Below, one piece after another: positions 1 through 64,000 of a stretch of 64,000 bases of DNA. Below the pieces are notes generated by a model. That model worked only from the letters and a program-made list of their open reading frames with translations. It was not told the DNA's origin and did not search any database. Where the stretch lies: positions 1,798,001-1,862,000 of the forward strand of contig NZ_CP115668.1 of assembly GCF_028021195.1 (NCBI RefSeq), given 5' to 3'. Source of the DNA: Cutibacterium equinum. GTDB taxonomy: Bacteria > Actinomycetota > Actinomycetes > Propionibacteriales > Propionibacteriaceae. Numbering within the stretch: position 1 is the first letter of the stretch; each line of letters begins with the position of its first letter. The position numbers were made by a program, and so were the translations under genes.

Positions 1-65
1 GCATCGCAGCGGCCCTGTCACAACGCAGTTCTTCTCTCGCGCGGCGCATCCTTGGCGGCGCCGGA

Positions 66-845
66 ATGGCCACGGTGGTGGCCCACGAGATGATCTCGGC
101 CGACACACACCCCGACATATGGACCTGCGACCTTCAGGCCCACGGAGTCACAGCATCAGGACGGTTCGTCGTCGCAATGCGCCCCCACCCAGCCCAGGCG
201 ATCTGTCAGATCCCCGCCGGGATCGCGACCGACGTTCGCATGGAGATCTCCAAGGACTCCCCTGAACCAGGAATCCGACTACTGACGGCAACCCTTCACG
301 TTCTGGGAACCCTCACCTGGCTCAGCGCTGGCCAGATCGACCACCTGCTTGCCACCGACGTATTGCCGAGGGAAGTCTCGATGATCACGGCGTTCGACGA
401 TGGACTCGTCGGCGTCATTGAGCCGCGACAAGGCATCCTGCACGACTCCATGGGGAGCACGGAGGTCGACATCCCCACTCTCATCGCCGACACACCACAT
501 GACGAGGTATTTCCCACCATCGAGGACGAGTTCTCCGCCCTCGACGTGGTCGCATCCCTGGGCGATTTCCATCTGTCGCAGCTGTGCGACGCAGTGAGAC
601 GGGAAACCCTCGCGGGCCACCATTGCTGGTCGCGCACCACCCACCACGCGTGCCCCCACACCGTGGGACGGGTGTTCTGCGCCGACATTGACCGCACGGG
701 GCTGACCCTCATGTACGTCAACCCGGACCAAACGGGTGCGGTGTTCATTCCCTTGGACCAGGACGCAACGTCCCTTTCCGAGCTTGAGGCCGCCGTGGCC
801 CAGCTCCCCTTGAACTCGGGTCCGGTACGCCCTACGCGTGTCTGA
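66..845 (+). CDS. DUF2470-like protein of unknown function
   Basis: A 259-residue soluble protein with no signal peptide or membrane segment. The C-terminal 100 residues (about 155-250) look like a DUF2470 domain: an LxxLGDFHLSQLCDAVRRET helix, then HTVGRVFCADIDRTGLTLMY and a short beta pair, ending in a LSELEAAVAQL helix. In this family DUF2470 is often linked to heme-utilisation or pyridoxamine-oxidase-like proteins, but the N-terminal half here lacks a flavin-binding pattern I can name. The ATG at 66 lies close to the window edge; the upstream sequence TTGGCGGCGCCGGA gives only a weak ribosome site. A strong hairpin follows the stop. Function is not established. Confidence 0.75.
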   Translation: MATVVAHEMISADTHPDIWTCDLQAHGVTASGRFVVAMRPHPAQAICQIPAGIATDVRMEISKDSPEPGIRLLTATLHVLGTLTWLSAGQIDHLLATDVLPREVSMITAFDDGLVGVIEPRQGILHDSMGSTEVDIPTLIADTPHDEVFPTIEDEFSALDVVASLGDFHLSQLCDAVRRETLAGHHCWSRTTHHACPHTVGRVFCADIDRTGLTLMYVNPDQTGAVFIPLDQDATSLSELEAAVAQLPLNSGPVRPTRV

Positions 846-862
846 CAGCCGGATCCGGGACA

Positions 863-896
863 GCGTGGGCCTCCTCCCCCCCGAGGAGGCCCACGC
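863..896. terminator. Bidirectional hairpin terminator
   Basis: A perfect 14-bp inverted repeat (863-876 pairs with 883-896, loop of six C/T bases) lies between two convergent genes. It has no clear T-run on either side, so it may depend on stem stability alone. Confidence 0.7.
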
Positions 897-963
897 CTGA
901 ACCGCAGCGGCCAGTTGCGTCAGGGGCGCGACAGTTTCACCGAAGAAGACGCCTGTGAGCGCC

Positions 964-1242
964 TCAGCGGGCCTGGTAAGCGGTGCAAGCCGCAGCGTCA
1001 CTAATGGTGACCTCCTTGGCGGTGCACAGAAGTTTGTCGTTGTGGATGCACTCGATGCGATGGCATGCGCCAACGCGTCCGTCGGCCGACGCGAGGCCGG
1101 CGCGGGCATCAAGATGGGCGATCGTTGCACAGGTGGGCTTTCCGGCCGTTCCGCCGACGGTCACCGCGAAGGCAGTGCAGCCCGAATCATTGAAGGCGCA
1201 ATCAGTGCAGGTGCAGGAGATAACAGGAGTTGCGGTAGACAT
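964..1242 (-). CDS. DUF1540 cysteine-rich protein, two domains
   Basis: A 92-residue protein made of two DUF1540-type cysteine modules. The first is CTCTDCAFNDSGCTAFAVTV and the second is CHRIECIHNDKLLCTAKEVTI followed by CTAYQ. The spacing CxxxxC...C...C repeated twice suggests metal (zinc or iron) binding, though no function has been shown for the family that I can state. I chose the ATG at 1242 because an AAAGG ribosome site lies eight bases upstream; the longer frame to 1287 has no such site. It is a single gene with about 265 bases of non-coding DNA upstream, shared divergently with trmB. Confidence 0.8.
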   Translation of the reverse strand: MSTATPVISCTCTDCAFNDSGCTAFAVTVGGTAGKPTCATIAHLDARAGLASADGRVGACHRIECIHNDKLLCTAKEVTISDAAACTAYQAR

Positions 1243-1316
1243 GTCGAGACCTTTCATAAATGACCACCGCGTGTCTGACATGGTCAATGCTAGACAACGG
1301 AAACAGCGTCCACAAG

Positions 1317-1335
1317 CAAGGCAAGCCTCATCTCA
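1317..1335. promoter_or_regulatory. Weak DtxR/IdeR-like box
   Basis: The 19 bases starting CAAGGCAAGCCTCATCT match about 11 of 19 positions of the actinobacterial iron box TTAGGTTAGGCTAACCTAA, including the central AGG...CCT-like core. It sits 75-95 bases upstream of the DUF1540 gene. The match is too weak to call on its own. Confidence 0.2.
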
Positions 1336-1493
1336 TAACACCTTTGACAAGGTCAGACACCCCTCGAATTAGTCAAGTAATCGCTTTTCTATTAACAGAG
1401 CGATCGTTCATGCCCCGCATTTTCCGCAATGCAGGCAATTTCAAAACATTACCTTTCGCGAACTCACCCACACCCGGTGTCGGTGCCATCGCC

Positions 1494-1499
1494 TAGCAT
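1494..1499 (+). promoter_or_regulatory. Candidate -10 box for a leaderless trmB transcript
   Basis: TAGCAT ends nine bases before the trmB ATG at 1508, so transcription would begin almost at the start codon. No Shine-Dalgarno sequence precedes the gene, which fits the leaderless mRNAs common in actinobacteria. No convincing -35 box is visible. Confidence 0.35.
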
Positions 1500-1507
1500 G
1501 TGTGCCC

Positions 1508-2332
1508 ATGACCGACGACCTCGACGCCACATCCGGCAGCGCCACCCCCACCCCGCTGCCCAACACTGCGGAGTACTCCGACGACCACTCCGCGGGCGCC
1601 CACCGCTCGGGGAACCGCGTTCGGCGCGGCGTCGTCTCCTTCGTCCGTCGCTCCCCCCGGATGAACGTCTCCCAGCAGCGAGCCATGGACACCCTGGCCA
1701 GCACGTACATGATTGACGTTCCCCGCGACGCCACCAGCACGTCCGTGGCCCCTGACGCCCACCTGGACCTGCCGAAGATCTTCGGACGCACCGCGCCGCT
1801 CACCGTCGAGATCGGCACCGGATCTGGTGACGTCCTGGCCGCCCTCGCCGCCGCCCACCCCGAACGCGACTTCATCGGATTCGAGGTCTACCTGCCCTCA
1901 GTCGCAAGCGCCATCAACAAACTCCACGCCGCTGGTGCGACGAACGCCCGCATCATCCTCGCCGACGCCGCCGCCGGCCTGGACCATCTCGTCGACCCCG
2001 GCCAGGTCGACGAAATCTGGACCTTCTTCGCTGACCCATGGCACAAGAAACGTCACCACAAACGCCGCATCGTCAACTCTGACATGGCCCATCTCGTCGC
2101 ATCACGACTGCGCCCGGGCGGGCTGTGGCGTCTGGCCACCGACTGGGACGACTATGCCACCTGGATGCTCGAGGTGCTCGGCGCAGAACCGCTCCTCGAG
2201 CCTGTCGATGCTGGCCTTGACGGTTTCAGCCCACGCTGGCAGGAGCGTCCGGTGACCCGCTACGAGAAGAAAGGGCTCGCGGCCGGACGGACCGTCCACG
2301 ACCTCACCTGGCGTCGCGTGGACCAGTCATGA
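1508..2332 (+). CDS. trmB: tRNA (guanine-N7)-methyltransferase
   Basis: TrmB transfers a methyl group from SAM to N7 of guanosine 46 in the variable loop of tRNA. The protein (274 residues from this ATG) shows the family's RRGVVSFVRR N-terminal motif at about 41-50, the SAM-binding VEIGTGSGD near residue 100, and the TrmB signature FFADPWHKKRHHKRR, followed by the C-terminal DDYATWMLEV and a terminal TRYEKKG. The N-terminal 40 residues are Thr/Ser-rich and unlike the family core. A GTG at 1502 is an alternative start, but the ATG at 1508 fits a leaderless transcript. The stop overlaps the truA ATG by four bases, so the two are translationally coupled. Confidence 0.93.
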   Translation: MTDDLDATSGSATPTPLPNTAEYSDDHSAGAHRSGNRVRRGVVSFVRRSPRMNVSQQRAMDTLASTYMIDVPRDATSTSVAPDAHLDLPKIFGRTAPLTVEIGTGSGDVLAALAAAHPERDFIGFEVYLPSVASAINKLHAAGATNARIILADAAAGLDHLVDPGQVDEIWTFFADPWHKKRHHKRRIVNSDMAHLVASRLRPGGLWRLATDWDDYATWMLEVLGAEPLLEPVDAGLDGFSPRWQERPVTRYEKKGLAAGRTVHDLTWRRVDQS

Positions 2333-3165
2333 CCCGCTGGCGTCTGGACATCGCCTACGACGGGGCGAATTTCTCCGGTTGGGCGGCACAACCGGATCGT
2401 CGCACCGTCCAGGGGGAGCTGGAGACGTGGATTCCCCGGGTGCTTCGACTCGACGCGCCAACCCCACTGACGGTGGCCGGGCGAACTGACGCCGGGGTCC
2501 ATGCGCGCGGCCAAGTCGCCCACATCGATCTTCCCGACGATGTCGACACCTCCTCGATGCTGCGCAGGTTGGCCCGTGTCCTCGATCCCGATGTCGTTGT
2601 CAAGTCCATCCGCCCTGTCCCCGACGAGTTCGACGCCCGTTTCTCGGCCCTGTGGCGTCGCTATGTCTACCGGCTGTGGGACGAGTCCTCCCGACCCGAT
2701 CCACTGACGCGATTCCACGTGGCGCCTGTGCGAGGACACCTCGCCCTTGACCGACTCAACGCGGCCGGAAAATCCCTGCTCGGGCTGCGCGATTTCGCCG
2801 CCTTCTGCAAGTACCGCGAGGGGGCGACGACCATCCGCACCCTGCTGGACTGCCACGCCGAGCGACTCGACGACCCGTGCGGAACCGTCGAGGTGACCGT
2901 CCGGGCCGACGCTTTCTGTCACTCCATGGTGAGGTCGCTGGTCGGGGCTTTGACGGCCGTGGCCTCGGGACGACGCGACCAGGGCTGGCTTGACGAGGTT
3001 GCCGCCAGCACCTCGCGGGCGTCGTCGGTACTCGTCATGCCCGCCTGCGGACTCACCCTGGAGGAGGTCGGCTACCCGGCCGACGAGGATCTTGCCGACC
3101 GCGCCGCTCAAGCCCGGTCCCGACGAAGCCACGACGAACTCTGCGACACCTGTTGGGAGGACTGA
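2329..3165 (+). CDS. truA: tRNA pseudouridine(38-40) synthase
   Basis: TruA converts uridines 38-40 of the tRNA anticodon arm to pseudouridine. The 278-residue length is typical. The catalytic aspartate is D54 within GRTDAGVHARGQ; the N-terminal IAYDGANFSGWAAQP and the later CKYREGATTIRTL and SMVRSLVGAL segments are family hallmarks. It overlaps trmB upstream (ATGA) and shares one base with the methyltransferase downstream (TGATG). The C-terminal 25 residues are arginine-rich and probably dispensable. Confidence 0.94.
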   Translation: MTRWRLDIAYDGANFSGWAAQPDRRTVQGELETWIPRVLRLDAPTPLTVAGRTDAGVHARGQVAHIDLPDDVDTSSMLRRLARVLDPDVVVKSIRPVPDEFDARFSALWRRYVYRLWDESSRPDPLTRFHVAPVRGHLALDRLNAAGKSLLGLRDFAAFCKYREGATTIRTLLDCHAERLDDPCGTVEVTVRADAFCHSMVRSLVGALTAVASGRRDQGWLDEVAASTSRASSVLVMPACGLTLEEVGYPADEDLADRAAQARSRRSHDELCDTCWED

Positions 3166-3785
3166 TGAGCCAATCTCGCCGCGACGACCACGCACCCAGT
3201 CATTACTTCACAACCCCCGAAGGACCAGTGCAGACCCGCACCATCACCGTCAACGTCTGGGACGATTCCATGACGATGACGACCGCCGGAGGCGTGTTCT
3301 CCGGGGCACGGCTCGACCCGGGAACCGCCGTCCTCATGCGCGAGGTCACTCCCCCGCCCTCCGACGGCACCTTCCTCGACCTGGGCTGCGGGTACGGACC
3401 CATCGCCTGCGCCCTAGCGCGAGCCTGCGGCGGATCGAAGGTCGTCGCCGTCGACGTCAACGACCTGGCCATCGACCTCACCCGTCGCAACGCCACGGCC
3501 CTCGGGGTGGGTGATCGCGTCCACGCCTGCCGGCCCGAGGAAGTCGATGAGGGCCTGCGTTTCGATGAGATCTGGTCCAACCCACCGATCCGCGTCGGCA
3601 AGCCGATCCTGCACGAAATGCTGACGACCTGGCTGTCAAGGCTGACCGACGAGGGGGTCGCCCACCTGGTCGTCGGGAAGAACCTCGGCGCAGACTCCCT
3701 CACCCGCTGGCTGTGCGAGCAGGGATTCGACGCAGCCCGGGTCGCGTCTGCCAAGGGGTTCAGGGTGATCGATGTCCACGCCTGA
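3165..3785 (+). CDS. RsmC-like class I rRNA methyltransferase
   Basis: A 206-residue SAM-dependent methyltransferase of the RsmC/RlmG type, which methylates the exocyclic amino group of guanosine in rRNA. It has SHYFTTPEGP near the start, the SAM motif DLGCGYGP at about 72-79, and the catalytic NPPIR motif (N139-P-P-I) in WSNPPIRVGK. It is a single-domain version of the roughly 340-residue E. coli RsmC, common in Gram-positives. I chose the ATG at 3165 because GGGAGG lies five bases upstream and it overlaps the truA stop; a TTG at 3153 is less likely. The exact rRNA target cannot be read from sequence. Confidence 0.85.
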   Translation: MSQSRRDDHAPSHYFTTPEGPVQTRTITVNVWDDSMTMTTAGGVFSGARLDPGTAVLMREVTPPPSDGTFLDLGCGYGPIACALARACGGSKVVAVDVNDLAIDLTRRNATALGVGDRVHACRPEEVDEGLRFDEIWSNPPIRVGKPILHEMLTTWLSRLTDEGVAHLVVGKNLGADSLTRWLCEQGFDAARVASAKGFRVIDVHA

Positions 3786-3874
3786 CCGCGTCGTAAGCTG
3801 ACGTGGTGCCAACCATAAGACAAGCCATGCCTCACAACGACTGGGACCGGCGCTGAACCGTGTCGAACTGAGCC

Positions 3875-5137
3875 ATGTCGAGATTAGTGACGAGGACGGC
3901 CGACCCGGTCGTCGAGAACCCTTCCACGTCCACCCACGGCACCACCCGGACAGTCCACCCATGGTCGTGGTGGGGCTGGGCAGCCGGCTGCGGCATCGCC
4001 ATCAGCCTCACCAACAATCCCCTTCTCGTCGCCCTCCTCACAGCAGCCGTGGCTCTCGTCGTCGTCCTGCGTCGCACCGACGAACCCTGGGCTCGCTCCG
4101 CCGGCGTCTACGCAGGCATGGCCCTGACGATTGTCGTCATCCGTGTGTTCTTCCAGGTCTTGATAGGAGGAGACGGGACGGGAACCGTCCTCTTCCGCCT
4201 GCCCGAGGTGTCCCTGCCAGACTGGGCAGCCGGAATCCGACTCGGTGGGCCAGTCACCGCCGAGGGCCTGGCCGCCACTGGCTACGACGCCCTTCGCCTG
4301 GCCGGGATGCTGATCTGCTTCGGCGCCGCGAACTCCCTGGCCAACCCACGACGAGTCCTCAAATCCGTTCCGGCCGCCCTCCATGACATCTCGGTGGCCG
4401 TCGTCATCGCATTGTCGGTCTTTCCTCAACTCATCGTGTCGGTGCAACGAGTCAGGCGGGCCCGACGGCTGCGCGGTGACACTCGCCAGGGAATAAGAGC
4501 CCTCGTCGCGGTGCTCGTCCCCGTCCTGGAGGACTCGGTGGAGATGTCGATGTCCCTGGCCCGCGGAATGGAGTCGCGCGGGTACGGACGCACCCGCGAT
4601 GACCGTCGGGTCCGCCCCGCCACGCGGATTCTGCTCGTCGTCTCGGTGATGGTGCTGACTCTGGGCTGCTACGGCATTCTCGCCAACCCGACCGGGCCCT
4701 TCAGCGCCGACCCGTCGACCTGCGCCCCCGGCAGCCTGTGCTCGTGGCTCCTGGCCGACCGGATGGGCCAACACATCGGCATCGTGCTCATCGTCGTCGG
4801 GATCCTCGGGTCGATCATTGGTCTGCGAGTCTCGGGGCGGCGTCTCGGGGTGAGTCGGTACCGCCCCGATCCCTGGACCTGGCATGCAACCGCGTCATGT
4901 CTGTGCGGTGCCGCTGCAATGACGGCCATGATGTGGCTGTCCCAGGCCAATCCCAACGCCATCACCGTCTCCACCTCACCGGTGATGTGGCCGCCGCTGG
5001 AGCCGGCCATGCTCATCGTCGTCGTGGCGGCCGCCCTTCCCGGAGTGTTCACCCCGGCACCCCAACGATCAACGTCAACCGACCCGCAGGAGGCGGCCCC
5101 GTGGAAACCCCGGAAAGATCAGGTGCGCACGTCATGA
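3875..5137 (+). CDS. ECF transporter T component (EcfT)
   Basis: This is the energy-coupling membrane subunit of an ECF vitamin importer. The 420-residue protein has a cluster of hydrophobic helices at about 35-100 and 135-195, then the cytoplasmic coupling region with the two EcfT signatures: ARRLRG (196-201) and ARGMESRGYG (229-238). Three or four further helices follow (about 250-400). The protein is longer than typical EcfT (about 260) because of the extra C-terminal membrane region. It begins a T-AA-S operon with overlapping genes. No ribosome site stands out before the ATG, and no riboswitch was recognised in the 90 bases upstream. Confidence 0.88.
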   Translation: MSRLVTRTADPVVENPSTSTHGTTRTVHPWSWWGWAAGCGIAISLTNNPLLVALLTAAVALVVVLRRTDEPWARSAGVYAGMALTIVVIRVFFQVLIGGDGTGTVLFRLPEVSLPDWAAGIRLGGPVTAEGLAATGYDALRLAGMLICFGAANSLANPRRVLKSVPAALHDISVAVVIALSVFPQLIVSVQRVRRARRLRGDTRQGIRALVAVLVPVLEDSVEMSMSLARGMESRGYGRTRDDRRVRPATRILLVVSVMVLTLGCYGILANPTGPFSADPSTCAPGSLCSWLLADRMGQHIGIVLIVVGILGSIIGLRVSGRRLGVSRYRPDPWTWHATASCLCGAAAMTAMMWLSQANPNAITVSTSPVMWPPLEPAMLIVVVAAALPGVFTPAPQRSTSTDPQEAAPWKPRKDQVRTS

Positions 5138-6789
5138 CCAATGTCATCACCCTGTCAAACGTGTCGATTACCCACCCGGGCGCCACAGCTCCAACGCTCA
5201 GGGAGATCAACCTCACCGTCGAGGAGGGTGACCTGGCGCTGGTCATCGGGCGAACCGGCACCGGCAAGTCGACCCTGCTCGGCTCGCTGAACGGGATCGT
5301 GCCCCATTTCACCGGTGGGCGTCTCGACGGCACCGTGACGGTGGCCGGGCGTGACACCCGCACCCATCGTCCTCGCGACCTGGCCGATGTCGTTGGAGTC
5401 GTGGGGCAGAACCCGCTCAACGGATTCGTCACCGACACCGTCGAGGACGAGATCGCTTACGGTATGGAACAGCTCGGCATCTCCCCGTCGGTGATGCGCA
5501 AGAGGGTTGAGGAGACCCTGGACCTCATGGGGATCGCCGAGCTACGCCGCCAGGCCCTGTTGAGCTTGTCCGGCGGTCAACAACAGCGAGTGGCCATTGC
5601 GGCGGTGCTAGCTGCTCAACCCCGCATTCTCGTCCTCGACGAGCCCACCAGTGCGCTGGACCCCACCGCAGCCCAAGATGTTCTTGCCTCCATCACCACG
5701 CTCGTCCATGACGTCGGTCTGACGGTAGTGCTCGCCGAACATCGGCTGGAACGCGTCATGCATGCCGCCGACACCGTCTGGTGGTTGCCGGGCGACGGGT
5801 CGGTCGTGCAGGGTCGTCCGGAGGAGGTCTTGGCTCGCGCTGACGTCGTTCCCCCGCTGGCCTCCCTGGGCCGAACGCTGGGATGGCCGACCGTCCCGCT
5901 GTCGGTACGCGAGGCCCGTCGTCGCGTCGGCCCGCACCCCGAACTCCCGGATGCGCCACAGCCCTCGGAGGCCATGACCTGGCGGGGCCACGGTGACGAG
6001 GTGCTGAGGCTGGAAAAGCTCAGCGTCGATTACGGGAAGGTGCATGCCGTCGACGCCGTGACGACGACCCTGGAGCGCGGAACCGTCACCTGCCTCATGG
6101 GACGAAATGGGTCCGGCAAGTCATCGCTGATGTGGGCGATTCAGGGGGCGACGAAATCGTCGGGAAAGGTCCTTGTCAACCACGATGGCTCCTGGACAGA
6201 CCCACGCAAGGCGAAGGCCGAAACCGCGCGGAGCATGGTGAGCCTGGTGCCCCAATCCGCCGCCGACCTGCTCTATCTGCCCACAGTGGCCGAGGAATGC
6301 GCCCAGGCTGACAAGGAGTCCGAAGTTCCCGGGGGAACCACGCGGGCGATCCTCACTCAGTTGGGCGTGGAACTACCGGAAGATCGCAACCCTCGTGACA
6401 TGTCAGAGGGTCAGCGGCTGGCCCTCGTGCTCGCGATCCAGCTGTCCAGCCGCCCTGACGTCGTTCTCCTCGATGAGCCGACCCGCGGCCTCGACTACGC
6501 CATGAAGAACGAGCTGGGGCGGATCGTCAGGGACATCGCCGCCGGGGCCACTGGATCCCCTGCTGCCGTCCTCCTGGCCACCCATGACGTGGAATTCGCC
6601 GCCGCAACGACCGACCGCACCATTGTCATGGCGGCCGGCCAAATTGTTGCCGACGGATCCACGCGCTCGGTGTGTACGTCTTCCCCGGCCTTCAGCCCGC
6701 AGATCGCCAAGGTCTTCCACCCGGCCGACGTCATGACCGTCGAGGATGTCGAGAAACTCGTGGGGAATCCGGGAAGTGCAGGCCGATGA
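5101..6789 (+). CDS. ECF transporter fused double ATPase (EcfA1-EcfA2)
   Basis: Two ABC ATPase domains in one chain power the ECF importer. Counting from the ATG at 5134, domain 1 has Walker A GRTGTGKST (39-47), signature LSGGQQQR and Walker B ILVLDEPTSALD. Domain 2 has Walker A GRNGSGKSS, a variant signature MSEGQRLAL and Walker B VVLLDEPTRGLD. All catalytic residues are intact, in contrast to the paralogue at 28.5 kb. The start is a choice between GTG 5101, preceded by a perfect AGGAGG at 5088-5093, and ATG 5134, which overlaps the ecfT stop; I favour 5101. The stop overlaps the S-component start by four bases. Confidence 0.9.
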   Translation: METPERSGAHVMTNVITLSNVSITHPGATAPTLREINLTVEEGDLALVIGRTGTGKSTLLGSLNGIVPHFTGGRLDGTVTVAGRDTRTHRPRDLADVVGVVGQNPLNGFVTDTVEDEIAYGMEQLGISPSVMRKRVEETLDLMGIAELRRQALLSLSGGQQQRVAIAAVLAAQPRILVLDEPTSALDPTAAQDVLASITTLVHDVGLTVVLAEHRLERVMHAADTVWWLPGDGSVVQGRPEEVLARADVVPPLASLGRTLGWPTVPLSVREARRRVGPHPELPDAPQPSEAMTWRGHGDEVLRLEKLSVDYGKVHAVDAVTTTLERGTVTCLMGRNGSGKSSLMWAIQGATKSSGKVLVNHDGSWTDPRKAKAETARSMVSLVPQSAADLLYLPTVAEECAQADKESEVPGGTTRAILTQLGVELPEDRNPRDMSEGQRLALVLAIQLSSRPDVVLLDEPTRGLDYAMKNELGRIVRDIAAGATGSPAAVLLATHDVEFAAATTDRTIVMAAGQIVADGSTRSVCTSSPAFSPQIAKVFHPADVMTVEDVEKLVGNPGSAGR

Positions 6790-7601
6790 GCACCCCACGA
6801 AAGCAGAACGTCGCCGTCCGAACGTCAACGACCTCACGGGTGTTGCTCGTCGTCACCGCGATCATGGGGTTGCTGGCCTTCTGCTGGCCGCTGTTCCTGA
6901 ACCCCGGCAGCTCAGCCGACTACGAGACGCGCACCCCCTTCCTGTTCGCGGCGATCCTGCCGGTGGTGCTGGCCGTCGTGGTGTCCCAGCTGAGTTCCGA
7001 CGGAATCGACGTCAAAGCCCTCGCCATGATCGGCGTCCTCACCGCATGTGGGGCTGCACTACGCGGCCTCAGCCCGTCGATGGCGGGCATCTCCTTCGTC
7101 TTCATCCTCATGATTCTCGGCGCGAGGGTGTTCGGCGCCGGGTTTGGGTTCATCCTCGGCACAACGACGATGTTCGCGTCAGCCCTGCTCACGGCTGGTT
7201 TCGGCCCGTGGCTGCCGTATCAGATGATCGCCTCGGGGTTCGTCGGGCTGGGAGCGGGTCTCCTCCCCCGCGCCAGGGGAAAAGCTGAACTGGCGTGGCT
7301 GTGCGCCTGGGGATTCGTGTCCGCCTTCATGTACGGCTGGCTGATGGATTTCGCCTTCTGGCCGTTCAACCTGGGCACCGACACCCAACTCTCCTTCAAC
7401 CCGCACGCGTCGGCGTTGTCGAACCTGTGGCACTTCGTGTTGTTCAACCTCGCGACGTCCATGGGCTGGAACCTGGGCCGGGCACTCACCAATGTCGTCT
7501 GCCTGGCATTGTTGGGAGGACCGATTCTGCGAGTGCTGCGCCGGGCCGCCCGACGCGCTCAGTTTGGGGACTTGACCCCGCCGCTCACGCGATCGGAGTG
7601 A
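6786..7601 (+). CDS. ECF transporter S component (substrate-binding membrane subunit)
   Basis: A 271-residue integral membrane protein with about six helices: VLLVVTAIMGLLAFCWPLF near the N-terminus, then clusters around residues 60-75, 95-130, 140-160, 175-195 and 225-250. Position and topology identify it as the vitamin-binding S subunit of the preceding T-AA operon. It is paralogous to the S component at 29.9 kb, sharing the ALRGLSPSMAGI region and the C-terminal NLGRALTNVV helix. That paralogue sits under a cobalamin riboswitch, so a corrinoid or a related vitamin is a reasonable guess for the substrate. It ends tail to tail with the next gene, overlapping by 17 bases. Confidence 0.8.
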   Translation: MSTPRKQNVAVRTSTTSRVLLVVTAIMGLLAFCWPLFLNPGSSADYETRTPFLFAAILPVVLAVVVSQLSSDGIDVKALAMIGVLTACGAALRGLSPSMAGISFVFILMILGARVFGAGFGFILGTTTMFASALLTAGFGPWLPYQMIASGFVGLGAGLLPRARGKAELAWLCAWGFVSAFMYGWLMDFAFWPFNLGTDTQLSFNPHASALSNLWHFVLFNLATSMGWNLGRALTNVVCLALLGGPILRVLRRAARRAQFGDLTPPLTRSE

Positions 7602-9198
7602 TGCGCTTGAGCACCTCGTCCCAGCTACGATCGAGTCGCCGACCGCCCACAATGATGCCGACATGCAGCATCAGGAAGGACCACCCCAACCCGGCGACGA
7701 AGGTCAGCCAAATGCTCCACTGAGCGGCGTGTGTCACACCCACGACCACCACGAGCGCAATGATCGGGATAGCGGTGATGAGTCCGGCGACCATACCGAT
7801 GAACCCGCCCAGGCAACCAGCGCCAGCCGACGACCCGGAGCCCGAGTTGAATCCTCCCCCTTTTCGGCTCTCAGGAACCCGCATCGGACTGACGACGCCT
7901 ATCCATGAACCGATCCCTATCGACAGCATCAAGGCACCGCACGCTTCAGCGACCACCACCGGCAGGAGCTCCCAGCGGCCAACCCGCCACACCATGGCAA
8001 CGGCCAGCAGCACACCAATCGGCATGGTGACGACAAGGTAGGCGACCGCACGACCGCGCCGGTCCTGCGCCCCGGTCACCGACGCCTCGATGTGATGCCA
8101 CAGGGCCGTCCCGTCGTAGCTGATGAGGGAGCCGGCATACAGCGGTATGGCGCACAGCATGGCCATGAAGGGAGCCGCGGTGAAAACGAGAACTGCGTGC
8201 GGGTTGCGAATCTCGTCGCCGCCATTGATGAAGGTCGGGATCATTCCGAGGATGGGGATCAGGAAGGTGTTGAGTAGCAAGGACATCATCCGGGGATCAC
8301 GCTTCATGTAGCGCAGGGTGCGTCCGGCAATCGCCCCCGTCGGAGTGGCCGGGAACATGCGGTCGATCCGGCTTTCGGCCTTGACCTTCTCGGCGCCGCC
8401 ACCATCTCCGGTTGGCGAGACGAGACGATGATCGACGATCGCCTGCCAGGCCCACACCATGAGCACAAGACCAGCGAGGGCCAGGACGAGCTTGACGATG
8501 ACGAGCAGCCACAGGCCGCGGGCAGCCTCCCACGGCATCGACCAGGCCCAGCCCAGCGGGGTCCAGCCGATGATCTTCCCGGCGCTGACCGGAACCGCGT
8601 TGGTGGTCGCATCGGCCGTTACCCCGAACTGCATTCGGATGCCCACGCCAAAGAACACGAGGACAACGAGCACGGTCATGGCCTCGCGGAATCGACGCTT
8701 GGCCATCACCGCCGATATCGCTGCCAGCACCAGATTCGACGCAATCACGGCGCCGGCCCATCCGAGCAGGACACCGACAACGGCTACCGCGATCGTGCCG
8801 ACGCTGTTCCACACCAGAACGTGCGAAGCCGCTACCAGCAGGGCAATGACTCCTCCCAAGCCCAACAGACTGGTGGTCACGAACGCGGGCATGAGCTCCC
8901 GGGCACGCCTCGGGAATATGGCGTATCGGGAAGGGTCGGTGTAGATCGGTTGGGCGCTGAATAGCACCGGCAGCGCGATCCAGAAGACGATGAGAGACGC
9001 CCCTGCTGTCGTTACGGTCGCCCCGCGCAGATCGACGCTCAGTTGGCCAGACGACAACACGTAGGCGAAGTAGGTTCCTCCCAGGAACAGGGCCATCAGG
9101 AGGATGCCGATCAGCCCGACCCTTTCTGACGCCTTGGCACCTTTCCGGAAGGGGGCCAGGGTGGTTGCCCACTGGTATTTCAGGACGTGCGCAACCAC
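7585..9198 (-). CDS. ABC transporter permease, large multi-spanning protein
   Basis: A 537-residue membrane protein with a dozen or more hydrophobic segments (for example about 25-50, 60-80, 105-130, 140-165, 175-195). It overlaps the upstream ATPase gene by 19 bases, so the two form an exporter-type ABC pair. There is a long cytoplasmic stretch at about 265-300 with the pattern PTGAIAGRTLRYMKRDPRMM, typical of ABC-2-like permeases. A Gly/Ser-rich hinge (GGGFNSGSGSSAGAG) at about 455-470 precedes the last helices. The transported substrate is unknown. Its 3' end overlaps the convergent ECF S-component gene by 17 bases. Confidence 0.75.
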   Translation of the reverse strand: MVAHVLKYQWATTLAPFRKGAKASERVGLIGILLMALFLGGTYFAYVLSSGQLSVDLRGATVTTAGASLIVFWIALPVLFSAQPIYTDPSRYAIFPRRARELMPAFVTTSLLGLGGVIALLVAASHVLVWNSVGTIAVAVVGVLLGWAGAVIASNLVLAAISAVMAKRRFREAMTVLVVLVFFGVGIRMQFGVTADATTNAVPVSAGKIIGWTPLGWAWSMPWEAARGLWLLVIVKLVLALAGLVLMVWAWQAIVDHRLVSPTGDGGGAEKVKAESRIDRMFPATPTGAIAGRTLRYMKRDPRMMSLLLNTFLIPILGMIPTFINGGDEIRNPHAVLVFTAAPFMAMLCAIPLYAGSLISYDGTALWHHIEASVTGAQDRRGRAVAYLVVTMPIGVLLAVAMVWRVGRWELLPVVVAEACGALMLSIGIGSWIGVVSPMRVPESRKGGGFNSGSGSSAGAGCLGGFIGMVAGLITAIPIIALVVVVGVTHAAQWSIWLTFVAGLGWSFLMLHVGIIVGGRRLDRSWDEVLKRITPIA

Positions 9199-10019
9199 GT
9201 GAGCCCCTCCCCGGTATTGGCATTTCCGCCGACAAGCTCGACGAACCTGTCTTGCAGGGACTTACCTTGGCGCACGTCGTCGACCGTTCCTATGGCGTGA
9301 AGTTGTCCTTTGGCGATGACGGCCACCGAGTCGCACAGGGATTCGACGAGTTCCATGACGTGACTGGACATGACGACCGTCCCGCCGCCATCGACGAAGT
9401 GGCGCAGGATTGCCCGGATTGTCTGCCCGGACACTGGGTCGACAGACTCGAAGGGTTCGTCGAGGACGAGCAGGGCTGGGTCGGCGATGAGGGCGCAGGC
9501 CAGACCGATCTTCTTGGTCATACCGGCGGAGTAGTCGCACACCAGGGTGTTGGCGGATTCCCCCAGGCCGAGGGTGTCGAGGAGTCCGTCGGTGCGTTCA
9601 TTGGTGGTGGCCTCGTCAAGGCGGTGCAGCATCCCGCAGAAGCGAAGCAGCTCTCGGCCTGACAACCGGTCGAAGGTCTTCATCCCGTCGGGCAGGACAC
9701 CCATGTGAGCTTTGGCCGCAACCGGGTCTGCCCAAACGTCATGGCCCAGCACCTCGATGCGGCCGCTGTCAGGACGCAGCAGTCCGGTGACCATTGACAG
9801 GGTCGTCGTCTTGCCGGCTCCGTTGGGTCCGACGAAGCCGAACATGGACCCGCGCGGAACCCACATCGTCAGGTTGTCGACGGCCACCTTGGTGTCGAAC
9901 CTCTTGGTGAGACCCTCGATCTTGATGGCTGGGACGCTCGCTGGCGGGGCCATCTCCGGAGTGGACATGCCGGTGGGCTCGCTGGGCCAAGATCTGGTGG
10001 GGTCAGTCACGCCGTTCAT
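9180..10019 (-). CDS. ABC transporter ATP-binding protein
   Basis: A single-domain ABC ATPase of 279 residues. Walker A is GPNGAGKTTT (64-73), the signature is an unusual CDYSAGMTKKIGLA, Walker B is LLVLDEPFESVDP, and the switch histidine lies in MSSHVMEL. The domain order and the MGVLPDG Q-loop region resemble multidrug or antibiotic-type ABC-2 exporters. The first 30 residues are Pro/Ser-rich. An internal ATG at 9968 is an alternative start; neither has a good ribosome site, and TTTAAT directly before the ATG at 10019 would allow a leaderless message. It pairs with the overlapping downstream permease. Confidence 0.85.
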   Translation of the reverse strand: MNGVTDPTRSWPSEPTGMSTPEMAPPASVPAIKIEGLTKRFDTKVAVDNLTMWVPRGSMFGFVGPNGAGKTTTLSMVTGLLRPDSGRIEVLGHDVWADPVAAKAHMGVLPDGMKTFDRLSGRELLRFCGMLHRLDEATTNERTDGLLDTLGLGESANTLVCDYSAGMTKKIGLACALIADPALLVLDEPFESVDPVSGQTIRAILRHFVDGGGTVVMSSHVMELVESLCDSVAVIAKGQLHAIGTVDDVRQGKSLQDRFVELVGGNANTGEGLTWLRTS

Positions 10020-10255
10020 TAAACCACGTTGTCAGGTCACTGATCAGAGGTCGCACCGATCCCGGCAACCGGCGGGGCGTAGGCACCATCCCCGGCAGTT
10101 GACGGGCCACCTCGGATCGATTTCCCCGCATTGCCTGCAAACTCTCGCGGTAGTGGGAATGATGGAGACAGTTTCGGTGTTAGACCGAACAACCGGCCTC
10201 GCCAGGGCCACGTCATGACGGAGGCCATGACGCATCTCGTTCCGCAGGAGGAAGA

Positions 10256-10876
10256 ATGGCTGTTTACACCCTTCCCGATCTCGACTACGACTACGGCGCA
10301 CTGGAGCCCCACATCTCGGGCACGATCATGCAGCTCCACCATGACAAGCACCACAACACCTACGTGCAGGGTGCCAACACCGCCCTGGAGAAGCTGGCCG
10401 AAGCCCGCGAGAAGGGCGACTTCGGAGCGATCAACAAGCTCGAGAAGGATTTGGCCTTCAACCTCGGTGGTCACATCAACCACTCCGTCTTCTGGAAGAA
10501 CATGTCCCCCGACGGCGGCGGCCGCCCCGAGGGCAACGAGCTCGCCGCTGCCATTGACGAGTTCTTCGGTTCCTTCGACGGGTTCAAGAAGCAGTTCGAG
10601 GAAGCCGCCAAGGGCGTTCAGGGTTCCGGCTGGGGCATGCTCGTCTGGGATGTTCTGGGTCAGCGCCTCAACACCATGCAGTTGTTTGACCAGCAGGGCA
10701 ACCTGCCGTCGGGCCAGATCCCGATCGTGCAGCTCGACATGTGGGAGCACGCCTACTACCTGCAGTACCAGAACGTGAAGGCTGACTACGTCACCGCCTG
10801 GTGGAACGTCGTGAACTGGGCCGACGCCCAGGCTCGCTTCGATCGCGCCCGTTCCCAGACCCCGGGTCTCATCTGA
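10256..10876 (+). CDS. sodA: Superoxide dismutase, Fe/Mn family
   Basis: The enzyme converts superoxide to oxygen and hydrogen peroxide in the cytoplasm. The 206-residue protein has all four metal ligands: H28 (in LHHDKHH), H76 (NHSVFW), D161 and H165 ([11 protein letters not shown]). Propionibacterial enzymes of this family can use iron or manganese (established for P. shermanii); metal use here cannot be read from sequence. A strong ribosome site, GGAGGAAGA, sits just before the ATG. It is a single gene with its own terminator. The 236 bases upstream hold no promoter I can support firmly. Confidence 0.96.
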
Positions 10877-10896
10877 GACACCGTCTGAACTCGCGA

Positions 10897-10921
10897 GGGG
10901 CTCGTCGTCGTGACGAGCCCC
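10897..10921 (+). terminator. Intrinsic terminator after sodA
   Basis: A ten-base stem (10897-10906 with 10912-10921) closes a GTCGT loop and is followed by TTGTTG, twenty bases after the sodA stop. Confidence 0.8.
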
Positions 10922-10959
10922 TTGTTGCGTCTACGGTGCCCCTCCGCGAGAACGCTCGA

Positions 10960-10998
10960 CCCACCACCTCAACCCACCACCTCAACCCACCACCTCAA
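10960..10998. repeat. Three perfect 13-bp tandem repeats
   Basis: CCCACCACCTCAA occurs three times head to tail (10960, 10973, 10986) in the 374-base gap between sodA and the MFS gene, followed by a degenerate CCCGCC. The rest of this gap holds the sodA terminator and otherwise nothing I recognise. The unit is not a multiple of three and lies outside genes. Confidence 0.85.
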
Positions 10999-11250
10999 CC
11001 CGCCAACCGGTGGTAATCCCGAAGACTCATGACCCGGCTGCTACGTGAGATGGCAACCCCACTCCATCTTTTCGGAATGTGCACGGGACCTAGGAGTCCC
11101 TGCACGGCGGTCGCTCCACAGGTAAGGTTGAAAAAGGGCCGGATACTCAACGATCCGCCCGACAGCCACGAGATGGCGTGTTGAACGGCCGACGCGGCCA
11201 CTCAGCATCGCCTCGTGGTGTACTGTCCGCCACCGGAAGGGGCTGCCACA

Positions 11251-12615
11251 ATGGCCGCCAACACCCCGCTCACCAGTTCGACGCCCGACACCGAAATAGC
11301 GTCAACACACATCTCTCCGGAGTCCAGACGTTTCCTGCGCCGTACCACCGCCGCCACAGCATTCGGAGGAGGACTCGACGGATTCGACCTCGGCATCATC
11401 AGCGTCGTGATCCTGCACATCAATCACGACCTGGGACTCACTCCCGCCATGGAAGGCCTCGTCGGGGCTGCAAGCCTGCTCGGTATCTTCATCGGCGCCC
11501 CGCTCTTCGGCTACCTCACCGACAAATTCGGTCGCAAGAAAATGTTCTTGGTCGACATCATCTCTTTCATCGTCATCGGCATCGCCCAGGCTTTCGCGAT
11601 GGGTGGGGTCTCCCTGGCCATCCTCAGACTCCTGCTGGGCATGGCCGTTGGCGCCGAGTACTCGATCGGCGCACCGATGCTCTCGGAATTCGCCCCGGCC
11701 CGAGAACGCGGATCGAAATTGGCTTTCCTCGAACTGTGTTGGCGTATCGGCTTCCTCATCGCTGTCCTGCTGGGTTACGCGCTGCTGTGGCTCGGAGTTT
11801 CGTGGAAGTGGATCCTGGCCACCTCGGCCATTCCTGCCCTCATCGTCCTGGGTTTGCGGATCGGTCTTCCGGAATCCCCACGCTGGCTGTTACGTCACGG
11901 TCACGAGGCTGAAGCCCGCGCAATCGTCGAGAAGTACATGGGACCGGACTACTTCGAAGCCGAAGAGCTGGCCGAGGAGTCAGTCGACAAGGACGGATAC
12001 CGCAAGCTCTTCCGCAAGGGGCAGCGACGGCGCACCGTCTTCGTGTGCATCTTCTGGACATGCATCGTCACCCCGTACTTCGCCATCTTCACCTACGCTC
12101 CGAAGGTCTTGGAGTCTCTCAACGTGAAGTCCCAGGCGGTTGGAACGATCCTGTCGAACACGATCGGCGCAGTCGGTGCCCTCATCGGTCTGCTGGCCAT
12201 CGACCGGATCGGTCGCCGCCGCATGCTCATTGGCCCATTCTGGCTGCAGACGGCGGTACTGCTGGTCGTCGGTCTATGGACGAACGCGCCGTCGTGGGTG
12301 CTGGTCGTCGGTCTGGCGACCTTTGCCCTGGTCAACTCCTACAGCGACATCCTCACGGCGGTGTATCCGTCAGAGATCTTCGACACCGACATCCGCTCCA
12401 GCGGAGTCGGGTTTGGGTCGGCGATGAGCCGTATCGGCGCCTTCCTCGGCACCTACCTGTTGCCCATTGGCATCGGGACAATCGGCATCAAGTGGTGCAT
12501 GGTCATCGCGGCAGGGCTGTGCGTCATTGGCGCGGTGACCGGCCAGTTCATGGCCCCGGAGACCATGAACCGGTCCCTCACCACGACGTCTACTGGCGAA
12601 CTCATGGACACCTGA
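11251..12615 (+). CDS. MFS transporter, sugar-porter-like
   Basis: A 454-residue major facilitator protein with about twelve membrane helices. It carries the loop 2-3 motif GYLTDKFGRKK and its half-two counterpart LAIDRIGRRRM, the PESPRWLL motif after helix 6 that marks sugar and organic-acid porters, and RGSKLAFLELCWRIG in the middle of the first half. The substrate cannot be set from sequence; sugars, aromatic acids and small organic acids are all possible. The ATG at 11251 was chosen over GTG 11215 because GAAGGGG lies nine bases upstream. The gene stands alone. Confidence 0.85.
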   Translation: MAANTPLTSSTPDTEIASTHISPESRRFLRRTTAATAFGGGLDGFDLGIISVVILHINHDLGLTPAMEGLVGAASLLGIFIGAPLFGYLTDKFGRKKMFLVDIISFIVIGIAQAFAMGGVSLAILRLLLGMAVGAEYSIGAPMLSEFAPARERGSKLAFLELCWRIGFLIAVLLGYALLWLGVSWKWILATSAIPALIVLGLRIGLPESPRWLLRHGHEAEARAIVEKYMGPDYFEAEELAEESVDKDGYRKLFRKGQRRRTVFVCIFWTCIVTPYFAIFTYAPKVLESLNVKSQAVGTILSNTIGAVGALIGLLAIDRIGRRRMLIGPFWLQTAVLLVVGLWTNAPSWVLVVGLATFALVNSYSDILTAVYPSEIFDTDIRSSGVGFGSAMSRIGAFLGTYLLPIGIGTIGIKWCMVIAAGLCVIGAVTGQFMAPETMNRSLTTTSTGELMDT

Positions 12616-12623
12616 GGCCACAC

Positions 12624-12647
12624 TGGCCTGGGCCGGTCCTCAGGCCA
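12624..12647. terminator. Hairpin between convergent genes
   Basis: A seven-base stem TGGCCTG/CAGGCCA with a ten-base loop lies nine bases after the MFS stop and just before the end of the opposing gene, where it could serve both. Confidence 0.5.
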
Positions 12648-12653
12648 CCCCTC

Positions 12654-13286
12654 TTAGGCGGAGACGCCGAATGGCCGGTACACCCACCTCTGGACTCCCG
12701 ACCTCGTCAGCCACGACTTCCACACATTGGCGACGACGATGGGGGCCAGGGCGACGGTGGTGTCGATGCTGTTGAGCCTGGTGCGGTCCAGGACGTCGGT
12801 CAGGGGAACGAAAGCGACGTTCCCGGCGGTATTGCCCGGCCGCGATGCGCAGACGTCGAGTTCCTTGCCGCCGTAGGTGACGCGCAGCCAGTTGTGGCCG
12901 GTGTGGTACCAGGGGTGGTGCTCCAACCGGACGCGCGCTGCGTGGACTGGCCGCACTTGGAATCCGAGTTCCTTGAGCACCCGACCCAGGACGATGTTGT
13001 ACTGCCCGGAGTGCCCGTGCCCGGCTGCGAGAGATTGCTCCGGGCTGAGCCACAGATGCCAGCAGGAGTAATGGGTGTACATCCGGTGGACCAGGTGGGT
13101 GGCCTCGTCAACGAGGTCCCAGCCGCTCTTGCCCGTCGCCCGGCACGCCGCGACGACGTCGTCAAAGGTGCGCAGCGGTTTACCGTCGGGTCCATCTGGC
13201 AGTCCCGGTTCTGGTTTCGGGGCGGCGACGACGACCGGGACGACGACTGCTGCCACCCCGGCCAGCACGAATGGGATCTTCTTCAT
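12654..13286 (-). CDS. Secreted transglutaminase-like protein, possibly inactive
   Basis: A 210-residue protein with a short N-terminal signal or anchor segment (KKIPFVLAGVAAVVVPVVVA). The middle resembles the transglutaminase-like papain fold: a core helix IVLGRVLKELGF, then RPVHAARV, then GHNWLRVTYGGKELDV, which supplies the expected His and Asp. At the position where the catalytic cysteine is expected (GxC before the core helix), the sequence reads GHS, so serine may replace cysteine. An earlier cysteine in YSCWHLW could substitute. It starts four bases inside the upstream glycosyltransferase gene and is co-transcribed with it. The role, perhaps envelope-related, is inference. Confidence 0.6.
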   Translation of the reverse strand: MKKIPFVLAGVAAVVVPVVVAAPKPEPGLPDGPDGKPLRTFDDVVAACRATGKSGWDLVDEATHLVHRMYTHYSCWHLWLSPEQSLAAGHGHSGQYNIVLGRVLKELGFQVRPVHAARVRLEHHPWYHTGHNWLRVTYGGKELDVCASRPGNTAGNVAFVPLTDVLDRTRLNSIDTTVALAPIVVANVWKSWLTRSGVQRWVYRPFGVSA

Positions 13287-14536
13287 CTGCGCTCCTGTGG
13301 TTCGTCGTTCTGCCGGGTGTCGGTGTGCTGGGTGTCGGTGTGCGGGGCAAGCGGATCGTCGACGCCGCTACGCGCGTCGTGACGGTCCTTGAGTTTTTGC
13401 TTCCAGTAAGGCTTCGTCCCGGGTCGGGCTGCGATCTCGGAGTGGATGGCGAGCATCTTGTCGACGCTGGCATCCCAGGTGAACTGTTCAGCTCGTCGTC
13501 GGGCAGCCACGCGCAAATCAGGTCCGAGGCGGGCCATCAGACGCTGGGTGGCGTCGGCCAGACCATCGGCGTCGGGGGTACCGGCCTCACCACTGCTCGT
13601 GTCGACGATTTCGTGAGCGCCACCGCTGTTGGCGGTGACCACGGGTGTGCCGCAAGCCAGTGCTTCCAGGGACGCCAACCCGAACGTCTCTGCAGGGCAC
13701 ACCGACATGGCGATGTCTGCTGCCGCGAATCGGCGGGCAACCTCGTCACGTCCGGCGACGAAACCGTTGAAGAAGACGGGGGCGTCACCAGCCTGCTCCT
13801 TCATGGCGTCCTCGTCCGGACCGACTCCGTACATGTCCAGGCGTAGCGGGATGCCGCGGCGATGCAACTCGGCTGCGGCTGCGACGGCCATCTGAGGGCT
13901 CTTCTCGTGGCTCATCCGGCCGACGTAGCACAGTCTCAGCACGCCGTCGGGATGCGGTGTCGACATGCCGGGTTCTCGTTTGTCCGGGTTGAAGGTCTCC
14001 AGGTCGACGCCGAGAGGCACCTTGACCAGATGTGCTCCGGTGTCTGCAAATTCGCCCGCCGAGTAGTCCGAGGTGACGACGACCACGTCGAAGGACTTGG
14101 AGAGACGACGATCGAGGGCGCCAACGACGGCAGCGACGCCAAACTGGCGACGAATCCACATTGCCAGCATGTCGTCGAGGCGTTCGTGGCTGAACAGGAC
14201 TGAACCGATGCCGCGTCGGGCCGCCCAGCCGGCAGCGGGTGTGAGGGTCCACTTGTCGGAGGACTCGATGGATGTGGGGCGGAACCGGTCGAGGATGTCG
14301 AGGGCACGCCAGGGCGTGGCGATCATGCGGTAGCTGGCGGAAATTCGTGGGGCGGCGATCTCGACGGTGATACCTGACTCTGACTCGCTGATGCGGTCCT
14401 TCGGCCCCGGGATGACGAGGATCCGCTCGTGACCTGCGGCAACGTATCCCTTGCCGAGGGCGTCGATCGCCACCTTCATGCCACCGGACACGGGGCCGAC
14501 GAAGTTGGCGAGCTGGGCAATGCGAAGGGTCGTCAC
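13283..14536 (-). CDS. Family 4 glycosyltransferase
   Basis: A 417-residue GT-B glycosyltransferase. The N-terminal domain opens with RIAQLANFVGPVSGGMKVAI, containing the glycine-rich acceptor loop. The C-terminal GT4 domain has the hallmarks VKVPLGVDLETFNP, LRLCYVGRMSHEKSP and the donor-binding MSVCPAETFGLASLEALACG with its E(x7)E pair. Related enzymes transfer mannose or similar sugars to lipids or glycans; the donor here is unknown. The last 40 residues are charged and repetitive (HTDTQHTDTRQN) and not part of the fold. It is coupled to the downstream secreted protein by a four-base overlap. Confidence 0.82.
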   Translation of the reverse strand: MTTLRIAQLANFVGPVSGGMKVAIDALGKGYVAAGHERILVIPGPKDRISESESGITVEIAAPRISASYRMIATPWRALDILDRFRPTSIESSDKWTLTPAAGWAARRGIGSVLFSHERLDDMLAMWIRRQFGVAAVVGALDRRLSKSFDVVVVTSDYSAGEFADTGAHLVKVPLGVDLETFNPDKREPGMSTPHPDGVLRLCYVGRMSHEKSPQMAVAAAAELHRRGIPLRLDMYGVGPDEDAMKEQAGDAPVFFNGFVAGRDEVARRFAAADIAMSVCPAETFGLASLEALACGTPVVTANSGGAHEIVDTSSGEAGTPDADGLADATQRLMARLGPDLRVAARRRAEQFTWDASVDKMLAIHSEIAARPGTKPYWKQKLKDRHDARSGVDDPLAPHTDTQHTDTRQNDEPQERR

Positions 14537-14603
14537 TTCTCCAGCCTATGTGGTGATGATGGAAGGCAACCTCCGGGGTGCGCAATGAGGTCGCAGAAAA
14601 GAC

Positions 14604-14633
14604 AAGCGCCGGCCCCCTGAGGGGTCGGCGCTT
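14604..14633 (-). terminator. Intrinsic terminator after rplQ
   Basis: A 13-bp stem with one mismatch (14604-14616 with 14621-14633) lies 18 bases past the rplQ stop. On the minus strand it is followed by GTCTTTTCTGC, giving a short U-run. It closes the alpha operon. Confidence 0.85.
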
Positions 14634-14650
14634 GGATGTTGGCAGGAGTG

Positions 14651-15223
14651 TCAGGCCTCGGTCTTCTCCTCGGCCTTCTCGCCAGCCTCAACGGCGTCCT
14701 GCTCTGCGGCCACGGGAGCCTCGGCAGCGGCGTTCTCGGCCAGGGTGTTGTCCTCGATGGCAGCGTCACCGTCCTTGGCCTCGGAGTCCTTGGCGTCAGC
14801 CGACTCGGTGGCGGAGTTGATCTGCTCCTTGGCGTCGGCAGCGCTGGCGGGAGCCTTCGGGGTCACCTTCTCGGTGATGATCTCGATGACGGCCATGGGG
14901 GCGTTGTCGCCCTTACGGTTGCCGATGCGGGTGATGCGGGTGTAGCCGCCGTCGCGACCCTCCATGAGGGGGCCGATCTCGGTGAAGAGGATGTGCACGA
15001 CGCCGCGGTCGGTAATCGTGCGGTTGACGATGCGACGGTTGGCGACGGTGTCGGTCTTGGCTCGGTTGATGAGCTTCTCGGCGAGCGGGCGGACGCGCTT
15101 GGCCTTGGTGAGAGTGGTCACGACGTGGCCGTGCTCGAAGAGCTGGCTGGCCAGGTTGCGCAGGATGATCCGCTCGTGGGCCGGTGATCCGCCAAGACGG
15201 GGACCCTTGGTGGGCTTCGGCAT
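14651..15223 (-). CDS. rplQ: 50S ribosomal protein L17
   Basis: L17 binds 23S rRNA in the large subunit. Residues 1-118 are the conserved protein, with [20 protein letters not shown] at the start and [20 protein letters not shown] near its end. About 70 extra residues follow, a low-complexity Ala/Glu/Asp tail, making 190 residues against a typical 120. Long acidic tails on L17 are common in actinobacteria. It is the last gene of the alpha operon, separated from rpoA by 453 bases of repeats rather than directly adjacent. Confidence 0.96.
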
Positions 15224-15430
15224 TCTTTTCTCCTTGTGTGTCGGTGTGGCGGGCAGGTGGACCCGCCTCGGTCCGGCTGAGGGAGGACGGTTGTCCTCCC
15301 CTCCCCTTCCCCGTCAGGCGACGGGTGGGGGTGTGGCCAGGGTCCACCCCCCTGGCCTCCCCTCCGATGAGAGGAAATCTTTGGTTGTCACGAGCGGCTC
15401 GGCTGGAACGGGCCTGCGGTCACGCAGCCC

Positions 15431-15663
15431 GACCCGCTCGGGGATGCAAGGGGGTCGCCCCCGCAACATGCCCAGCAAACTCAACCCACTACTCAACCAC
15501 AAACACGTCTGTGATCACGCAGCAAGGCCGACCCGCTCGGGGGTCGCAAGGGGGTCGCCCCCACAACATGCCCAGCAAACTCAACCCACTACTCAACCAC
15601 AAACACGTCTGTGATCACGCAGCAAGGCCGACCCGCTCGGGGGATGCAAGGGGGTCGCCCCCC
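15431..15663. repeat. About 100-bp tandem repeats between rpoA and rplQ
   Basis: Two full units with a period of 99-100 bases (about 15431 and 15530) and a partial third (from about 15630) fill most of the 453-base gap. Each unit holds GACCCGCTCGGGG, a GCAAGGGGGTCGCCCCC hairpin, GCCCAGCAAACTCAACCCAC and GTCTGTGATCACGCAGC. The two full copies differ at only a few bases. No reading frame is shared across them, so I treat them as non-coding. The rest of the gap (15240-15430) is GC-rich with no gene. Confidence 0.85.
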
Positions 15664-15670
15664 TTGCATC
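15643..15670. other. Perfect 12-bp hairpin just after rpoA
   Basis: 15643-15654 pairs perfectly with 15659-15670 around a TCGC loop, six bases after the rpoA stop codon. On the minus strand it is followed by GC-rich sequence without a U-run, so RNA 3'-end protection or processing is as likely as termination. Confidence 0.6.
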
Positions 15671-15676
15671 AAAAGA

Positions 15677-16696
15677 TCAGTACTGCTCGGTCTCCGCGTA
15701 ATCGTCGTCGTCACTGGCCTCGTCGTAGGCCTGGGCGGCGGCGAGCGGGTCAAAGCCCGGTGCGGAGTCCTTGAGAGCCAGACCGAGCTCGGTCAGCTTC
15801 TCCTTGACCTCGTCGATGGACTTGGATCCGAAGTTGCGGATGGCGAGCAGGTCCTGCTCGGAGCGCGAGACGAGTTCCCCAACGGTGTGGATGCCCTCAC
15901 GCTTGAGGCAGTTGTACGAACGCACGGTGAGGTTGAGTTCCTCGACCGGGGTTCCGAGGCTCTCGGCGTACTCCTCGTCAACCGGCCCGGACCCGATCTC
16001 GATGCCCTCGGCGTCGGCATTGAGCTCGCGGGTCAGACCGAACAGCTCGACGAGGGTCTTGCCGGCAGATGCGACGGCGTCGCGCGGCTGGATGCTCGGC
16101 TTAGTCTCGACGTCGACGACGAGCTTGTCGAAGTCGGTGCGCTGCTCGACTCGGGTGGCCTCCACCTTGTAGGTGACCTTGAGCACCGGGGAGTAGATGG
16201 AGTCGACGGCGATGCGACCGATCTCGGCGTTCGGGTCGTCGTTGAGGGCGCTGGACACGTAGCCGCGGCCACGCTCGACGATGAGTTCCATCTCGAAGCG
16301 ACCGTCGTCGTTGAGGGTGGCGATGTGCAGGTCCGGGTTGTGAATGGTCACGCCGGCCGGCGGATTGATGTCGGCTGCGGTGACCTCGCCGGCACCGGAC
16401 TTGCGCAGGTACATGGCGACGGGCTCGTCCTCCTCGGAGGAGAGCACCAGGCCCTTGAGGTTCAGGATGATCTCGGTGACGTCCTCGACGCAGCCCTCGA
16501 TGGTGGAGAACTCGTGCTGGACTCCCTCGATCTTGATGCTCGTCACGGAGGCGCCCGGGATGGACGACAGCAGGGTGCGACGCAGCGAGTTGCCGATGGT
16601 GTAGCCGAATCCGGGCTCCAGCGGCTCGATGATGAACTTCGAGCGGAACTCGGAGATGGGTTCCTCGGTGAGGGTGGGGCGCTGTGCGATGAGCAT
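15677..16696 (-). CDS. rpoA: DNA-directed RNA polymerase alpha subunit
   Basis: RpoA dimerises to start assembly of core RNA polymerase and contacts promoter UP elements and activators. The 339-residue protein has the N-terminal domain with [20 protein letters not shown] and the C-terminal DNA-binding domain with [20 protein letters not shown] and [15 protein letters not shown]. The tail is acidic ([13 protein letters not shown]). It lies between rpsD and rplQ as in other bacteria, but with unusually long repeat-filled gaps on both sides. A poor TATAGC-like -10 element in the 265-base gap upstream could be a local promoter. Confidence 0.98.
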
Positions 16697-16787
16697 GTTT
16701 TCTACCTTTCGCGCCGACCGCTATATGAAGGCGCAGAGGGGAACAGGATGACGGGAACTCCCCGCCTGGAGGTTATTCAGTTTTTGT

Positions 16788-16819
16788 GTGGCGGCTCCCA
16801 CGGGATCGGGAGCCGCCAC
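16788..16819. other. 12-bp hairpin in the rpsD-rpoA gap
   Basis: 16788-16799 pairs perfectly with 16808-16819 around an eight-base loop. The minus strand has no U-run after it. It lies in the rpoA mRNA leader or the rpsD-rpoA intercistronic RNA. Confidence 0.55.
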
Positions 16820-16865
16820 AAGTTCGGTACGGGGTCATTCCCCGCAACATCCCCAGCAGACTCAA

Positions 16866-16955
16866 CCCGCTCGGGGGTCGCAAGGGGGTGATCCCCCGCA
16901 CCCTCCCAAGCAAACGTGAACCGCTCGGGGGTTGCAAGGGGGTGATCCCCCTTGC
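16866..16955. repeat. Two copies of the CGCTCGGGGGT-GGGGGT-CCCCC hairpin repeat
   Basis: Units at about 16868 and 16921 share CGCTCGGGGGTYGCAAGGGG with the 100-bp repeats beyond rpoA. The second ends in a perfect nine-base hairpin (16934-16942 with 16947-16955) seven bases after the rpsD stop. The family therefore brackets rpoA on both sides. Confidence 0.75.
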
Positions 16956-16961
16956 CATTGA

Positions 16962-17567
16962 TTACTTCGAGTAGAGCTCGACGATGGCCTGCTCGTTGAC
17001 GTCGATGATGATCTGCTCACGGGTGGGCAGCTGGTGGACCAGGATGCGTCCCTTGTTGGGGCGCACCTCCAGCCAACCCGGGACGTCGCGGGTCTCGAAG
17101 GTCTCGCGGGCAACGACGATCGGGTGGAGGTCCTTGGACTTCTCACGAACGTCGATGATGTCGTGGGTGGTCACACGGTAGGAAGGAATGTTGACCTTCT
17201 TTCCGTTGACCAGGAAGTGGCCGTGGCTGACCATCTGGCGAGCCTGACGACGGGTGGCAGCAAGTCCGGCGCGGTACACGACATTGTCGAGACGCGACTC
17301 GAGGATCTGCAGCAGGACGTCACCAGTCTTACCCTGGGCGCGGTCTGCCTCCTCGTAGTAACGACGGAACTGCTTCTCCAGAACTCCATAGGCGTAACGA
17401 GCCTTCTGCTTCTCGCGCAGCTGCTGGGAGTACTCGGAGTCCTTGGTACGACCGCGACCGTGGACACCCGGGGGGTACGGACGACGCTCGAAGGACTTGT
17501 CGTTGCCGACAAGGTCAGTCCCGAGGCGGCGGGACTTCTTGGTGAGGGGGCCGGTGTAACGGGCCAT
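16962..17567 (-). CDS. rpsD: 30S ribosomal protein S4
   Basis: S4 nucleates assembly of the 5' domain of 16S rRNA. The 201-residue protein begins MARYTGPLTKKSRRLGTDLV, lacks the zinc cysteines of some S4 forms, and carries the S4 RNA-binding domain in ESRLDNVVYRAGLAATRRQA followed by QMVSHGHFLVNGKKVNIPSY. It follows rpsK by 30 bases. Confidence 0.98.
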   Translation of the reverse strand: MARYTGPLTKKSRRLGTDLVGNDKSFERRPYPPGVHGRGRTKDSEYSQQLREKQKARYAYGVLEKQFRRYYEEADRAQGKTGDVLLQILESRLDNVVYRAGLAATRRQARQMVSHGHFLVNGKKVNIPSYRVTTHDIIDVREKSKDLHPIVVARETFETRDVPGWLEVRPNKGRILVHQLPTREQIIIDVNEQAIVELYSK

Positions 17568-17597
17568 TGTGTATCAGTCCTTTGCTCTCGGAGTGGG

Positions 17598-18005
17598 TCA
17601 GACGCGGCGGCGCTTCGGCGGGCGGCATCCGTTGTGCGGAACGGGGGTGACGTCGGAGATCGGGCCGATCTCCAGGCCGACGGCCCCGAGGGAACGGATG
17701 GCGGTCTCACGGCCGGAGCCGGGACCCTTGACGAAGACGTCAACCCGCTTCATGCCATGCTCCATGGCGCGACGCCCGGCGGCCTCGGCGGCCATCTGAG
17801 CGGCGAACGGGGTGGACTTGCGGGAGCCCTTGAAGCCGACGGTGCCGGCAGAGGCCCACGAGATCACCGCACCGGAAGGATCGGTGATGGCGATGATGGT
17901 GTTGTTGAACGTGCTCTTGATGTGCGCCTGTCCGGCGACGACGTTCTTCTTCTCCTTGCGGCGCACCTTGGTCTTGGGTGCAGCCTTGCGGCCTGCAGTA
18001 GCCAT
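17598..18005 (-). CDS. rpsK: 30S ribosomal protein S11
   Basis: S11 lines the mRNA exit region of the platform. The 135-residue protein shows the basic start [20 protein letters not shown], the core [20 protein letters not shown] and the C-terminal [18 protein letters not shown]. It lies 71 bases after rpsM and 30 before rpsD. Confidence 0.98.
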
Positions 18006-18076
18006 GTGATGTCTCTCCTGAAATCAGTGTGATCTGCGCATCGATGAAGGTTCGTGAGTGCCCGTTGGGCAGTGAC

Positions 18077-18451
18077 TCACTTGGCCTTCTTCTTGCCGGC
18101 GACGGCCTTCTTCTTGCCCTTGCGGGTACGGGCGTTGGTGCGGGTGCGCTGACCACGGACCGGCAGTCCACTGCGGTGACGACGGCCCTGGTAGGTGCCG
18201 ATCTCGATCTTGCGGCGGATGTCGGCGGCCACCTCACGGCGAAGGTCACCTTCGACGTGGTAGTTGGCCTCGATGTGGTCACGCAGGGCCACCAGCTGAT
18301 CATCGGTCAGCTCGTGGACGCGCAGGTCACCGCTGATCTCGGTGGCCTTGAGGGTTTCGATGGCGCGGGTGCGGCCGATTCCGTAGATGTAGGTCAGGGC
18401 GACCTCGAGGCGCTTGTCGCGCGGCAGGTCGACTCCGATGAGGCGTGCCAT
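18077..18451 (-). CDS. rpsM: 30S ribosomal protein S13
   Basis: S13 sits in the head of the small subunit and contacts tRNA and S19. The 124-residue protein has [20 protein letters not shown], the helix-hairpin-helix [14 protein letters not shown], and the basic tail [18 protein letters not shown] 379-base gap separates it from rpmJ, unusual for this operon. Confidence 0.98.
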
Positions 18452-18830
18452 GTGGCATCCCTTTCTTGTTCTTTCGACTCGAACGATGTCGGGCCGCGAA
18501 GGTGTCCGGCGTGGAGCGTCCTCGTCATTTGTGACAAACGGTGGACGGTGTCTGACCGTCCGACGAGGCCCCGGCCTTCGTCCGGGGGTGGTGGCCCGAA
18601 TCCGTGCTCGATGGTTTCGAGCGGGGCTCCGGGACGTGCTTCCACGATGTCCCGGGCAGTGCCCGGGAGGTCTGCACCGGCGTGTGCAACCGGTGCGTTT
18701 TCTGTTGTGCAGTTAAGTTGTTCACCGCTCCCACCTGGCGGGTGGGCCTGACGGTGGACCTCAGGGGCCGAACCCCTGCATTCCTGCTGACCGTCGCGTG
18801 GACGATCTGCGATCCCGTCGCGGCGTGGGC
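18452..18830. other. 379-base non-coding gap with stacked hairpins, rpmJ-rpsM
   Basis: No credible gene lies here. The sequence holds several GC-rich inverted repeats, among them 18651-18656 with 18662-18667 and 18674-18680 with 18690-18696. On the minus strand this would be a structured intercistronic RNA or the leader of a promoter serving rpsM onward. No promoter is clear enough to place. Confidence 0.5.
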
Positions 18831-18944
18831 TCAGCCCTGACGCTGCTTGTGGCGCGGGTTGTCGCAGATGACCATCACGCGGCCGTGGCGACGGATGACC
18901 TTGCACTTGTCGCAGATCTTCTTGACGCTCGGCTGAACCTTCAT
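18831..18944 (-). CDS. rpmJ: 50S ribosomal protein L36
   Basis: A 37-residue zinc-ribbon ribosomal protein. It begins [20 protein letters not shown] and ends [11 protein letters not shown]. The zinc ligands are present: C11 and C14 of CDKC, then C27 and H32. It lies between infA and rpsM, the usual place. A weak GAGA ribosome site precedes the ATG. Confidence 0.95.
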
Positions 18945-19022
18945 GAGATTCTCTTTCGCGTAACGGTCCCCTGACGGGAACCTGGGTGGTGCGCCGTTAA
19001 GCGCTTGGCAATGAGCCGCAGC

Positions 19023-19244
19023 TCACTTGTGGCGGTAGACGATCCGGCCGCGGGTGAGGTCGTAGGGCGACAGCTCGACGACGACACGGTCCGACGGCAG
19101 GATTCGGATGTAGTGCTGACGCATCTTGCCGCTGATCGTGGCAAGAACGCGGTGCCCATTCTTGAGTTCGACACGGAACATGGCGTTGGGCAAAGCCTCA
19201 ACGACAGTTCCCTCCAGTTCGAGTGCTCCCTCTTTCTTGGCCAT
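19023..19244 (-). CDS. infA: Translation initiation factor IF-1
   Basis: IF-1 binds the ribosomal A site during initiation. The 73-residue S1-fold protein reads [20 protein letters not shown] at the start and ends [15 protein letters not shown], typical of the family. The ATG at 19244 gives the standard length; the frame extends upstream to 19271 but that start would add nine unconserved residues. It opens the infA-rpmJ-rpsM segment. Confidence 0.97.
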
Positions 19245-19289
19245 TACGTCCCATCTGTCCGCTGGCCGCACCCCCTGCGGGCGCGGCTA

Positions 19290-19313
19290 TTGGCTCCGCG
19301 CACACGGAGCCAA
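19290..19313 (-). terminator. Hairpin terminator after the prolyl oligopeptidase gene
   Basis: A nine-base stem TTGGCTCCG/CGGAGCCAA with a six-base loop lies about 50 bases past the peptidase stop and upstream of infA. No strong U-run follows. It could instead be an attenuator in the infA leader. Confidence 0.5.
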
Positions 19314-19362
19314 CAGGTAACGATACCCCCTGGGAGCCGTCAGCCCAAAATTGACGACGGAG

Positions 19363-21468
19363 TCAGAACTGCGGCGTCAGGCCCGTGAACTCGGCGATGA
19401 AGGCGAGCTTGTCGGCAGCGGCGTTCACCCTGGATGCTCGCGGACGCCCGGCGCCGTGGCCCACCGACCGGTCGATACGGGTCAGGATCGGGGCGTCCCC
19501 GCCCTGGGCTCGCTGCAAGGTGGCGGTGAACTTGTGGCTGTGGGCTGGCACGACGCGGTCGTCGTGGTCTCCGGTCATGACGAGGGTCGCCGGGTAGTGG
19601 CGTCCTTCCACCACGTTGTGCAGCGGCGAATAGGCCAACTCGACCTCGAAATCGTGGGCGTCGTCCGGGTTGCCGTAGTCCGACATCCACGCAGCCCCCG
19701 AGGAGAACTTGTGGAATCTCAGCAAGTCGAGCACCCCGACCTCAGGAACGGCAGCAGCCAGCAGGTCCGGGCGCTGGGTCAACACGGCGCCGGCCATCAG
19801 ACCGCCATTGGATCCGCCCGTGATCGCCAGGGTGTCCGGGGTGGCCAGACCTGCGTCAATGAGGGCGAGGAGGACACCGATGTGGTCGTCGAAGACGTGC
19901 TGCTTGTTGTCGAGGATGCCGCCGCGGTACCACTGGGCCCCGAACTCGCCACCGCCGCGAGCGTTGACGATGGCCACCGCACCTCCGGCTTCCATCCATG
20001 CCTGCCACAGCGGCGAGTGGGTGTTGGTGGTAGTGACGTCGAAACCGCCATATCCGTAGACGATGGTCGGCAGCGGCCCAGTCGCGTCGTTGGTCTCGTC
20101 GCGCATGTACCAGTAGGGCACCTGGGTGCCGTCGGCGCTGGTGGCATGGCGCCGCTCCACACGGGCGCAGAACTGGCCGGACTCAGTGGATTGGACCTTC
20201 TCCAACCGCCCGGTTGTGGCGTCAAGGTGGTAAATGATGTTCGGGCTACTCGGGCCAGTGGCGTGAATGAACACATCGGGTTGGTGCTCGTCGGCAGCGG
20301 TGAGGAGAACAGCACCGGCCTCGACGTCAACGTCACCAAGGAACTTCCCGGAGTTTGACCACCGGCTGATGCGCGGGGAGACGTCAACCATGTGCACAGC
20401 GACAACGACATCCTCGGCCAGGACCGCCGTCGACAGCGGGTGCTCGGTGGAGGCAATGACCTCGGTGGGAGTTGGCTTTTCGGCAGACAGGTCAAAACTG
20501 ACGAGTCGGTACGTCGGGGTGGTGTCGTCGGTGAGGATGAAAAGGGTTGACCCGACAATGCCAATGATCTCGTGGGCCGCGTCAGCCTCGGCTATGCGAC
20601 GCCCTTCGTCGACGACGGAGTGGCCGTCTTCGAGGTGATGACGGAAAACCGTCAGCCCGTTGTCGTGCGAGGTGCCAATGGCATCACTGACGACGATCCA
20701 ACCATCTCCGGTGCGCTCGCCGTCCTCGCCGATATCGTGGCTGACCTCACCCCAGTACAAGGTCCCTTCCGGACCTGCCGGAAGCACCTCGGTCTGCTCG
20801 CCAGTGTCGGTGCGCACCATGACCAGACGCGGGTCGCCTGCCGCCTTGGTGACCGCGGTCTCGCCAGTCTCCTTGTCCGGGAAGTCCAGGACAAGCAGGC
20901 TGACCGAATCGGGGAACCAGATGACGCCGCTGAACTTGGTGCGGATTCCGGGGTCGCGCTCCTGGCCGGAGTCCAGGTCGCGCAGGGTGAAGGAGGTCCA
21001 GTCAGAGCCGGCCGCAGAGCTGGCCCATGCGAGGGTCGAGCCGTCAGGGCTGATGGCCGCGGTCTGCAGGGAGGTCGTACCGTCCTTGGACCAGCCGTTG
21101 GGGTCGAGGAGAGTGGTGGGGTTGTCGAACAGGTCGCGCCAGTTCTCAGCTGCCTGCACCACCGGCTGGGCTGCGTGGCCGTCGTCGTGCCACATGAGGT
21201 AACGACCGCCACAGTGCTTGGCGATGATGTCAACAGGCAGCGAGTACAGCTCAGTGAGGCGGGCGCGGAAGGATTCCCGTGCCGACAGCGTGCCGAGGGC
21301 TTCCTCGGTGAAAGATCGCTGACGATCCACCCAGTCGACGGTCTCGGGTGAATCGGCGTCCTCGAGCCAGCGGTACGGGTCCTCGATGGTGTGCCCGTGG
21401 AGAGTTTCGACGACGTCGTCGCGGCGAGTCTGTGGGGCGGGGCCTGTGGTGAAGCTCATGACAGACAT
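19363..21468 (-). CDS. Prolyl oligopeptidase family serine peptidase (S9A)
   Basis: A 701-residue cytoplasmic peptidase that cleaves short peptides after proline. The N-terminal TRRDDVVETLHGHTIEDPYR motif and WLED are typical; residues of about 75-430 form the beta-propeller gate, and the alpha/beta-hydrolase domain holds the catalytic triad: S553 in GGSNGG, Asp in GDHDDRV (633-639), and H671 in VGHGAG. NARGGGEFG is the oxyanion-side motif. No signal peptide is seen. The ATG at 21468 is chosen because GAGGGTGG lies seven bases upstream; the frame open to 21615 would add an arginine-rich, unconserved leader. It follows map by 71 bases. Confidence 0.92.
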   Translation of the reverse strand: MSVMSFTTGPAPQTRRDDVVETLHGHTIEDPYRWLEDADSPETVDWVDRQRSFTEEALGTLSARESFRARLTELYSLPVDIIAKHCGGRYLMWHDDGHAAQPVVQAAENWRDLFDNPTTLLDPNGWSKDGTTSLQTAAISPDGSTLAWASSAAGSDWTSFTLRDLDSGQERDPGIRTKFSGVIWFPDSVSLLVLDFPDKETGETAVTKAAGDPRLVMVRTDTGEQTEVLPAGPEGTLYWGEVSHDIGEDGERTGDGWIVVSDAIGTSHDNGLTVFRHHLEDGHSVVDEGRRIAEADAAHEIIGIVGSTLFILTDDTTPTYRLVSFDLSAEKPTPTEVIASTEHPLSTAVLAEDVVVAVHMVDVSPRISRWSNSGKFLGDVDVEAGAVLLTAADEHQPDVFIHATGPSSPNIIYHLDATTGRLEKVQSTESGQFCARVERRHATSADGTQVPYWYMRDETNDATGPLPTIVYGYGGFDVTTTNTHSPLWQAWMEAGGAVAIVNARGGGEFGAQWYRGGILDNKQHVFDDHIGVLLALIDAGLATPDTLAITGGSNGGLMAGAVLTQRPDLLAAAVPEVGVLDLLRFHKFSSGAAWMSDYGNPDDAHDFEVELAYSPLHNVVEGRHYPATLVMTGDHDDRVVPAHSHKFTATLQRAQGGDAPILTRIDRSVGHGAGRPRASRVNAAADKLAFIAEFTGLTPQF

Positions 21469-21539
21469 ACAACCACCCTCGTCAACCCCTGTTGTCAGGT
21501 TGACAAGGTGACCCCGGCGACCACCACGAGAACTCGCTC

Positions 21540-22391
21540 TCAGTCGAGAGGCCCGAATGCCACCCCGCGCTTCTCGAGTTCGGCCTTGCCGCCATCGGGT
21601 TCCGACAACACCCACAGACCCTCACTGGTCACGGCAACGGTGTTTTCCCAGTGGCTGGCCCACGAGCCGTCCACCGTGACGACCGTCCACTCGTCATCCA
21701 GGGTGGCGGTGTCCTCCGTGCCGAGGGTCGCCATCGGCTCGATGCACAACACCATGCCTTCGACGATCTTCGGGCCACGTCCAGCCCGGCCCCAATTGGG
21801 GACGTCGGGATCCATGTGCATCTCGGTGCCGATCCCGTGGCCGGTGTACTCACGGATGATCCCGTAGTCACGGTCATGGGACTCCAGGGAGGCCTGCACG
21901 GCGGCGGAGATGTCACCGATGCGGGCGCCTGCCGCAACCTTGGCGATGCCAGCCCACATGGACTCGCGAGTCACCTCGGACAGGGTTCGGGCCTCCTGGC
22001 TGACATCTCCCACCAGCACCGTCCGGGCAGCATCTCCATGCCACCCGTCGACGATGGCTCCGTAGTCAATGGAGACGATGTCGCCGTCCTTGAGTTCACG
22101 ATCGCCGGGAATCCCGTGGACGATGGTCTCGTTCGGGCTCACGCATGCCACGCCCGGGTACGGTGGCAGGCCCCAATCCTTCCCGTAGTTGAGGAAGTTT
22201 GAGGCTGCGTTGTGACGCTCGAGCATCTCGCGACCGGCCCGGTCGATGTCGGCTGTGGTGGCCCCAGGCACGGCTACCGCGCTCATGGCTTCCAAACCCT
22301 CGGCGACGACCAACCCCGCCCGACGCATCGTGCGGATCTGGTCAGGTGTCTTGATCTGGAATCGATTGCGTCCCAACACGTCAGTTCTTCG
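21540..22391 (-). CDS. map: Methionine aminopeptidase, type I
   Basis: The enzyme removes the initiator methionine from nascent proteins. The 283-residue length and [15 protein letters not shown] start fit type I. Metal ligands are visible: D in [19 protein letters not shown] (both aspartates), H in [12 protein letters not shown] in CIEPMATLG and E in [10 protein letters not shown]. The chosen ATG lies inside the end of adk, an 11-base overlap; GTG at 22379 is an alternative. It forms secY-adk-map with overlapping ends. Confidence 0.95.
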
Positions 22392-22950
22392 CATCGAGTG
22401 CGGCGAAGATGCGCTGGCGCACCTCGTCGATCTCACCGACGCCGTCAACCGGGACGAGAATGCCAGCCGAACGGTAATGGTCGAGCAGCGGCTCGGTCTG
22501 GGAGGAGTAGACCGTCATGCGGTTACGGATGGTCTCCTCGTTGTCGTCGGTACGACCCTCGATCTGGGCGCGCTTGAGCAGACGCTGGGTCAGCAGTTCA
22601 GGGTCGACGTCGAGACTGATGACGGCGTCAAGCTGCTGCCCGTGTTCCGTGAGGTAGGCGTCGAGGGCTTCGACCTGATGCATGTTACGGGGGTAGCCGT
22701 CGAGCAGGAACCCGTCAGCGGCGTCGTCCTGGTTGAGGCGATCGACGACGATGGCGTCGGTCAGCTCGTCGGGGACGAGGTCGCCGGCGTCCATGATGGC
22801 CTTGACCTTGTTGCCCAGCTCGGTGCCGTTCTTGATGTTGGCGCGGAACATGTCGCCGGTGGAAATCGCGGGCACGCGGTAGTGCTCGGCGATGGCGGTG
22901 GCCTGAGTTCCTTTGCCTGCGCCCGGGGCGCCCATGATTAGCAGTCTCAT
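22381..22950 (-). CDS. adk: Adenylate kinase
   Basis: Adk interconverts AMP and ATP with two ADP. The 189-residue protein carries the P-loop [10 protein letters not shown] (8-17), the AMP-binding STGDMFR, and the DGYPRN motif. It is the short form without the zinc-binding lid insertion, usual in actinobacteria. It starts four bases inside the secY stop and overlaps map at the other end. Confidence 0.97.
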
Positions 22951-24269
22951 GATGACAGGAATCCTTCGTAGTGTCGTTGCTGCAACTTGCTTTCGACCTG
23001 TTTGACGGTGTCCAGGGCCACACCCACGATGATGAGGATGCTCGTACCTCCGAACGGGAAGTTCTGGTTCGCGTGCAGGTACACGAACGCCAGCGTCGGG
23101 ATCATCGAGATGAGACCCAAGTACAAGGACCCAGGTGCCGTCAACCTCGACAGCACATAGGCCAAGTAGTCCTCGGTCGGCTTCCCGGCCCGGATGCCGG
23201 GAATGAATCCACCATACTTCTTCATGTTGTCGCTCATCTCGACTGGATCAAAAGTGATGGCGACGTAGAAGTAGCAGAAGAAGATGATCAGCAGGAAGTA
23301 CACGATGTTGTAAACCGGGTGGCTGCCGGTCTGGAAGTACTGAGTGATCCACCGGGCCGCGCGGGTCTGCGGCCGGAAGGTGGCATACAGCACCGGCAGG
23401 TACAGGATCGACGAGGCGAAGATGACCGGGATGACGCCGGACTGGTTCACTTTCAGCGGAATGTAGGTCGTCGAGCCGCCGAACATCCGACGCCCGACCA
23501 TCCTCTTCGCGTACTGCACCGGAATCCGTCGCTGACCCTGCTCGATGAAGACGACGGCCGCCATGACGAGCAGGCCGATGGCGATCACCATGCTGAACAC
23601 GAACCAGGCGTGAGCCTGACCGGCGCCGTTGCGTTCGACCTTGATGGCCCACAGCGAGTCGGGGAAGCGCGCGGCGATCTGGGTGAAGATCATGATCGAC
23701 ATACCGTTGCCAATGCCACGATCGGTGATGAGCTCGCCCATCCACATGACGATCGTCGTGCCTGCGGTCATCGTGAGGATCATGACGATGACCTCGAAGA
23801 TCTCGGTGGAGTACACGACCGGCAGGGCGCAGGTGGTGAACAGACGGCCCGAGGTCGCCAGGGTGACGAAGGCCGTCGCCTGCAGCAGGCCCAGCACCAA
23901 GGTGAGGTACCGGGTGTACTGGGTGATCTTGTTCTGGCCCGACGCGCCCTCCTTCTTGAGGGTCTCCAGCTTCGGGATGACGACGGTCAACAGCTGCAGG
24001 ATGATCGACGCGGTGATGTAGGGCATGATGCCGAGCGCGAAGATCGCCAACTTCAACAGAGCGCCACCGGAGAACAGGCTGATCATCGAGTACAGACCTG
24101 CCGAGGAGCCAGAATTGGCCTCAGCGACACATCTGTTGATGTTCGACACGTTGACGTTCGGTACGGGGATGACGGACCCGAGCCTGAACACCGCCAGGAT
24201 GAAGAGCGTAAACAGGATCTTGTGGCGAAGATCCGGCGTTCTGAAGGCATTGGCGAAGGCGGAAAGCAT
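22947..24269 (-). CDS. secY: Protein translocase subunit SecY
   Basis: SecY forms the protein-conducting channel of the Sec system. The 440-residue protein has ten membrane helices; the start [40 protein letters not shown], and the cytoplasmic loop [20 protein letters not shown] are diagnostic. In most bacteria it follows rplO directly; here rplO lies about 26 kb away, so this secY-adk-map unit must have its own promoter in the 169 bases before it. Confidence 0.98.
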
Positions 24270-24438
24270 CCGGGCCCTCTCCCATCTCGTGGACTACTGA
24301 CTACGCAGATCCAACCCCCATGACGCGCTGCAAGCAAATGTCTGGGAGCATGGACACAGCGGGGGTAGCCTATCAACTCACGAGGGCAATACCCACGTCG
24401 CCACCTACTGCTACTCGTCTGACCCCGTCTGGAGCGCC

Positions 24439-25095
24439 ATGAGACCGCCCATCATCATCTCGTCGCATCGAGGACGGATCGGTGTCGGGATTGTCCTGGC
24501 TGCGATCGTCGTGCTGACGATTCTTGACCTCATTCGATCTGGTTTGGCTGGGTTGACGAATCTTCCGGTTCTGCTGCTTTTCGTGTGGCTGGTGTGGATC
24601 ATTTGGGGAGTGGCCGAAATTCGGATCAATGACGACGGGGTGACGGTCGTCAATCAATTCCGGATTTGGGAGGTTCCCTGGGATCGAATCACTGAAGTCA
24701 CGGGACGATGGGGCCTGTCACTGACGGCTGAGCGCCGTCCTGACGCTGAAGGGGCCCGGAAGCCGCGCACTATCTCGGCATGGGCTGCTCCGGCGCGCGG
24801 GACGGCCACTGCGATGAAGGGCACTGCCGATCACCTCCCGCAGGTCATCATCGGCTCCGAGGTACCGATGAGATGGTCCTTGGACTCTCACGCGACTGCT
24901 CGCCTCATCGAGACGGAGCGAATCGAGCGTCGTCCCGTGGGCAAGGCGGCTGCTACCCAGGCCAAGCCGGAGTCGACGTCAGATCACCAGAAGTCCACCC
25001 GAGCGACGCCTCACGACGCCGAGATCCGGGTGCATCCGAACTGGTTGACGATCTGCGTCACCGTCGTTCTCGTCGCCGCCGCCATCATCATCTGA
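24439..25095 (+). CDS. Membrane protein with PH-like domain
   Basis: A 218-residue protein with two N-terminal membrane helices (about 14-32 and 40-60), a cytoplasmic domain whose start GVAEIRINDDGVTVVNQFRI-type strands and EVPWDRITEV resemble bacterial PH domains (DUF2581/bPH6 type), and a C-terminal single helix ending VVLVAAAIII. A GGAG site lies five bases before the ATG. It is divergent from secY and lies upstream of the cobalamin operon; about 80 bases separate its stop from the riboswitch. Function unknown. Confidence 0.7.
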   Translation: MRPPIIISSHRGRIGVGIVLAAIVVLTILDLIRSGLAGLTNLPVLLLFVWLVWIIWGVAEIRINDDGVTVVNQFRIWEVPWDRITEVTGRWGLSLTAERRPDAEGARKPRTISAWAAPARGTATAMKGTADHLPQVIIGSEVPMRWSLDSHATARLIETERIERRPVGKAAATQAKPESTSDHQKSTRATPHDAEIRVHPNWLTICVTVVLVAAAIII

Positions 25096-25179
25096 GAGCC
25101 TCTTTCCCCCTGTCGATCAGGGACACCTTGAAGTTCACCTGAGGTGGCAGGTACCGCACCCCCAAGCTCATGGCGTAAA

Positions 25180-25300
25180 GTACGGGTGGTCCGGGGGGTG
25201 TACCCCGGACCGACAACTGTGACGGAGAAGCCGGTGAGAGTCCGGCGCTGTCCCGCAACCGTGATGCCACGTGGCTGAGCCGGATCGCCGAATCAGTTGA
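25180..25300 (+). promoter_or_regulatory. Cobalamin riboswitch 1 (translational type)
   Basis: The RNA holds the class-defining core GCCGGTGAGAGTCCGGCGCT and TCCCGCAACCGTG (25251-25263), then a B12 box GAGCCGGATCGCCGAA (about 25277-25292). Downstream, CCTCTCG at 25339-25345 can pair with CGAGAGG at 25364-25370, which overlaps the AGGAG ribosome site (25368-25372) of the first gene, so control is probably at translation: cobalamin bound, site hidden. TAAAGT at 25176-25181 is a possible -10 element just before the aptamer. Confidence 0.92.
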
Positions 25301-25376
25301 GCGTTGATGCCATGTCGTGGGTTGCGTGGCGTGACGACCCTCTCGTTCGTCGCGGTGACCCGCCGAGAGGAGCCTG

Positions 25377-26585
25377 ATGGGTCGCCGCCCACTCACCGTT
25401 GCGAGCCTGCTGGCACTCATGTGCGCCACGGGGTCGATGATGGTTGTCCCCTCCCATGCCGAAGGGGCAGGGTTTCACGACGGATGGTGTCAGAAGGACG
25501 AAGGGTTCGCCGTCGTTGTGTATTGGCCGGCCAAGCCCGCTGACGTGGAGCCCGAGATCCCGGGGAACCTCGACTCGAAGACTTTGGTGCGCTGCATCAT
25601 TGGTGCCCACAAGACATCCGGGGATGGCCGAGAGGATGTCCTGAAGCTCGCGGGACTCGGGTATGCCACACAGGGGGACATCGTCACGACGATCAATGGC
25701 ATCGAGAGCGACGCTTTCGCCGAGATCCCGGCCTACTGGTGGTACCACACCGGCACTCGGGAGGGGGACTCCGGCGGACGGTGGGATCCCAAGAGTAGCT
25801 GGACGCAAAGCCTCAACGTCAACGACTTCGGGCTCATCGTCTTCTCCTCTGATTCCGAACAGCTCCCTCCTGTCACCCCGAATTTTGCCAAGGGTGGGGA
25901 CCACGGCGACGAGCCTGGTCCCGGCCCCGGTCCTGGTCCCGGCCCAGCCCCCGGCCCCGGCCCAGGACCATCGACCGGAGAACCCAGCCACGGACCAACG
26001 GGCAAACCCAGCCACGGACCCACCGGCGAGCCCACCCACAAGCCGACCAGTGGCCACGACAAACCAACGGGCAAACCCACTCGCACATCGGGTCACGGCG
26101 GCGACAAGCCCTCCCACGAACCCGGTCGCAGCCACGGTGGGGACCATCATGACCGTCCCAATCCGACGGCACCGAACCACGCCGACGGCCCCCGACCGCA
26201 CAAGAAGCGCGACCGTGCCGACAGCCGCCCCAACACGATTTCCACAGTCACGGCGACGCCTCCTACGCCGAGCCTCCCGACCGTCAGTTCTGCGTCACCC
26301 TCCCGACCGCGTCCGTCCTCACCGTCAGCCACCCCGAGTTCACCGACCCCCAGTCCCCGCGCGTCCTCTCCTGCCGCAAGCGCCGGATCCTCACTGGCCC
26401 CCCAGTCGTCGTCGCCGGTGTGGGGACGCGAGGACCACACTCGTCGTTCTCCTGACGAGGGCGAACACAAAGGTGCCCCCTGGTGGGTGCCGGTCGGTAT
26501 AGGAGTCGTCGCTCTCGCGGGCCTGGCCTTGGCGCCCGTCATCCACCGCCGCCATCGTCGCGGGGACCAGGAGGACGAGGAATGA
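25377..26585 (+). CDS. Membrane-anchored transcobalamin-like (DUF4430) protein
   Basis: A 402-residue surface protein: signal peptide 1-28 (LTVASLLALMCATGSMMVVP then SHAEG), a DUF4430-type domain at about 35-165 (DEGFAVVVYWPAKPADVEPE, later PAYWWYHTGTREGDSGGRW and SWTQSLNVNDFGLIVF), a long Pro/Gly then Pro/Ser/Thr stalk with GEPSHGPTGKPSHGPTGEP repeats, one membrane helix at about 368-388 and a charged cytoplasmic tail. DUF4430 is the fold of the C-terminal domain of transcobalamin and intrinsic factor, and the gene lies 77 bases after a cobalamin riboswitch, so corrinoid binding is the best guess. It overlaps the next gene by four bases. Confidence 0.82.
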   Translation: MGRRPLTVASLLALMCATGSMMVVPSHAEGAGFHDGWCQKDEGFAVVVYWPAKPADVEPEIPGNLDSKTLVRCIIGAHKTSGDGREDVLKLAGLGYATQGDIVTTINGIESDAFAEIPAYWWYHTGTREGDSGGRWDPKSSWTQSLNVNDFGLIVFSSDSEQLPPVTPNFAKGGDHGDEPGPGPGPGPGPAPGPGPGPSTGEPSHGPTGKPSHGPTGEPTHKPTSGHDKPTGKPTRTSGHGGDKPSHEPGRSHGGDHHDRPNPTAPNHADGPRPHKKRDRADSRPNTISTVTATPPTPSLPTVSSASPSRPRPSSPSATPSSPTPSPRASSPAASAGSSLAPQSSSPVWGREDHTRRSPDEGEHKGAPWWVPVGIGVVALAGLALAPVIHRRHRRGDQEDEE

Positions 26586-27571
26586 ACTGCATCTCCATGA
26601 TCCGCGCGGCGACACTCGCCCTCCTGACGATCTGTGTCAGCGCCGTGGCAGGGGCAGCTCCCGCCCGCGCCGAGCAGAGTTCCCAGACAACCAGCCTGTG
26701 CTCAGGTGCGAAGGTGTGCAGCCTGACCACCGATCGATGGCTGCGAGAAGGGACGACCCCCAGAGTGATCATCCGGGGAAACCCGAATGTGCGAGGCACG
26801 GTGCGGATTTTCCGCGCCTCTGTTTCCGACAACGAACTGAGCGGGCTCACGCCGATCGGCAAGGGCGCATCCTTCTACACCGATGCTCACGGCATGGCCC
26901 AAGTGTATGTGCCCATTCCCTCCTCGTCGGACATCGGCGAGGGCGGCTGGGCTTTGGTGAGTGTCTCAGACATCGAGGGGCTGGACACCACCCGAATGCC
27001 CGGCCAGTTCGTCGCCTTCGGGTCACTCGTGCCGCATCTACTGGGCGATGGCTACTCCGAACGCAAGCCCGCCGGTCAGACCCTCGACATGCAGGCCGTC
27101 GGCGCAATTCCCGGTGACACCTACCGGGTCCAGGTCAAGCAGGGCGACACCTGGCACGATGCCACTGCCATCGGCCAGCTTCCTGCAGCAGCTGTGAATC
27201 CTTCACAGATCACCCACATCCACTGGACGGTGCCGCGCGGACTGACGGGCACGAAACACGACGTCAGGGTGCAGTCACTCACTGATCCGCGCCGCACGGC
27301 GTCATGGGTCCTCATCCCGACCGTCGACGGGGTCAAGGCTGCTCGTAGCCCTTTGTTCACTCCCCCACCGGTCGGCACCAATCTCGGCGTCCCGACGACT
27401 GATCGCGGCGCCCATCCCGAGACAGCGGTCAAGGCTGTCAGCGGAACCCTCTTCGGGGTCGGCGTTGTCTCTGCCCTCGTCGTGACCGGCGCGTCCCGGC
27501 CCAAGCGCTCCTCCAGCGAGCCCTCAAGAGACAACCGGACGCCGTCATCGCCAGAGGCGAGTGCTTCATGA
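26582..27571 (+). CDS. Secreted, membrane-anchored protein of the cobalamin operon
   Basis: A 329-residue protein with a signal peptide (1-29, ending GAAPARAEQ), an all-beta extracellular region of about 250 residues with one disulfide candidate (CSGAKVC, 38-44), and a C-terminal helix AVSGTLFGVGVVSALVVTGA followed by a basic, Ser-rich tail. I do not recognise a family. The pattern of TTPRVIIRGNPNVRGTVRIF and later Ig-like strands suggests two beta-sandwich domains. Four-base overlaps on both sides tie it to the DUF4430 gene and the EcfT-like gene, so a role in substrate capture or handover at the membrane is inferred. Confidence 0.7.
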   Translation: MNCISMIRAATLALLTICVSAVAGAAPARAEQSSQTTSLCSGAKVCSLTTDRWLREGTTPRVIIRGNPNVRGTVRIFRASVSDNELSGLTPIGKGASFYTDAHGMAQVYVPIPSSSDIGEGGWALVSVSDIEGLDTTRMPGQFVAFGSLVPHLLGDGYSERKPAGQTLDMQAVGAIPGDTYRVQVKQGDTWHDATAIGQLPAAAVNPSQITHIHWTVPRGLTGTKHDVRVQSLTDPRRTASWVLIPTVDGVKAARSPLFTPPPVGTNLGVPTTDRGAHPETAVKAVSGTLFGVGVVSALVVTGASRPKRSSSEPSRDNRTPSSPEASAS

Positions 27572-28545
27572 CGACCTCGCGCATTCACACCCCCGCGACC
27601 CCAGTCCCCGCCTGGAGTTGGGGGGCTGAGCTCGTCGTCCTGGCCACTATCGCCATCTCGACGACCAATCTGCTACTTCTCGCGGTGATGTGGGTGTGTC
27701 TGGTGGTGACCCTCGCGATGCTGGGAAACCATCCGGGAGTGCTGGCCACAACTCGCTGGCTGTCCGGGATCGTCGTCGTGTGGTGGATCATCATGGCTGT
27801 CGTCAGCCCTTCAGCGGACTCGGCGATGGGCTCGGTGATGTGGAGGCTACCAACGTGGTCACCTGGTCCAGGAGTTCATCTGGGAGGAGTTATGACGGCC
27901 TCGGGCCTCCTGCTCACCATGACGCCCATGATGCGAGCACTCGTTCTGGTGACACTGTTGGGGGTTGGCATGGCAGCGGTGCCACCCACCAGCGCATCTG
28001 CCGCGGGACGTCGCCTGCTCGGCTCGTGGTCCCCGGCGTTGGAGTTCTTCGCTGCCCTGCCGCCTGCACTGGACCGCCACGCTGTCTACGCAACGGCGCG
28101 TCCTACCGAGATCGCCGCAACCACTCGTGAGGGGGCGTCCGGACTGGCACGTCGACACCGACCGCTGGCTTCTTGGACCGCCTCGGTTCGTGCGCTGATT
28201 CTCATCATCTGCATGACTGTTCCATTCGTCGCGCTGACGTCGGGGCATGCATTCCCCGGAGTCGACCAGGCCACGACCACCTTGATGGCCTTCGTCGTGG
28301 CGGTTCTCCTCACCGCCTTGTTACCGAACGGGGAGCCGATAGGGACGATCTCGGCACTCAGCCTCGTCGTGGCGATTCTGGCCGTTATCACCCTCGCGCT
28401 GTGGGTCATCGGCGTGGACGGATCCGCCGTCACCCCCCACCCAGGGTGGCCGCCGGTTCCGGTCGCCAACCTCATCTGCGTCGTGGCGCTCCCACTGGTC
28501 GTCGCTGTCGTCGGCCCGCGTCGCCGTCAGGGGGTGCCGGCGTGA
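27568..28545 (+). CDS. ECF transporter T-like component, divergent
   Basis: A 325-residue membrane protein with seven to nine hydrophobic segments and a central cytoplasmic region. Its position before an ATPase and an S component, and the overall plan shared with EcfT at 3.9 kb, mark it as a T component. The two canonical coupling motifs (ARG-type) are poorly kept: only ATARPTEIAATTREGASGLA is seen where ARGMESRGYG is expected. It overlaps both neighbours (ATGA, GTGA). Together with the degenerate ATPase next door, this suggests an importer that works in a non-standard way, or that borrows another energiser. Confidence 0.65.
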   Translation: MTTSRIHTPATPVPAWSWGAELVVLATIAISTTNLLLLAVMWVCLVVTLAMLGNHPGVLATTRWLSGIVVVWWIIMAVVSPSADSAMGSVMWRLPTWSPGPGVHLGGVMTASGLLLTMTPMMRALVLVTLLGVGMAAVPPTSASAAGRRLLGSWSPALEFFAALPPALDRHAVYATARPTEIAATTREGASGLARRHRPLASWTASVRALILIICMTVPFVALTSGHAFPGVDQATTTLMAFVVAVLLTALLPNGEPIGTISALSLVVAILAVITLALWVIGVDGSAVTPHPGWPPVPVANLICVVALPLVVAVVGPRRRQGVPA

Positions 28546-29942
28546 TTGTCCTCGATGAGGTGTCGGTGTGGCTGCCCGGCCGTGGCACCGTCGTGAATAA
28601 TGTCAGCCTCTCACTGCCCACCGGCACCGTGACCTGCCTGGTGGGTCGGCGCGGCGCGGGGACGACGATGGTGCTTCGGCTGCTCGCCGGCCAGTTGCCC
28701 GCCGGTGCCCGCGTGCGAGGGAGGGCCTTCATCGACGAGGTCGACGTCATGGATCTGGGGCCGGATCACCTCGCAGAGATGACCCACATCGTCGACACGG
28801 ACCTGCTGACCTGGGCTGATCTGCGAGATTCTGATCCCGTCGAAGCCGGCCCATGGATCCGTCGGCCTCTCGACACCTGGCCACTTGACGTCCGCGCCCG
28901 GCTCGCGACATCGCTCGTCAGCCCCGACGTGGCACGTGGACACAATTACATCCTCGTTGACCATCCGACCTGCGGACTCAACGGTTCCCAGCGCAACAGC
29001 CTCACCGCCCGACTACGTGCCCTGGCCGATCATGGCGCAACAGTGTTGTGGGCCGATCATGACCTCGACGCCGTCTGGTCCGGGGCTGACCGCATCGTGG
29101 AAATGTCGGCGGGATCCGTCGTGTCGGATTCCCCTGCTGGCACGTGGATCCCCCGAGGCCTTCCTCTGCCTGTCGGTCGCGCACTGGTATCTCTGGCAGG
29201 AGTTGAAGGATCTGCCATCTCCGCTGACACCATCCCCAGCGTCTTTCCGGACCTACCACGGCCGCACCACAATCACGCGCACCGCGCCGGGCCTGTCATG
29301 ACAGTGATCGGCTGCCACGATCTCGGTCTCGAAGGCCCTGACCTGGTCATCCACGATCGTGAGACGCTGGCCATCGTCCGCGCCGAGGACCTTGCGGGAG
29401 CGACCGGTCTTGAGCCTCCTCGCGAGGCACAGGATTCTGTCCGGCCGGAATCCGTGGCCTCCCGGTTACTGGGTGCGCTCCCCCGGCCAGGGCGTTGTCT
29501 CTCCTCGGCCTCACTACGTCCCAGCCAAGACCTGCACCAGGTTGCAGGAACAACCGAGTTGGCGTCGAGACGACGCCGCGACCTGTCCCGCGGGGAGCGC
29601 GCATGGCTGCGCATCCACGGTCACTTGACGACCCCGGAGCCGCTACTCCTGGCCCACGCCGACCACGACCTCGACCCGATCGAGAGGTCACGGGTGTCGC
29701 AGAGCCTCTTCGACGAACCAGCGGGCCTACGCATCGTCACGACTCGAGACGTGGAGTTCTTGGTACGCGCCGCCCATCGCGTCATCGTCATCGACGGGCA
29801 CCGCGTCATCACCGACCGATCCCCACTGGCGCTCGGACTCGCTCCGCTCACGCGGGTCGGAACCTTCACAGGTTCCCGACATCACATGACCCTGGGAGAT
29901 GTCATCACCTCCCTCGACCTCATGGCGGGGAGGACGTCATGA
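28542..29942 (+). CDS. Degenerate double ABC ATPase of the cobalamin operon
   Basis: A 466-residue protein with the layout of a fused EcfA1-EcfA2. Domain 1 has the Walker A frame GRRGAGTT (35-42) but threonine replaces the essential lysine, and Walker B is YILVDHP (136-142) with histidine in place of the catalytic glutamate; no LSGGQ is present. Domain 2 lacks a usable Walker A (VRAEDLAGATG, about 279-289), keeps a recognisable signature LSRGERAWL (348-356) and has LLLAHADHD for Walker B. D-loop-like and switch regions (ADHDLDAVWSGADRIVEM) are kept. Reading frame and length are intact, so this is not a simple pseudogene. The GTG start overlaps the T-component stop. Confidence 0.75.
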   Translation: MIVLDEVSVWLPGRGTVVNNVSLSLPTGTVTCLVGRRGAGTTMVLRLLAGQLPAGARVRGRAFIDEVDVMDLGPDHLAEMTHIVDTDLLTWADLRDSDPVEAGPWIRRPLDTWPLDVRARLATSLVSPDVARGHNYILVDHPTCGLNGSQRNSLTARLRALADHGATVLWADHDLDAVWSGADRIVEMSAGSVVSDSPAGTWIPRGLPLPVGRALVSLAGVEGSAISADTIPSVFPDLPRPHHNHAHRAGPVMTVIGCHDLGLEGPDLVIHDRETLAIVRAEDLAGATGLEPPREAQDSVRPESVASRLLGALPRPGRCLSSASLRPSQDLHQVAGTTELASRRRRDLSRGERAWLRIHGHLTTPEPLLLAHADHDLDPIERSRVSQSLFDEPAGLRIVTTRDVEFLVRAAHRVIVIDGHRVITDRSPLALGLAPLTRVGTFTGSRHHMTLGDVITSLDLMAGRTS

Positions 29943-30892
29943 CAACCACCAGGACAACTGCCGCGGCACCCGCTCGCCACCCCATCGGTTGGCAGACGGT
30001 CGGGGCGACCTCGGGTGGCCTCAGCCGCACCATTGCCATCGTCCAGGTCTTGCTCGGCATCATCTGGCTGACCTGGCCGGTGTGGGGTTCGCGCACTGCC
30101 GCCCTCCAGACCCAGGCTGAGTCAACTGCACCGTGGCTTGTCGCAGCCCAGATCGGTGTCAGTACAGCCCTGGCGGTCATCCTCGTGCGCGAAACCAAGT
30201 CCGCCCGTCCCCTCAGCCTCGTTCTGGGCTCATCCGTGATTGCGGCGGGGGTCCGTGCAGCTCTGGCCCCTGGAGTCAGCGGTATCGAGCCAGTCTTCTG
30301 GATCCCGCTGCTCGTCGGCGCGGTCCTGGGAGCCCCCGGTGGCGTCCTCGCCGGGACCCTCACCTGTCTGGTCTCGTCGGCGGCCATCGGCACCCTCGCC
30401 ACCCCGCTCGCCGGGCAGCTCGTCGTCTGGCAGCTGTGGGGATTGGCCGGGTCTGCCATGGTGCGACTGCGCGCCCTCACGACCTGGATCACCGGCGCCC
30501 TGTGGTGCCTGATCCTCGGCCCGATCACCGGACTCTTGCTCAACCTCATGGGATGGGCATGGACCCAGGCCGACCCTGGACAATCCTTCCTCGCCGGACT
30601 CGGCCCAATCGAGGAGGCTCAACGCCTGTGGGCTTGGACCCGTGCCACCTCACTGGCCTTCGACATGTCCCGGGCGATCACGAACTCCATTGTCTGGCTC
30701 ATCGTGACTCCGTTCGTCACCCGCGCCCTGCGTCAAGCCCTTGCCCCGGATCGTCGTGCATCGGCACGAGTCAGACCCATCGTCTCGACTGTCGACGACA
30801 AAGCCCTGGGCAAACGAAACCTCACCGGCCTCACGAATTCCTTCCCGATCACCACTCACCATTCAGGAGACGACGATGACACACCACGCTGA
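29939..30892 (+). CDS. ECF transporter S component, cobalamin-regulated
   Basis: A 317-residue membrane protein with six main helices (starting TIAIVQVLLGIIWLTWPVW) and a soluble basic C-terminal tail of about 50 residues. It is paralogous to the S component at 6.8 kb, with matching GVRAALAPGVSGI and DMSRAITNSIVW regions. Its operon begins with a cobalamin riboswitch and a transcobalamin-like protein, so cobalamin or a precursor is the predicted substrate, as for CbrT-type S components. ATG 29939 overlaps the ATPase stop by four bases; the 3' end overlaps moxR by 17 bases. Confidence 0.75.
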   Translation: MTTTRTTAAAPARHPIGWQTVGATSGGLSRTIAIVQVLLGIIWLTWPVWGSRTAALQTQAESTAPWLVAAQIGVSTALAVILVRETKSARPLSLVLGSSVIAAGVRAALAPGVSGIEPVFWIPLLVGAVLGAPGGVLAGTLTCLVSSAAIGTLATPLAGQLVVWQLWGLAGSAMVRLRALTTWITGALWCLILGPITGLLLNLMGWAWTQADPGQSFLAGLGPIEEAQRLWAWTRATSLAFDMSRAITNSIVWLIVTPFVTRALRQALAPDRRASARVRPIVSTVDDKALGKRNLTGLTNSFPITTHHSGDDDDTPR

Positions 30893-31892
30893 CGCCGACA
30901 TCCACGAACGTCCCCCACTCGGTGAGCAGGAGCTGAACTGGGCTGCAGATCGGCTCGGTGCTCTGTCGAGCGCGTTCAGCGAGCGGGTCGTGGGGCAGTC
31001 CGCCCTGCGTACGAGCCTGCTGGTGGCGATATTGGCCCGAGGACATGTGTTACTCGAATCGGTCCCCGGACTCGCGAAAACACTTGCGGCCTCCACACTG
31101 GCCTCGGCCGTCGACGGTTCCTTCACCCGCGTGCAATGCACCCCTGACCTGTTGCCTTCCGACATCATCGGCACTCAGGTCTTCGACCAGTCGACGGCAA
31201 CCTTCCGCACCGAACTGGGGCCAGTGCACGCCAACATCGTGCTACTCGACGAAATCAACCGGTCCAGCGCGAAGACCCAGTCGGCCATGCTCGAGGCCAT
31301 GCAGGAGCGTCAGACCTCGATCGGAGGAGTCATCCACCCACTGCCTGACCCTTTCATGGTGTTGGCAACCCAGAACCCCATCGATGAGGAGGGCACCTAC
31401 GTCCTGCCCCACGCCCAGATGGACCGCTTCCTCCTCAAGGAGGTGCTCGACTACCCCGACGTCTCCGAGGAGCTCGAGGTCCTCAACCGCATCGAGGATG
31501 GGTCGATCGACGCCCCGGCAGACCCCGTGGTGAAAACCCATGACATCCTCACCCTTCAGGACCTCGCCCGTCGCGTCGTCGTCGATGAGGCCATCAAGCG
31601 TTACATCATCGACCTCGTCGCGTTGACCCGCCACCCTGAGTCCGCCCTGTCGGACTCCGCCGCCCGTGCCATCGAGTACGGCGCGTCCCCGCGTGCCTCG
31701 ATCGCCTTCATGGCCGTTGCGCGGTCTCTGGCCCTGCTGAATGGCCGCGCCCACGCCATCCCGGAGGACGTCGTCGCCCTCCGCCACGCCGTACTGCGTC
31801 ACCGTGTGGTCCTCAGCTTTGAGGCCCAGGCCCAGCGAGTACGCCCCACCGACGTCATCGACGCCGTCTTCGAGGCGGTGCCCACCCCGTGA
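30876..31892 (+). CDS. MoxR-family AAA+ ATPase
   Basis: A 338-residue MoxR ATPase. Walker A is ESVPGLAKT, Walker B NIVLLDEINRSS, sensor 1 is in MVLATQNPIDEEGTY and the arginine finger region is DRFLLKEVLDYP. MoxR proteins work with VWA-domain partners as chaperones that mature enzyme complexes or insert metals and cofactors. AGGAGA lies six bases before the ATG. The start lies inside the S-component gene, so this unit is translated from the same message as the cobalamin uptake genes. That coupling is unusual. Confidence 0.92.
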   Translation: MTHHADADIHERPPLGEQELNWAADRLGALSSAFSERVVGQSALRTSLLVAILARGHVLLESVPGLAKTLAASTLASAVDGSFTRVQCTPDLLPSDIIGTQVFDQSTATFRTELGPVHANIVLLDEINRSSAKTQSAMLEAMQERQTSIGGVIHPLPDPFMVLATQNPIDEEGTYVLPHAQMDRFLLKEVLDYPDVSEELEVLNRIEDGSIDAPADPVVKTHDILTLQDLARRVVVDEAIKRYIIDLVALTRHPESALSDSAARAIEYGASPRASIAFMAVARSLALLNGRAHAIPEDVVALRHAVLRHRVVLSFEAQAQRVRPTDVIDAVFEAVPTP

Positions 31893-32824
31893 CCATGACC
31901 CCGACCTCTTCCGCCGACGTCCTCGGCAGCCGGGAGCAGGCTCTCATCCAAGCCGTGCGTTCCCGGTTGCCGCTGGAGTTGCGGCACCGGGTGACGTCCC
32001 TCCTCGACGGAGACCACGACTCGGTCCACGTCGGTCGCAGCCTCGATTTCAACGACCTGCGCACCTATGCCACCGGCGATGACGTCAAGGACATCGACTG
32101 GAAGGCCACGGCCCGTCGCGGGGAGTTGCTCATCCGTCGTCACGTCGCCCAGCGTCAGGCCACCCTCATGGTTGGGGTGTGCGGCACCCCGGCGATGCGT
32201 GGTTGGTGTGACATGAACGTGACGAAGGCCCACATGGCGGCGGTGGTGACGGCAATCATGGCCCAGATCGCCGTGGACCACGGTGATCGAGTCGCAATGG
32301 TGTGCGCAGGCCACGGTCAGACCTCCTCGTGGCGTCCGACCGTGCGACTGCCACAGGTGGAACGGATGCTCCACGAGATCATCAGCCTCGAACAGGCCAG
32401 TGGTTCCCCGGACCCCCACGTCGAGGAAACCGTGCTCGCGACAGCCACGAACGCCATGCGACGCCCCGGGTTGCTTCTCCTCATCCGCGACGACACGGAG
32501 TTCACCTCGGCCCAGGTCAATGCGTTGAGCCGGGCCGCGGTACGCCACGACATCATCGTCGTCACCCTCACCGACATGCTGGCCACCGATCCCAGGCTCG
32601 TCGGCCGCGCCATCACGGCCGCCGATGGTGGCCCCTCGGTGATGCAGGAGATCCTTGGCGACCGTCAGCTCCGGGAGGCATCCGAGTCTGCGCAGATCGA
32701 CCTTGCCCGCCGCAGTGACGCCATGCTCGATGATCTCGGTATCGCCCATGCCCGAGTACAGACCGTCGCTGATGCTCCAGAAGCTCTTGCCCTCGCCCTG
32801 TCACGACGCAGGAGGCGATCATGA
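31889..32824 (+). CDS. DUF58 protein (VWA-related MoxR partner)
   Basis: A 311-residue soluble protein with the DUF58 signature GRSLDFNDLRTYATGDDVKD followed by IDWKATARRGELLIRRHV, then a VWA-like second half. It is standard in moxR operons. The GTG at 31889 overlaps the moxR stop (GTGA); ATG 31895 is the alternative. Its stop overlaps the next ATG by four bases. Confidence 0.88.
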   Translation: MTMTPTSSADVLGSREQALIQAVRSRLPLELRHRVTSLLDGDHDSVHVGRSLDFNDLRTYATGDDVKDIDWKATARRGELLIRRHVAQRQATLMVGVCGTPAMRGWCDMNVTKAHMAAVVTAIMAQIAVDHGDRVAMVCAGHGQTSSWRPTVRLPQVERMLHEIISLEQASGSPDPHVEETVLATATNAMRRPGLLLLIRDDTEFTSAQVNALSRAAVRHDIIVVTLTDMLATDPRLVGRAITAADGGPSVMQEILGDRQLREASESAQIDLARRSDAMLDDLGIAHARVQTVADAPEALALALSRRRRRS

Positions 32825-33288
32825 GCCTCCTCAAGATCAATCCCACAGTTCCCATTCCCTCCCACTGGTGGATTCTCGTCGCTGTCCTTGCTGTAGTTGG
32901 CATCGCTGCCCTGGTGGCCGCCGTCGTCATGTCTCGACGTCGTGACCTCAACGAAGAGCCTCGTGACGACGTCGCACAGTTGTCAGCCGAATGTCTCACA
33001 GCTCTTGACGAGCTCTCAGCCCGCCTGGGCAAGGATCTGTCCCCGCGCGAGGCGTGCCAGCAGGCCAGCCGCCTCGTGCGTCGCTTCATCGGCCTGGTGA
33101 GCACTGAGGACGCCGACTACCTCACAGCCTCCGATCTGTCGCGCGCGGCCCGACGCGAGCCCCGCCTGCAACCGGCCGCCGAGTTCTCCGAACATGCCCG
33201 CGACGCCTGCTTCGGCCCACAGCCCAGCGAGTCCAGCGCCCGTCACCTCATCGAATCCGGACAGGAAGTGGTGGCCTCATGGCACTGA
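32821..33288 (+). CDS. Small single-span membrane protein of the moxR operon
   Basis: A 155-residue protein with one N-terminal helix (WWILVAVLAVVGIAALVAAV, about 16-36) and a cytoplasmic helical domain containing LSAECLTALDELSARLGKDL and QQASRLVRRFIGLV. It matches the position and size of DUF4381-like proteins in moxR-DUF58-VWA operons, though I cannot confirm the family. It overlaps the next gene by ten bases. Confidence 0.7.
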   Translation: MSLLKINPTVPIPSHWWILVAVLAVVGIAALVAAVVMSRRRDLNEEPRDDVAQLSAECLTALDELSARLGKDLSPREACQQASRLVRRFIGLVSTEDADYLTASDLSRAARREPRLQPAAEFSEHARDACFGPQPSESSARHLIESGQEVVASWH

Positions 33289-34268
33289 TGCAATGGCCGT
33301 TCGCCGTCGTCGCCGCCATCGCCGTCCTGGCGGTGGTCATCGCCGCATTCCTGCAGCCCCTCAACCGCCGCCGTCGGGTGCAGCACTCCGCGGTTCCGCT
33401 GGATCATTTGGACCGACTGCGGGCTCTCCCCCGTTACCAGAACCTCGTTCGTTCCCGGCTTCGGCGCCGCCTCGTCCAGGTGGTGTGCGTTCTCGTCGCT
33501 GCCACGTGCCTCGTCGTGCTGGTGGGTCGTCCTGCCAAACCTGACAAGTCCTGGCAACTGCGTCGCAACCATGACGTCGTGCTATGTCTCGACGTCTCCG
33601 GGTCGATGTCTGAGGTCGATCATGACGTGACCGAGGCCTACCGCACACTGGCGCAGCGCCTGGGAGGCAACCGGATCGGCCTGGTGGCCTTCGACTCGGC
33701 TGCCGTGACGATTTTCCCCCTCACCGACGACGCGGACTACATCGACTCCCAACTCTCCCAGTTCGCCCATGATCTTGATCACGGCCCCGTCCCAGGGTCC
33801 AGGGCAGGAACAAGCGGTTCCAGCCTCATTGGTGACGGGTTGGCCTCCTGCCTCCAGCGTTTCGACGGTTCGGACGACCAGCGCGCACGCACCGTGGTAC
33901 TGGCCACCGACAATCAGCTCTCTGGCACACCGGTCTTCAGCCTCAACGAGGCGATCCGCCAAGCTGCGAAACGCAACGTTCTGGTCCAGGCAGTTGCGCC
34001 TTCGGAGGCGGATGCCACCGCAGTGTCGGTCCTCCATGACGCCGTGGCACACACGGGAGGTGAGGTCACCCTGGTCACCGGAACGAGTCTGGAGGACCCG
34101 AATCGCATCATCACCGCGGTGACTTCCCAGCAGGCTCGTGTGACCGCCGCCACCGCCCGGTGGACCCAGACCGACGTCGTCTGGCCCTTCGGGGTGCTGG
34201 CTCTGGTGTGCCTCGTCACCGCGACTGTCATGGAGATCGCCCCCAAGCGCGGGAAGGAGAACTCATGA
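33279..34268 (+). CDS. VWA-domain membrane protein (BatA-like)
   Basis: A 329-residue protein: two N-terminal helices (about 7-27 and 64-83), a VWA domain at about 95-290 with an intact metal site DVSGSMS, and a C-terminal helix (VVWPFGVLALVCLVTATVM). This is the BatA layout of moxR operons, where the VWA domain faces the outside or periplasm-equivalent and binds a divalent metal. Four-base overlap with the next gene. Confidence 0.85.
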   Translation: MALMQWPFAVVAAIAVLAVVIAAFLQPLNRRRRVQHSAVPLDHLDRLRALPRYQNLVRSRLRRRLVQVVCVLVAATCLVVLVGRPAKPDKSWQLRRNHDVVLCLDVSGSMSEVDHDVTEAYRTLAQRLGGNRIGLVAFDSAAVTIFPLTDDADYIDSQLSQFAHDLDHGPVPGSRAGTSGSSLIGDGLASCLQRFDGSDDQRARTVVLATDNQLSGTPVFSLNEAIRQAAKRNVLVQAVAPSEADATAVSVLHDAVAHTGGEVTLVTGTSLEDPNRIITAVTSQQARVTAATARWTQTDVVWPFGVLALVCLVTATVMEIAPKRGKENS

Positions 34269-35218
34269 CCGTCCATCCTGACTGGGTCCTCCTCGTTGTG
34301 GCAGTCCTGGCAACACTTGCCCTGGCTGCCATTGCGGTGACGACACGACGGCGTTCTTCCCCCCGATCCACCGCAGCCATGTGGTGCCGGGTCCTGGCTG
34401 CCCTGTTGCTGGTGGGGGTGGCCCTGCGCCCTGGGAGCGCCGACATCCCACACAGCGATGAGGCGGCCGGGGCTGAAGTCATCGTCATCGTTGACCGCAC
34501 CACCTCGATGGGAGCAACCGACCATGACGGCAAGTCACGAATGTCGGGGGTGACCGCCGACCTCGTCTCCCTGGCTGATGCGATGCCGTCGGCACGAGTG
34601 ACCGTCATCGCCTCGGACAATCAGGCGCGGATCGCGCTGCCACCCAGCACCGACCCGGCGGCTCTGCGCACCCTCGCCGAGACCCTGGGCTGGCGGGAAA
34701 CGATGAACGCGGCTGGTAGTGACATCGGCATGGCCGAACCGCTCGCTCGCCAGATGCTCGTCAAGGCGCGAGACAGTCGCCCCACCGCCAAGAGATACCT
34801 GGTGTACATGGGCGACGGAGAACAGACGGCGTCCTCGGCTCCGCACAGTTTTTCCGACATTTCTGGGCTCATCGACGGCGGGCTGGTCCTCGGCTACGGA
34901 ACGACCTCGGGAGGAACCATGCCCATCCGTCCCGGTGCGACGGAAAAAGTGACCAGGAATGGCTCTCCTGCGGTGTCTCATGCTGATCCGCAGGCATTGC
35001 GGACCATGGCTGAGCAGATGGGCGGACGGTTCCTCCAACGCAACGCCGCCAGCAAGGTGACATGGTGGGAAAACCCGCTTCAACAGCCGGCGGATCCACA
35101 GCCGGGTCGCACTCGCCACTGGGCATGGTGGTTTGCCGCAGCCGCGCTGGTCTGTGAGATGGCAGATGCCTGGCTCAGCGTGCGGGCGTGGCGACGGATG
35201 CGCAAGGATGTGGCGTGA
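34265..35218 (+). CDS. Second VWA-domain membrane protein
   Basis: A 317-residue protein with two N-terminal helices (LLVVAVLATLALAAIAV; AAMWCRVLAALLLVGVAL), a VWA domain with metal site DRTTSMG (threonine in place of the first serine), and a C-terminal helix HWAWWFAAAALVCEMADAWL. It pairs with the preceding VWA protein, as BatA and BatB do. The ATG at 34265 overlaps the previous stop. Its stop shares a base with the next ATG. Confidence 0.82.
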   Translation: MTVHPDWVLLVVAVLATLALAAIAVTTRRRSSPRSTAAMWCRVLAALLLVGVALRPGSADIPHSDEAAGAEVIVIVDRTTSMGATDHDGKSRMSGVTADLVSLADAMPSARVTVIASDNQARIALPPSTDPAALRTLAETLGWRETMNAAGSDIGMAEPLARQMLVKARDSRPTAKRYLVYMGDGEQTASSAPHSFSDISGLIDGGLVLGYGTTSGGTMPIRPGATEKVTRNGSPAVSHADPQALRTMAEQMGGRFLQRNAASKVTWWENPLQQPADPQPGRTRHWAWWFAAAALVCEMADAWLSVRAWRRMRKDVA

Positions 35219-35916
35219 TGGCGAATCTGGAAAGACCGGGACGTCGTGGCATGCACGGTGTGAGAGCACCGTGGACTGTGCGGGTTGGGGCCGGAGTCGT
35301 CGCTCTGGTGGCCCTCGCGGCAGCGGCTCTTCCCGCTCGGACGATGATCCTCGTTGATCGCGGACGGGCTGACCTTGACCGAGGAGACGCAGCCAGCGCC
35401 GAGCGGAAGTTCACGGCTGCCGAGAGGGCGGCAACCGTCGACAAGTGGATCGCTCCCTATGACGCTGGGGTCGCCCGGTACATCCGAGGCAACTATGACG
35501 GGGCCACGGACAAGTTTGAGAAGGCCGCGGGTCTGGCCCCTGACGAGGAACAGTGCCGGATTCGTCTGAACTGGGCATGGTCGTTGGAAGCTTCCGCTGA
35601 CCGGTACGCCGAGGCCGACAACCGTGACGAAGCCCTCGTGAGATGGCGTCAGGGCAAGGCTGTGCTTGCTGACGCCCATTGCACGTCAGCGGCGCACACG
35701 GCTGAGGCGAACAGCACCAGATCTCGCCTTGATCGCAAGCGCCAGAACGGTGGCGGAGGGGACGCCGGCGAGGAAGCGGACTCCTCCGGTCGGCAGAACA
35801 AGAAGGACGAGTTGGACGAGAAAGTCAGGAAGGCCCAGGAACAGCGCCAGAAGGCGCTGGACCAGGCCAACACCTCCCAGAAGGACTCGGGTTCGGGCAC
35901 TGGACGGACGTGGTAG
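35218..35916 (+). CDS. TPR-like membrane protein ending the operon
   Basis: A 232-residue protein with one N-terminal helix (GAGVVALVALAAAALP), tandem TPR-like helices (DRGDAASAERKFTAAERAAT; YIRGNYDGATDKFEKAAGLA; RLNWAWSLEASADRYAEADN) and a Gln/Lys-rich charged tail predicted to be coiled coil. It corresponds to the BatC-type TPR protein of aerotolerance operons. It is the last gene of the coupled chain and is followed by a strong hairpin. Confidence 0.75.
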   Translation: MANLERPGRRGMHGVRAPWTVRVGAGVVALVALAAAALPARTMILVDRGRADLDRGDAASAERKFTAAERAATVDKWIAPYDAGVARYIRGNYDGATDKFEKAAGLAPDEEQCRIRLNWAWSLEASADRYAEADNRDEALVRWRQGKAVLADAHCTSAAHTAEANSTRSRLDRKRQNGGGGDAGEEADSSGRQNKKDELDEKVRKAQEQRQKALDQANTSQKDSGSGTGRTW

Positions 35917-36004
35917 CCCGAAGGTACGCATCGGCCTCCAGATATCGAAGTCGTGGCCGCGAATAGGAGGATTATCTGACGCGACCTGCGCTCGAGACGA
36001 CACA

Positions 36005-36032
36005 GGGCTCCACCGCCATGGCGGTGGAGCCC
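36005..36032. terminator. Bidirectional terminator hairpin
   Basis: A perfect 28-base palindrome (14+14) lies between the end of the cobalamin/moxR operon and the end of the convergent DUF4430-LRR gene. No U-run on either side. Confidence 0.75.
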
Positions 36033-36048
36033 TGCTGTCACTCGGGAA

Positions 36049-38577
36049 TCAGACTCCCGTGGATGGAAGTCCGAGGTGGCGCGTGGGGCTGTCCGGGAGG
36101 GACGGATTCACCGGGATATCACCCTGGCGAGGTCCGGGCTTGGCCACAGAGGTGGGAGGAACCGGCGTCGGCGTCACGGTCACAGTCCCGGTCGGCGAAA
36201 CCGTCGGTGCCACGGACGTCGGTACCGCGGACGAGGTCGGAACGACCGTCGGGGTTACCGTCGGCGTAGGCGTGACAGCAGACGTCTCCGTAGGTGAAGG
36301 CGTTACCGTCGGTGCCACGGTCGAGGTCGGAACGACCGTCGGGGTCACCGTCGGGGTCGGCGTCACCGTAGGCGTCACCGTAGGCGTAGGAGTCACACTC
36401 GGCGTAGGCGTCGGGGTCACCGTCGGGGTCGGCGTCGGAGTAGGGCTGGGAGTCGACACCGCAGCCGTCACCGGCTGGATCCACGTCCCGGAGAAGTCCT
36501 CGGAGTGGCTGGTGGCGTCGTTGTGCGACCACGTCCACTCATACCCTTCATCGCTGGCGGCCGGGTAGGTCACCATGTCACCTGAAGCCACAATTCCCTC
36601 AGGCGCCGTGAACTCAACCTTGGACCCATCGGCAGCCTTCGCCACCGGGACCGCAACCTGCTGCTGGGCTGGAACGGCAGAGGCCGTCACCTTCTGCCAG
36701 CGGGCGCGAAGACCCATGAATGCGGTGTTCTTGACCCCAGACAACGGTGAGAGGTCAGAGATGTGGTTCGAATTGAGATTTATCTTGGTGAGATTCTTCA
36801 TCCCGGCCAAGGCGGAGACATCGGAGATCTCATTGTTGTCGAAACCAATTTCGACAAGGTTCGTCAACCCCTGGATCGGAGTCAGGTCGGAGATCTTGTC
36901 ACCGTTGAGAAACAGCTTCTTCAACGAGGTGGCGCCGGAAATCCCGGAGAGATCAGCCAGGTTGACGTTGTTGTTGGCGACAAGTCGCTCAAGTGCAGGC
37001 AGCGAGCCCAGCCCGTCGAGACTGGTCACACCGGGATACTTGTACTTGCCGCGGTTCATCTGGTTGATCGTCAGATCGGTCAAGTTGGTCAGCGACGACA
37101 ACGGCTGCACCGTGGTGATCGGGTTCTGATCCAAGACCATCGCCTTCATATTCTTCAGACCCGCAAGCGGCGCCACATCCGTGACGTGGTTGTTGGGCAG
37201 GTACAGGGTCTCGAGCTTCGTCAGACCTGCAAGCGGCTCGACGCTATCAATCTCGTTGGTCGTCAGGACCAGGCTGTTGACGTTCGTCAGCGCCTCAGCT
37301 CCGGTAATGTCCTTGATTCCCTTGTTGATACACGTGACCTCGGTCAACCCAGCAAGATTCTCAGCAGTCAGAGGCGCGCCGTCCTCCAAGGAGTCCTGCA
37401 GGCAGGACTTGAAGTTCGGGTCAGGGATCTCGACGAGCTTCGCCGGTTCGGGAGCTGCAACGACGTGGACCGTGATGGACCCGTTGAAGTACATCGAGGC
37501 GTCGCGGAACTGCCACACGTAGTCGCCCGCAGAGGGGTACGTGACGTTCTTGCCCTTGATCTTGACGCCTTCAGGAACCTCACGATCAGCCACGAAGGTC
37601 GTGCCTTGATGGTCGACGGCGGTCGGGACGGGGGCCTCGACCCCGGCAGTGGCCGACCCACCGTCAACGGTCTGGTAGTTCGAGACGATGTCGGTGTCTC
37701 CCAGCCCCTTGATGTCCTTGAGTGGGGACAGATCGCGGATGTGGTTCTTGCCGACGTCCAGATGCGACAGTTTCGTCAACGACCTCAGCGGCGTGACATC
37801 GGAGACTCCAATGCTGTTGACATCCAGGCTGAAAATGCCAGTCATGGAGGCCAACGGCTTGAGATCACTGATCTTGTTCTCCGGCAGGAATGCCTTTTCC
37901 AATCCGGTCAGCTGATCGATACCGGTAAGGTCCTTGATTCCCCTGTTCCGGCAGCTCAGGCTCGTGACACCGTCGAGTTGTTCCTTGGTGGGAGTGGTGG
38001 TACCCACCTTGTCGGTGATGCATTTTTGCAGGGCCTTGTCAGGAATCTCGAAGGAGGCCGCCGGAGTGGTGGGAGCCGGATCGACCTTCGGCTTCCAGGT
38101 CGGAGGGACCTCCCATGGGCCGTCGATGAGCATGTAGTGCCATGCCTCGATCGAACCGGGCTCCGGATGGTAATTACTCGCACCGAGCTGCGAGTACTCC
38201 CACGTTGTCTCGGTGTTCTTGCCTGCCGGCTTCCCGTGGAAATAGCCCCAGTAAGCGTAGAATTTGTCGGGGTTTTCCGGATAGCCGTTAATCGAATCGA
38301 TAAACAACCCCAGGTCACCACCGAAATCGGTGTTACCGATGTCGAAACCAGCCGACGTCAAGGCTTCCACACCGTTGGAGAACTTGGTAGCACAACCAGT
38401 ATCGACATGGCCGTCATCGCGCTCGGCATAGACGAAGACGTGGTTCTCGTTGATGCACTTCTGCGCATCAGAGTCGTAGGACGGCGGTGCCGCAGATGCC
38501 GGGCCAAGATGGGTGATGGCAATTGGCAGTGCCACTGCTGCTGCGAGTAGACCAGCCAAACCCCGTAGACGTCTCAC
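36049..38577 (-). CDS. DUF4430 and leucine-rich-repeat surface protein with LPSTGV end
   Basis: An 842-residue secreted protein. Order: signal peptide 1-31; DUF4430 domain about 35-155 (KCINENHVFVYAERDDGHVD, FYAYWGYFHGKPAG, GSIEAWHYM); internalin-type LRR block about 190-300; Ig-like strand region about 305-385; second LRR block about 395-640 (LTGLTKLETLYLPNNHVTDV type units); second Ig-like region; Thr/Pro/Val stalk about 720-800; and the sequence LPSTGV as the very last six residues, with no membrane helix or basic tail after it. GTG start with AGGA eight bases upstream. It is controlled by riboswitch 2. Likely a corrinoid-capturing or adhesive surface protein. Confidence 0.85.
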   Translation of the reverse strand: MRRLRGLAGLLAAAVALPIAITHLGPASAAPPSYDSDAQKCINENHVFVYAERDDGHVDTGCATKFSNGVEALTSAGFDIGNTDFGGDLGLFIDSINGYPENPDKFYAYWGYFHGKPAGKNTETTWEYSQLGASNYHPEPGSIEAWHYMLIDGPWEVPPTWKPKVDPAPTTPAASFEIPDKALQKCITDKVGTTTPTKEQLDGVTSLSCRNRGIKDLTGIDQLTGLEKAFLPENKISDLKPLASMTGIFSLDVNSIGVSDVTPLRSLTKLSHLDVGKNHIRDLSPLKDIKGLGDTDIVSNYQTVDGGSATAGVEAPVPTAVDHQGTTFVADREVPEGVKIKGKNVTYPSAGDYVWQFRDASMYFNGSITVHVVAAPEPAKLVEIPDPNFKSCLQDSLEDGAPLTAENLAGLTEVTCINKGIKDITGAEALTNVNSLVLTTNEIDSVEPLAGLTKLETLYLPNNHVTDVAPLAGLKNMKAMVLDQNPITTVQPLSSLTNLTDLTINQMNRGKYKYPGVTSLDGLGSLPALERLVANNNVNLADLSGISGATSLKKLFLNGDKISDLTPIQGLTNLVEIGFDNNEISDVSALAGMKNLTKINLNSNHISDLSPLSGVKNTAFMGLRARWQKVTASAVPAQQQVAVPVAKAADGSKVEFTAPEGIVASGDMVTYPAASDEGYEWTWSHNDATSHSEDFSGTWIQPVTAAVSTPSPTPTPTPTVTPTPTPSVTPTPTVTPTVTPTPTVTPTVVPTSTVAPTVTPSPTETSAVTPTPTVTPTVVPTSSAVPTSVAPTVSPTGTVTVTPTPVPPTSVAKPGPRQGDIPVNPSLPDSPTRHLGLPSTGV

Positions 38578-38664
38578 TATTCCTGCCTTTCACTGGGTGG
38601 ACGCTTCTAGGCCATCCAGCGCTGGGCCAGGATCGTCTTTTCCGCTGTCCACGACGGAAACAAG

Positions 38665-38800
38665 TACGGGACATCTCAACGATGGCGATCCGACTTAGCC
38701 GACATTTTTGTCGGTCTACACGGTTGCGGGACAGTCCTGGATTCGCACCAGGTTCTCCATCGGTGAAACCATGTGAAGCCTAACACACAGGTTCGCAGCG
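38665..38800 (-). promoter_or_regulatory. Cobalamin riboswitch 2
   Basis: Read on the minus strand: CACATGGTTTCACCGATGG, then ACCTGGTGCGAATCCAGGAC, then TCCCGCAACCGTG (38719-38731 on the plus map) and the B12 box AAGTCGGATCGCCATC (about 38682-38697). It lies 90-220 bases upstream of the DUF4430-LRR gene. Its expression platform (38580-38660) can form CGTGGAC/GTCCACG-type pairing, but the switch mechanism is not clear. Confidence 0.9.
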
Positions 38801-38837
38801 CCTAACTAGATGTGGACATGTGATGGGCGCGAGCTTA

Positions 38838-38945
38838 GACTGACACTGCAACCACGGGGGAATCCGGTGAGAATCCGGAGCTGACCCGCAACCGTGAGGG
38901 GCTCGTCCCCAAGTCGGAGTACCTGGGTTGCGCCAAGGAACATCA
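38838..38945 (+). promoter_or_regulatory. Cobalamin riboswitch 3
   Basis: Core AATCCGGTGAGAATCCGGAG, then ACCCGCAACCGTG (38884-38896), and a B12 box AAGTCGGAGTACCTGGG (about 38911-38927); TGCAACC at 38847 pairs with GGTTGCG to close the aptamer. Downstream, CCTGAG (38991-38996) can pair with CTCAGG (39008-39013), overlapping the AGGAAGAAGG ribosome region of the next gene, so control is probably at translation. It is back to back with riboswitch 2; only about 40 bases separate the aptamers, so the promoters must lie in or beside that gap. Confidence 0.92.
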
Positions 38946-39028
38946 CACCGTCGAGGACTGCGGTGGGTTCAACTCGGGGGGCTTTCCCGTCCTGAGCGCA
39001 ACGCATCCTCAGGAAGAAGGCCCGCCAC

Positions 39029-40933
39029 ATGACCAGGCTCAATCGATGGGTCGCCGGTCTCGCCGCCGGTGCACTCGTCGCATCACCGTTCGTGGTACCG
39101 GCGTTCGCTGACCCGCAGCCCGCGCCATCACACGCACCTGTCACCGCCACCATTGATGACGGTTCCGCCCCGTACTGCTTCGATCCGCCGGCCAGCCCGG
39201 TCAAGGGTGCCATGTGGGCCGGATCGGTCAACGACACCGCTGCCACCAGTAAGTACGTCGCCGCGGCCGCCGACTGGCTCGCCCAAAAGTGGCAGGAAGA
39301 CCCGACGACCTACGGACAGGCTGGCGGTGTCGCCGACGGCATCATTGCTCTGGTCGGCTCCGATGCCCATCCTGACGTCGTCAAGGAGATGACTGCGGCC
39401 CTCAAGGAAGCAGGCCCGAAATACGTCGAGAACAACCCGGCTGGTCTGGCGAAGGTCATCATGACCGCCGAGATCCTCGGCGAGGATCCGACCTACTTCC
39501 TCGGCAAGGAAACTGGAAACCTCTGGGTCAAGCTTGCCGGCTATATCAACGATGAGACCCCGGGTATGCAGAACCGCGTCAACATGTACTGGGGCCCGCA
39601 CCTCATCACCATTGCGCTGACCCGCGCCAACCGCCCGGTGCCACAGAAGATCATCGACAAGTTGCTGTCGACTCAGGGCACTGACGGCACGGACGCCGGC
39701 GCTTTCGGTTACACCAAGCGGAACCAGGACGGCAGCAGTGTCTTCGTCGGCGACCCCGACTACACCGGTATCGCCCTGTCTGACCTGACTCTGCTGCAGC
39801 GCAACTCTCATCTCATCCCGGACGGCTACCAGGCCAAGATCGATGCTGCTGCCGCCAACGCCACCACGTGGGCCATGAACACCAAGGAGCACGACGACGG
39901 CGACTACTGGGAGACCTACTCCGCCGCCAACTCGACCGGCATGCTCGCCAGTGCTCTGGCCGAGCGTGGCGAGGACATGAAGTCCGTCAAGCAGTGGATG
40001 ATTCGCCAGCAGCTCCTCACCAACGTCGGTGCGTGGCAGGCCAAGCGCAACTCGAGTGAACCCAACCTCATGGCCACCGATCAGGCGGTCATGGCTGTTT
40101 CGGGCCACGGTTACGCCTCGGCATGGTCCGGCAAGGCCCCGGAGGGTGTTCCGTCCTGCAAGACCACCCCGTCCGCGACTCCCACCGCTACCCCGACAGA
40201 CACTCCCACCCCTACCCCGACAGACACTCCCACCGCCACCCCGACCGGCAAGCCCGGTGACATGAGCGGCGCCCAGCAGTGCATCGCCGTGGGCCACGTC
40301 TGGGTGTACGTCGAGCAGGACAACGGCACCTCTAAAGGCGGATGCGCATCGAAGTTCAACGATGGTTTCGAGGCTCTTGAGTCGGCAGGGTTCGCCATCG
40401 AGTCCAGCGGTGGGTTCCTCCACAAGATCGACGGTTACCCGAAGGTGTCTAACATCAACGAGGCGTACTGGTCCTACTGGCATGCCACCCCGGCCGGCGC
40501 TGACAAGCCGGTGAAGTGGCAGTACTCGATGACCGGTGCTGGTAGCGCCAAGCTCAAGCCTGGTTCCATCGAGGGCTGGTACTTCAAGTCCCTCTCCGCT
40601 GACTGGAATACTGGACCGAGCTGGGATGCCCGCCTGACACCATATGCTCCCTCGGCTACCCCGACTCCGAATCCGAGCGTGACCCCGACCCAGACACCGA
40701 CGATGACCCCGACCGTGACCCCAACCGGAACGGCCACACCGACGCCATCCGCCACCCCAACAGTGACTCCCACGGTCACGCCCACTGTCACTCCGACGAT
40801 GGCCCCGACCGGATCGGCCACTCCCGCACCATCCGCCACGGCGACCGCCGATGACCCAGTGCAGGTGGCTCCCGTCGGCCCGTCGAACCGTCCTGCGGAT
40901 CGTCTGCCGGCCCTGCCCCATACTGGCGTCTGA
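39029..40933 (+). CDS. Intrinsic-factor-like protein: alpha/alpha barrel plus DUF4430, LPHTGV end
   Basis: A 634-residue secreted protein. Signal peptide 1-30 ([14 protein letters not shown]). Residues 40-375 are a helical-repeat domain like the prenyltransferase/terpenoid cyclase alpha/alpha barrel: paired helices such as [40 protein letters not shown], and the late [20 protein letters not shown]. After a Thr/Pro linker (380-410) comes a DUF4430 domain (about 413-520: [47 protein letters not shown]). A second Thr/Pro stalk ends in LPALPHTGV at the exact C-terminus, with no membrane anchor. Barrel followed by DUF4430 is the domain order of mammalian intrinsic factor and transcobalamin. Riboswitch 3 controls it. 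Confidence 0.85.
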
Positions 40934-40980
40934 GGACAATCGATACGACGAAATACTCCCTGCTGCGGCATGATCGTCAT

Positions 40981-41658
40981 GTGAGTATTCCCAACATCGA
41001 ACAGCGGCGAGCACTCCGACCATGGTCGGGTGTGCTCGCCGCTGTCTTGTGTGCAGCCCTGTCCATCGTCTTCCCGCTCTGGGCGCAGGCTGCCCCCTCC
41101 CCGAGCGCCGAAACCAGCCAGGCGAAGGCCATTGACGACTGCCTCAACGCCAACAAGGTGTGGGTCTTCGTCATCACCGAGGAGGAAGAGGTGCTGTCGA
41201 ACCAGTGCGTCGACTCGCCGTCCACCGGCGCCGATGCCCTCAAGAAGGCCGGAATCACCGCCGGTAAGAACAAAACCGGTCTCATCTGCACGATGAATGA
41301 CCATCCCGCAGTCTGCCCCAAGAAATTCCAGGGCCAGTACTGGGCGTATTACCACGCATCTGGCGCCGGTGCTGCGTGGGATTACTCCAAGAAGGGTGCC
41401 GACCAATATCAGCCGGCCGCCGGATCCATCGAAGGCTGGTGCTACAACAAGCCGAAGACCAAGTCCTGCACTCCCCCCACGTTGGCTGCCGGGAGCGCCG
41501 AGGGCGCCTCTTTCGAACTGACCCACAACAGCGAGGGGGACGCCCCCTCCTCGTCAGGCCACGGCCCCATGTCCGGGCCTGTTGCCACGGTCGTCGTCAT
41601 TGCCGTCGTCGCCGTCCTCCTCCTCGCTGCAGTTGTTGTGCGTCGTCGTCAGTCCTGA
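40981..41658 (+). CDS. Membrane-anchored DUF4430 protein
   Basis: A 225-residue protein: signal peptide about 1-38 (VLAAVLCAALSIVFPLWAQA), one DUF4430 domain about 45-155 (DDCLNANKVWVFVITEEEEV, QYWAYYHASGAGAAWDY, AAGSIEGWCYNK), four or more cysteines that could form disulfides, a short linker, a C-terminal helix (VATVVVIAVVAVLLLAAVVV) and RRRQS. It lies 47 bases after the intrinsic-factor-like gene. Its GTG start has no ribosome site but CATGAT lies five bases upstream, so it may also have a leaderless transcript. It is a good candidate for a membrane-side receiver of corrinoid from the stalked proteins. Confidence 0.82.
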   Translation: MSIPNIEQRRALRPWSGVLAAVLCAALSIVFPLWAQAAPSPSAETSQAKAIDDCLNANKVWVFVITEEEEVLSNQCVDSPSTGADALKKAGITAGKNKTGLICTMNDHPAVCPKKFQGQYWAYYHASGAGAAWDYSKKGADQYQPAAGSIEGWCYNKPKTKSCTPPTLAAGSAEGASFELTHNSEGDAPSSSGHGPMSGPVATVVVIAVVAVLLLAAVVVRRRQS

Positions 41659-41697
41659 CGCAGACCCCACCAGTCCTGACGCACACCACAACGACGA

Positions 41698-41726
41698 CGG
41701 GGCCGGGGAATCATTCCCCGGCCCCG
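41698..41726. terminator. Bidirectional terminator hairpin
   Basis: A 13-bp GC-rich stem (41698-41710 with 41714-41726) lies between the convergent ends of the DUF4430 gene and the first oppA paralogue. The plus strand continues CTTCTCATGG with no long T-run. Confidence 0.8.
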
Positions 41727-41744
41727 CTTCTCATGGTTGAGAAC

Positions 41745-43451
41745 TCACTTCTGGTAGCCGATGTCCTCGGCGTGCACGCTCTGGAAGGTCGCGGCACCGT
41801 AGTTCGCCAGGTTCTTGGGAACCGCGGTGAAGGTGATGCGACGGTACAGCGGAAGGGTCATGACGTTGTCCCAGATCATCTTGTCGGCCTGGTTGGTCAA
41901 CTCACGACGCTTCGAGACATCCGCCTCGGAGTCAATCTTGGGAATGAGCTTGTTGAGCTCGGGATCAATGAGCTGGGAGAAATTCGACTGTGACGGCTTG
42001 TCCGAGCCCTCAGCAGCAGCACCGTAGATCTGGCGGACATTGGCCATCGGGTACGGGGTACCGTTCCAGGCGAAGGCAATGACGTCGAAGGAGTGGCTGC
42101 TCAGCGTCTGGGTGAAGGAGTCACTCGGGGTGTTGACGAGGTTGACCTTGACGCCAATCTTCGACATGTCCTGCTTGAACAGCGCGCCCTCGTTCTCAGA
42201 GGTCGGCACGCCGGTGAGCTGGGCATAGTTGATCGTCAGGGTCTTGCCGTCCTTGACGCGGTGGTCGCCATCCATCTTCCAGCCGGCATCGTCGAGGCCC
42301 TTCTTGGCGGCCTCAGGATCGTACTTGTAGTCGGCGGAATTGTCCTTGTAGCCAGCCTGACCGGGCATGAAGAAGTGGTTGCCAAGCATGAGGGTGTCCG
42401 GCTTGACGGGCATGCCGGCGAGGTCGGACTTGGCAATCGCCGGGCGGTTGATGCCCTTGACGATGGCCTGACGCACCTTCTGATCAGACAGGTTGGCCGA
42501 CTTGGCGTTGAAGGTGAAGTGACGCCACTGCAACGAACCGGCCTGGCGCATCTCAGCGTCATCACGCTTCTTCGCCGTCTGGTAACCGTCCTTGGTGACG
42601 ATGTTCGATACGGCGTCGATCTCCTTGTTGGCGAACGCCTTGGTCTGGGTGGCGTTGTCCATCGCCTTGAAGGTGACGGTGTCGAGCTTCGACTTCTCGC
42701 CCCACCAGTTGTCATTGCGCTTGACGGTGAGGGTCTTCGACGCCTGGTCAGCCTTCGTCGGAATGAACGGTCCAGCGAACCAGTCCGGGTTCAACTGCTT
42801 CCATCCCTCATTGAAGGTATCGGCGTCCTTCACCCCCTCCTTCGGCAGAACGGCGCTCAGGGTCGCCGTCCAGTCGGGGTAGGTGCTCTTGTAGGTGATG
42901 ACGACGTCGGTGTCCTTGTCGCCCTTCTCCACCGAGGTGATCTGGTTGAAACCATCGGTGCTGGACGGCAGGAAGCCGGGCTCGGAACCGTTGTTGGCCT
43001 TCCAGGTGGCCTGGTAGTCGGTGTAGTCGATGGTACGGCCGGAGTTCCACTTGGCCTTCGGGTTGAGGTGCAAGGTGACAACCTGCTTGCCGCCCTTGGT
43101 CTCCACATCGGTCGAGGAGATGTAGTTCGGATTCGGCTTCGGCGTGCCGTCCTCGGCGATGTCGAAGTTGTTGACGCCGATGAAGGTCCAGATGGTCGTG
43201 GAGAGGTCCACGGTGTTCCCATTGACGTTCATAGGGTTCCACCCCGTCGGGAGCTGCTCAATGGCCAGTCGCAGCGTGCCACCGTCCTTGAGCTGGCCCC
43301 GGTCAACCACATTGAGCTGAGCCATCGGGGCCGACTCCGACGTCATCCCTGATTGCTTGCTTCCGCCGGACTGATTCTTCTGTCCGCACCCGGTGAGTGC
43401 CATGGCCGACACGGCCAGCAGCGCCACAGGGGTCACGATCGCCTTGCGCAA
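41745..43451 (-). CDS. Oligopeptide ABC transporter substrate-binding lipoprotein, copy 1
   Basis: A 568-residue family 5 extracellular binding protein that captures peptides (or similar ligands) for an Opp-type importer. The start is a TTG at 43451 with GGAGG five bases upstream, giving RKAIVTPVALLAVSAMALTG then the lipobox cysteine (LTGC); the frame runs open upstream to 43646 but without a signal sequence there. TLRLAIEQLPTGWNPMNVNG and the C-terminal YRRITFTAVPKN are shared almost unchanged with copy 2. It has its own intergenic promoter region, with a terminator upstream. Confidence 0.9.
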   Translation of the reverse strand: MRKAIVTPVALLAVSAMALTGCGQKNQSGGSKQSGMTSESAPMAQLNVVDRGQLKDGGTLRLAIEQLPTGWNPMNVNGNTVDLSTTIWTFIGVNNFDIAEDGTPKPNPNYISSTDVETKGGKQVVTLHLNPKAKWNSGRTIDYTDYQATWKANNGSEPGFLPSSTDGFNQITSVEKGDKDTDVVITYKSTYPDWTATLSAVLPKEGVKDADTFNEGWKQLNPDWFAGPFIPTKADQASKTLTVKRNDNWWGEKSKLDTVTFKAMDNATQTKAFANKEIDAVSNIVTKDGYQTAKKRDDAEMRQAGSLQWRHFTFNAKSANLSDQKVRQAIVKGINRPAIAKSDLAGMPVKPDTLMLGNHFFMPGQAGYKDNSADYKYDPEAAKKGLDDAGWKMDGDHRVKDGKTLTINYAQLTGVPTSENEGALFKQDMSKIGVKVNLVNTPSDSFTQTLSSHSFDVIAFAWNGTPYPMANVRQIYGAAAEGSDKPSQSNFSQLIDPELNKLIPKIDSEADVSKRRELTNQADKMIWDNVMTLPLYRRITFTAVPKNLANYGAATFQSVHAEDIGYQK

Positions 43452-43606
43452 GATGTCCTCCACTGAAGTCAATGGCAGGACGCTCCTGCCACCATCCGGC
43501 TTCTTCATCGGAAACCGGACCTCACACCTTACGAAACCACCATGTGAGTCGCCAAACCACCCCCGACCATACGATTCTTCGAAATCGCGTGTGAAAAGCA
43601 GAGTGA

Positions 43607-43634
43607 GGGCCCGGCAACTGCCTGCGCCGGGCCC
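43607..43634 (-). terminator. Terminator after oppA copy 2
   Basis: A perfect nine-base stem GGGCCCGGC/GCCGGGCCC with a ten-base loop lies 24 bases after the stop of copy 2; on the minus strand the sequence continues TCACTCTGCTTTTCAC. Confidence 0.8.
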
Positions 43635-43658
43635 TTTCCGGGTCAATCACCCATCAGA

Positions 43659-45371
43659 TCACTTGACGTAACCGATGTCCTCGGCGTGAGTGCTCTGGAA
43701 GGTCGCAGCACCGAAATTCGCGAGATTCTTCGGAGTAGCGGTGAACATGATGCGACGGTACAGCGGAAGGGTCATGACGTCGTCCCAGATGGCCTTGTCG
43801 GCTTGGTTGGTCAGCTCACGACGCTTGTTGACGTCCATCTCGGTACCAATCTGTGGAATGAGCTTCTCGACCTCGGGATCGACGATCTGAGAGAAGTTGG
43901 ACTCGGAGGGCTTCTTGGATCCCTCAACAGCAGCACCGTAGATCTGGCGCACGTTGTTCATCGGGTACGCAGTGCCCTGCCAGGTGAAGGCGATGATGTC
44001 GAAGGAGTGGTTCGACAACACCTTGTTCATGTCGCTGGACGGAGTGTTGACCAGGTTCACCTTGACGCCGATCTTGGCCATGTCCTGCTTGAGCAGTGCG
44101 CCCTCATTCTCGGAGGTGGGGACGCCGGTGAGCTGGGCGTAGTTGACGGTCAGGGTCTTGCCGTCCTTGACACGGAAGTCGCCCTGTTTCTTCCAACCAG
44201 CATCGTCGAGCTGCTTCTCGGCGGCCTTCGGGTCGTACTTGAAGTCCTCGGAGTTGTCCTTGTAGCCAGGCTGGCCGGGCATGAAGAAGTGGTTGCCCAG
44301 CATCACCGAATCAGCCTGGACCGGCAGGCCGGCAAGGTCAGACTTGGCGATGGCGGGGCGGTTGATGCCCTTGACGATGGCCTGGCGCACGTCCTTGTCA
44401 GACAGGTTGGCCGACTTGGCGTTGAAGGTGAAGTGGCGCCACTGCAGCGAACCGGCGGCACGCATGTCGACGTCATCGCGCTTCTTGGCGGTCTGGTAGC
44501 CGTCCTTGGTGATGATGGTGTCGGCGACGTCAATCTCCTTGTTGGCGAACGCCTTGGTCTTGGCGGCATCCTCCATCTGCTTGAAGGTGACGGTGTCAAG
44601 CTTCGACTTCTCGCCCCACCACTTGTCATTGCGCTTGACGGTGAGGGTCTTGGAGGCCTGATCCACCTTGGTGGGGATGAACGGGCCGGTGAACCAGTCG
44701 GGGTTGAGATCCTTCCACCCGGTGTTGAACGTGTCGGGGTCGGAGGCACCCTCCTTGGGAAGGACCGTGCCCAAGGGAGCGGTCCAGTCGGGGTAGGTGG
44801 TCTTGAAGGTGATGACGACGTCGGTGTCCTTGTCGCCCTTCTCCACCGAGGTGATCTGGTTGAAACCGTCAGTGGTGGCTGGCAGGAACTTGTCGTTCTG
44901 ACCGTTGGTGGCCTTCCAGGTGGCCTGGTAATCGGTGTAGTCGATGGTGCGGCCGGAGTTCCACTTGGCCTTCGGGTTGAGGTGCAAGGTGACAACCTGC
45001 TTGCCGCCCTTGCTGTCAACGTCGGTCGACTCAATGAAATTCGGGTTCGGCTTCGGGGTGCCGTCCTCGGAGATGTCGAAGTTGATGACGCCGATGAAGG
45101 GCCAGATGGTCGTGTTGAGGTCAACAGTGTTGTTGTCGACCTGCAACCCGTTCCAGCCGGTTGGAAGGGTACCGATCGCCAGACGGAGAGTGCCACCGTC
45201 CTTGATCTGGTCACGGGGCTTGATATTCAGGGCAGCCAGAGGCGCGCTGGCCGACGTGGTCTTGTCACCTTTGTTCTGCTCGCCGCCGGACTTGTTCTTC
45301 TGCCCGCAGCCAGTGAGGGCAAGCGAACCCACGGCCAGAGCAGCCACTGCGGTCGTTAGCGTCTTGCGCAC
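43659..45371 (-). CDS. Oligopeptide ABC transporter substrate-binding lipoprotein, copy 2
   Basis: A 570-residue family 5 binding protein. The GTG at 45371, seven bases after GGAGG, gives RKTLTTAVAALAVGSLALTG and the lipobox cysteine. It is closely similar to copy 1 along its length (for example YQTAKKRDDVDMRAAGSLQW against YQTAKKRDDAEMRQAGSLQW), so the two arose by tandem duplication. Sequence differences cluster near the N-terminus and in the loop around residues 470-500, which may alter ligand range. It follows oppDF by 325 bases and a terminator. Confidence 0.9.
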   Translation of the reverse strand: MRKTLTTAVAALAVGSLALTGCGQKNKSGGEQNKGDKTTSASAPLAALNIKPRDQIKDGGTLRLAIGTLPTGWNGLQVDNNTVDLNTTIWPFIGVINFDISEDGTPKPNPNFIESTDVDSKGGKQVVTLHLNPKAKWNSGRTIDYTDYQATWKATNGQNDKFLPATTDGFNQITSVEKGDKDTDVVITFKTTYPDWTAPLGTVLPKEGASDPDTFNTGWKDLNPDWFTGPFIPTKVDQASKTLTVKRNDKWWGEKSKLDTVTFKQMEDAAKTKAFANKEIDVADTIITKDGYQTAKKRDDVDMRAAGSLQWRHFTFNAKSANLSDKDVRQAIVKGINRPAIAKSDLAGLPVQADSVMLGNHFFMPGQPGYKDNSEDFKYDPKAAEKQLDDAGWKKQGDFRVKDGKTLTVNYAQLTGVPTSENEGALLKQDMAKIGVKVNLVNTPSSDMNKVLSNHSFDIIAFTWQGTAYPMNNVRQIYGAAVEGSKKPSESNFSQIVDPEVEKLIPQIGTEMDVNKRRELTNQADKAIWDDVMTLPLYRRIMFTATPKNLANFGAATFQSTHAEDIGYVK

Positions 45372-45581
45372 GGTAAACCTCCGAAGAGTTGAGGATCCTG
45401 AGGTGGATCGGGGTTGGCTTGAGCTTGGCACCCCCGCCCCGGATCAACCACCGCAAACGGCTTCAGAACGCGGTTTCGTTATGAAATCTTGACCTTTCCT
45501 TGATCCAACCGTGATGTTGGCCAGTTCACCTCAGCTCGTCGACGCGGTGCCAATGAGACCTCCCGGATCACCCCAAGACAC

Positions 45582-45644
45582 GACGCACGGGGAAACATGA
45601 CGCATGGGGCAAACACGACGCACGGGCCGACATAACGCATGGGG
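45582..45644. repeat. Four degenerate 17-18-bp tandem repeats
   Basis: Units beginning GACGCACGGGGAAACAT lie at 45582, 45599, 45617 and 45634, alternating GACGCACGG and GACGCATGG cores. They sit in the 325-base gap after oppDF, next to its terminator. The rest of that gap (45372-45580) should hold the oppA copy 2 promoter, but I see none clear enough to place. Confidence 0.7.
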
Positions 45645-45672
45645 GTGGCGTCGTCGCAACGACACCACCCCC
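45641..45672 (-). terminator. Terminator after oppDF
   Basis: A 14-position stem with one mismatch (45641-45654 with 45659-45672) encloses a CGCA loop 25 bases past the oppDF stop. Confidence 0.75.
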
Positions 45673-45696
45673 ATGCCAGGGATTTACCGCACCGGC

Positions 45697-47829
45697 TCAG
45701 AACACCCGCGTTTCCTCGGGGAAGTGACACGCCGTGCGTCGGTCAATGTCGGGGTGCGGGTAGAACAGCTCGGGACGCTCCCCCATGCACTTGGCCTGGG
45801 AGGTCTCATCGAGCGTCTTGAACTTCGGGCAACGCGTGTGGAACGGGCATCCCGACGGCGGAGCTGCCGGGGAGGGCAGGTCACCCTCCAGCAGGATGCG
45901 GTGACGGTTGTGCTCCTTGGCCGGGTCAGGCACCGGGATGGCCGACAGCAAACCCTGGGTGTACGGGTGCATCGGGTGGTCGAAGACCTGCGAGACCTCG
46001 CCCAGCTCGACGATACGGCCCAGGTACATGACAGCCACACGGTTGGCGATGTGACGAACCACCGACAGGTCGTGCGCGACAAAGAGATACGACAGCTCCA
46101 ACTTCTCGCGCAGATCCTCCAGCAGGTTCAGCACGCCGGCCTGAATCGACACGTCCAGGGCCGACACCGGCTCGTCAAGAACCAACAGCTTCGGGTTGAG
46201 GGCCAGTGCGCGAGCGATACCGACACGCTGCTTCTGACCACCCGAGAAGTTGCGCGGGTAGCGGTTGGCGTGGGCGGGTTCCAGACCCACCAACGCCATG
46301 AGCTCATCGACCCGCTCCGGAATCTTGTTCTTCGGGTAACCGTTGTACTTCAACGGCTCGGCGATGATGTCGGCGATCGGCAGGCGAGGATCCAGGGAGG
46401 CCATCGGGTCCTGGAACACCACCTGGAGGTCCTGTCGGGTCTCCTTGCGGGCCTTGGCGTTCATCGTGGCCGCGTCGCGTCCCAGGACGACGACGGTGCC
46501 CTCCTCCGGCTTGGCAAGCTCAAGGATCGACATGATCGTCGTCGTCTTGCCGCAGCCCGACTCGCCCACCAGGCCCAGCGTCTCGCCCTTCTTGATGCGG
46601 AAGGAGACGCCGTCGACGGCATGAACGGTGCCAACCCGCCTCTTGAAGACCGACCCCTTCATGAGCGGGTAGGTCTTGACGAGGTCCTTGACCTCCAGAA
46701 CGTCCTCAAGGGCTTCACGATCGGAGGTGCCCAAGGCTATCTTGTAGCGGCTCTTGCGCTCACCGATCTGCGGGTAGATCTGCGAATAGGTGCGGTCGAT
46801 GAGCTCGGCGTGTCGAATGCAGGCGGCCTCGTGACGGTCAAGGTCGGTGGGCGTCAGATCAGGCTCGGCCTCGCGGCAGGCATCCACGGCCATCGGGCAA
46901 CGCGGGGCGAAGGGGCATCCCTGCGGGAGGTTGAGCAGGGAGGGCGGATTACCCTCGACCGGGGTCAGCGGCTCGTCCTTGTCAAGGTCAGGGCGAGGCA
47001 GGGACCCCAACAGACCAATGGTGTAGGGATGACGGGAGCGGTAGAACAGCTCGTCGACGTCAGCCCGCTCGACGATACGCCCGGCGTACATGACGGCCAC
47101 CCGGTCGGCCAGACCAGCAACGACGCCAAGGTCGTGAGTGATCATGACCACACCGGCGTGGGTCTCACGCTGGGCGACGCGCAACAGGTCAAGAATCTGC
47201 GCCTGAATCGTCACGTCCAGGGCCGTTGTTGGCTCGTCGGCGATGATGAGGTCCGGGTCGTTGGCAATGGCCATGGCGATGACGACGCGCTGACGCATAC
47301 CGCCGGAGAACTCGTGGGGGAAGGCCTTGGCGCGCACCTCGGGGTTCGGGATGCCAACCATGTCGAGCAGCTCAAGGGCTCGGGCCCAGGCCTCCTTGTC
47401 GGACATGTCCGAGTGAATCTGGAGAGCCTCGACGATCTGGTCACCGATCGTGTACACCGGGGTCAGGGCACTCAACGGGTCCTGGAAGATCATGGCGACC
47501 TTCTTGCCGCGCACGTTCGACATCCAGTCGTCGTCGCGTCCCAGCAGCTCGGTGCCGTGGACCTTGATCGACCCCTCGACGCGAGCTCCCTCGTCCAGCA
47601 GGCCCATCACCGACATCGAGGTGACGGACTTACCCGAGCCGGACTCACCCACCAGACCGACGACCTCTCCCGCATTGACGGTCAGGTTGACCCCACGCAC
47701 GGCGTGAACGACGCCGTCCTCGGAGGGGAAACGGACGTTGAGGTCCTTGATCTGCAGGACCGGCACACCCTCCTGACGCTCGGGGAGGGCATCAGACAGG
47801 TTGGCCGCAGTGGCAGTTTTCTTGCTCAT
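45697..47829 (-). CDS. oppDF: Oligopeptide ABC transporter fused ATPase (OppD-OppF)
   Basis: A 710-residue fusion of the two ATPases of an oligopeptide importer. Domain 1: Walker A GESGSGKS, signature FSGGMRQRV, Walker B LIIADEPTTALD, and the OppD-type tail CPFAPRCPMAVDAC. Domain 2: Walker A GESGCGKTT, signature FSGGQKQRV, Walker B LLVLDEPVSALD, tail CPFHTRCPKF with a later cysteine. Those cysteine tails resemble the iron-sulfur-type motif seen on OppD/DppD. It overlaps oppC by four bases. Confidence 0.93.
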   Translation of the reverse strand: MSKKTATAANLSDALPERQEGVPVLQIKDLNVRFPSEDGVVHAVRGVNLTVNAGEVVGLVGESGSGKSVTSMSVMGLLDEGARVEGSIKVHGTELLGRDDDWMSNVRGKKVAMIFQDPLSALTPVYTIGDQIVEALQIHSDMSDKEAWARALELLDMVGIPNPEVRAKAFPHEFSGGMRQRVVIAMAIANDPDLIIADEPTTALDVTIQAQILDLLRVAQRETHAGVVMITHDLGVVAGLADRVAVMYAGRIVERADVDELFYRSRHPYTIGLLGSLPRPDLDKDEPLTPVEGNPPSLLNLPQGCPFAPRCPMAVDACREAEPDLTPTDLDRHEAACIRHAELIDRTYSQIYPQIGERKSRYKIALGTSDREALEDVLEVKDLVKTYPLMKGSVFKRRVGTVHAVDGVSFRIKKGETLGLVGESGCGKTTTIMSILELAKPEEGTVVVLGRDAATMNAKARKETRQDLQVVFQDPMASLDPRLPIADIIAEPLKYNGYPKNKIPERVDELMALVGLEPAHANRYPRNFSGGQKQRVGIARALALNPKLLVLDEPVSALDVSIQAGVLNLLEDLREKLELSYLFVAHDLSVVRHIANRVAVMYLGRIVELGEVSQVFDHPMHPYTQGLLSAIPVPDPAKEHNRHRILLEGDLPSPAAPPSGCPFHTRCPKFKTLDETSQAKCMGERPELFYPHPDIDRRTACHFPEETRVF

Positions 47830-48833
47830 GCCTTACCACCAGACTTGGAAGAGGGATCGACGGCGTCGCGCAGGCCGTCACCGATGAAGTTGACGCTCAG
47901 CAACAGAATGACCAGCACGCCGGCCGGGAACATGAACAGCCACGGTGAGGTCGTCACCGCCGTCATGCCGTCGCCCAGCAGGGTACCCAGGGAGGTCTCA
48001 GGCTTCTGCACGCCGAAGCCGAAGAAGGACAGCACGGTCTCGCTCATGATGGCCGCGACCACACCAAGGGTCAGGTCGATGATGAGGTAGCTGGCGATGT
48101 TGGGAATGACGTGCTTGACGATGATCGTGAACGGCGGCACCGACATGAACCGGGCAGCCGTGACGTAGTCGAGGTTGACCACCGACAGGGTCATGGCGCG
48201 CACGACTCGGGCCGACAGCATCCAGCTGAAGGCCGACAGCAGCACGATCAGCAGTGCGGTCGAGGTGCTCTTGCCGGAGGTGTGCTGGCTCAGAATGGCA
48301 ATGATGAGGAAGGACGGGATCACCAGCAGCAGGTCGATGAACCACAGGATGATCTTCTCCGCCACCTTGCCGAAGTAGGCCGCAGCCGAACCGATGAGAG
48401 CGGCCAGGGTCTCGACGATGAGGGCGACGCAGAAACCGATGATGAGGGACTTGCGCAGCCCCTCCACCGTCATGGCGAACAGGTCGAAGCCACCCTGGCT
48501 GGTACCGAACCAGTGGTACTGGTCTGGCGGAGTGAGGAATGCGTTGTCATCAACGACCCAGTAGTCCCAGTTGGCGATGTACGGGCCGATGAGAGCCAGC
48601 AGGACGATCAGGGCCAGTCCGATGACACCGATCTTGGAGCCAACCGGACGCCAGAACCGGCGCAGGATCAGACGGCCACGCGACAGGTGTTTGCCTTCAC
48701 GCTCATTGCGTCCTGGCTTGTGCTTTTCGTTGCGCTCAGCGGCACTCACGGCGTCGGGGCCGTTGACGGGAGCACCGGGGCCAGCCTTCGGGGTGTTGAG
48801 CTCGACGCTGGAGTTGTTCGTGGGTTCAGACAT
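47826..48833 (-). CDS. oppC: Oligopeptide ABC transporter permease OppC
   Basis: A 335-residue permease: a 50-residue charged N-terminal tail, a first helix (VIGLALIVLLALIGPYIANW), then the BPD_transp domain with five more helices and the EAA-type loop AARFMSVPPFTIIVKHVIPN. It ends with DGLRDAVDPSSKSGGKA. It follows oppB by 12 bases. Confidence 0.93.
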   Translation of the reverse strand: MSEPTNNSSVELNTPKAGPGAPVNGPDAVSAAERNEKHKPGRNEREGKHLSRGRLILRRFWRPVGSKIGVIGLALIVLLALIGPYIANWDYWVVDDNAFLTPPDQYHWFGTSQGGFDLFAMTVEGLRKSLIIGFCVALIVETLAALIGSAAAYFGKVAEKIILWFIDLLLVIPSFLIIAILSQHTSGKSTSTALLIVLLSAFSWMLSARVVRAMTLSVVNLDYVTAARFMSVPPFTIIVKHVIPNIASYLIIDLTLGVVAAIMSETVLSFFGFGVQKPETSLGTLLGDGMTAVTTSPWLFMFPAGVLVILLLSVNFIGDGLRDAVDPSSKSGGKA

Positions 48834-48845
48834 GACGGCTCCTCC

Positions 48846-49829
48846 TCATCGAGCCCGGACACGCGGATCGATGACCGCGATGAGGATGTCGGACAGCAGG
48901 GCACCAGTCAGCGTGCAGACGCCGGAAAAGGCGACGACGGCGACCGAACCGTTGATGTCGTTCTGCTGAATCGACATCACCGAGTACGAACCAACGCCGT
49001 TCCAGGCGTACACCTGCTCGGAGATGGTGGCACCAACGAAGATGTTGGCCACACCGAAGGCGAAGTACGTGGCCATCGGAATGATGGCGTTGCGCAGCGC
49101 GTGGTGGCGGATGGCGCGTCCCTTGCGCAGGCCCTTCGCCCGAGCGGTACGCACATAGTCCGCGCCGAGGGTGTCGAGCATGAGGTTGCGCTGGTACCGC
49201 GAGTAGCTGGCCAAGCTCAGCGCTGACAGGGAGATCGTCGGCAACAGCAGATGCTGCATACGGCTGAGCAGTTCGGCGCCAAAGTAGTCCCCGTGCGCCC
49301 CAACCTCACCGATGAACTGGAAGAACTGCGTGCCCGTTGCCTGGTTGAACTTAATGGCACCAAGCTGCAACAGGACCGCCAACACCATCGTCGGCGTCGA
49401 GATGAGCAGCAGGCACAGGAAGGACACAATTCGGTCGGCAACCGAGTACTGGCGCACGGCCGACCATGCACCGACGGCGACACCACCGACCATGCCAATG
49501 ATCGTTCCGCAAATCACCAAACGGACCGACACACCGATCCGGGTGCCAATCAAGGAATTGATCGCGTCACCATGTGGGGTCCAGCCCCAGTTCCAATGCA
49601 GGAAGACCATCTTCAACCATCGCTCGTAGCGCACCCAGATGCTGGTGTCGGGGTTGATGTTGTAGTTGGTCAATGACTGGTTGATCGCCGTCCAGTTGAG
49701 CTTCGGATTCGTCTGATCAAAAGCGTTGCGCGGGTCCAGAGCATACGAGGCGAGCAGGTATGCGAAGGACACCGCGATGAACAACAGCACGACGTAGTTG
49801 ATGAGGCGACGCACCACGTATTTGAGCAC
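48846..49829 (-). CDS. oppB: Oligopeptide ABC transporter permease OppB
   Basis: A 327-residue permease with six helices. It starts MLKYVVRRLINYVVLLFIAV, typical of OppB/DppB, and has the EAA loop DYVRTARAKGLRKGRAIRHH. First gene of oppB-oppC-oppDF. The 319 bases upstream (49830-50148) hold the rplO terminator and presumably the opp promoter, which I cannot place. Confidence 0.93.
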   Translation of the reverse strand: MLKYVVRRLINYVVLLFIAVSFAYLLASYALDPRNAFDQTNPKLNWTAINQSLTNYNINPDTSIWVRYERWLKMVFLHWNWGWTPHGDAINSLIGTRIGVSVRLVICGTIIGMVGGVAVGAWSAVRQYSVADRIVSFLCLLLISTPTMVLAVLLQLGAIKFNQATGTQFFQFIGEVGAHGDYFGAELLSRMQHLLLPTISLSALSLASYSRYQRNLMLDTLGADYVRTARAKGLRKGRAIRHHALRNAIIPMATYFAFGVANIFVGATISEQVYAWNGVGSYSVMSIQQNDINGSVAVVAFSGVCTLTGALLSDILIAVIDPRVRAR

Positions 49830-50071
49830 GGTCGTCCTTTCTCACGGTGTGCAGTTCCTGCCGTTAGGGCAGGTGGGCCGTCGGCGAGTGTGGCCGCCAG
49901 ACCCTGACGGCAGGTGTTGCCGCTGCACACGATTCGGCATGGGGTCATCTCGGCACGAGGGCCGCTTGGTGCGTGTGATCTTACACACACTCAACCCCTG
50001 AGACAGTCTGATGAGGTCAAACGAGCAAGGCATGTCGTCATCGCTAGTGCGTTGCCCTGACAGATGACACA

Positions 50072-50103
50072 AGGGACGGGAAACGGTCATGTTTCCCGTC
50101 CCT
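50072..50103 (-). terminator. Terminator after rplO
   Basis: A perfect 13-bp stem (50072-50084 with 50091-50103) lies 45 bases after the rplO stop and before oppB. It ends the S10/spc transcript here rather than letting it continue into secY. Confidence 0.8.
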
Positions 50104-50148
50104 CGTACGTCATGTGGTCGTGTTCACAACCGTATTTGAAGGTTGGCT

Positions 50149-50589
50149 TCAGCGCTTGGTGACGCTTCCGCCGGCCTTCTCGATCTTCTCCTGGGCCGAT
50201 TTGGACCAGGCGTCGACAACGAGATCGACCTTGACGGTCAGCTCGCCGGTTCCGAGAACCTTGACGAGCTCGTTGTCACGGACCGCACCGACGGCGACGA
50301 GGTCGTCGACGGTGATCTTGCCGCCCTTGGGGAACAGGGCCTCGACCTTGTCCAGGTTCACGACCTGGTACTCGGTGCGGAACGGGTTGTGGAACCCGCC
50401 CAGCTTCGGGGCCTGCATGTGAATCGGCATCTGGCCGCCAGCGAAGAACTCGGGCACGTTCTTGCGTGCGCCGGTGCCCTTCGTGCCGCGACCAGCGGTC
50501 TTACCCTTGGAGCCCTCACCACGACCGACACGGGTCTTGGCCTTGCGGGCACCAGGAGCGGGTTTGAGATCATGGATTTCAATAGCCAC
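50149..50589 (-). CDS. rplO: 50S ribosomal protein L15
   Basis: L15 is a late-assembling large-subunit protein. The 146-residue protein starts at a GTG ([20 protein letters not shown]), with GAGGTGG upstream inside the end of rpm[21 protein letters not shown] is the family's glycine-rich N-terminal region. It is the last gene of the block, where secY would normally follow. Confidence 0.97.
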
Positions 50590-50590
50590 G

Positions 50591-50773
50591 TCAGTCCACC
50601 TCTTCCATGGTGACGAGGTGACGAACGGTCTGGACCATGCCGCGGAACTCCGGGCGGTCCTCCTTGATGACCGTGTCACCGATGCGCTTGAGTCCGAGGC
50701 TGCGCAGGGTCTCGCGATGATTCGGCTTCGTGGCGATGCCGGACTTGATCTGGGTGATCTTCAGCTTGCTCAT
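50591..50773 (-). CDS. rpmD: 50S ribosomal protein L30
   Basis: A 60-residue protein, [20 protein letters not shown] onward, with the [16 protein letters not shown] end typical of L30. It overlaps the rpsE stop and nearly abuts rplO. Confidence 0.96.
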
Positions 50774-51420
50774 CAGTTGACCCCTGCCTTCTCCTCCATG
50801 CGGGCGGCAGCGGCGGCCTCGTCGGCCTCCTTGCGGGCGCGCAGCATGGCTGCCGGGGCGACGTCCTCAACGGACTTGCCGCGGCGACGGGCGACCTCTT
50901 CGGGCTCCTCGAGCTGCTGCAGCGCGGCGACAGTGGCGTGAACCACGTTGATCGCGTTGGAGGAGCCGAGGGACTTGGCGAGCACGTCCTGCACGCCGGC
51001 GCACTCGAGAACGGCGCGAGCCGAGCCACCGGCGATGACACCGGTACCGGGGGAAGCCGGACGCAGCATGACGACACCGGCAGCCTTCTCACCGATCACC
51101 GGGTGGGTGATGGTACGGCCAACCAGCGGCACCTTGAAGAAGTGCTTCTTGGCCTCCTCGACACCCTTGGCGATGGCCGCGGGCACCTCCTTGGCCTTGC
51201 CGTAGCCGACGCCCACGGTGCCCTCGCCGTCACCCACGACGACCAGCGCCGTGAAGCTGAAGCGACGGCCACCCTGGACCACCTTGGCGACGCGGTTGAT
51301 CGCCACGACGCGCTCGAGATATTCGTTCTGGTTGCGGTTGCGATCGTTCTGGCCACGACGGTTGTCACGGCCACGACGCTCACCACCTGCACCGCCACCG
51401 CGGCGCTGGGTTCCACTCAT
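50773..51420 (-). CDS. rpsE: 30S ribosomal protein S5
   Basis: S5 helps mRNA unwinding and accuracy. The 215-residue protein has a basic, Gly/Arg/Asn-rich N-terminal tail of about 30 residues, then [20 protein letters not shown], the [20 protein letters not shown] motif and [19 protein letters not shown]. The C-terminal 30 residues are Ala/Glu-rich. Confidence 0.97.
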
Positions 51421-51444
51421 CGTTGCTCACTTGCCTTTCGTGGG

Positions 51445-51828
51445 TCAGAAGTCGAGACCGGCCTCGCGGGCCGCATCGGCCAGCGCGGCGATCCGCCCGT
51501 GGTACTTGTTCCCGGCCTTGTCGAAGACGACCTTGTCGATGCCGGCGGCCTTGGCGCGCTCACCGATGATGGTGCCCACGCGGGTGGCCTTGGCGGTCTT
51601 GTCTCCAGACATCTCGCGCAGCTCGGCCTCCATGGTGGAAGCCGACACGAGGGTGTTGCCGGCAACATCGTCGATCACCTGGACGAAGAGGTGCTTCGAG
51701 GAACGGGTGACGACCATGCGGGGACGCTCGACGGTCCCGAAGATCTTCTTGCGACCACGGGCCTGGCGACGAGCACGTGCCTTGGCGCGGTCGGACAGGC
51801 TCTTGCGAACAGTCAGGGTGCTTGCCAT
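51445..51828 (-). CDS. rplR: 50S ribosomal protein L18
   Basis: L18 binds 5S rRNA. The 127-residue protein runs [20 protein letters not shown] to [17 protein letters not shown] 51828 is used; the longer frame to 51849 runs into rplF. Confidence 0.97.
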
Positions 51829-51829
51829 G

Positions 51830-52372
51830 TCACTTACCTGCCTTTCCAACCTTGCGACGGACGTTCTCGCCCTCGTAACGCACGCCCTTGCCCTTGTAAG
51901 GCTCCGGCTTGCGGATCTTGCGGATGTTGGCCGCGGTCTCGCCCACGACCTGCTTGTCGATGCCCTGGACCGAGAACTTGGTGGGGTTCTCGACGGCGAA
52001 GGTGATTCCCTCCGGGGCGTCGACGATCACCGGGTGGGAGAAACCGAGGTTGAACTCGAGCTGCTTGGGACCCTTCGACAGCACGCGGTAACCCACGCCC
52101 TGGATCTCCAGCTTCTTCTCGTAGCCCTCGGTCACACCGATGACCATGTTGTTGATGAGGGTACGGGTGAGGCCGTGCAGCGAGCGGTTCTCACGCTCGT
52201 CGTCCGGACGCTCAACGACGATCTGTCCCTCATCGTTCTTGCTCACGGTGATGGGCTCGCGAACGGTGAAGTTCAGGGTTCCCTTCGGACCCTTCACCTC
52301 CACGTCCTGCCCATCAAGCTTCACCTCGACACCGGACGGGACGGCGATGGGAAGCCTGCCAATGCGCGACAT
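51830..52372 (-). CDS. rplF: 50S ribosomal protein L6
   Basis: A 180-residue protein with two L6 folds: [20 protein letters not shown] at the start, and the second-repeat motif [20 protein letters not shown] near the end. Confidence 0.98.
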
Positions 52373-52400
52373 TGATTACTCCTATCTGTCTCGTCGACGG

Positions 52401-52808
52401 TCACCACACGTAGGCGAGGACTTCCCCGCCCACGGACTTCTCGTGGGCCTGCTTGTCAGTGAGCAGCCCCTGAGAGGTGGAGATGATGGCGATGCCCAGG
52501 CCGCCGAGCACCTTCGGCAGGGCGGTGGACTTGGCGTAAACGCGAAGTCCGGGCTTGCTGATACGGCGGACGCCAGCGATGGAACGCTCACGGTTGTCGC
52601 CGTACTTGAGGGTGAGGGTCAGGGTCTTGCCGACCTCACCCTCCTTGGGTTCGTTGACCTTGAAGTCGGCGATGTAGCCCTCGGACTTGAGGATCTCGGC
52701 GATTCCGGCCTTGATCTTCGAGTGAGGCATCGACGTCTGGTCGTGGTACGCCTGGTTGGCGTTACGCAGACGGGTCAGCATGTCTGCGATCGGGTCAGTC
52801 ATGGTCAT
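52401..52808 (-). CDS. rpsH: 30S ribosomal protein S8
   Basis: A 135-residue protein: [20 protein letters not shown] start, and [20 protein letters not shown] near the C-terminus. S8 is often the autoregulator of spc operons; no target site was looked for successfully here. A 173-base GC-rich gap with no gene precedes it. Confidence 0.98.
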
Positions 52809-52981
52809 GGCTGGTTTGGCCTCTTTCTCACAATGGTTTCCCTCCTGCCGCGTCCCGGAGCATCTCGTCCGGGGTTGAGCTGGGGACCTTCTGTGTTGTT
52901 CAGGTGTGTGTAGGGCGGGTCACCAACCCGCCGGGGCCCGGCAGGGCCCGTGGATCTGCATCCTTGAGAGACGCAGCCTGG

Positions 52982-53167
52982 TCACCAGGAAGACTTGGTG
53001 ACACCCGGGAGCTGACCGGCGTGGGCCATCTCGCGCAGGCAGATTCGGCACAGGCCGAACTTGCGGTACACCGAGTGCGGACGACCGCAGCGCTGGCAAC
53101 GGGTGTAGCCGCGGACACCGAACTTGGGCTTACGGGCCGCCTTGACCTTCAGAGCTGTCTTGGCCAT
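52982..53167 (-). CDS. rpsN: 30S ribosomal protein S14, zinc type
   Basis: A 61-residue type Z S14 with both zinc pairs: CQRC and CRIC. It starts [20 protein letters not shown]; the frame runs upstream to 53239, but the ATG at 53167 gives the standard length. A second, zinc-free S14 elsewhere in the genome would be the expected backup under zinc limitation. Confidence 0.97.
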
Positions 53168-53174
53168 CAGATCC

Positions 53175-53807
53175 TCACTTCTTCTTCTTCTTGGCGTAGT
53201 AGGCAGGACCGCGCTTGGCCTTGGCCTTCTTCGGATCATCCTTCGCCTTGAACGGGAATCCCAGGTGCTTGAGCAGGGCCTTGCCCTCCTCGTTCGTCTG
53301 CGCGGTGGTCACAAACGTGATGTCCATGCCACGGACGCGGTCGATCTTGTCCTGGTCAATCTCGAGGAACATGACCTGCTCGGACAGGCCAAAGGTGTAG
53401 TTGCCCTTGCCGTCGAACTGGTTCGAGTTGAGTCCGCGGAAGTCGCGGATACGGGGCAGGGCCAGGGTCAGCAGACGGTCAGCGAACTCCCACATGCGGT
53501 CACCACGCAGGGTGACGTGGCAGCCGATGGGCTGTCCCTCACGCAGCTTGAACTGAGCGATGGACTTGCGGGCCTTGGTGACCTGCGGCTTCTGGCCGGT
53601 GATGGCGGTGATGTCGCGAACGGCACCGTCCATGACCTTGGAGTCGTGAGCGGCGTCACCAACACCCATGTTCACCACGATCTTCTCGAGACCGGGGATG
53701 AGCATCGGGTTCTTGTAACCGAACTCCTCCTGCATGGCAGGACGAATCTGCTCGCGGTACTGCTTCTTCAGACGAGGCATCTCGTGCGCGAAGGTCTCGG
53801 TGCTCAC
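53175..53807 (-). CDS. rplE: 50S ribosomal protein L5
   Basis: L5 binds 5S rRNA and contacts P-site tRNA. The 210-residue protein has [40 protein letters not shown] and [20 protein letters not shown]. The basic tail ([17 protein letters not shown]) extends beyond the usual 180 residues. Confidence 0.97.
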
Positions 53808-54172
53808 TTGGCCTCCTCCTTCTTGAGGTAGCGGACGCTGCGCTGGGCGGCGTACTCGGAACCGTCGGGACGACGCTTGGTGACGTCCTCGCGGCGGTAG
53901 CCAACGCGGGTCACGACATCCTTGCCGTCGATCTTGGTCACGAGCTGAACGTTCGAGACGTGGATCGGGGCCTCGGACTGAATGATTCCGCCCTTGGTGG
54001 TGCCGCCCTGCGGGGTGGGCATGTCACGACGATGGTGCTTGCGAATGTTCACACCCTCGACGATGACGCGCTCACGGGCCGGATCCACCGACAGAACCTC
54101 ACCGATGGTGCCCTTGTCGTTGCCGGCGATGACCTTGACGCGGTCACCCTTCTTGATCTTGAGGGACTTCAT
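53804..54172 (-). CDS. rplX: 50S ribosomal protein L24
   Basis: A 122-residue KOW protein, first to bind 23S r[23 protein letters not shown] is the KOW motif, and [20 protein letters not shown] follows. It overlaps rplE by four bases and abuts rplN. Confidence 0.97.
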
Positions 54173-54541
54173 TCAGATCACCTCCGGGGCGAGCGAGACG
54201 ATGCGCATGAACTTCTTCTCGCGCAGCTCACGGGCGATGGGGCCGAAGATACGGGTGCCACGGGGCTCCCCGTCGTTCTTGAGAAGCACGGCGGCGTTCT
54301 CGTCGAACCTGATGTAGGACCCGTCGGGGCGGCGGTGCGACTTGACGGTACGCACGACGACGGCCTTGACGACCTCGCCCTTCTTCACGTTTCCGCCAGG
54401 GATGGCGTCCTTGACGGTGCACACGATGGTGTCACCGAGGTAGGCGTAGCGACGCTTCGATCCACCGAGAACACGGATGCAAAGAAGCTCCTTCGCACCA
54501 GTGTTGTCGGCGACCTTGAGTCGCGTCTCCTGCTGGATCAT
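54173..54541 (-). CDS. rplN: 50S ribosomal protein L14
   Basis: A 122-residue protein, [20 protein letters not shown] at the start. ATG 54541 has a good AAGGAGAA ribosome site; a long frame continues upstream to 54889 but is repeat DNA. Normally rplN follows rpsQ within tens of bases; here 2 kb intervene. Confidence 0.97.
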
Positions 54542-54847
54542 GTCTTCTCCTTCGTCCCACTGGTTCCCTGCCGGGCCTGGTAGGACTGTTGAACACGAAC
54601 CCCCTGGATTTTGCCAGAGGGCAGCCCGCACCTCAGGGGGTACGCGGCTGTCGTCCGCGAGAGGTCCCAACACCCTCGGGCGGCGCACGGTGACCTCCGT
54701 CTGTGTGAAGTCGGGGGTTCCGTACTGTGCTTGAAGGTGGGCACAGTCGCAAGACAACTTGGGTAGTTTAACTCCGTTTGCCCGGGATTGCGAATTGGGG
54801 GTGACCTGGTGTAGGTGGGTATGGCGCCGCTCCGCCCTCCCCCAGCT

Positions 54848-54996
54848 GCGCCAGTTGTGTCCCACCTGCGCCGCCCCCGGAAGTCGCATGGTGGTCGCTT
54901 GGCCCAGCTGCGCCAGTTATGCCCCACCTGCGCCGCCCCCGGAAGTCGCATGGTGGTCGCTTGGCCCAGCTGCGCCAGTTGTGTCCCACCTGCGCC
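54848..54996. repeat. 62-bp tandem repeat carrying the 25-bp element
   Basis: The unit starts at 54848, 54910 and (partly) 54972. Each begins with GCGCCAGTTGTGTCCCACC-type sequence and ends GGAAGTCGCATGGTGGTCGC. The copies differ at two to three positions. Confidence 0.9.
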
Positions 54997-55043
54997 ATAA
55001 GCCTGCGACATCCCCACGCATCAATGAACCGTGGATGCCACTT

Positions 55044-55102
55044 GCGCCAGTTGTGTCTCACTTGCGCCAGAATTTTTGGCGCAAGTGAGACACAACTGGC
55101 GC
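55044..55102. repeat. Perfect 25-bp inverted repeat with AGAATTTTT loop, left side
   Basis: 55044-55068 (starting GCGCCAGTTGTGTCTCACTT) is the exact reverse complement of 55078-55102, with a nine-base AGAATTTTT loop. RNA from the minus strand would form a very stable hairpin. It lies about 105 bases past the stop of the AbiEi-like gene and could serve as its terminator. Confidence 0.9.
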
Positions 55103-55207
55103 AGGTAGTTTGGAGGCAGAGGTTCATAGGCCGTCGAGGTGCCCAGACGGCGCGGTCTACTTGACCGTCTGTCGACGCTACCGAAGCGTCACCAGAATCC
55201 CGACTGG

Positions 55208-56131
55208 TCAGGCAATTCTTCGACGCGAAGGACGAGCGAGAGCTGCGAGAATTCGCTGCGCGGACCCGGTCGGCGTCCGTAAATCTTTGACTGTGAACCG
55301 CAGGACCGTCCAGCCCTTGTCAATAATTGCCGCCTCGCGCCTTTTCTCAGCGATAATAACTTGACCGATGTCGTCACCAGGTTCGAGCAGCGCTCCGTAT
55401 TTCGTGCGTCCGTCATATTCGGCAATAACTCCGGCTTCCGGCCACGCAAAGTCGACCCGACCCAAAAATCGTCCCTTCGAATCTCGGACGACCAGCTGCA
55501 ATATCGGAGCCGGGACTCCCGCGATGTGCCACTTCGCACGTATAAGGGATTCAGCCGGGCTCTCGGCGCAACCGTCTGCCATGGCCACGACCTGACGCGC
55601 ATGTCCGAGTCCCCGGGGCCTCCCACACGTCTTGACGACGTCAGCCAAGACACTCGCATCTGCGCCTGCGCGCAATGCAGCGTCGGCGACCATCAGGCCA
55701 GTTTCAAATCCAAATTCCGACGCCATGTCGACGACGGTTCGCTCTACGCTGGTAAATCGACGAACGCCATCGTCCAGGATGTGTTCGGGCGGAAGAATCC
55801 TTCCAATAGTGATGAGCCGGTCCCTCCGATGACCACCACCGTAACGGGGCTGTGTGACCCACAGTTGCTCTGTTCCCACTGGCGGAAGTGGCAGATCATG
55901 GAGGGCCGCTGCCGTGACATGGCTAAACACCGTATCCGGCGACAAAAACTGCGACCCAGCGAGCAGATCCAATTGGTGTTGACGAACAGAAGCAGACTCG
56001 CCGGTAATGGTCCACGCGCCTCGACGTAACGCCGTGACGTCGGGCGTGCCGACGTGGTTCTCGATAGATCGACGCGACGCGCCCGCTGCTCGCATTGACC
56101 GGTACGTCGCTACTCGTCGTAGTTCAGGCAT
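55208..56131 (-). CDS. AbiEi-like / PDDEXK-type protein inserted in the ribosomal operon
   Basis: A 307-residue protein. The N-terminal part (about 1-175) resembles the AbiEi antitoxin plan: a helix-turn-helix start (YRSMRAAGASRRSIENHV), TPDTVFSHVTAAALHDLPLP-like core and TSVERTVVDMA. The C-terminal part (about 190-300) resembles DUF559/Vsr-like nuclease folds, with the spaced acidic residues RVDFAWPEAGVIAEYDG, then EKRREAAIIDKGWTVLRFT. Toxin AbiEii is not next to it. Base composition looks lower in GC than the ribosomal genes. It lies between rpsQ and rplN, flanked by mirrored repeat arrays. Function could be a solitary regulator, nuclease or selfish element; I cannot decide. Confidence 0.7.
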   Translation of the reverse strand: MPELRRVATYRSMRAAGASRRSIENHVGTPDVTALRRGAWTITGESASVRQHQLDLLAGSQFLSPDTVFSHVTAAALHDLPLPPVGTEQLWVTQPRYGGGHRRDRLITIGRILPPEHILDDGVRRFTSVERTVVDMASEFGFETGLMVADAALRAGADASVLADVVKTCGRPRGLGHARQVVAMADGCAESPAESLIRAKWHIAGVPAPILQLVVRDSKGRFLGRVDFAWPEAGVIAEYDGRTKYGALLEPGDDIGQVIIAEKRREAAIIDKGWTVLRFTVKDLRTPTGSAQRILAALARPSRRRIA

Positions 56132-56260
56132 GCGCCCAGTGAAGCGCGAAGGTGGCCCTCCTGGGAAGGGTCCGTGTCAGCATCTGTGGATAACTTTTTG
56201 CGCCCTCGGGACGAGAACTGAGTGACGCATCGGTCCATGACCGCAGCCCCAGACGTTGCT

Positions 56261-56319
56261 GCGCCAGTTGTGTCTCACCTGCGCCAGAATTTTTGGCGCA
56301 GGTGGGGCATAACTGGCGC
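56261..56319. repeat. 25-bp inverted repeat with AGAATTTTT loop, right side
   Basis: 56261-56285 and 56295-56319 are near-perfect reverse complements around the same AGAATTTTT loop as on the left side. This repeats the left-flank structure 1.2 kb away, on the other side of the gene. Confidence 0.88.
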
Positions 56320-56366
56320 AAGTAGGTCCCTATGCCAACCGAAGTATGGACGCCCTGGAGGCATTC

Positions 56367-56434
56367 GGCGCAGGTGAGACACAACTGGCGCAGCTGCCCC
56401 GCAAGCCCTGGCGCACGTGAGACACAACTGGCGC
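56367..56434. repeat. Two further 25-bp elements, inverted orientation
   Basis: GGCGCAGGTGAGACACAACT-type copies at 56367-56391 and 56410-56434. All extra copies here point opposite to the extra copies on the left flank, so the two arrays mirror each other about the gene. Confidence 0.88.
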
Positions 56435-56541
56435 AGCTGCCCGGAGGCCCAAGGGTTCCCCTACCCCACACACAACAAGGCGACCCACCCTTTCGGATGG
56501 GTCGCCTTGCAGCAAACTGTGATGGTCAGCTCACCAATGCG

Positions 56542-56814
56542 TCACTTGGCCTTCTCGACGATCTCGAGCAGACGCCAGCGCTTGGTGGCAGACAGCGGGC
56601 GGGTCTCCATGATCCGCACGCGGTCGCCCATGCCGGCCTCGTTGTTCTCGTCGTGAGCCTTGAGGCGCGAGGACTTGGTCATGACCTTGCCGTACAGCGG
56701 GTGCTTGACGCGGTCCTCGACCAGGACGGTGATCGTCTTGTCCATCTTGTCGGACACGACCAGTCCCTCACGGACCTTGCGGCGGGTCGTCCGCTCAGCG
56801 GTGTTCTCGCTCAT
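56542..56814 (-). CDS. rpsQ: 30S ribosomal protein S17
   Basis: A 90-residue OB-fold protein: [20 protein letters not shown], and [20 protein letters not shown]. Last gene before the inserted island. Confidence 0.97.
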
Positions 56815-56816
56815 GC

Positions 56817-57065
56817 TCAGGCCTCCTTGTCGTTGTTGGGATCGGCGGCGTCGGGATCGTCGACGATGTTGAGGTTGCGCTCCTGGAGCACGGTGTAGAC
56901 GCGAGCGATGTCCTTGCGGACCTCACGCAGGCGAGCCGTGTTCTCGAGCTGGCCGGTGGCTGACTGGAAACGCAGCCCGAACAGCTCCTCCTTGAGTTCG
57001 CGAACCTTGTTGCGCAACTCTTCCCCGGAGAGCTGGCGCAGCTCAGCAGCAGAAAGCTTGGGCAT
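56817..57065 (-). CDS. rpmC: 50S ribosomal protein L29
   Basis: An 82-residue protein, [20 protein letters not shown], with an added Asp/Asn-rich tail. It lines the exit tunnel opening. It shares a base with the rplP stop. Confidence 0.97.
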
Positions 57066-57484
57066 CAGTTGTCACCGCCTTCACGGGAGATGAAACGAGC
57101 CTTCATCGGCAGCTTGTGGATGGCCAGACGCATGGCCTCGCGAGCCACGTCCTCCGGCACACCCGACAGCTCGAAGAGAACTCGTCCGGGCTTGATGTTG
57201 GCGATCCACCACTCAGGGGTACCCTTACCGGAACCCATACGGGACTCGGCGGGGTGCTTGGTCATCGGGCGGTCCGGGTAGACGTTAATCCACACCTTTC
57301 CACCACGCTTGATGTAGCGGGTCATGGCGATACGGGCGGCCTCGATCTGACGGTTGGTCAGGTATCCACCCTCGGTGGCCTGGATGCCGTAGTCACCAAA
57401 GGCCAGCTGGGTGCCACCCTTGGCAGCGCCGGTCCGCTTGGGATGGTGCTGCTTGCGGTACTTCACTCGACGAGGAATCAACAT
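57065..57484 (-). CDS. rplP: 50S ribosomal protein L16
   Basis: A 139-residue protein beginning [20 protein letters not shown], with [20 protein letters not shown] and [23 protein letters not shown] 57484 gives standard length. It shapes the A-site tRNA path. Confidence 0.98.
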
Positions 57485-57485
57485 G

Positions 57486-58298
57486 TCAGGCTCCTGCGTT
57501 CTCGGTCTGCGGGGCCGCGGTCTCGGCGGGCTGCTGCTTGGCGGCCTCAGCGCGACGACGTCCACCACGACGGTCGGGACGATCGCCCCGGCCACGACGG
57601 TTGCCGCCGCGTCCACCGCGAGCGTTCTGGGGCGCCTGGCGAGCAGCCTTCTGGGCAGCCCGCTCGGCACGGGTGCCGGTGACGTCGCCCTTGTAGATCC
57701 ACACCTTGACGCCGATGCGTCCGAAGGTGGTGCGGGCCTCGAAGAAGCCGTAGTCGATGTCAGCGCGCAGGGTGTGCAGCGGCACACGGCCCTCACGGTA
57801 ACCCTCGGAACGGCTCATCTCGGCGCCGCCCAGACGGCCGGAGCACTTGATGCGGATGCCAAGGGCGCCGGCGTTCATGGCGGACTGCTGGGCCTTGCGC
57901 ATGGCGCGACGGAAAGCGACACGGGCAGCGAGCTGCTCGGCGATTCCCTGCGCAACCAGCTGGGCATCGGTCTCGGGGTTCTTAACCTCGAGGATGTTGA
58001 GCTGAATCTGCTTGCCGGTGAGCTTCTCCAGCTCACCGCGCACGCGCTCGGCCTCGGCACCGTTACGCCCGATGACGATGCCCGGGCGGGCGGCGTAGAG
58101 GAAGATGGTCACGCGCTCGGAGCGACGCTCGATCTCGATGGACGAAATACCGGCGCGCTCCAGGTTCTTGTGGAGCCACTCCCGGATCTTGACGTCCTCA
58201 CCCACGAGCTCGGCGTACTGCTTCTCGGCGTACCAGCGGGTCTTGTGATCGGTCGTCACACCGAGACGGAAACCATGGGGGTTGATTTTCTGGCCCAT
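57486..58298 (-). CDS. rpsC: 30S ribosomal protein S3
   Basis: S3 forms the mRNA entry site. The 270-residue protein begins [20 protein letters not shown], has the KH motif [20 protein letters not shown] and ends in a 60-residue basic then Gln/Ala tail, a common actinobacterial extension. Confidence 0.98.
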
Positions 58299-58299
58299 G

Positions 58300-58761
58300 T
58301 CAGGCTCCCTTCTCGGTCTCGGACTTGGCTGCAGCCGCCGGGCGACCCTTCTTGGCCTTCTTGGGGGCCGGACGGGCGTCCTTGGGCTCGACAACCACGG
58401 TGATGTGGGCGGAGCGCTTCAGGATTCGGCTGGCCGATCCCTTGGCGCGGGGGCGAATGCGGCGCATGGTGACGCCCTCGTCGACGAAAGCCTGCGAGAT
58501 GTACAGGTCTTCGGCGCGCAGACCCTCGGTCTGCTCAGCGTTGGCCATGGCCGAGGCGACGACCTTGCGCACCGGCTCCGCCGCGGCCTGCGGCTGGAAC
58601 TTCAGCATGGTCACCGCGTCAGCGGCGTCCATCCCGCGAACCAGGTCGACGACGCGACGGCACTTGCTGGCGCTCATCCGGACGTGACGCGCGATGGCGT
58701 ACGAGCCGGGGCGATCGCCGAGCAGGGCGGCGCGACGGCTGGGCCTCTCAGTGTTGCTCAT
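58300..58761 (-). CDS. rplV: 50S ribosomal protein L22
   Basis: A 153-residue protein: [20 protein letters not shown], and the tunnel hairpin [20 protein letters not shown], where mutations can give macrolide resistance in this family. A Lys/Ala tail of about 35 residues is extra. Confidence 0.97.
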
Positions 58762-58778
58762 GAATCAGATCCCTCTCG

Positions 58779-59060
58779 TCAGCGCCTGCGCGCCTTCTTG
58801 TCGTCCTTCACGTGACCCTTGAAGGTCCTGGTCGGGGCGAACTCTCCGAGTTTGTGCCCGACCATCGACTCGGTCACGAAAACCGGGACGTGCTTGCGGC
58901 CGTCGTGCACGCCGATGGTGTGCCCGATCATGTCGGGGGTGACCATGGAGCGACGCGACCAGGTCTTGATGACGTTGTGCGTGCCCGCCTCGTTCTGGGC
59001 AGTGACCTTCTTGGCCAGATGCTCGTCGACGAAGGGGCCCTTCTTCAGACTGCGTGGCAT
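58779..59060 (-). CDS. rpsS: 30S ribosomal protein S19
   Basis: A 93-residue protein, [20 protein letters not shown], with [20 protein letters not shown]. Head protein paired with S13. Confidence 0.98.
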
Positions 59061-59075
59061 GTCTCAGACTCCCAA

Positions 59076-59912
59076 TCAGCGCTTCTTGCCGGACTTGCGG
59101 CGACGCACGATGAGACGGCTGCTCGCCTTGTTCTTGTTACGGGTGCGACCCTCGGGCTTGCCCCACGGGCTCACCGGGTGACGGCCACCAGAGGTACGAC
59201 CCTCGCCACCACCGTGGGGGTGGTCGATCGGGTTCATGACCACACCACGGACGGTCGGGCGGATGCCCTTCCAGCGGCTACGACCGGCCTTGCCCCAGTT
59301 GATGTTGGCCTGCTCGGCATTGCCGACCTCACCAACGGTGGCGCGGCAGCGAATGTCGACCATGCGCATCTCACCGGAAGGCAGGCGCAGGGTCGCATAC
59401 TTGCCCTCGCGGGCCACCAGCTGCACGGACGCGCCGGCAGAGCGACCCATCTTGGCGCCACCGCCCGGACGCAGCTCCACGGCGTGAACCGTGGTACCGA
59501 CCGGGATGTTGCGCAGCGGCAGGTTGTTGCCCGGCTTGATGTCGGCCTCGGGGCCGGACACCAGGACGGTTCCCTGGCTGACTCCCTCGGGGGCGATGAT
59601 GTAGCGCTTCTCACCGTCGGCGTAGTGGAGCAGGGCGATGCGAGCGGTGCGGTTCGGGTCGTACTCGATGTGAGCGACCTTGGCCGGTACGCCGTCCTTG
59701 TCGTAACGCTTGAAGTCGATGATGCGGTAAGCCTGCTTGTGTCCACCGCCGATGTGGCGGGTGGTGATGCGGCCAGTGTTGTTACGTCCACCGGTCTTGG
59801 GCTTGGCGACGAGCAGGGACTTCTCAGGGGTCGAGCGGGTGAGCTCGACGAAGTCCGACACGCTCGAGCCGCGACGGCCCGGAGTGGTGGGCTTGTGCTT
59901 GCGGATACCCAT
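59076..59912 (-). CDS. rplB: 50S ribosomal protein L2
   Basis: L2 is needed for subunit joining and peptidyl transfer. The 278-residue protein has [20 protein letters not shown] and the conserved C-terminal [20 protein letters not shown] containing the key histidine. Confidence 0.98.
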
Positions 59913-59938
59913 TGGTACTTCGTTCCTTCTCTCGCGGC

Positions 59939-60247
59939 TCAGGCGACCGGGCCGGTGAAGATGTCGATGCGATCACCCTCGGCGACGGTCACGATGGCGC
60001 GCTTGGTGTCAGGACGCTTGCCCATGCCGAAGCGGGTGCGGCGTGCCTTGCCCTTGCGGTTCATCGTGTTCACCGAGGTGACCTTCACACCGAAGATCTG
60101 CTCGATCGCGATCTTGATCTCGGTCTTGTTGGCAGTCGGCTTGACCAGGAACGTGTACGTGTTCTGGTCGAGCAGGCTGTAGCTCTTCTCGGAGACGACC
60201 GGGGCGAGGATAATGTCCCGGGGATCTCGGATCTTCAGCTCGCTCAC
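59939..60247 (-). CDS. rplW: 50S ribosomal protein L23
   Basis: A 102-residue protein, [20 protein letters not shown], with [20 protein letters not shown]-type loop. It is the docking site for trigger factor and SRP at the tunnel exit. It overlaps rplD by four bases. Confidence 0.97.
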
Positions 60248-61149
60248 TTGGCGTCCTCCTTGTCGGAGCCGGACTTGACGGCGTTGACGAAGCCAGCAGC
60301 CTCAGCAGCCTCGGCGGTGCGGAACCACACCTCGGCGATGGTGCGTCCGTACCACGGAGACGACGGCTCGTGGAACTTCATGGAGTCCTCGTTGCCCTTG
60401 ATGTCGAATCCGGCCGGCGGATTGTCCCCGCGGAAGGAATCCTCACCGTAGGGGTGCTGGTCGGCAACGTTGGTCTCGGGGACCTCTGGCTCGACGGCCA
60501 GGGCCTGAGTGCTGGCGCTGCGAGCACCGACGAAGGCGTCGAGACCGGCCTGGCTGAACACGATGGTCCGGGCGTTGACGACGTCGTAGGTGTTGAGCTG
60601 ATCGGCGGCCAGGACGTGGACCTCGCTGAGGTTACGCACGCTCAGCCAGGCGATCTCCTCCATGCGGTCCAGGACGACGAGCACCTTGCGCAGCTCAGCG
60701 AGACCGGACAGAACGGCCTTGGCCTGCTTGGTCGAGGGCTTGTCACCGTCGATCAGTGAGGTCACGACGAAGATGCGGTTGTCGCGAGCCATGTCGGACA
60801 GGGCGCCACGCAGAGCAGCAGCCACCATCTTCTTGGGGGTGCGCTGAGCGTAGGAGCGCGGCTGCGGACCGTGAACGGTGCCGCCACCGACCCACTGCGG
60901 CGCACGGGTCGAACCCTGGCGGGCGCGTCCGGTGCCCTTCTGACGCCACGGCTTCTTGCCGCCACCGGAGACCAGGCCGCGAGTCTTCGTGGCGTGGGTT
61001 CCCTGACGGGCGGCCGCGAGCTGGGCGACGACGACCTGATGGATCAGCGGAATGTTGGTGTTCGCGTCGAAGACGTCACCGGGAAGCTCAGCCGATCCGG
61101 CCTTCTTGCCCTTGACGTCAAGGACGTCGATGGTCTTGGTCTCGTTCAT
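60244..61149 (-). CDS. rplD: 50S ribosomal protein L4 with C-terminal sunset-type extension
   Basis: L4 lines the exit tunnel and in some bacteria represses its own operon. The core (about 1-215) shows [20 protein letters not shown] and [19 protein letters not shown] at its end. A further 85 residues make it 301 against the usual 205-220. The extension carries [20 protein letters not shown] followed by [20 protein letters not shown], the pattern of the small 'sunset' domain attached to some actinobacterial ribosomal proteins. Its role is not known. Confidence 0.95.
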
Positions 61150-61817
61150 GCGGCATCCCCATTCTTGGCGGCCTTCTTGGCGGCGCTGCGGACGACGAGC
61201 AGGGACCCCTTCGGGCCGGGAACGGCGCCGCGGACCAGCATGATCCCGCGCTCGGCGTCGACGGAGTGAACCTGCAGGTTCTGGACAGTCACGCGCTCGG
61301 CACCCATGCGGCCAGCCATGCGGAGGCCCTTGATGACCTTGCCTGGCGTCGAGCAGCCACCGATGGAGCCCGGAGAGCGGTGCTTGCGGTGCACACCGTG
61401 GGTGGCACGCAGGCCGCCGAAGCCGTGACGCTTCATGACGCCAGCGGTGCCCTTGCCCTTGCTGGTGCCGGTGACGTCGACGACATCGGACGCGGAGAAC
61501 ACGTCGGCGGTGATCTCCTGGCCCAGGGCGTACTCAGAGGCATCGGCGGTGCGTAGCTCGACGAGGTGACGTCGAGGGGTCACGCCGGCCTTCTCGAAGT
61601 GGCCAGCCTCCGGCTTGGTGACGTTCTTGGCCTTGACGGCCCCGAAGCCAAGCTGGACGGCGGAGTAGCCATCGGTCTCGGGGGTGCGCACCTGGGTGAC
61701 GACACATGGCCCGGCCTGGATGACGGTCACGGGAACGAGCTTGTTGTGCTCGTCCCACAGCTGGGTCATGCCGAGCTTGGTGCCCAGCACGCCCTTGACA
61801 GTGCGTTCATTGGTCAT
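61146..61817 (-). CDS. rplC: 50S ribosomal protein L3
   Basis: A 223-residue protein starting at ATG 61817 ([20 protein letters not shown]), with the central [20 protein letters not shown] loop that reaches the peptidyl transferase centre. It overlaps rplD by four bases. Confidence 0.98.
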
Positions 61818-61828
61818 GGTGCTCAACC

Positions 61829-62140
61829 TCACGGAAGCTTGATCTCGATGTCGACACCGGCCGGCAGATCGAGACGCATGAGCGAATCGACCGTCTTCGG
61901 AGTCGGCTCGAGAATGTCGATGAGCCGCTTGTGGGTGCGCATCTCAAAGTGCTCGCGGCTGTCCTTGTACTTGTGGGGCGAACGGATCACACAGAAAACG
62001 TTCTTCTCGGTCGGCAGCGGCACCGGGCCGGCGACCTTGGCGCCCGTACGGGTCACCGTGTCGACGATCTTGCGCGCCGACGAGTCGATGACTTCGTGGT
62101 CGTAGGCCCGCAGCCTGATGCGGATCTTTTGTCCCGCCAC
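61829..62140 (-). CDS. rpsJ: 30S ribosomal protein S10
   Basis: A 103-residue protein, [20 protein letters not shown], with [20 protein letters not shown] and [20 protein letters not shown]. First gene of the S10 operon; it also acts as NusE in transcription antitermination. Confidence 0.98.
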
Positions 62141-62602
62141 AGTTGTTCCTTCTACTCGTCTCTGCCGCGTCCAAGATTCCCTGACGTGGGAGTCCGGTAC
62201 GCCCAGAGGGTTCCGGCGTGAGGAGCGAACTCCTCATTGGTCCCAACCTGACGGTTCTCACTGGCGTAAGAACCGGGAGGTCACATCACTCCTCCCCGAC
62301 CCACGCGCTCGGGCGTGTCGCGCATCGCAAACCGCACAACACCCACCGCTCACCAGCCGTCGAGGACCCCGTGAACACTGTGGATTTGTCTGCCGGCTTC
62401 CGACGCTGACCCGCATGTGTGGGCCCGGCAGCGGACTCACCTTGGTGGTGACACCTCTGCCGTACAAGCTTCAGTGGCCGGGCTCGATCTCAAGGATCAT
62501 GAGCGTGACGCACTGCAGCCCTGTTCGGAGCAACTTGTACAGTTTGTCATTGATGAGCCACCAAGGCAAATCGGGATGACGACCCTCCCCGTACCCCCAG
62601 AA
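62141..62602. other. S10 operon leader and divergent control region
   Basis: No gene seen. Two hairpins near rpsJ, 62220-62225 with 62230-62235 and 62252-62258 with 62269-62275, could form a leader structure in the S10 mRNA (minus strand), as expected if L4 or another protein regulates it. Promoters for either direction could not be placed with confidence. Confidence 0.45.
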
Positions 62603-62619
62603 ATTGAATGGTGTTCAAT
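62603..62619. promoter_or_regulatory. Candidate BioQ-type biotin operator
   Basis: ATTGAATGGTGTTCAAT is a near-palindrome whose core TGAATGGTGTTCA (62605-62617) fits the TGAAC-N3-GTTCA-like operator described for the TetR-family biotin repressor BioQ of corynebacteria and mycobacteria. It lies about 32 bases upstream of a biotin gene and next to a CAATAAT -10-like sequence. Confidence 0.5.
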
Positions 62620-62650
62620 AATGGCGGGTTGCCGAGGTTGAGGAGTCATC

Positions 62651-64000
62651 ATGCCCGTTCCAGCGCACAGCTTGCAGGCTGCACCGTGGTGGAGTGTGCG
62701 CATGCACGCCACCGGAACACGTGACGACCAGCCCTACCACGTCAGCGGAGCCGAGACGCTGGTGCCCGCCGACATGATCGGGCAGACGGTGGAGGGGCTC
62801 ACCCATCGCGCACTGTCCCCCGACCACACCGTCAAGGCGCGACAAGTACGACTCAGCGTCGATCAGCTCGACGTCGAGCCCACTGTCGTCCCCGCTCTGC
62901 CCACTGACCTCATCGAGTGCCCCGACGTCGACTCGGCACGTCGCCACTTCCGTGAGGTCTTGGCCCGGTTCGTCCCCAACCCCGACGAAATCCTGGGCAT
63001 CCTCACCGCCGCACCGACGATGCGGGGAGCCGCCATGGTCGAGGTCGGCAGTGGTCGACGGTTGGAGACCGACCCGTTGCGCGGGGTTCGTGTGACCCGA
63101 TTCGGGGATCTCACCGACTCTGCCCCCGGCACAACCCTGGCCCACAAGAAACACCGCCACGAGGCCGTCCTCCTTGCGAGCAAGGTTGCTGGGGCACCGG
63201 GAGTCTGCGCGGAGCTGTGCATCTCTGATGATCCCCACTACACCCGCGGCTATGTCTGCCTTGACGGGGTGTACACGACGGTGACCAACGTCAAGGCCGA
63301 TGGGGACCCCAACGGGGGCCGCGTCATTCTCGTGGATACCTCGTGTGCAGATCCCGTTTTGATCACGGACTGGTTGGAGAACCACCCCGTTCTCATCGGA
63401 CCTGCCACGCATCCTTCCCGTACTCGTGTGAACGCATCCTGGCATGATCACATCCACGCCCGTCTCGACTCGTGGCAGGCCTCGGGCCTGGAACGCCATC
63501 CGCGCACCTTTGCGTCACCTCAACTGCCTGACGCCGTGACCACCGATGGCCCTACCCTGCTGTTCTCGTCCTCGGATTACCTCGGCATGTCCACCGAGCC
63601 GTTGGTCCAGCAGGCCATGATCAACACTGTCGGCCAGCTGGGGTGCAGTTCGGGTGGCTCTCGCCTCACCACGGGCACATCGGTGGCACACCGCCAGGCT
63701 GAACACGAGATCGCCACTTGGTTGGGGTATCAGCAGGCGGTCCTCATGGCCAGCGGTTACCAGGCGAATATTGCGATCTTGCAACTGTTGGCAGGCCCCG
63801 ACGTCACCGTCATCTCCGACGCGGACAACCATGCCAGCCTCATCGACGGGTGCCGGTTGGCTCGCGCTCGCACGGTGATCGTGCCTCATCAGGACATCGA
63901 GGCCGTCGATGCTGCTCTTGAAGACGTCACCACCGAAAGAACCATCGTGCTCACCGAGGGGGTCTACTCGATGGGAGGTGACCTCGCTCCTGTCGCCGAC
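62651..64000 (+). CDS. BioW-BioF fusion: pimeloyl-CoA ligase and KAPA synthase (cut by window end)
   Basis: At least 450 residues, running off the window. Residues about 10-240 are BioW (6-carboxyhexanoate-CoA ligase, makes pimeloyl-CoA from pimelate): WSVRMHATGTRDDQPYHVSG, ALPTDLIECPD, MRGAAMVEVGSGRRLETDPL, RGVRVTRFGD, EAVLLASKVAGAPGVCAELC then SDDPHYTRGYV. From about 275 BioF begins (8-amino-7-oxononanoate synthase, PLP enzyme): LLFSSSDYLGMSTEPLVQQA, GCSSGGSRLTTGTSVAHRQA, EHEIATWLGYQQAVLMASGY and SDADNHASLIDGCRLARA. The PLP lysine lies beyond the window. ATG 62651 has AGGAG five bases upstream. The two steps are consecutive in biotin synthesis, so fusion would channel pimeloyl-CoA. Confidence 0.9.
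   Translation, partial: MPVPAHSLQAAPWWSVRMHATGTRDDQPYHVSGAETLVPADMIGQTVEGLTHRALSPDHTVKARQVRLSVDQLDVEPTVVPALPTDLIECPDVDSARRHFREVLARFVPNPDEILGILTAAPTMRGAAMVEVGSGRRLETDPLRGVRVTRFGDLTDSAPGTTLAHKKHRHEAVLLASKVAGAPGVCAELCISDDPHYTRGYVCLDGVYTTVTNVKADGDPNGGRVILVDTSCADPVLITDWLENHPVLIGPATHPSRTRVNASWHDHIHARLDSWQASGLERHPRTFASPQLPDAVTTDGPTLLFSSSDYLGMSTEPLVQQAMINTVGQLGCSSGGSRLTTGTSVAHRQAEHEIATWLGYQQAVLMASGYQANIAILQLLAGPDVTVISDADNHASLIDGCRLARARTVIVPHQDIEAVDAALEDVTTERTIVLTEGVYSMGGDLAPVAD

Follow-up and report, generated by a model that had tools for sequence, protein, structure and literature searches.

A candidate riboswitch-controlled cluster for corrinoid capture and uptake in Cutibacterium, with transcobalamin-like surface proteins and a degenerate ECF-type ATPase

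The stretch of 64,000 nucleotides analysed here (the window) comes from a Cutibacterium close to C. porci and holds predicted transcobalamin-like surface proteins under cobalamin riboswitches, adjoining ECF-type genes; the cluster is therefore probably concerned with corrinoid handling, as the original prediction had claimed. We lean, with some reserve, towards reading the whole as a new variety of cluster for corrinoid capture and uptake under riboswitch control, called type 2 below.

The surface protein H (39029..40933, + strand) consists of an alpha/alpha toroid, a Pro/Thr linker, a DUF4430/SCO2322-like beta-grasp domain, a Pro/Thr stalk and an LPHTGV end. Its AlphaFold model (pLDDT 79.7) has the toroid followed by the beta-grasp domain in its secondary structure, and its 13 top Foldseek hits, which span model residues 37-493 and thus both domains, are without exception transcobalamin, intrinsic factor or haptocorrin. 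Given the toroid, H is, on its predicted model, a two-domain transcobalamin-like protein, and H alone among the surface proteins shows this plan. The toroid is a feature which the original prediction had missed. The three vitamin-binding proteins share with H the order of toroid and beta-grasp domain and are its best structural matches over both, whereas H is bacterial, is stalked and linked by Pro/Thr-rich segments, and is only about 11-16% identical to them, the likeness coming from a predicted model. By sequence, H as a single query against the PDB matched only Pro/Thr-rich stretches, and an alignment of the domain against the PDB found no transcobalamin.

Related domains occur in G (36049..38577, - strand), where the SCO2322/DUF4430-like domain (38083-38484) is joined by leucine-rich repeats (LRR_4, E 4e-34), a Pro/Thr stalk and an LPSTGV end, and in I (40981..41658, + strand; SCO2322_fam E 3.4e-7, below cut-off), which has a C-terminal membrane helix. 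The domains of G, H and I match one another at 31-41% identity (E 3e-11 to 2e-32; G against H 41%, E 2e-32; I against G 35%, E 4e-16), and their scores of 133-169 bits against the domain profile are inflated because the profile includes these very domains. All 54 aligned domains match NCBIfam SCO2322_fam (NF040672) at E<=0.01 (best 4.3e-10), with 17.6-30.7 bits for the three window proteins against a cut-off of 85 and no score for the protein at 25377. Pfam DUF4430 (PF14478, cut-off 23.8) finds nothing at E<=1 when the window proteins are searched at full length, and matches three of the 54 aligned domains, best in H (E 0.032, 15.1 bits). Judged by sequence, the domains of G, H and I are clear SCO2322-type domains and distant relatives of DUF4430.

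Four DUF4430-like proteins had been predicted, and G, H and I stand as such distant relatives; the case for the fourth, A (25377..26585, + strand), is weak. This protein appears secreted, with a weakly DUF4430/SCO2322-like domain at residues of about 28-180, a Pro/Ser/Thr linker and a C-terminal membrane helix. Absent from the domain profile, it scores 10.6-14.0 bits, a value reached by none of 2000 shuffles. The claim is weak because profile-profile comparison with the SCO2322 alignment (hhalign) is not significant (E 0.09) and A domains of a congener score like shuffles: of three in genome G003, two were equalled by 318 and 976 of 2000 shuffles, and the third had no score. An AlphaFold model of the A domain from the single sequence was unusable (pLDDT 31). 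Its neighbour B (26582..27571, + strand) is likewise predicted to be secreted with a C-terminal membrane helix, and has syntenic homologues in other type-2 clusters but no Pfam or NCBIfam match and no named domain. 36049 and 39029 have Pro/Thr stalks, and 25377 and 40981 have C-terminal membrane helices, in agreement with the predicted division into two stalked and two anchored proteins. G and H stop at LPSTGV and LPHTGV, with no helix after them in any frame, and thereby depart from the sortase-substrate layout, in which LPxTG precedes a hydrophobic helix and a basic tail; phase variation by a frameshift after LPxTG was rejected for this lack of a downstream helix. The genome has two sortases.

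The leucine-rich repeat region of G is internalin-like, and the available text of PMC9600381 places riboswitches of C. acnes before adhesin fragments, so that G and H, with their repeats and Pro/Thr stalks, could be host-binding adhesins merely controlled by B12. We regard this as improbable: it leaves unexplained the toroid and beta-grasp domains, and also the fact that, in other actinobacteria, genes for these domains adjoin those for S and the ATPase.

Three cobalamin riboswitches had been predicted, and RF00174 at all three sites had been set beforehand as a refuting test. Matches above the cut-off were found at two sites, 5' of gene A (25174..25307, + strand; 32.7 bits, cut-off 31.5) and 5' of H and I (38815..38944, + strand; 44.1 bits). 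At the third, 5' of G (38630..38783, - strand), the overlapping RF00174 match reaches 24.7 bits, below cut-off, and the element resembles the AdoCbl type (RF01482, 45.3 bits, E 1.9e-5, below the cut-off of 50). The riboswitches lie 50-85 bases upstream of the starts of the open frames at 25377 (+), 39029 (+) and 38577 (-). The riboswitch scan covered 37 of 78 relative loci and, of 12 new type-2 loci, eight; in five of these eight, riboswitches precede A, B or toroid genes. A search with a B12-box consensus was dropped, having found 52 sites where shuffles gave an expected 49.6.

Control by cobalamin would also suit a different ligand, namely cobalt or another cobalamin-controlled nutrient: cobalt transport too is under cobalamin riboswitches, as far as the available part of PMC9600381 describes it, and an SBP_bac_5 protein adjoins the cluster at 41745 (NikA match 133 bits, below the cut-off of 393). 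The known use of H's two-domain transcobalamin-like plan is corrinoid binding, however, and we give this possibility little credence.

The genes between B and the downstream operon encode T, an ECF T-type membrane protein (27568..28545, + strand; hhalign to type-1 T 98.3%, E 2e-14), AA*, a fused double ABC ATPase (28542..29942, + strand), and S, an ECF S-type component of type 2 (29939..30892, + strand). The type-2 S is homologous to its type-1 counterpart (8 against 26 sequences, hhalign 99.9%, E 1.7e-31); PF12822 matches 19 of the 26 type-1 S at E<=0.01 and three of the eight type-2 S, the window S not among them, and the latter matches CbrT by sequence at E 1.2 only. The Walker A and LSGGQ motifs are taken here in their generally known meanings. 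Both halves of AA* are without the Walker A lysine: the N half reads GRRGAGTT, the C half has no Walker A motif, and GxxGxGK[ST] occurs in neither. Arginine motifs of EcfT couple it to the ATPases. The window T, with at most 3 R/K per 9 residues at 150-210, lacks the Arg cluster seen in type-1 T (at least 4 R/K in 20 of 20 full-length rows). Other type-2 T are mixed, 6 of 16 full-length rows keeping such a cluster, so that its absence is claimed for the window T alone. AA* has a dN/dS of 0.19 against C. porci, and the sequences indicate that T and AA* are under purifying selection. AA* should no longer function as an ABC motor, to judge from its motifs. The predicted ECF T/A/S set thus persists in T and S, whose homologues hhalign recovers, while its ATPase is degenerate; the claim that an ECF importer takes the corrinoid in is not supported in that form, given the missing motif and the gene-order link to a MoxR-VWA operon.

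This operon follows directly 3' of S, all on the + strand, and comprises a MoxR-type AAA+ ATPase (30876..31892; PF07726 E 1.3e-58) which retains the PGLAKT lysine, as do 21 of 21 relatives, a DUF58 protein (31889..32824; PF01882 E 4.2e-23), a small DUF4381-like protein X (32821..33288; PF14316 E 1e-5, just below cut-off), two von Willebrand A proteins, VWA1 (33279..34268; PF13519 E 3.3e-12) and VWA2 (34265..35218; PF13519 E 2.1e-9), both probably membrane-anchored by helices seen in the sequence, and a TPR-like, BatC-like protein (35218..35916; PF13432 E 2.5e-5, below cut-off; TPR_BatC_Lepto E 0.006). AAA_3, DUF58, two VWA and TPR thus stand consecutively in the MoxR/Bat-type layout, with TPR and X below their cut-offs, and we take the row to resemble Bat operons; it differs from these in its attachment to what remains of an ECF set and to surface proteins under riboswitch control. 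The operon had been passed over in the original prediction. A tRNA-Leu called by ARAGORN within X was rejected as a gene, being absent from the Rfam scan.

The association is not peculiar to the window. Of 105 confirmed stretches, 80 were used, forming 78 loci, of which the S query found 57 by blastp on ORFs against 20 by tblastn with masking. In all 21 further type-2 loci MoxR is present and the Walker A lysine is absent (one ATPase being readable only in half), whereas the eight chosen type-1 controls all have two Walker A lysines and no MoxR. The MoxR linkage and lysine loss of type 2 are a single evolutionary event, retained in the window's family and in Nocardioides alike. The gap in S bit score between the types is partly built in, because the profile was made from type-2 rows; the tree is the independent test.

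An intact type-1 ECF module, T-AA-S with two complete Walker A motifs (GRTGTGKS and GRNGSGKS) and an S of type 1 in the tree, lies in the same window beside truA, 18 kb upstream of the cluster (3875..7601, + strand), and is a possible partner. The type-2 S may accordingly dock, after surface capture, on this intact and perhaps shared module, with AA*, T and MoxR left to assembly or regulation. Each of the 19 genomes that carry a type-2 S has an additional, weaker, type-1-like S match, and in group II ECF transporters it is established, according to the available text of PMC5997447, that several S components share one ECF module. This co-occurrence says little, however, because an S match of some kind is present in 204 of 245 genomes from the order; a free S would not need the selection acting on T and AA*, and the Rfam scan of the window gave no riboswitch above cut-off near the type-1 genes. 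We hold such a hand-over to be doubtful.

The role generally ascribed to MoxR-VWA sets is the assembly or remodelling of protein complexes, and, from helix positions and the positive-inside rule of membrane topology, the VWA and TPR parts here probably face outward. The operon could then be a chaperone for the stalked proteins, with the ECF remnant, its ABC motifs lost, as a scaffold, and corrinoid captured for surface storage or denial to neighbours without import. CbiC, a gene of B12 synthesis, was found in each of the nine Cutibacterium genomes searched, which suits capture of this kind; it also means that the earlier view of the organism as both maker and scavenger of cobalamin holds. Against capture alone, S and T are conserved as membrane components, and uptake and synthesis genes are the typical targets of such riboswitches, and we think it unlikely.

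In the corrinoid-uptake reading that we prefer, low cellular cobalamin would let the riboswitches release expression, as is known for such RNAs, and H, G, I and probably A would be displayed on the cell surface. H may hold a corrinoid between its two domains in the manner of transcobalamin and intrinsic factor; the membrane-sited, beta-grasp-only I and A would take it over; the membrane receptor would be the S/T pair of the former ECF transporter; and the MoxR-VWA-TPR machine, acting across the membrane, may pull on the receptor complex or reset it. As AA* lacks the Walker A lysines, the energy would have to come from elsewhere. The neighbouring MoxR-VWA-TPR machine is the likeliest source, although we place it short of even chances, and the intact type-1 module 18 kb upstream is the next likeliest and rather questionable. 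The full model, B12 uptake with the ECF ABC ATPase switched off, the MoxR AAA+ protein as motor via membrane VWA proteins and transcobalamin-like receptors feeding it, is proposed tentatively.

The nearest precedent is the transcobalamin-like clade of SLBB domains, for which Burroughs et al. 2007 (PMC1796856) predicted B12 scavenging together with CbiO/CbiQ genes. As the available sections of that paper describe it, the clade is held by animals, low-GC Gram-positives, planctomycetes and some archaea, its bacteria usually missing key enzymes of B12 synthesis; it shares with the present cluster secreted SLBB domains, fusion to an alpha/alpha toroid, SLBB paralogues and CbiO/CbiQ-like genes, while here the holders are Actinomycetota with CbiC, and type 2 adds the lysine-less ATPase and MoxR-VWA genes. 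The vitamin B12 transporter ECF-CbrT, from what could be consulted of PMC5997447, has S- and T-type membrane proteins and B12 as likely cargo in common with it; the ATPase without an intact Walker A motif and the extra surface binders set the cluster apart. BtuG of Bacteroides likewise captures B12 at the surface ahead of import, but belongs to an outer-membrane lipoprotein system, the likeness being functional and by description in the accessible parts of PMC6143338 and PMC10404256. The one open-access library covered by our search yielded no account of a variety with MoxR linkage and a dead ATPase, no paper joining MoxR with an energy-coupling factor, none naming SCO2322 and none with DUF4430 in title or abstract; MoxR, von Willebrand factor and cobalamin co-occur only in papers whose titles concern other subjects.

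Cutibacterium is a skin genus, and a candidate corrinoid receptor that resembles human intrinsic factor in its build bears on the competition of skin microbes for B12. It also offers a possible explanation for the cobalamin riboswitches ahead of surface-protein genes in Cutibacterium, a matter raised for C. acnes in the portion of PMC9600381 at hand. Type-2 clusters pose the question of the role of the MoxR-VWA operon. With the Walker A lysines stably lost and MoxR-VWA linked, it becomes testable whether an AAA+ MoxR machine drives or replaces an ABC-type importer; if it does, the system would be an importer that draws its power from another class of ATPase.

Between the two converging operons lies a strong hairpin, an inverted repeat at 35993..36044 with no strand assigned, which was seen through a chance mir-4776 match on both strands, far below cut-off, and which is probably a two-way terminator.

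The cluster at 25.2-41.7 kb of the window (C1:1798001-1862000 of a single-contig Cutibacterium genome of 2.51 Mb, close to C. porci) joins a MoxR operon to an ECF set whose ATPase lacks the Walker A lysine, here called type 2, as distinct from type 1 with an intact ATPase. A riboswitch is followed by genes A, B, T (ECF T component), AA* (fused double ABC ATPase), S (ECF S component), MoxR, DUF58, X, VWA1, VWA2 and TPR and a hairpin, after which come G and a riboswitch, both in reverse orientation, a further riboswitch, H and I. H is transcobalamin-like, with an alpha/alpha toroid and a beta-grasp domain; G and I carry SCO2322/DUF4430-like domains, as A weakly does. The original prediction of three cobalamin riboswitches holds for two RNAs over the RF00174 cut-off, while the third is an AdoCbl-type match (E 1.9e-5) below its cut-off; across the whole genome, RF00174 is matched 17 times at E<=0.001, and 12 of these matches exceed the cut-off. 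ARAGORN calls a tRNA-Leu within gene X (32956-33053, reverse strand), which is absent from the Rfam scan and probably false.

Neither half of AA* has the Walker A lysine: the first reads GRRGAGTT, and the second has lost the motif. LSGGQ and Walker B are altered as well. Comparison with C. porci gives a dN/dS of 0.19 for AA*, and similarly for T, S and B; AA* is thus kept rather than decaying.

A species-genome scan with the alignment of DUF domains yielded 78 loci, Actinomycetota by title save L118 and L129 (Anaerolineaceae kind). An S relative occurs in 57 and a toroid gene in 20 (blastp on locus ORFs). Cobalamin-clan riboswitches above cut-off were present in 26 of the 37 loci scanned, and in all of these except L107 (25/26) the RNA sits a short way ahead of a toroid or DUF gene, in the same orientation. 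These loci agree with the B12 scavenging predicted in 2007 for SLBB proteins resembling transcobalamin, accompanied by toroids and CbiO/CbiQ genes, and widen it to actinobacteria (PMC1796856). The idea of such scavenging in bacteria is already in print. CbiC occurs in 9/9 genomes of the genus searched, so the scavenging system here belongs to a B12 maker, in contrast to most SLBB bearers of 2007.

The open-access literature searched yielded no report of MoxR-VWA linked to an ECF set with a dead ATPase. Among the 66 of 78 loci with an ECF ATPase, 58 show two Walker A motifs, five show one, the ATPase being cut off by the locus end, and three show none (L063, L074, L076). MoxR is present in these three and in C. 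porci L058 (4/78), and the C. porci ATPase, outside that locus, likewise lacks the lysine. When the type-2 S alignment was searched against 245 genomes of the order, 20 matches in 19 genomes reached at least 231 bits and the next best 128, a gap partly built in because type-2 rows made up the profile. Twelve new type-2 and eight chosen type-1 places were compared, together with nine earlier type-2 loci. All 21 type-2 loci combine a MoxR retaining the PGLAKT lysine with an ECF ATPase without Walker A lysine (only half of the L184 ATPase being in open frame), while each of the eight type-1 controls lacks MoxR and keeps both Walker A lysines. The fetched stretch includes a toroid gene, a DUF gene or both in ten of the twelve new loci, and neither was found within those of L216 and L225. 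In the S tree a fully supported split, with a single change, sets 22 type-2 rows apart from 66 of type 1, so this is one event, kept over long branches. In the congener G001 no SCO2322 domain was found, and its S match is type-1 only.

The type-2 T is homologous to type-1 T (98.3%). An Arg-rich cluster occurs in 20/20 full-length type-1 T and 6/16 full-length type-2 T; it was not found in the T of the window or of C. porci. The sole PDB match of the S profile, the B12 ECF transporter CbrT (E 1.2), is not counted as evidence. Riboswitches above cut-off precede A, G and H in C. porci and stand before A, B and/or the toroid gene in five of eight further type-2 loci scanned, with none above cut-off in L217, L219 and L221; of L063, L074 and L076, the type-2 members of the 37 loci, L063 has one. 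In four congeners (G002-G005) an RF00174 match of 28.8-31.5 bits, one at cut-off and three under, precedes a toroid gene at the head of the A-B-T-AA*-S-MoxR run.

The RNA control elements, domain make-up, homology, lysine loss and conserved linkage are shown; in the proposed mechanism H would sandwich a corrinoid, G, I and A would share the load or hand it on, and S/T would receive it, AA* no longer supplying energy. Our first choice of energy source is MoxR, because it retains its lysine and adjoins every type-2 S examined. Second comes the intact type-1 ECF set T-AA-S at 3875-7601, adjoining truA (named by eye), because 19/19 type-2 genomes hold a further, type-1-like S match; some S match is, however, found in 204/245 genomes of the order anyway. 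No riboswitch above cut-off was found beside this set. As a third choice, behind MoxR and the type-1 set, the cluster would only display proteins at the surface.

A second, diverged type-2 cluster in the same genome (L181 with L046, C1:2278000-2291300) encodes a toroid protein anchored in the membrane and a surface protein with two DUF-like domains, Ig-like repeats and C-terminal LPKSGV; the one riboswitch match found there (25.6 bits) shares its strand with an adjacent surface-protein gene. After this weak match, L046 7592-11116 encodes a 1117-residue surface protein with a complete LPNTG anchor and, apparently, leucine-rich and Ig-like repeats. Elsewhere in the genome, a riboswitch precedes a secreted toroid fused to an SGNH-hydrolase-like region (likeness by eye; L018 3573-6069, C1:1912573-1915069), with two further riboswitches about 4 kb away or less. 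Several stalked surface proteins of the genus stop one residue after LPxTG (or LPxSG), with no membrane helix following (stops at 36049-36051 and 40931-40933 in the window; also in L046, L048 and L057), despite two sortases in the window's genome. In the congener G003, an A-type protein (L057 6864-8669) has a tandem pair of A domains and C-terminal LPATGA. Two tandem paralogous solute-binding lipoproteins (41745-45431, that at 41745 being SBP_bac_5) adjoin the window's cluster and stay next to gene I in C. porci, C. avidum and a Cutibacterium MAG.
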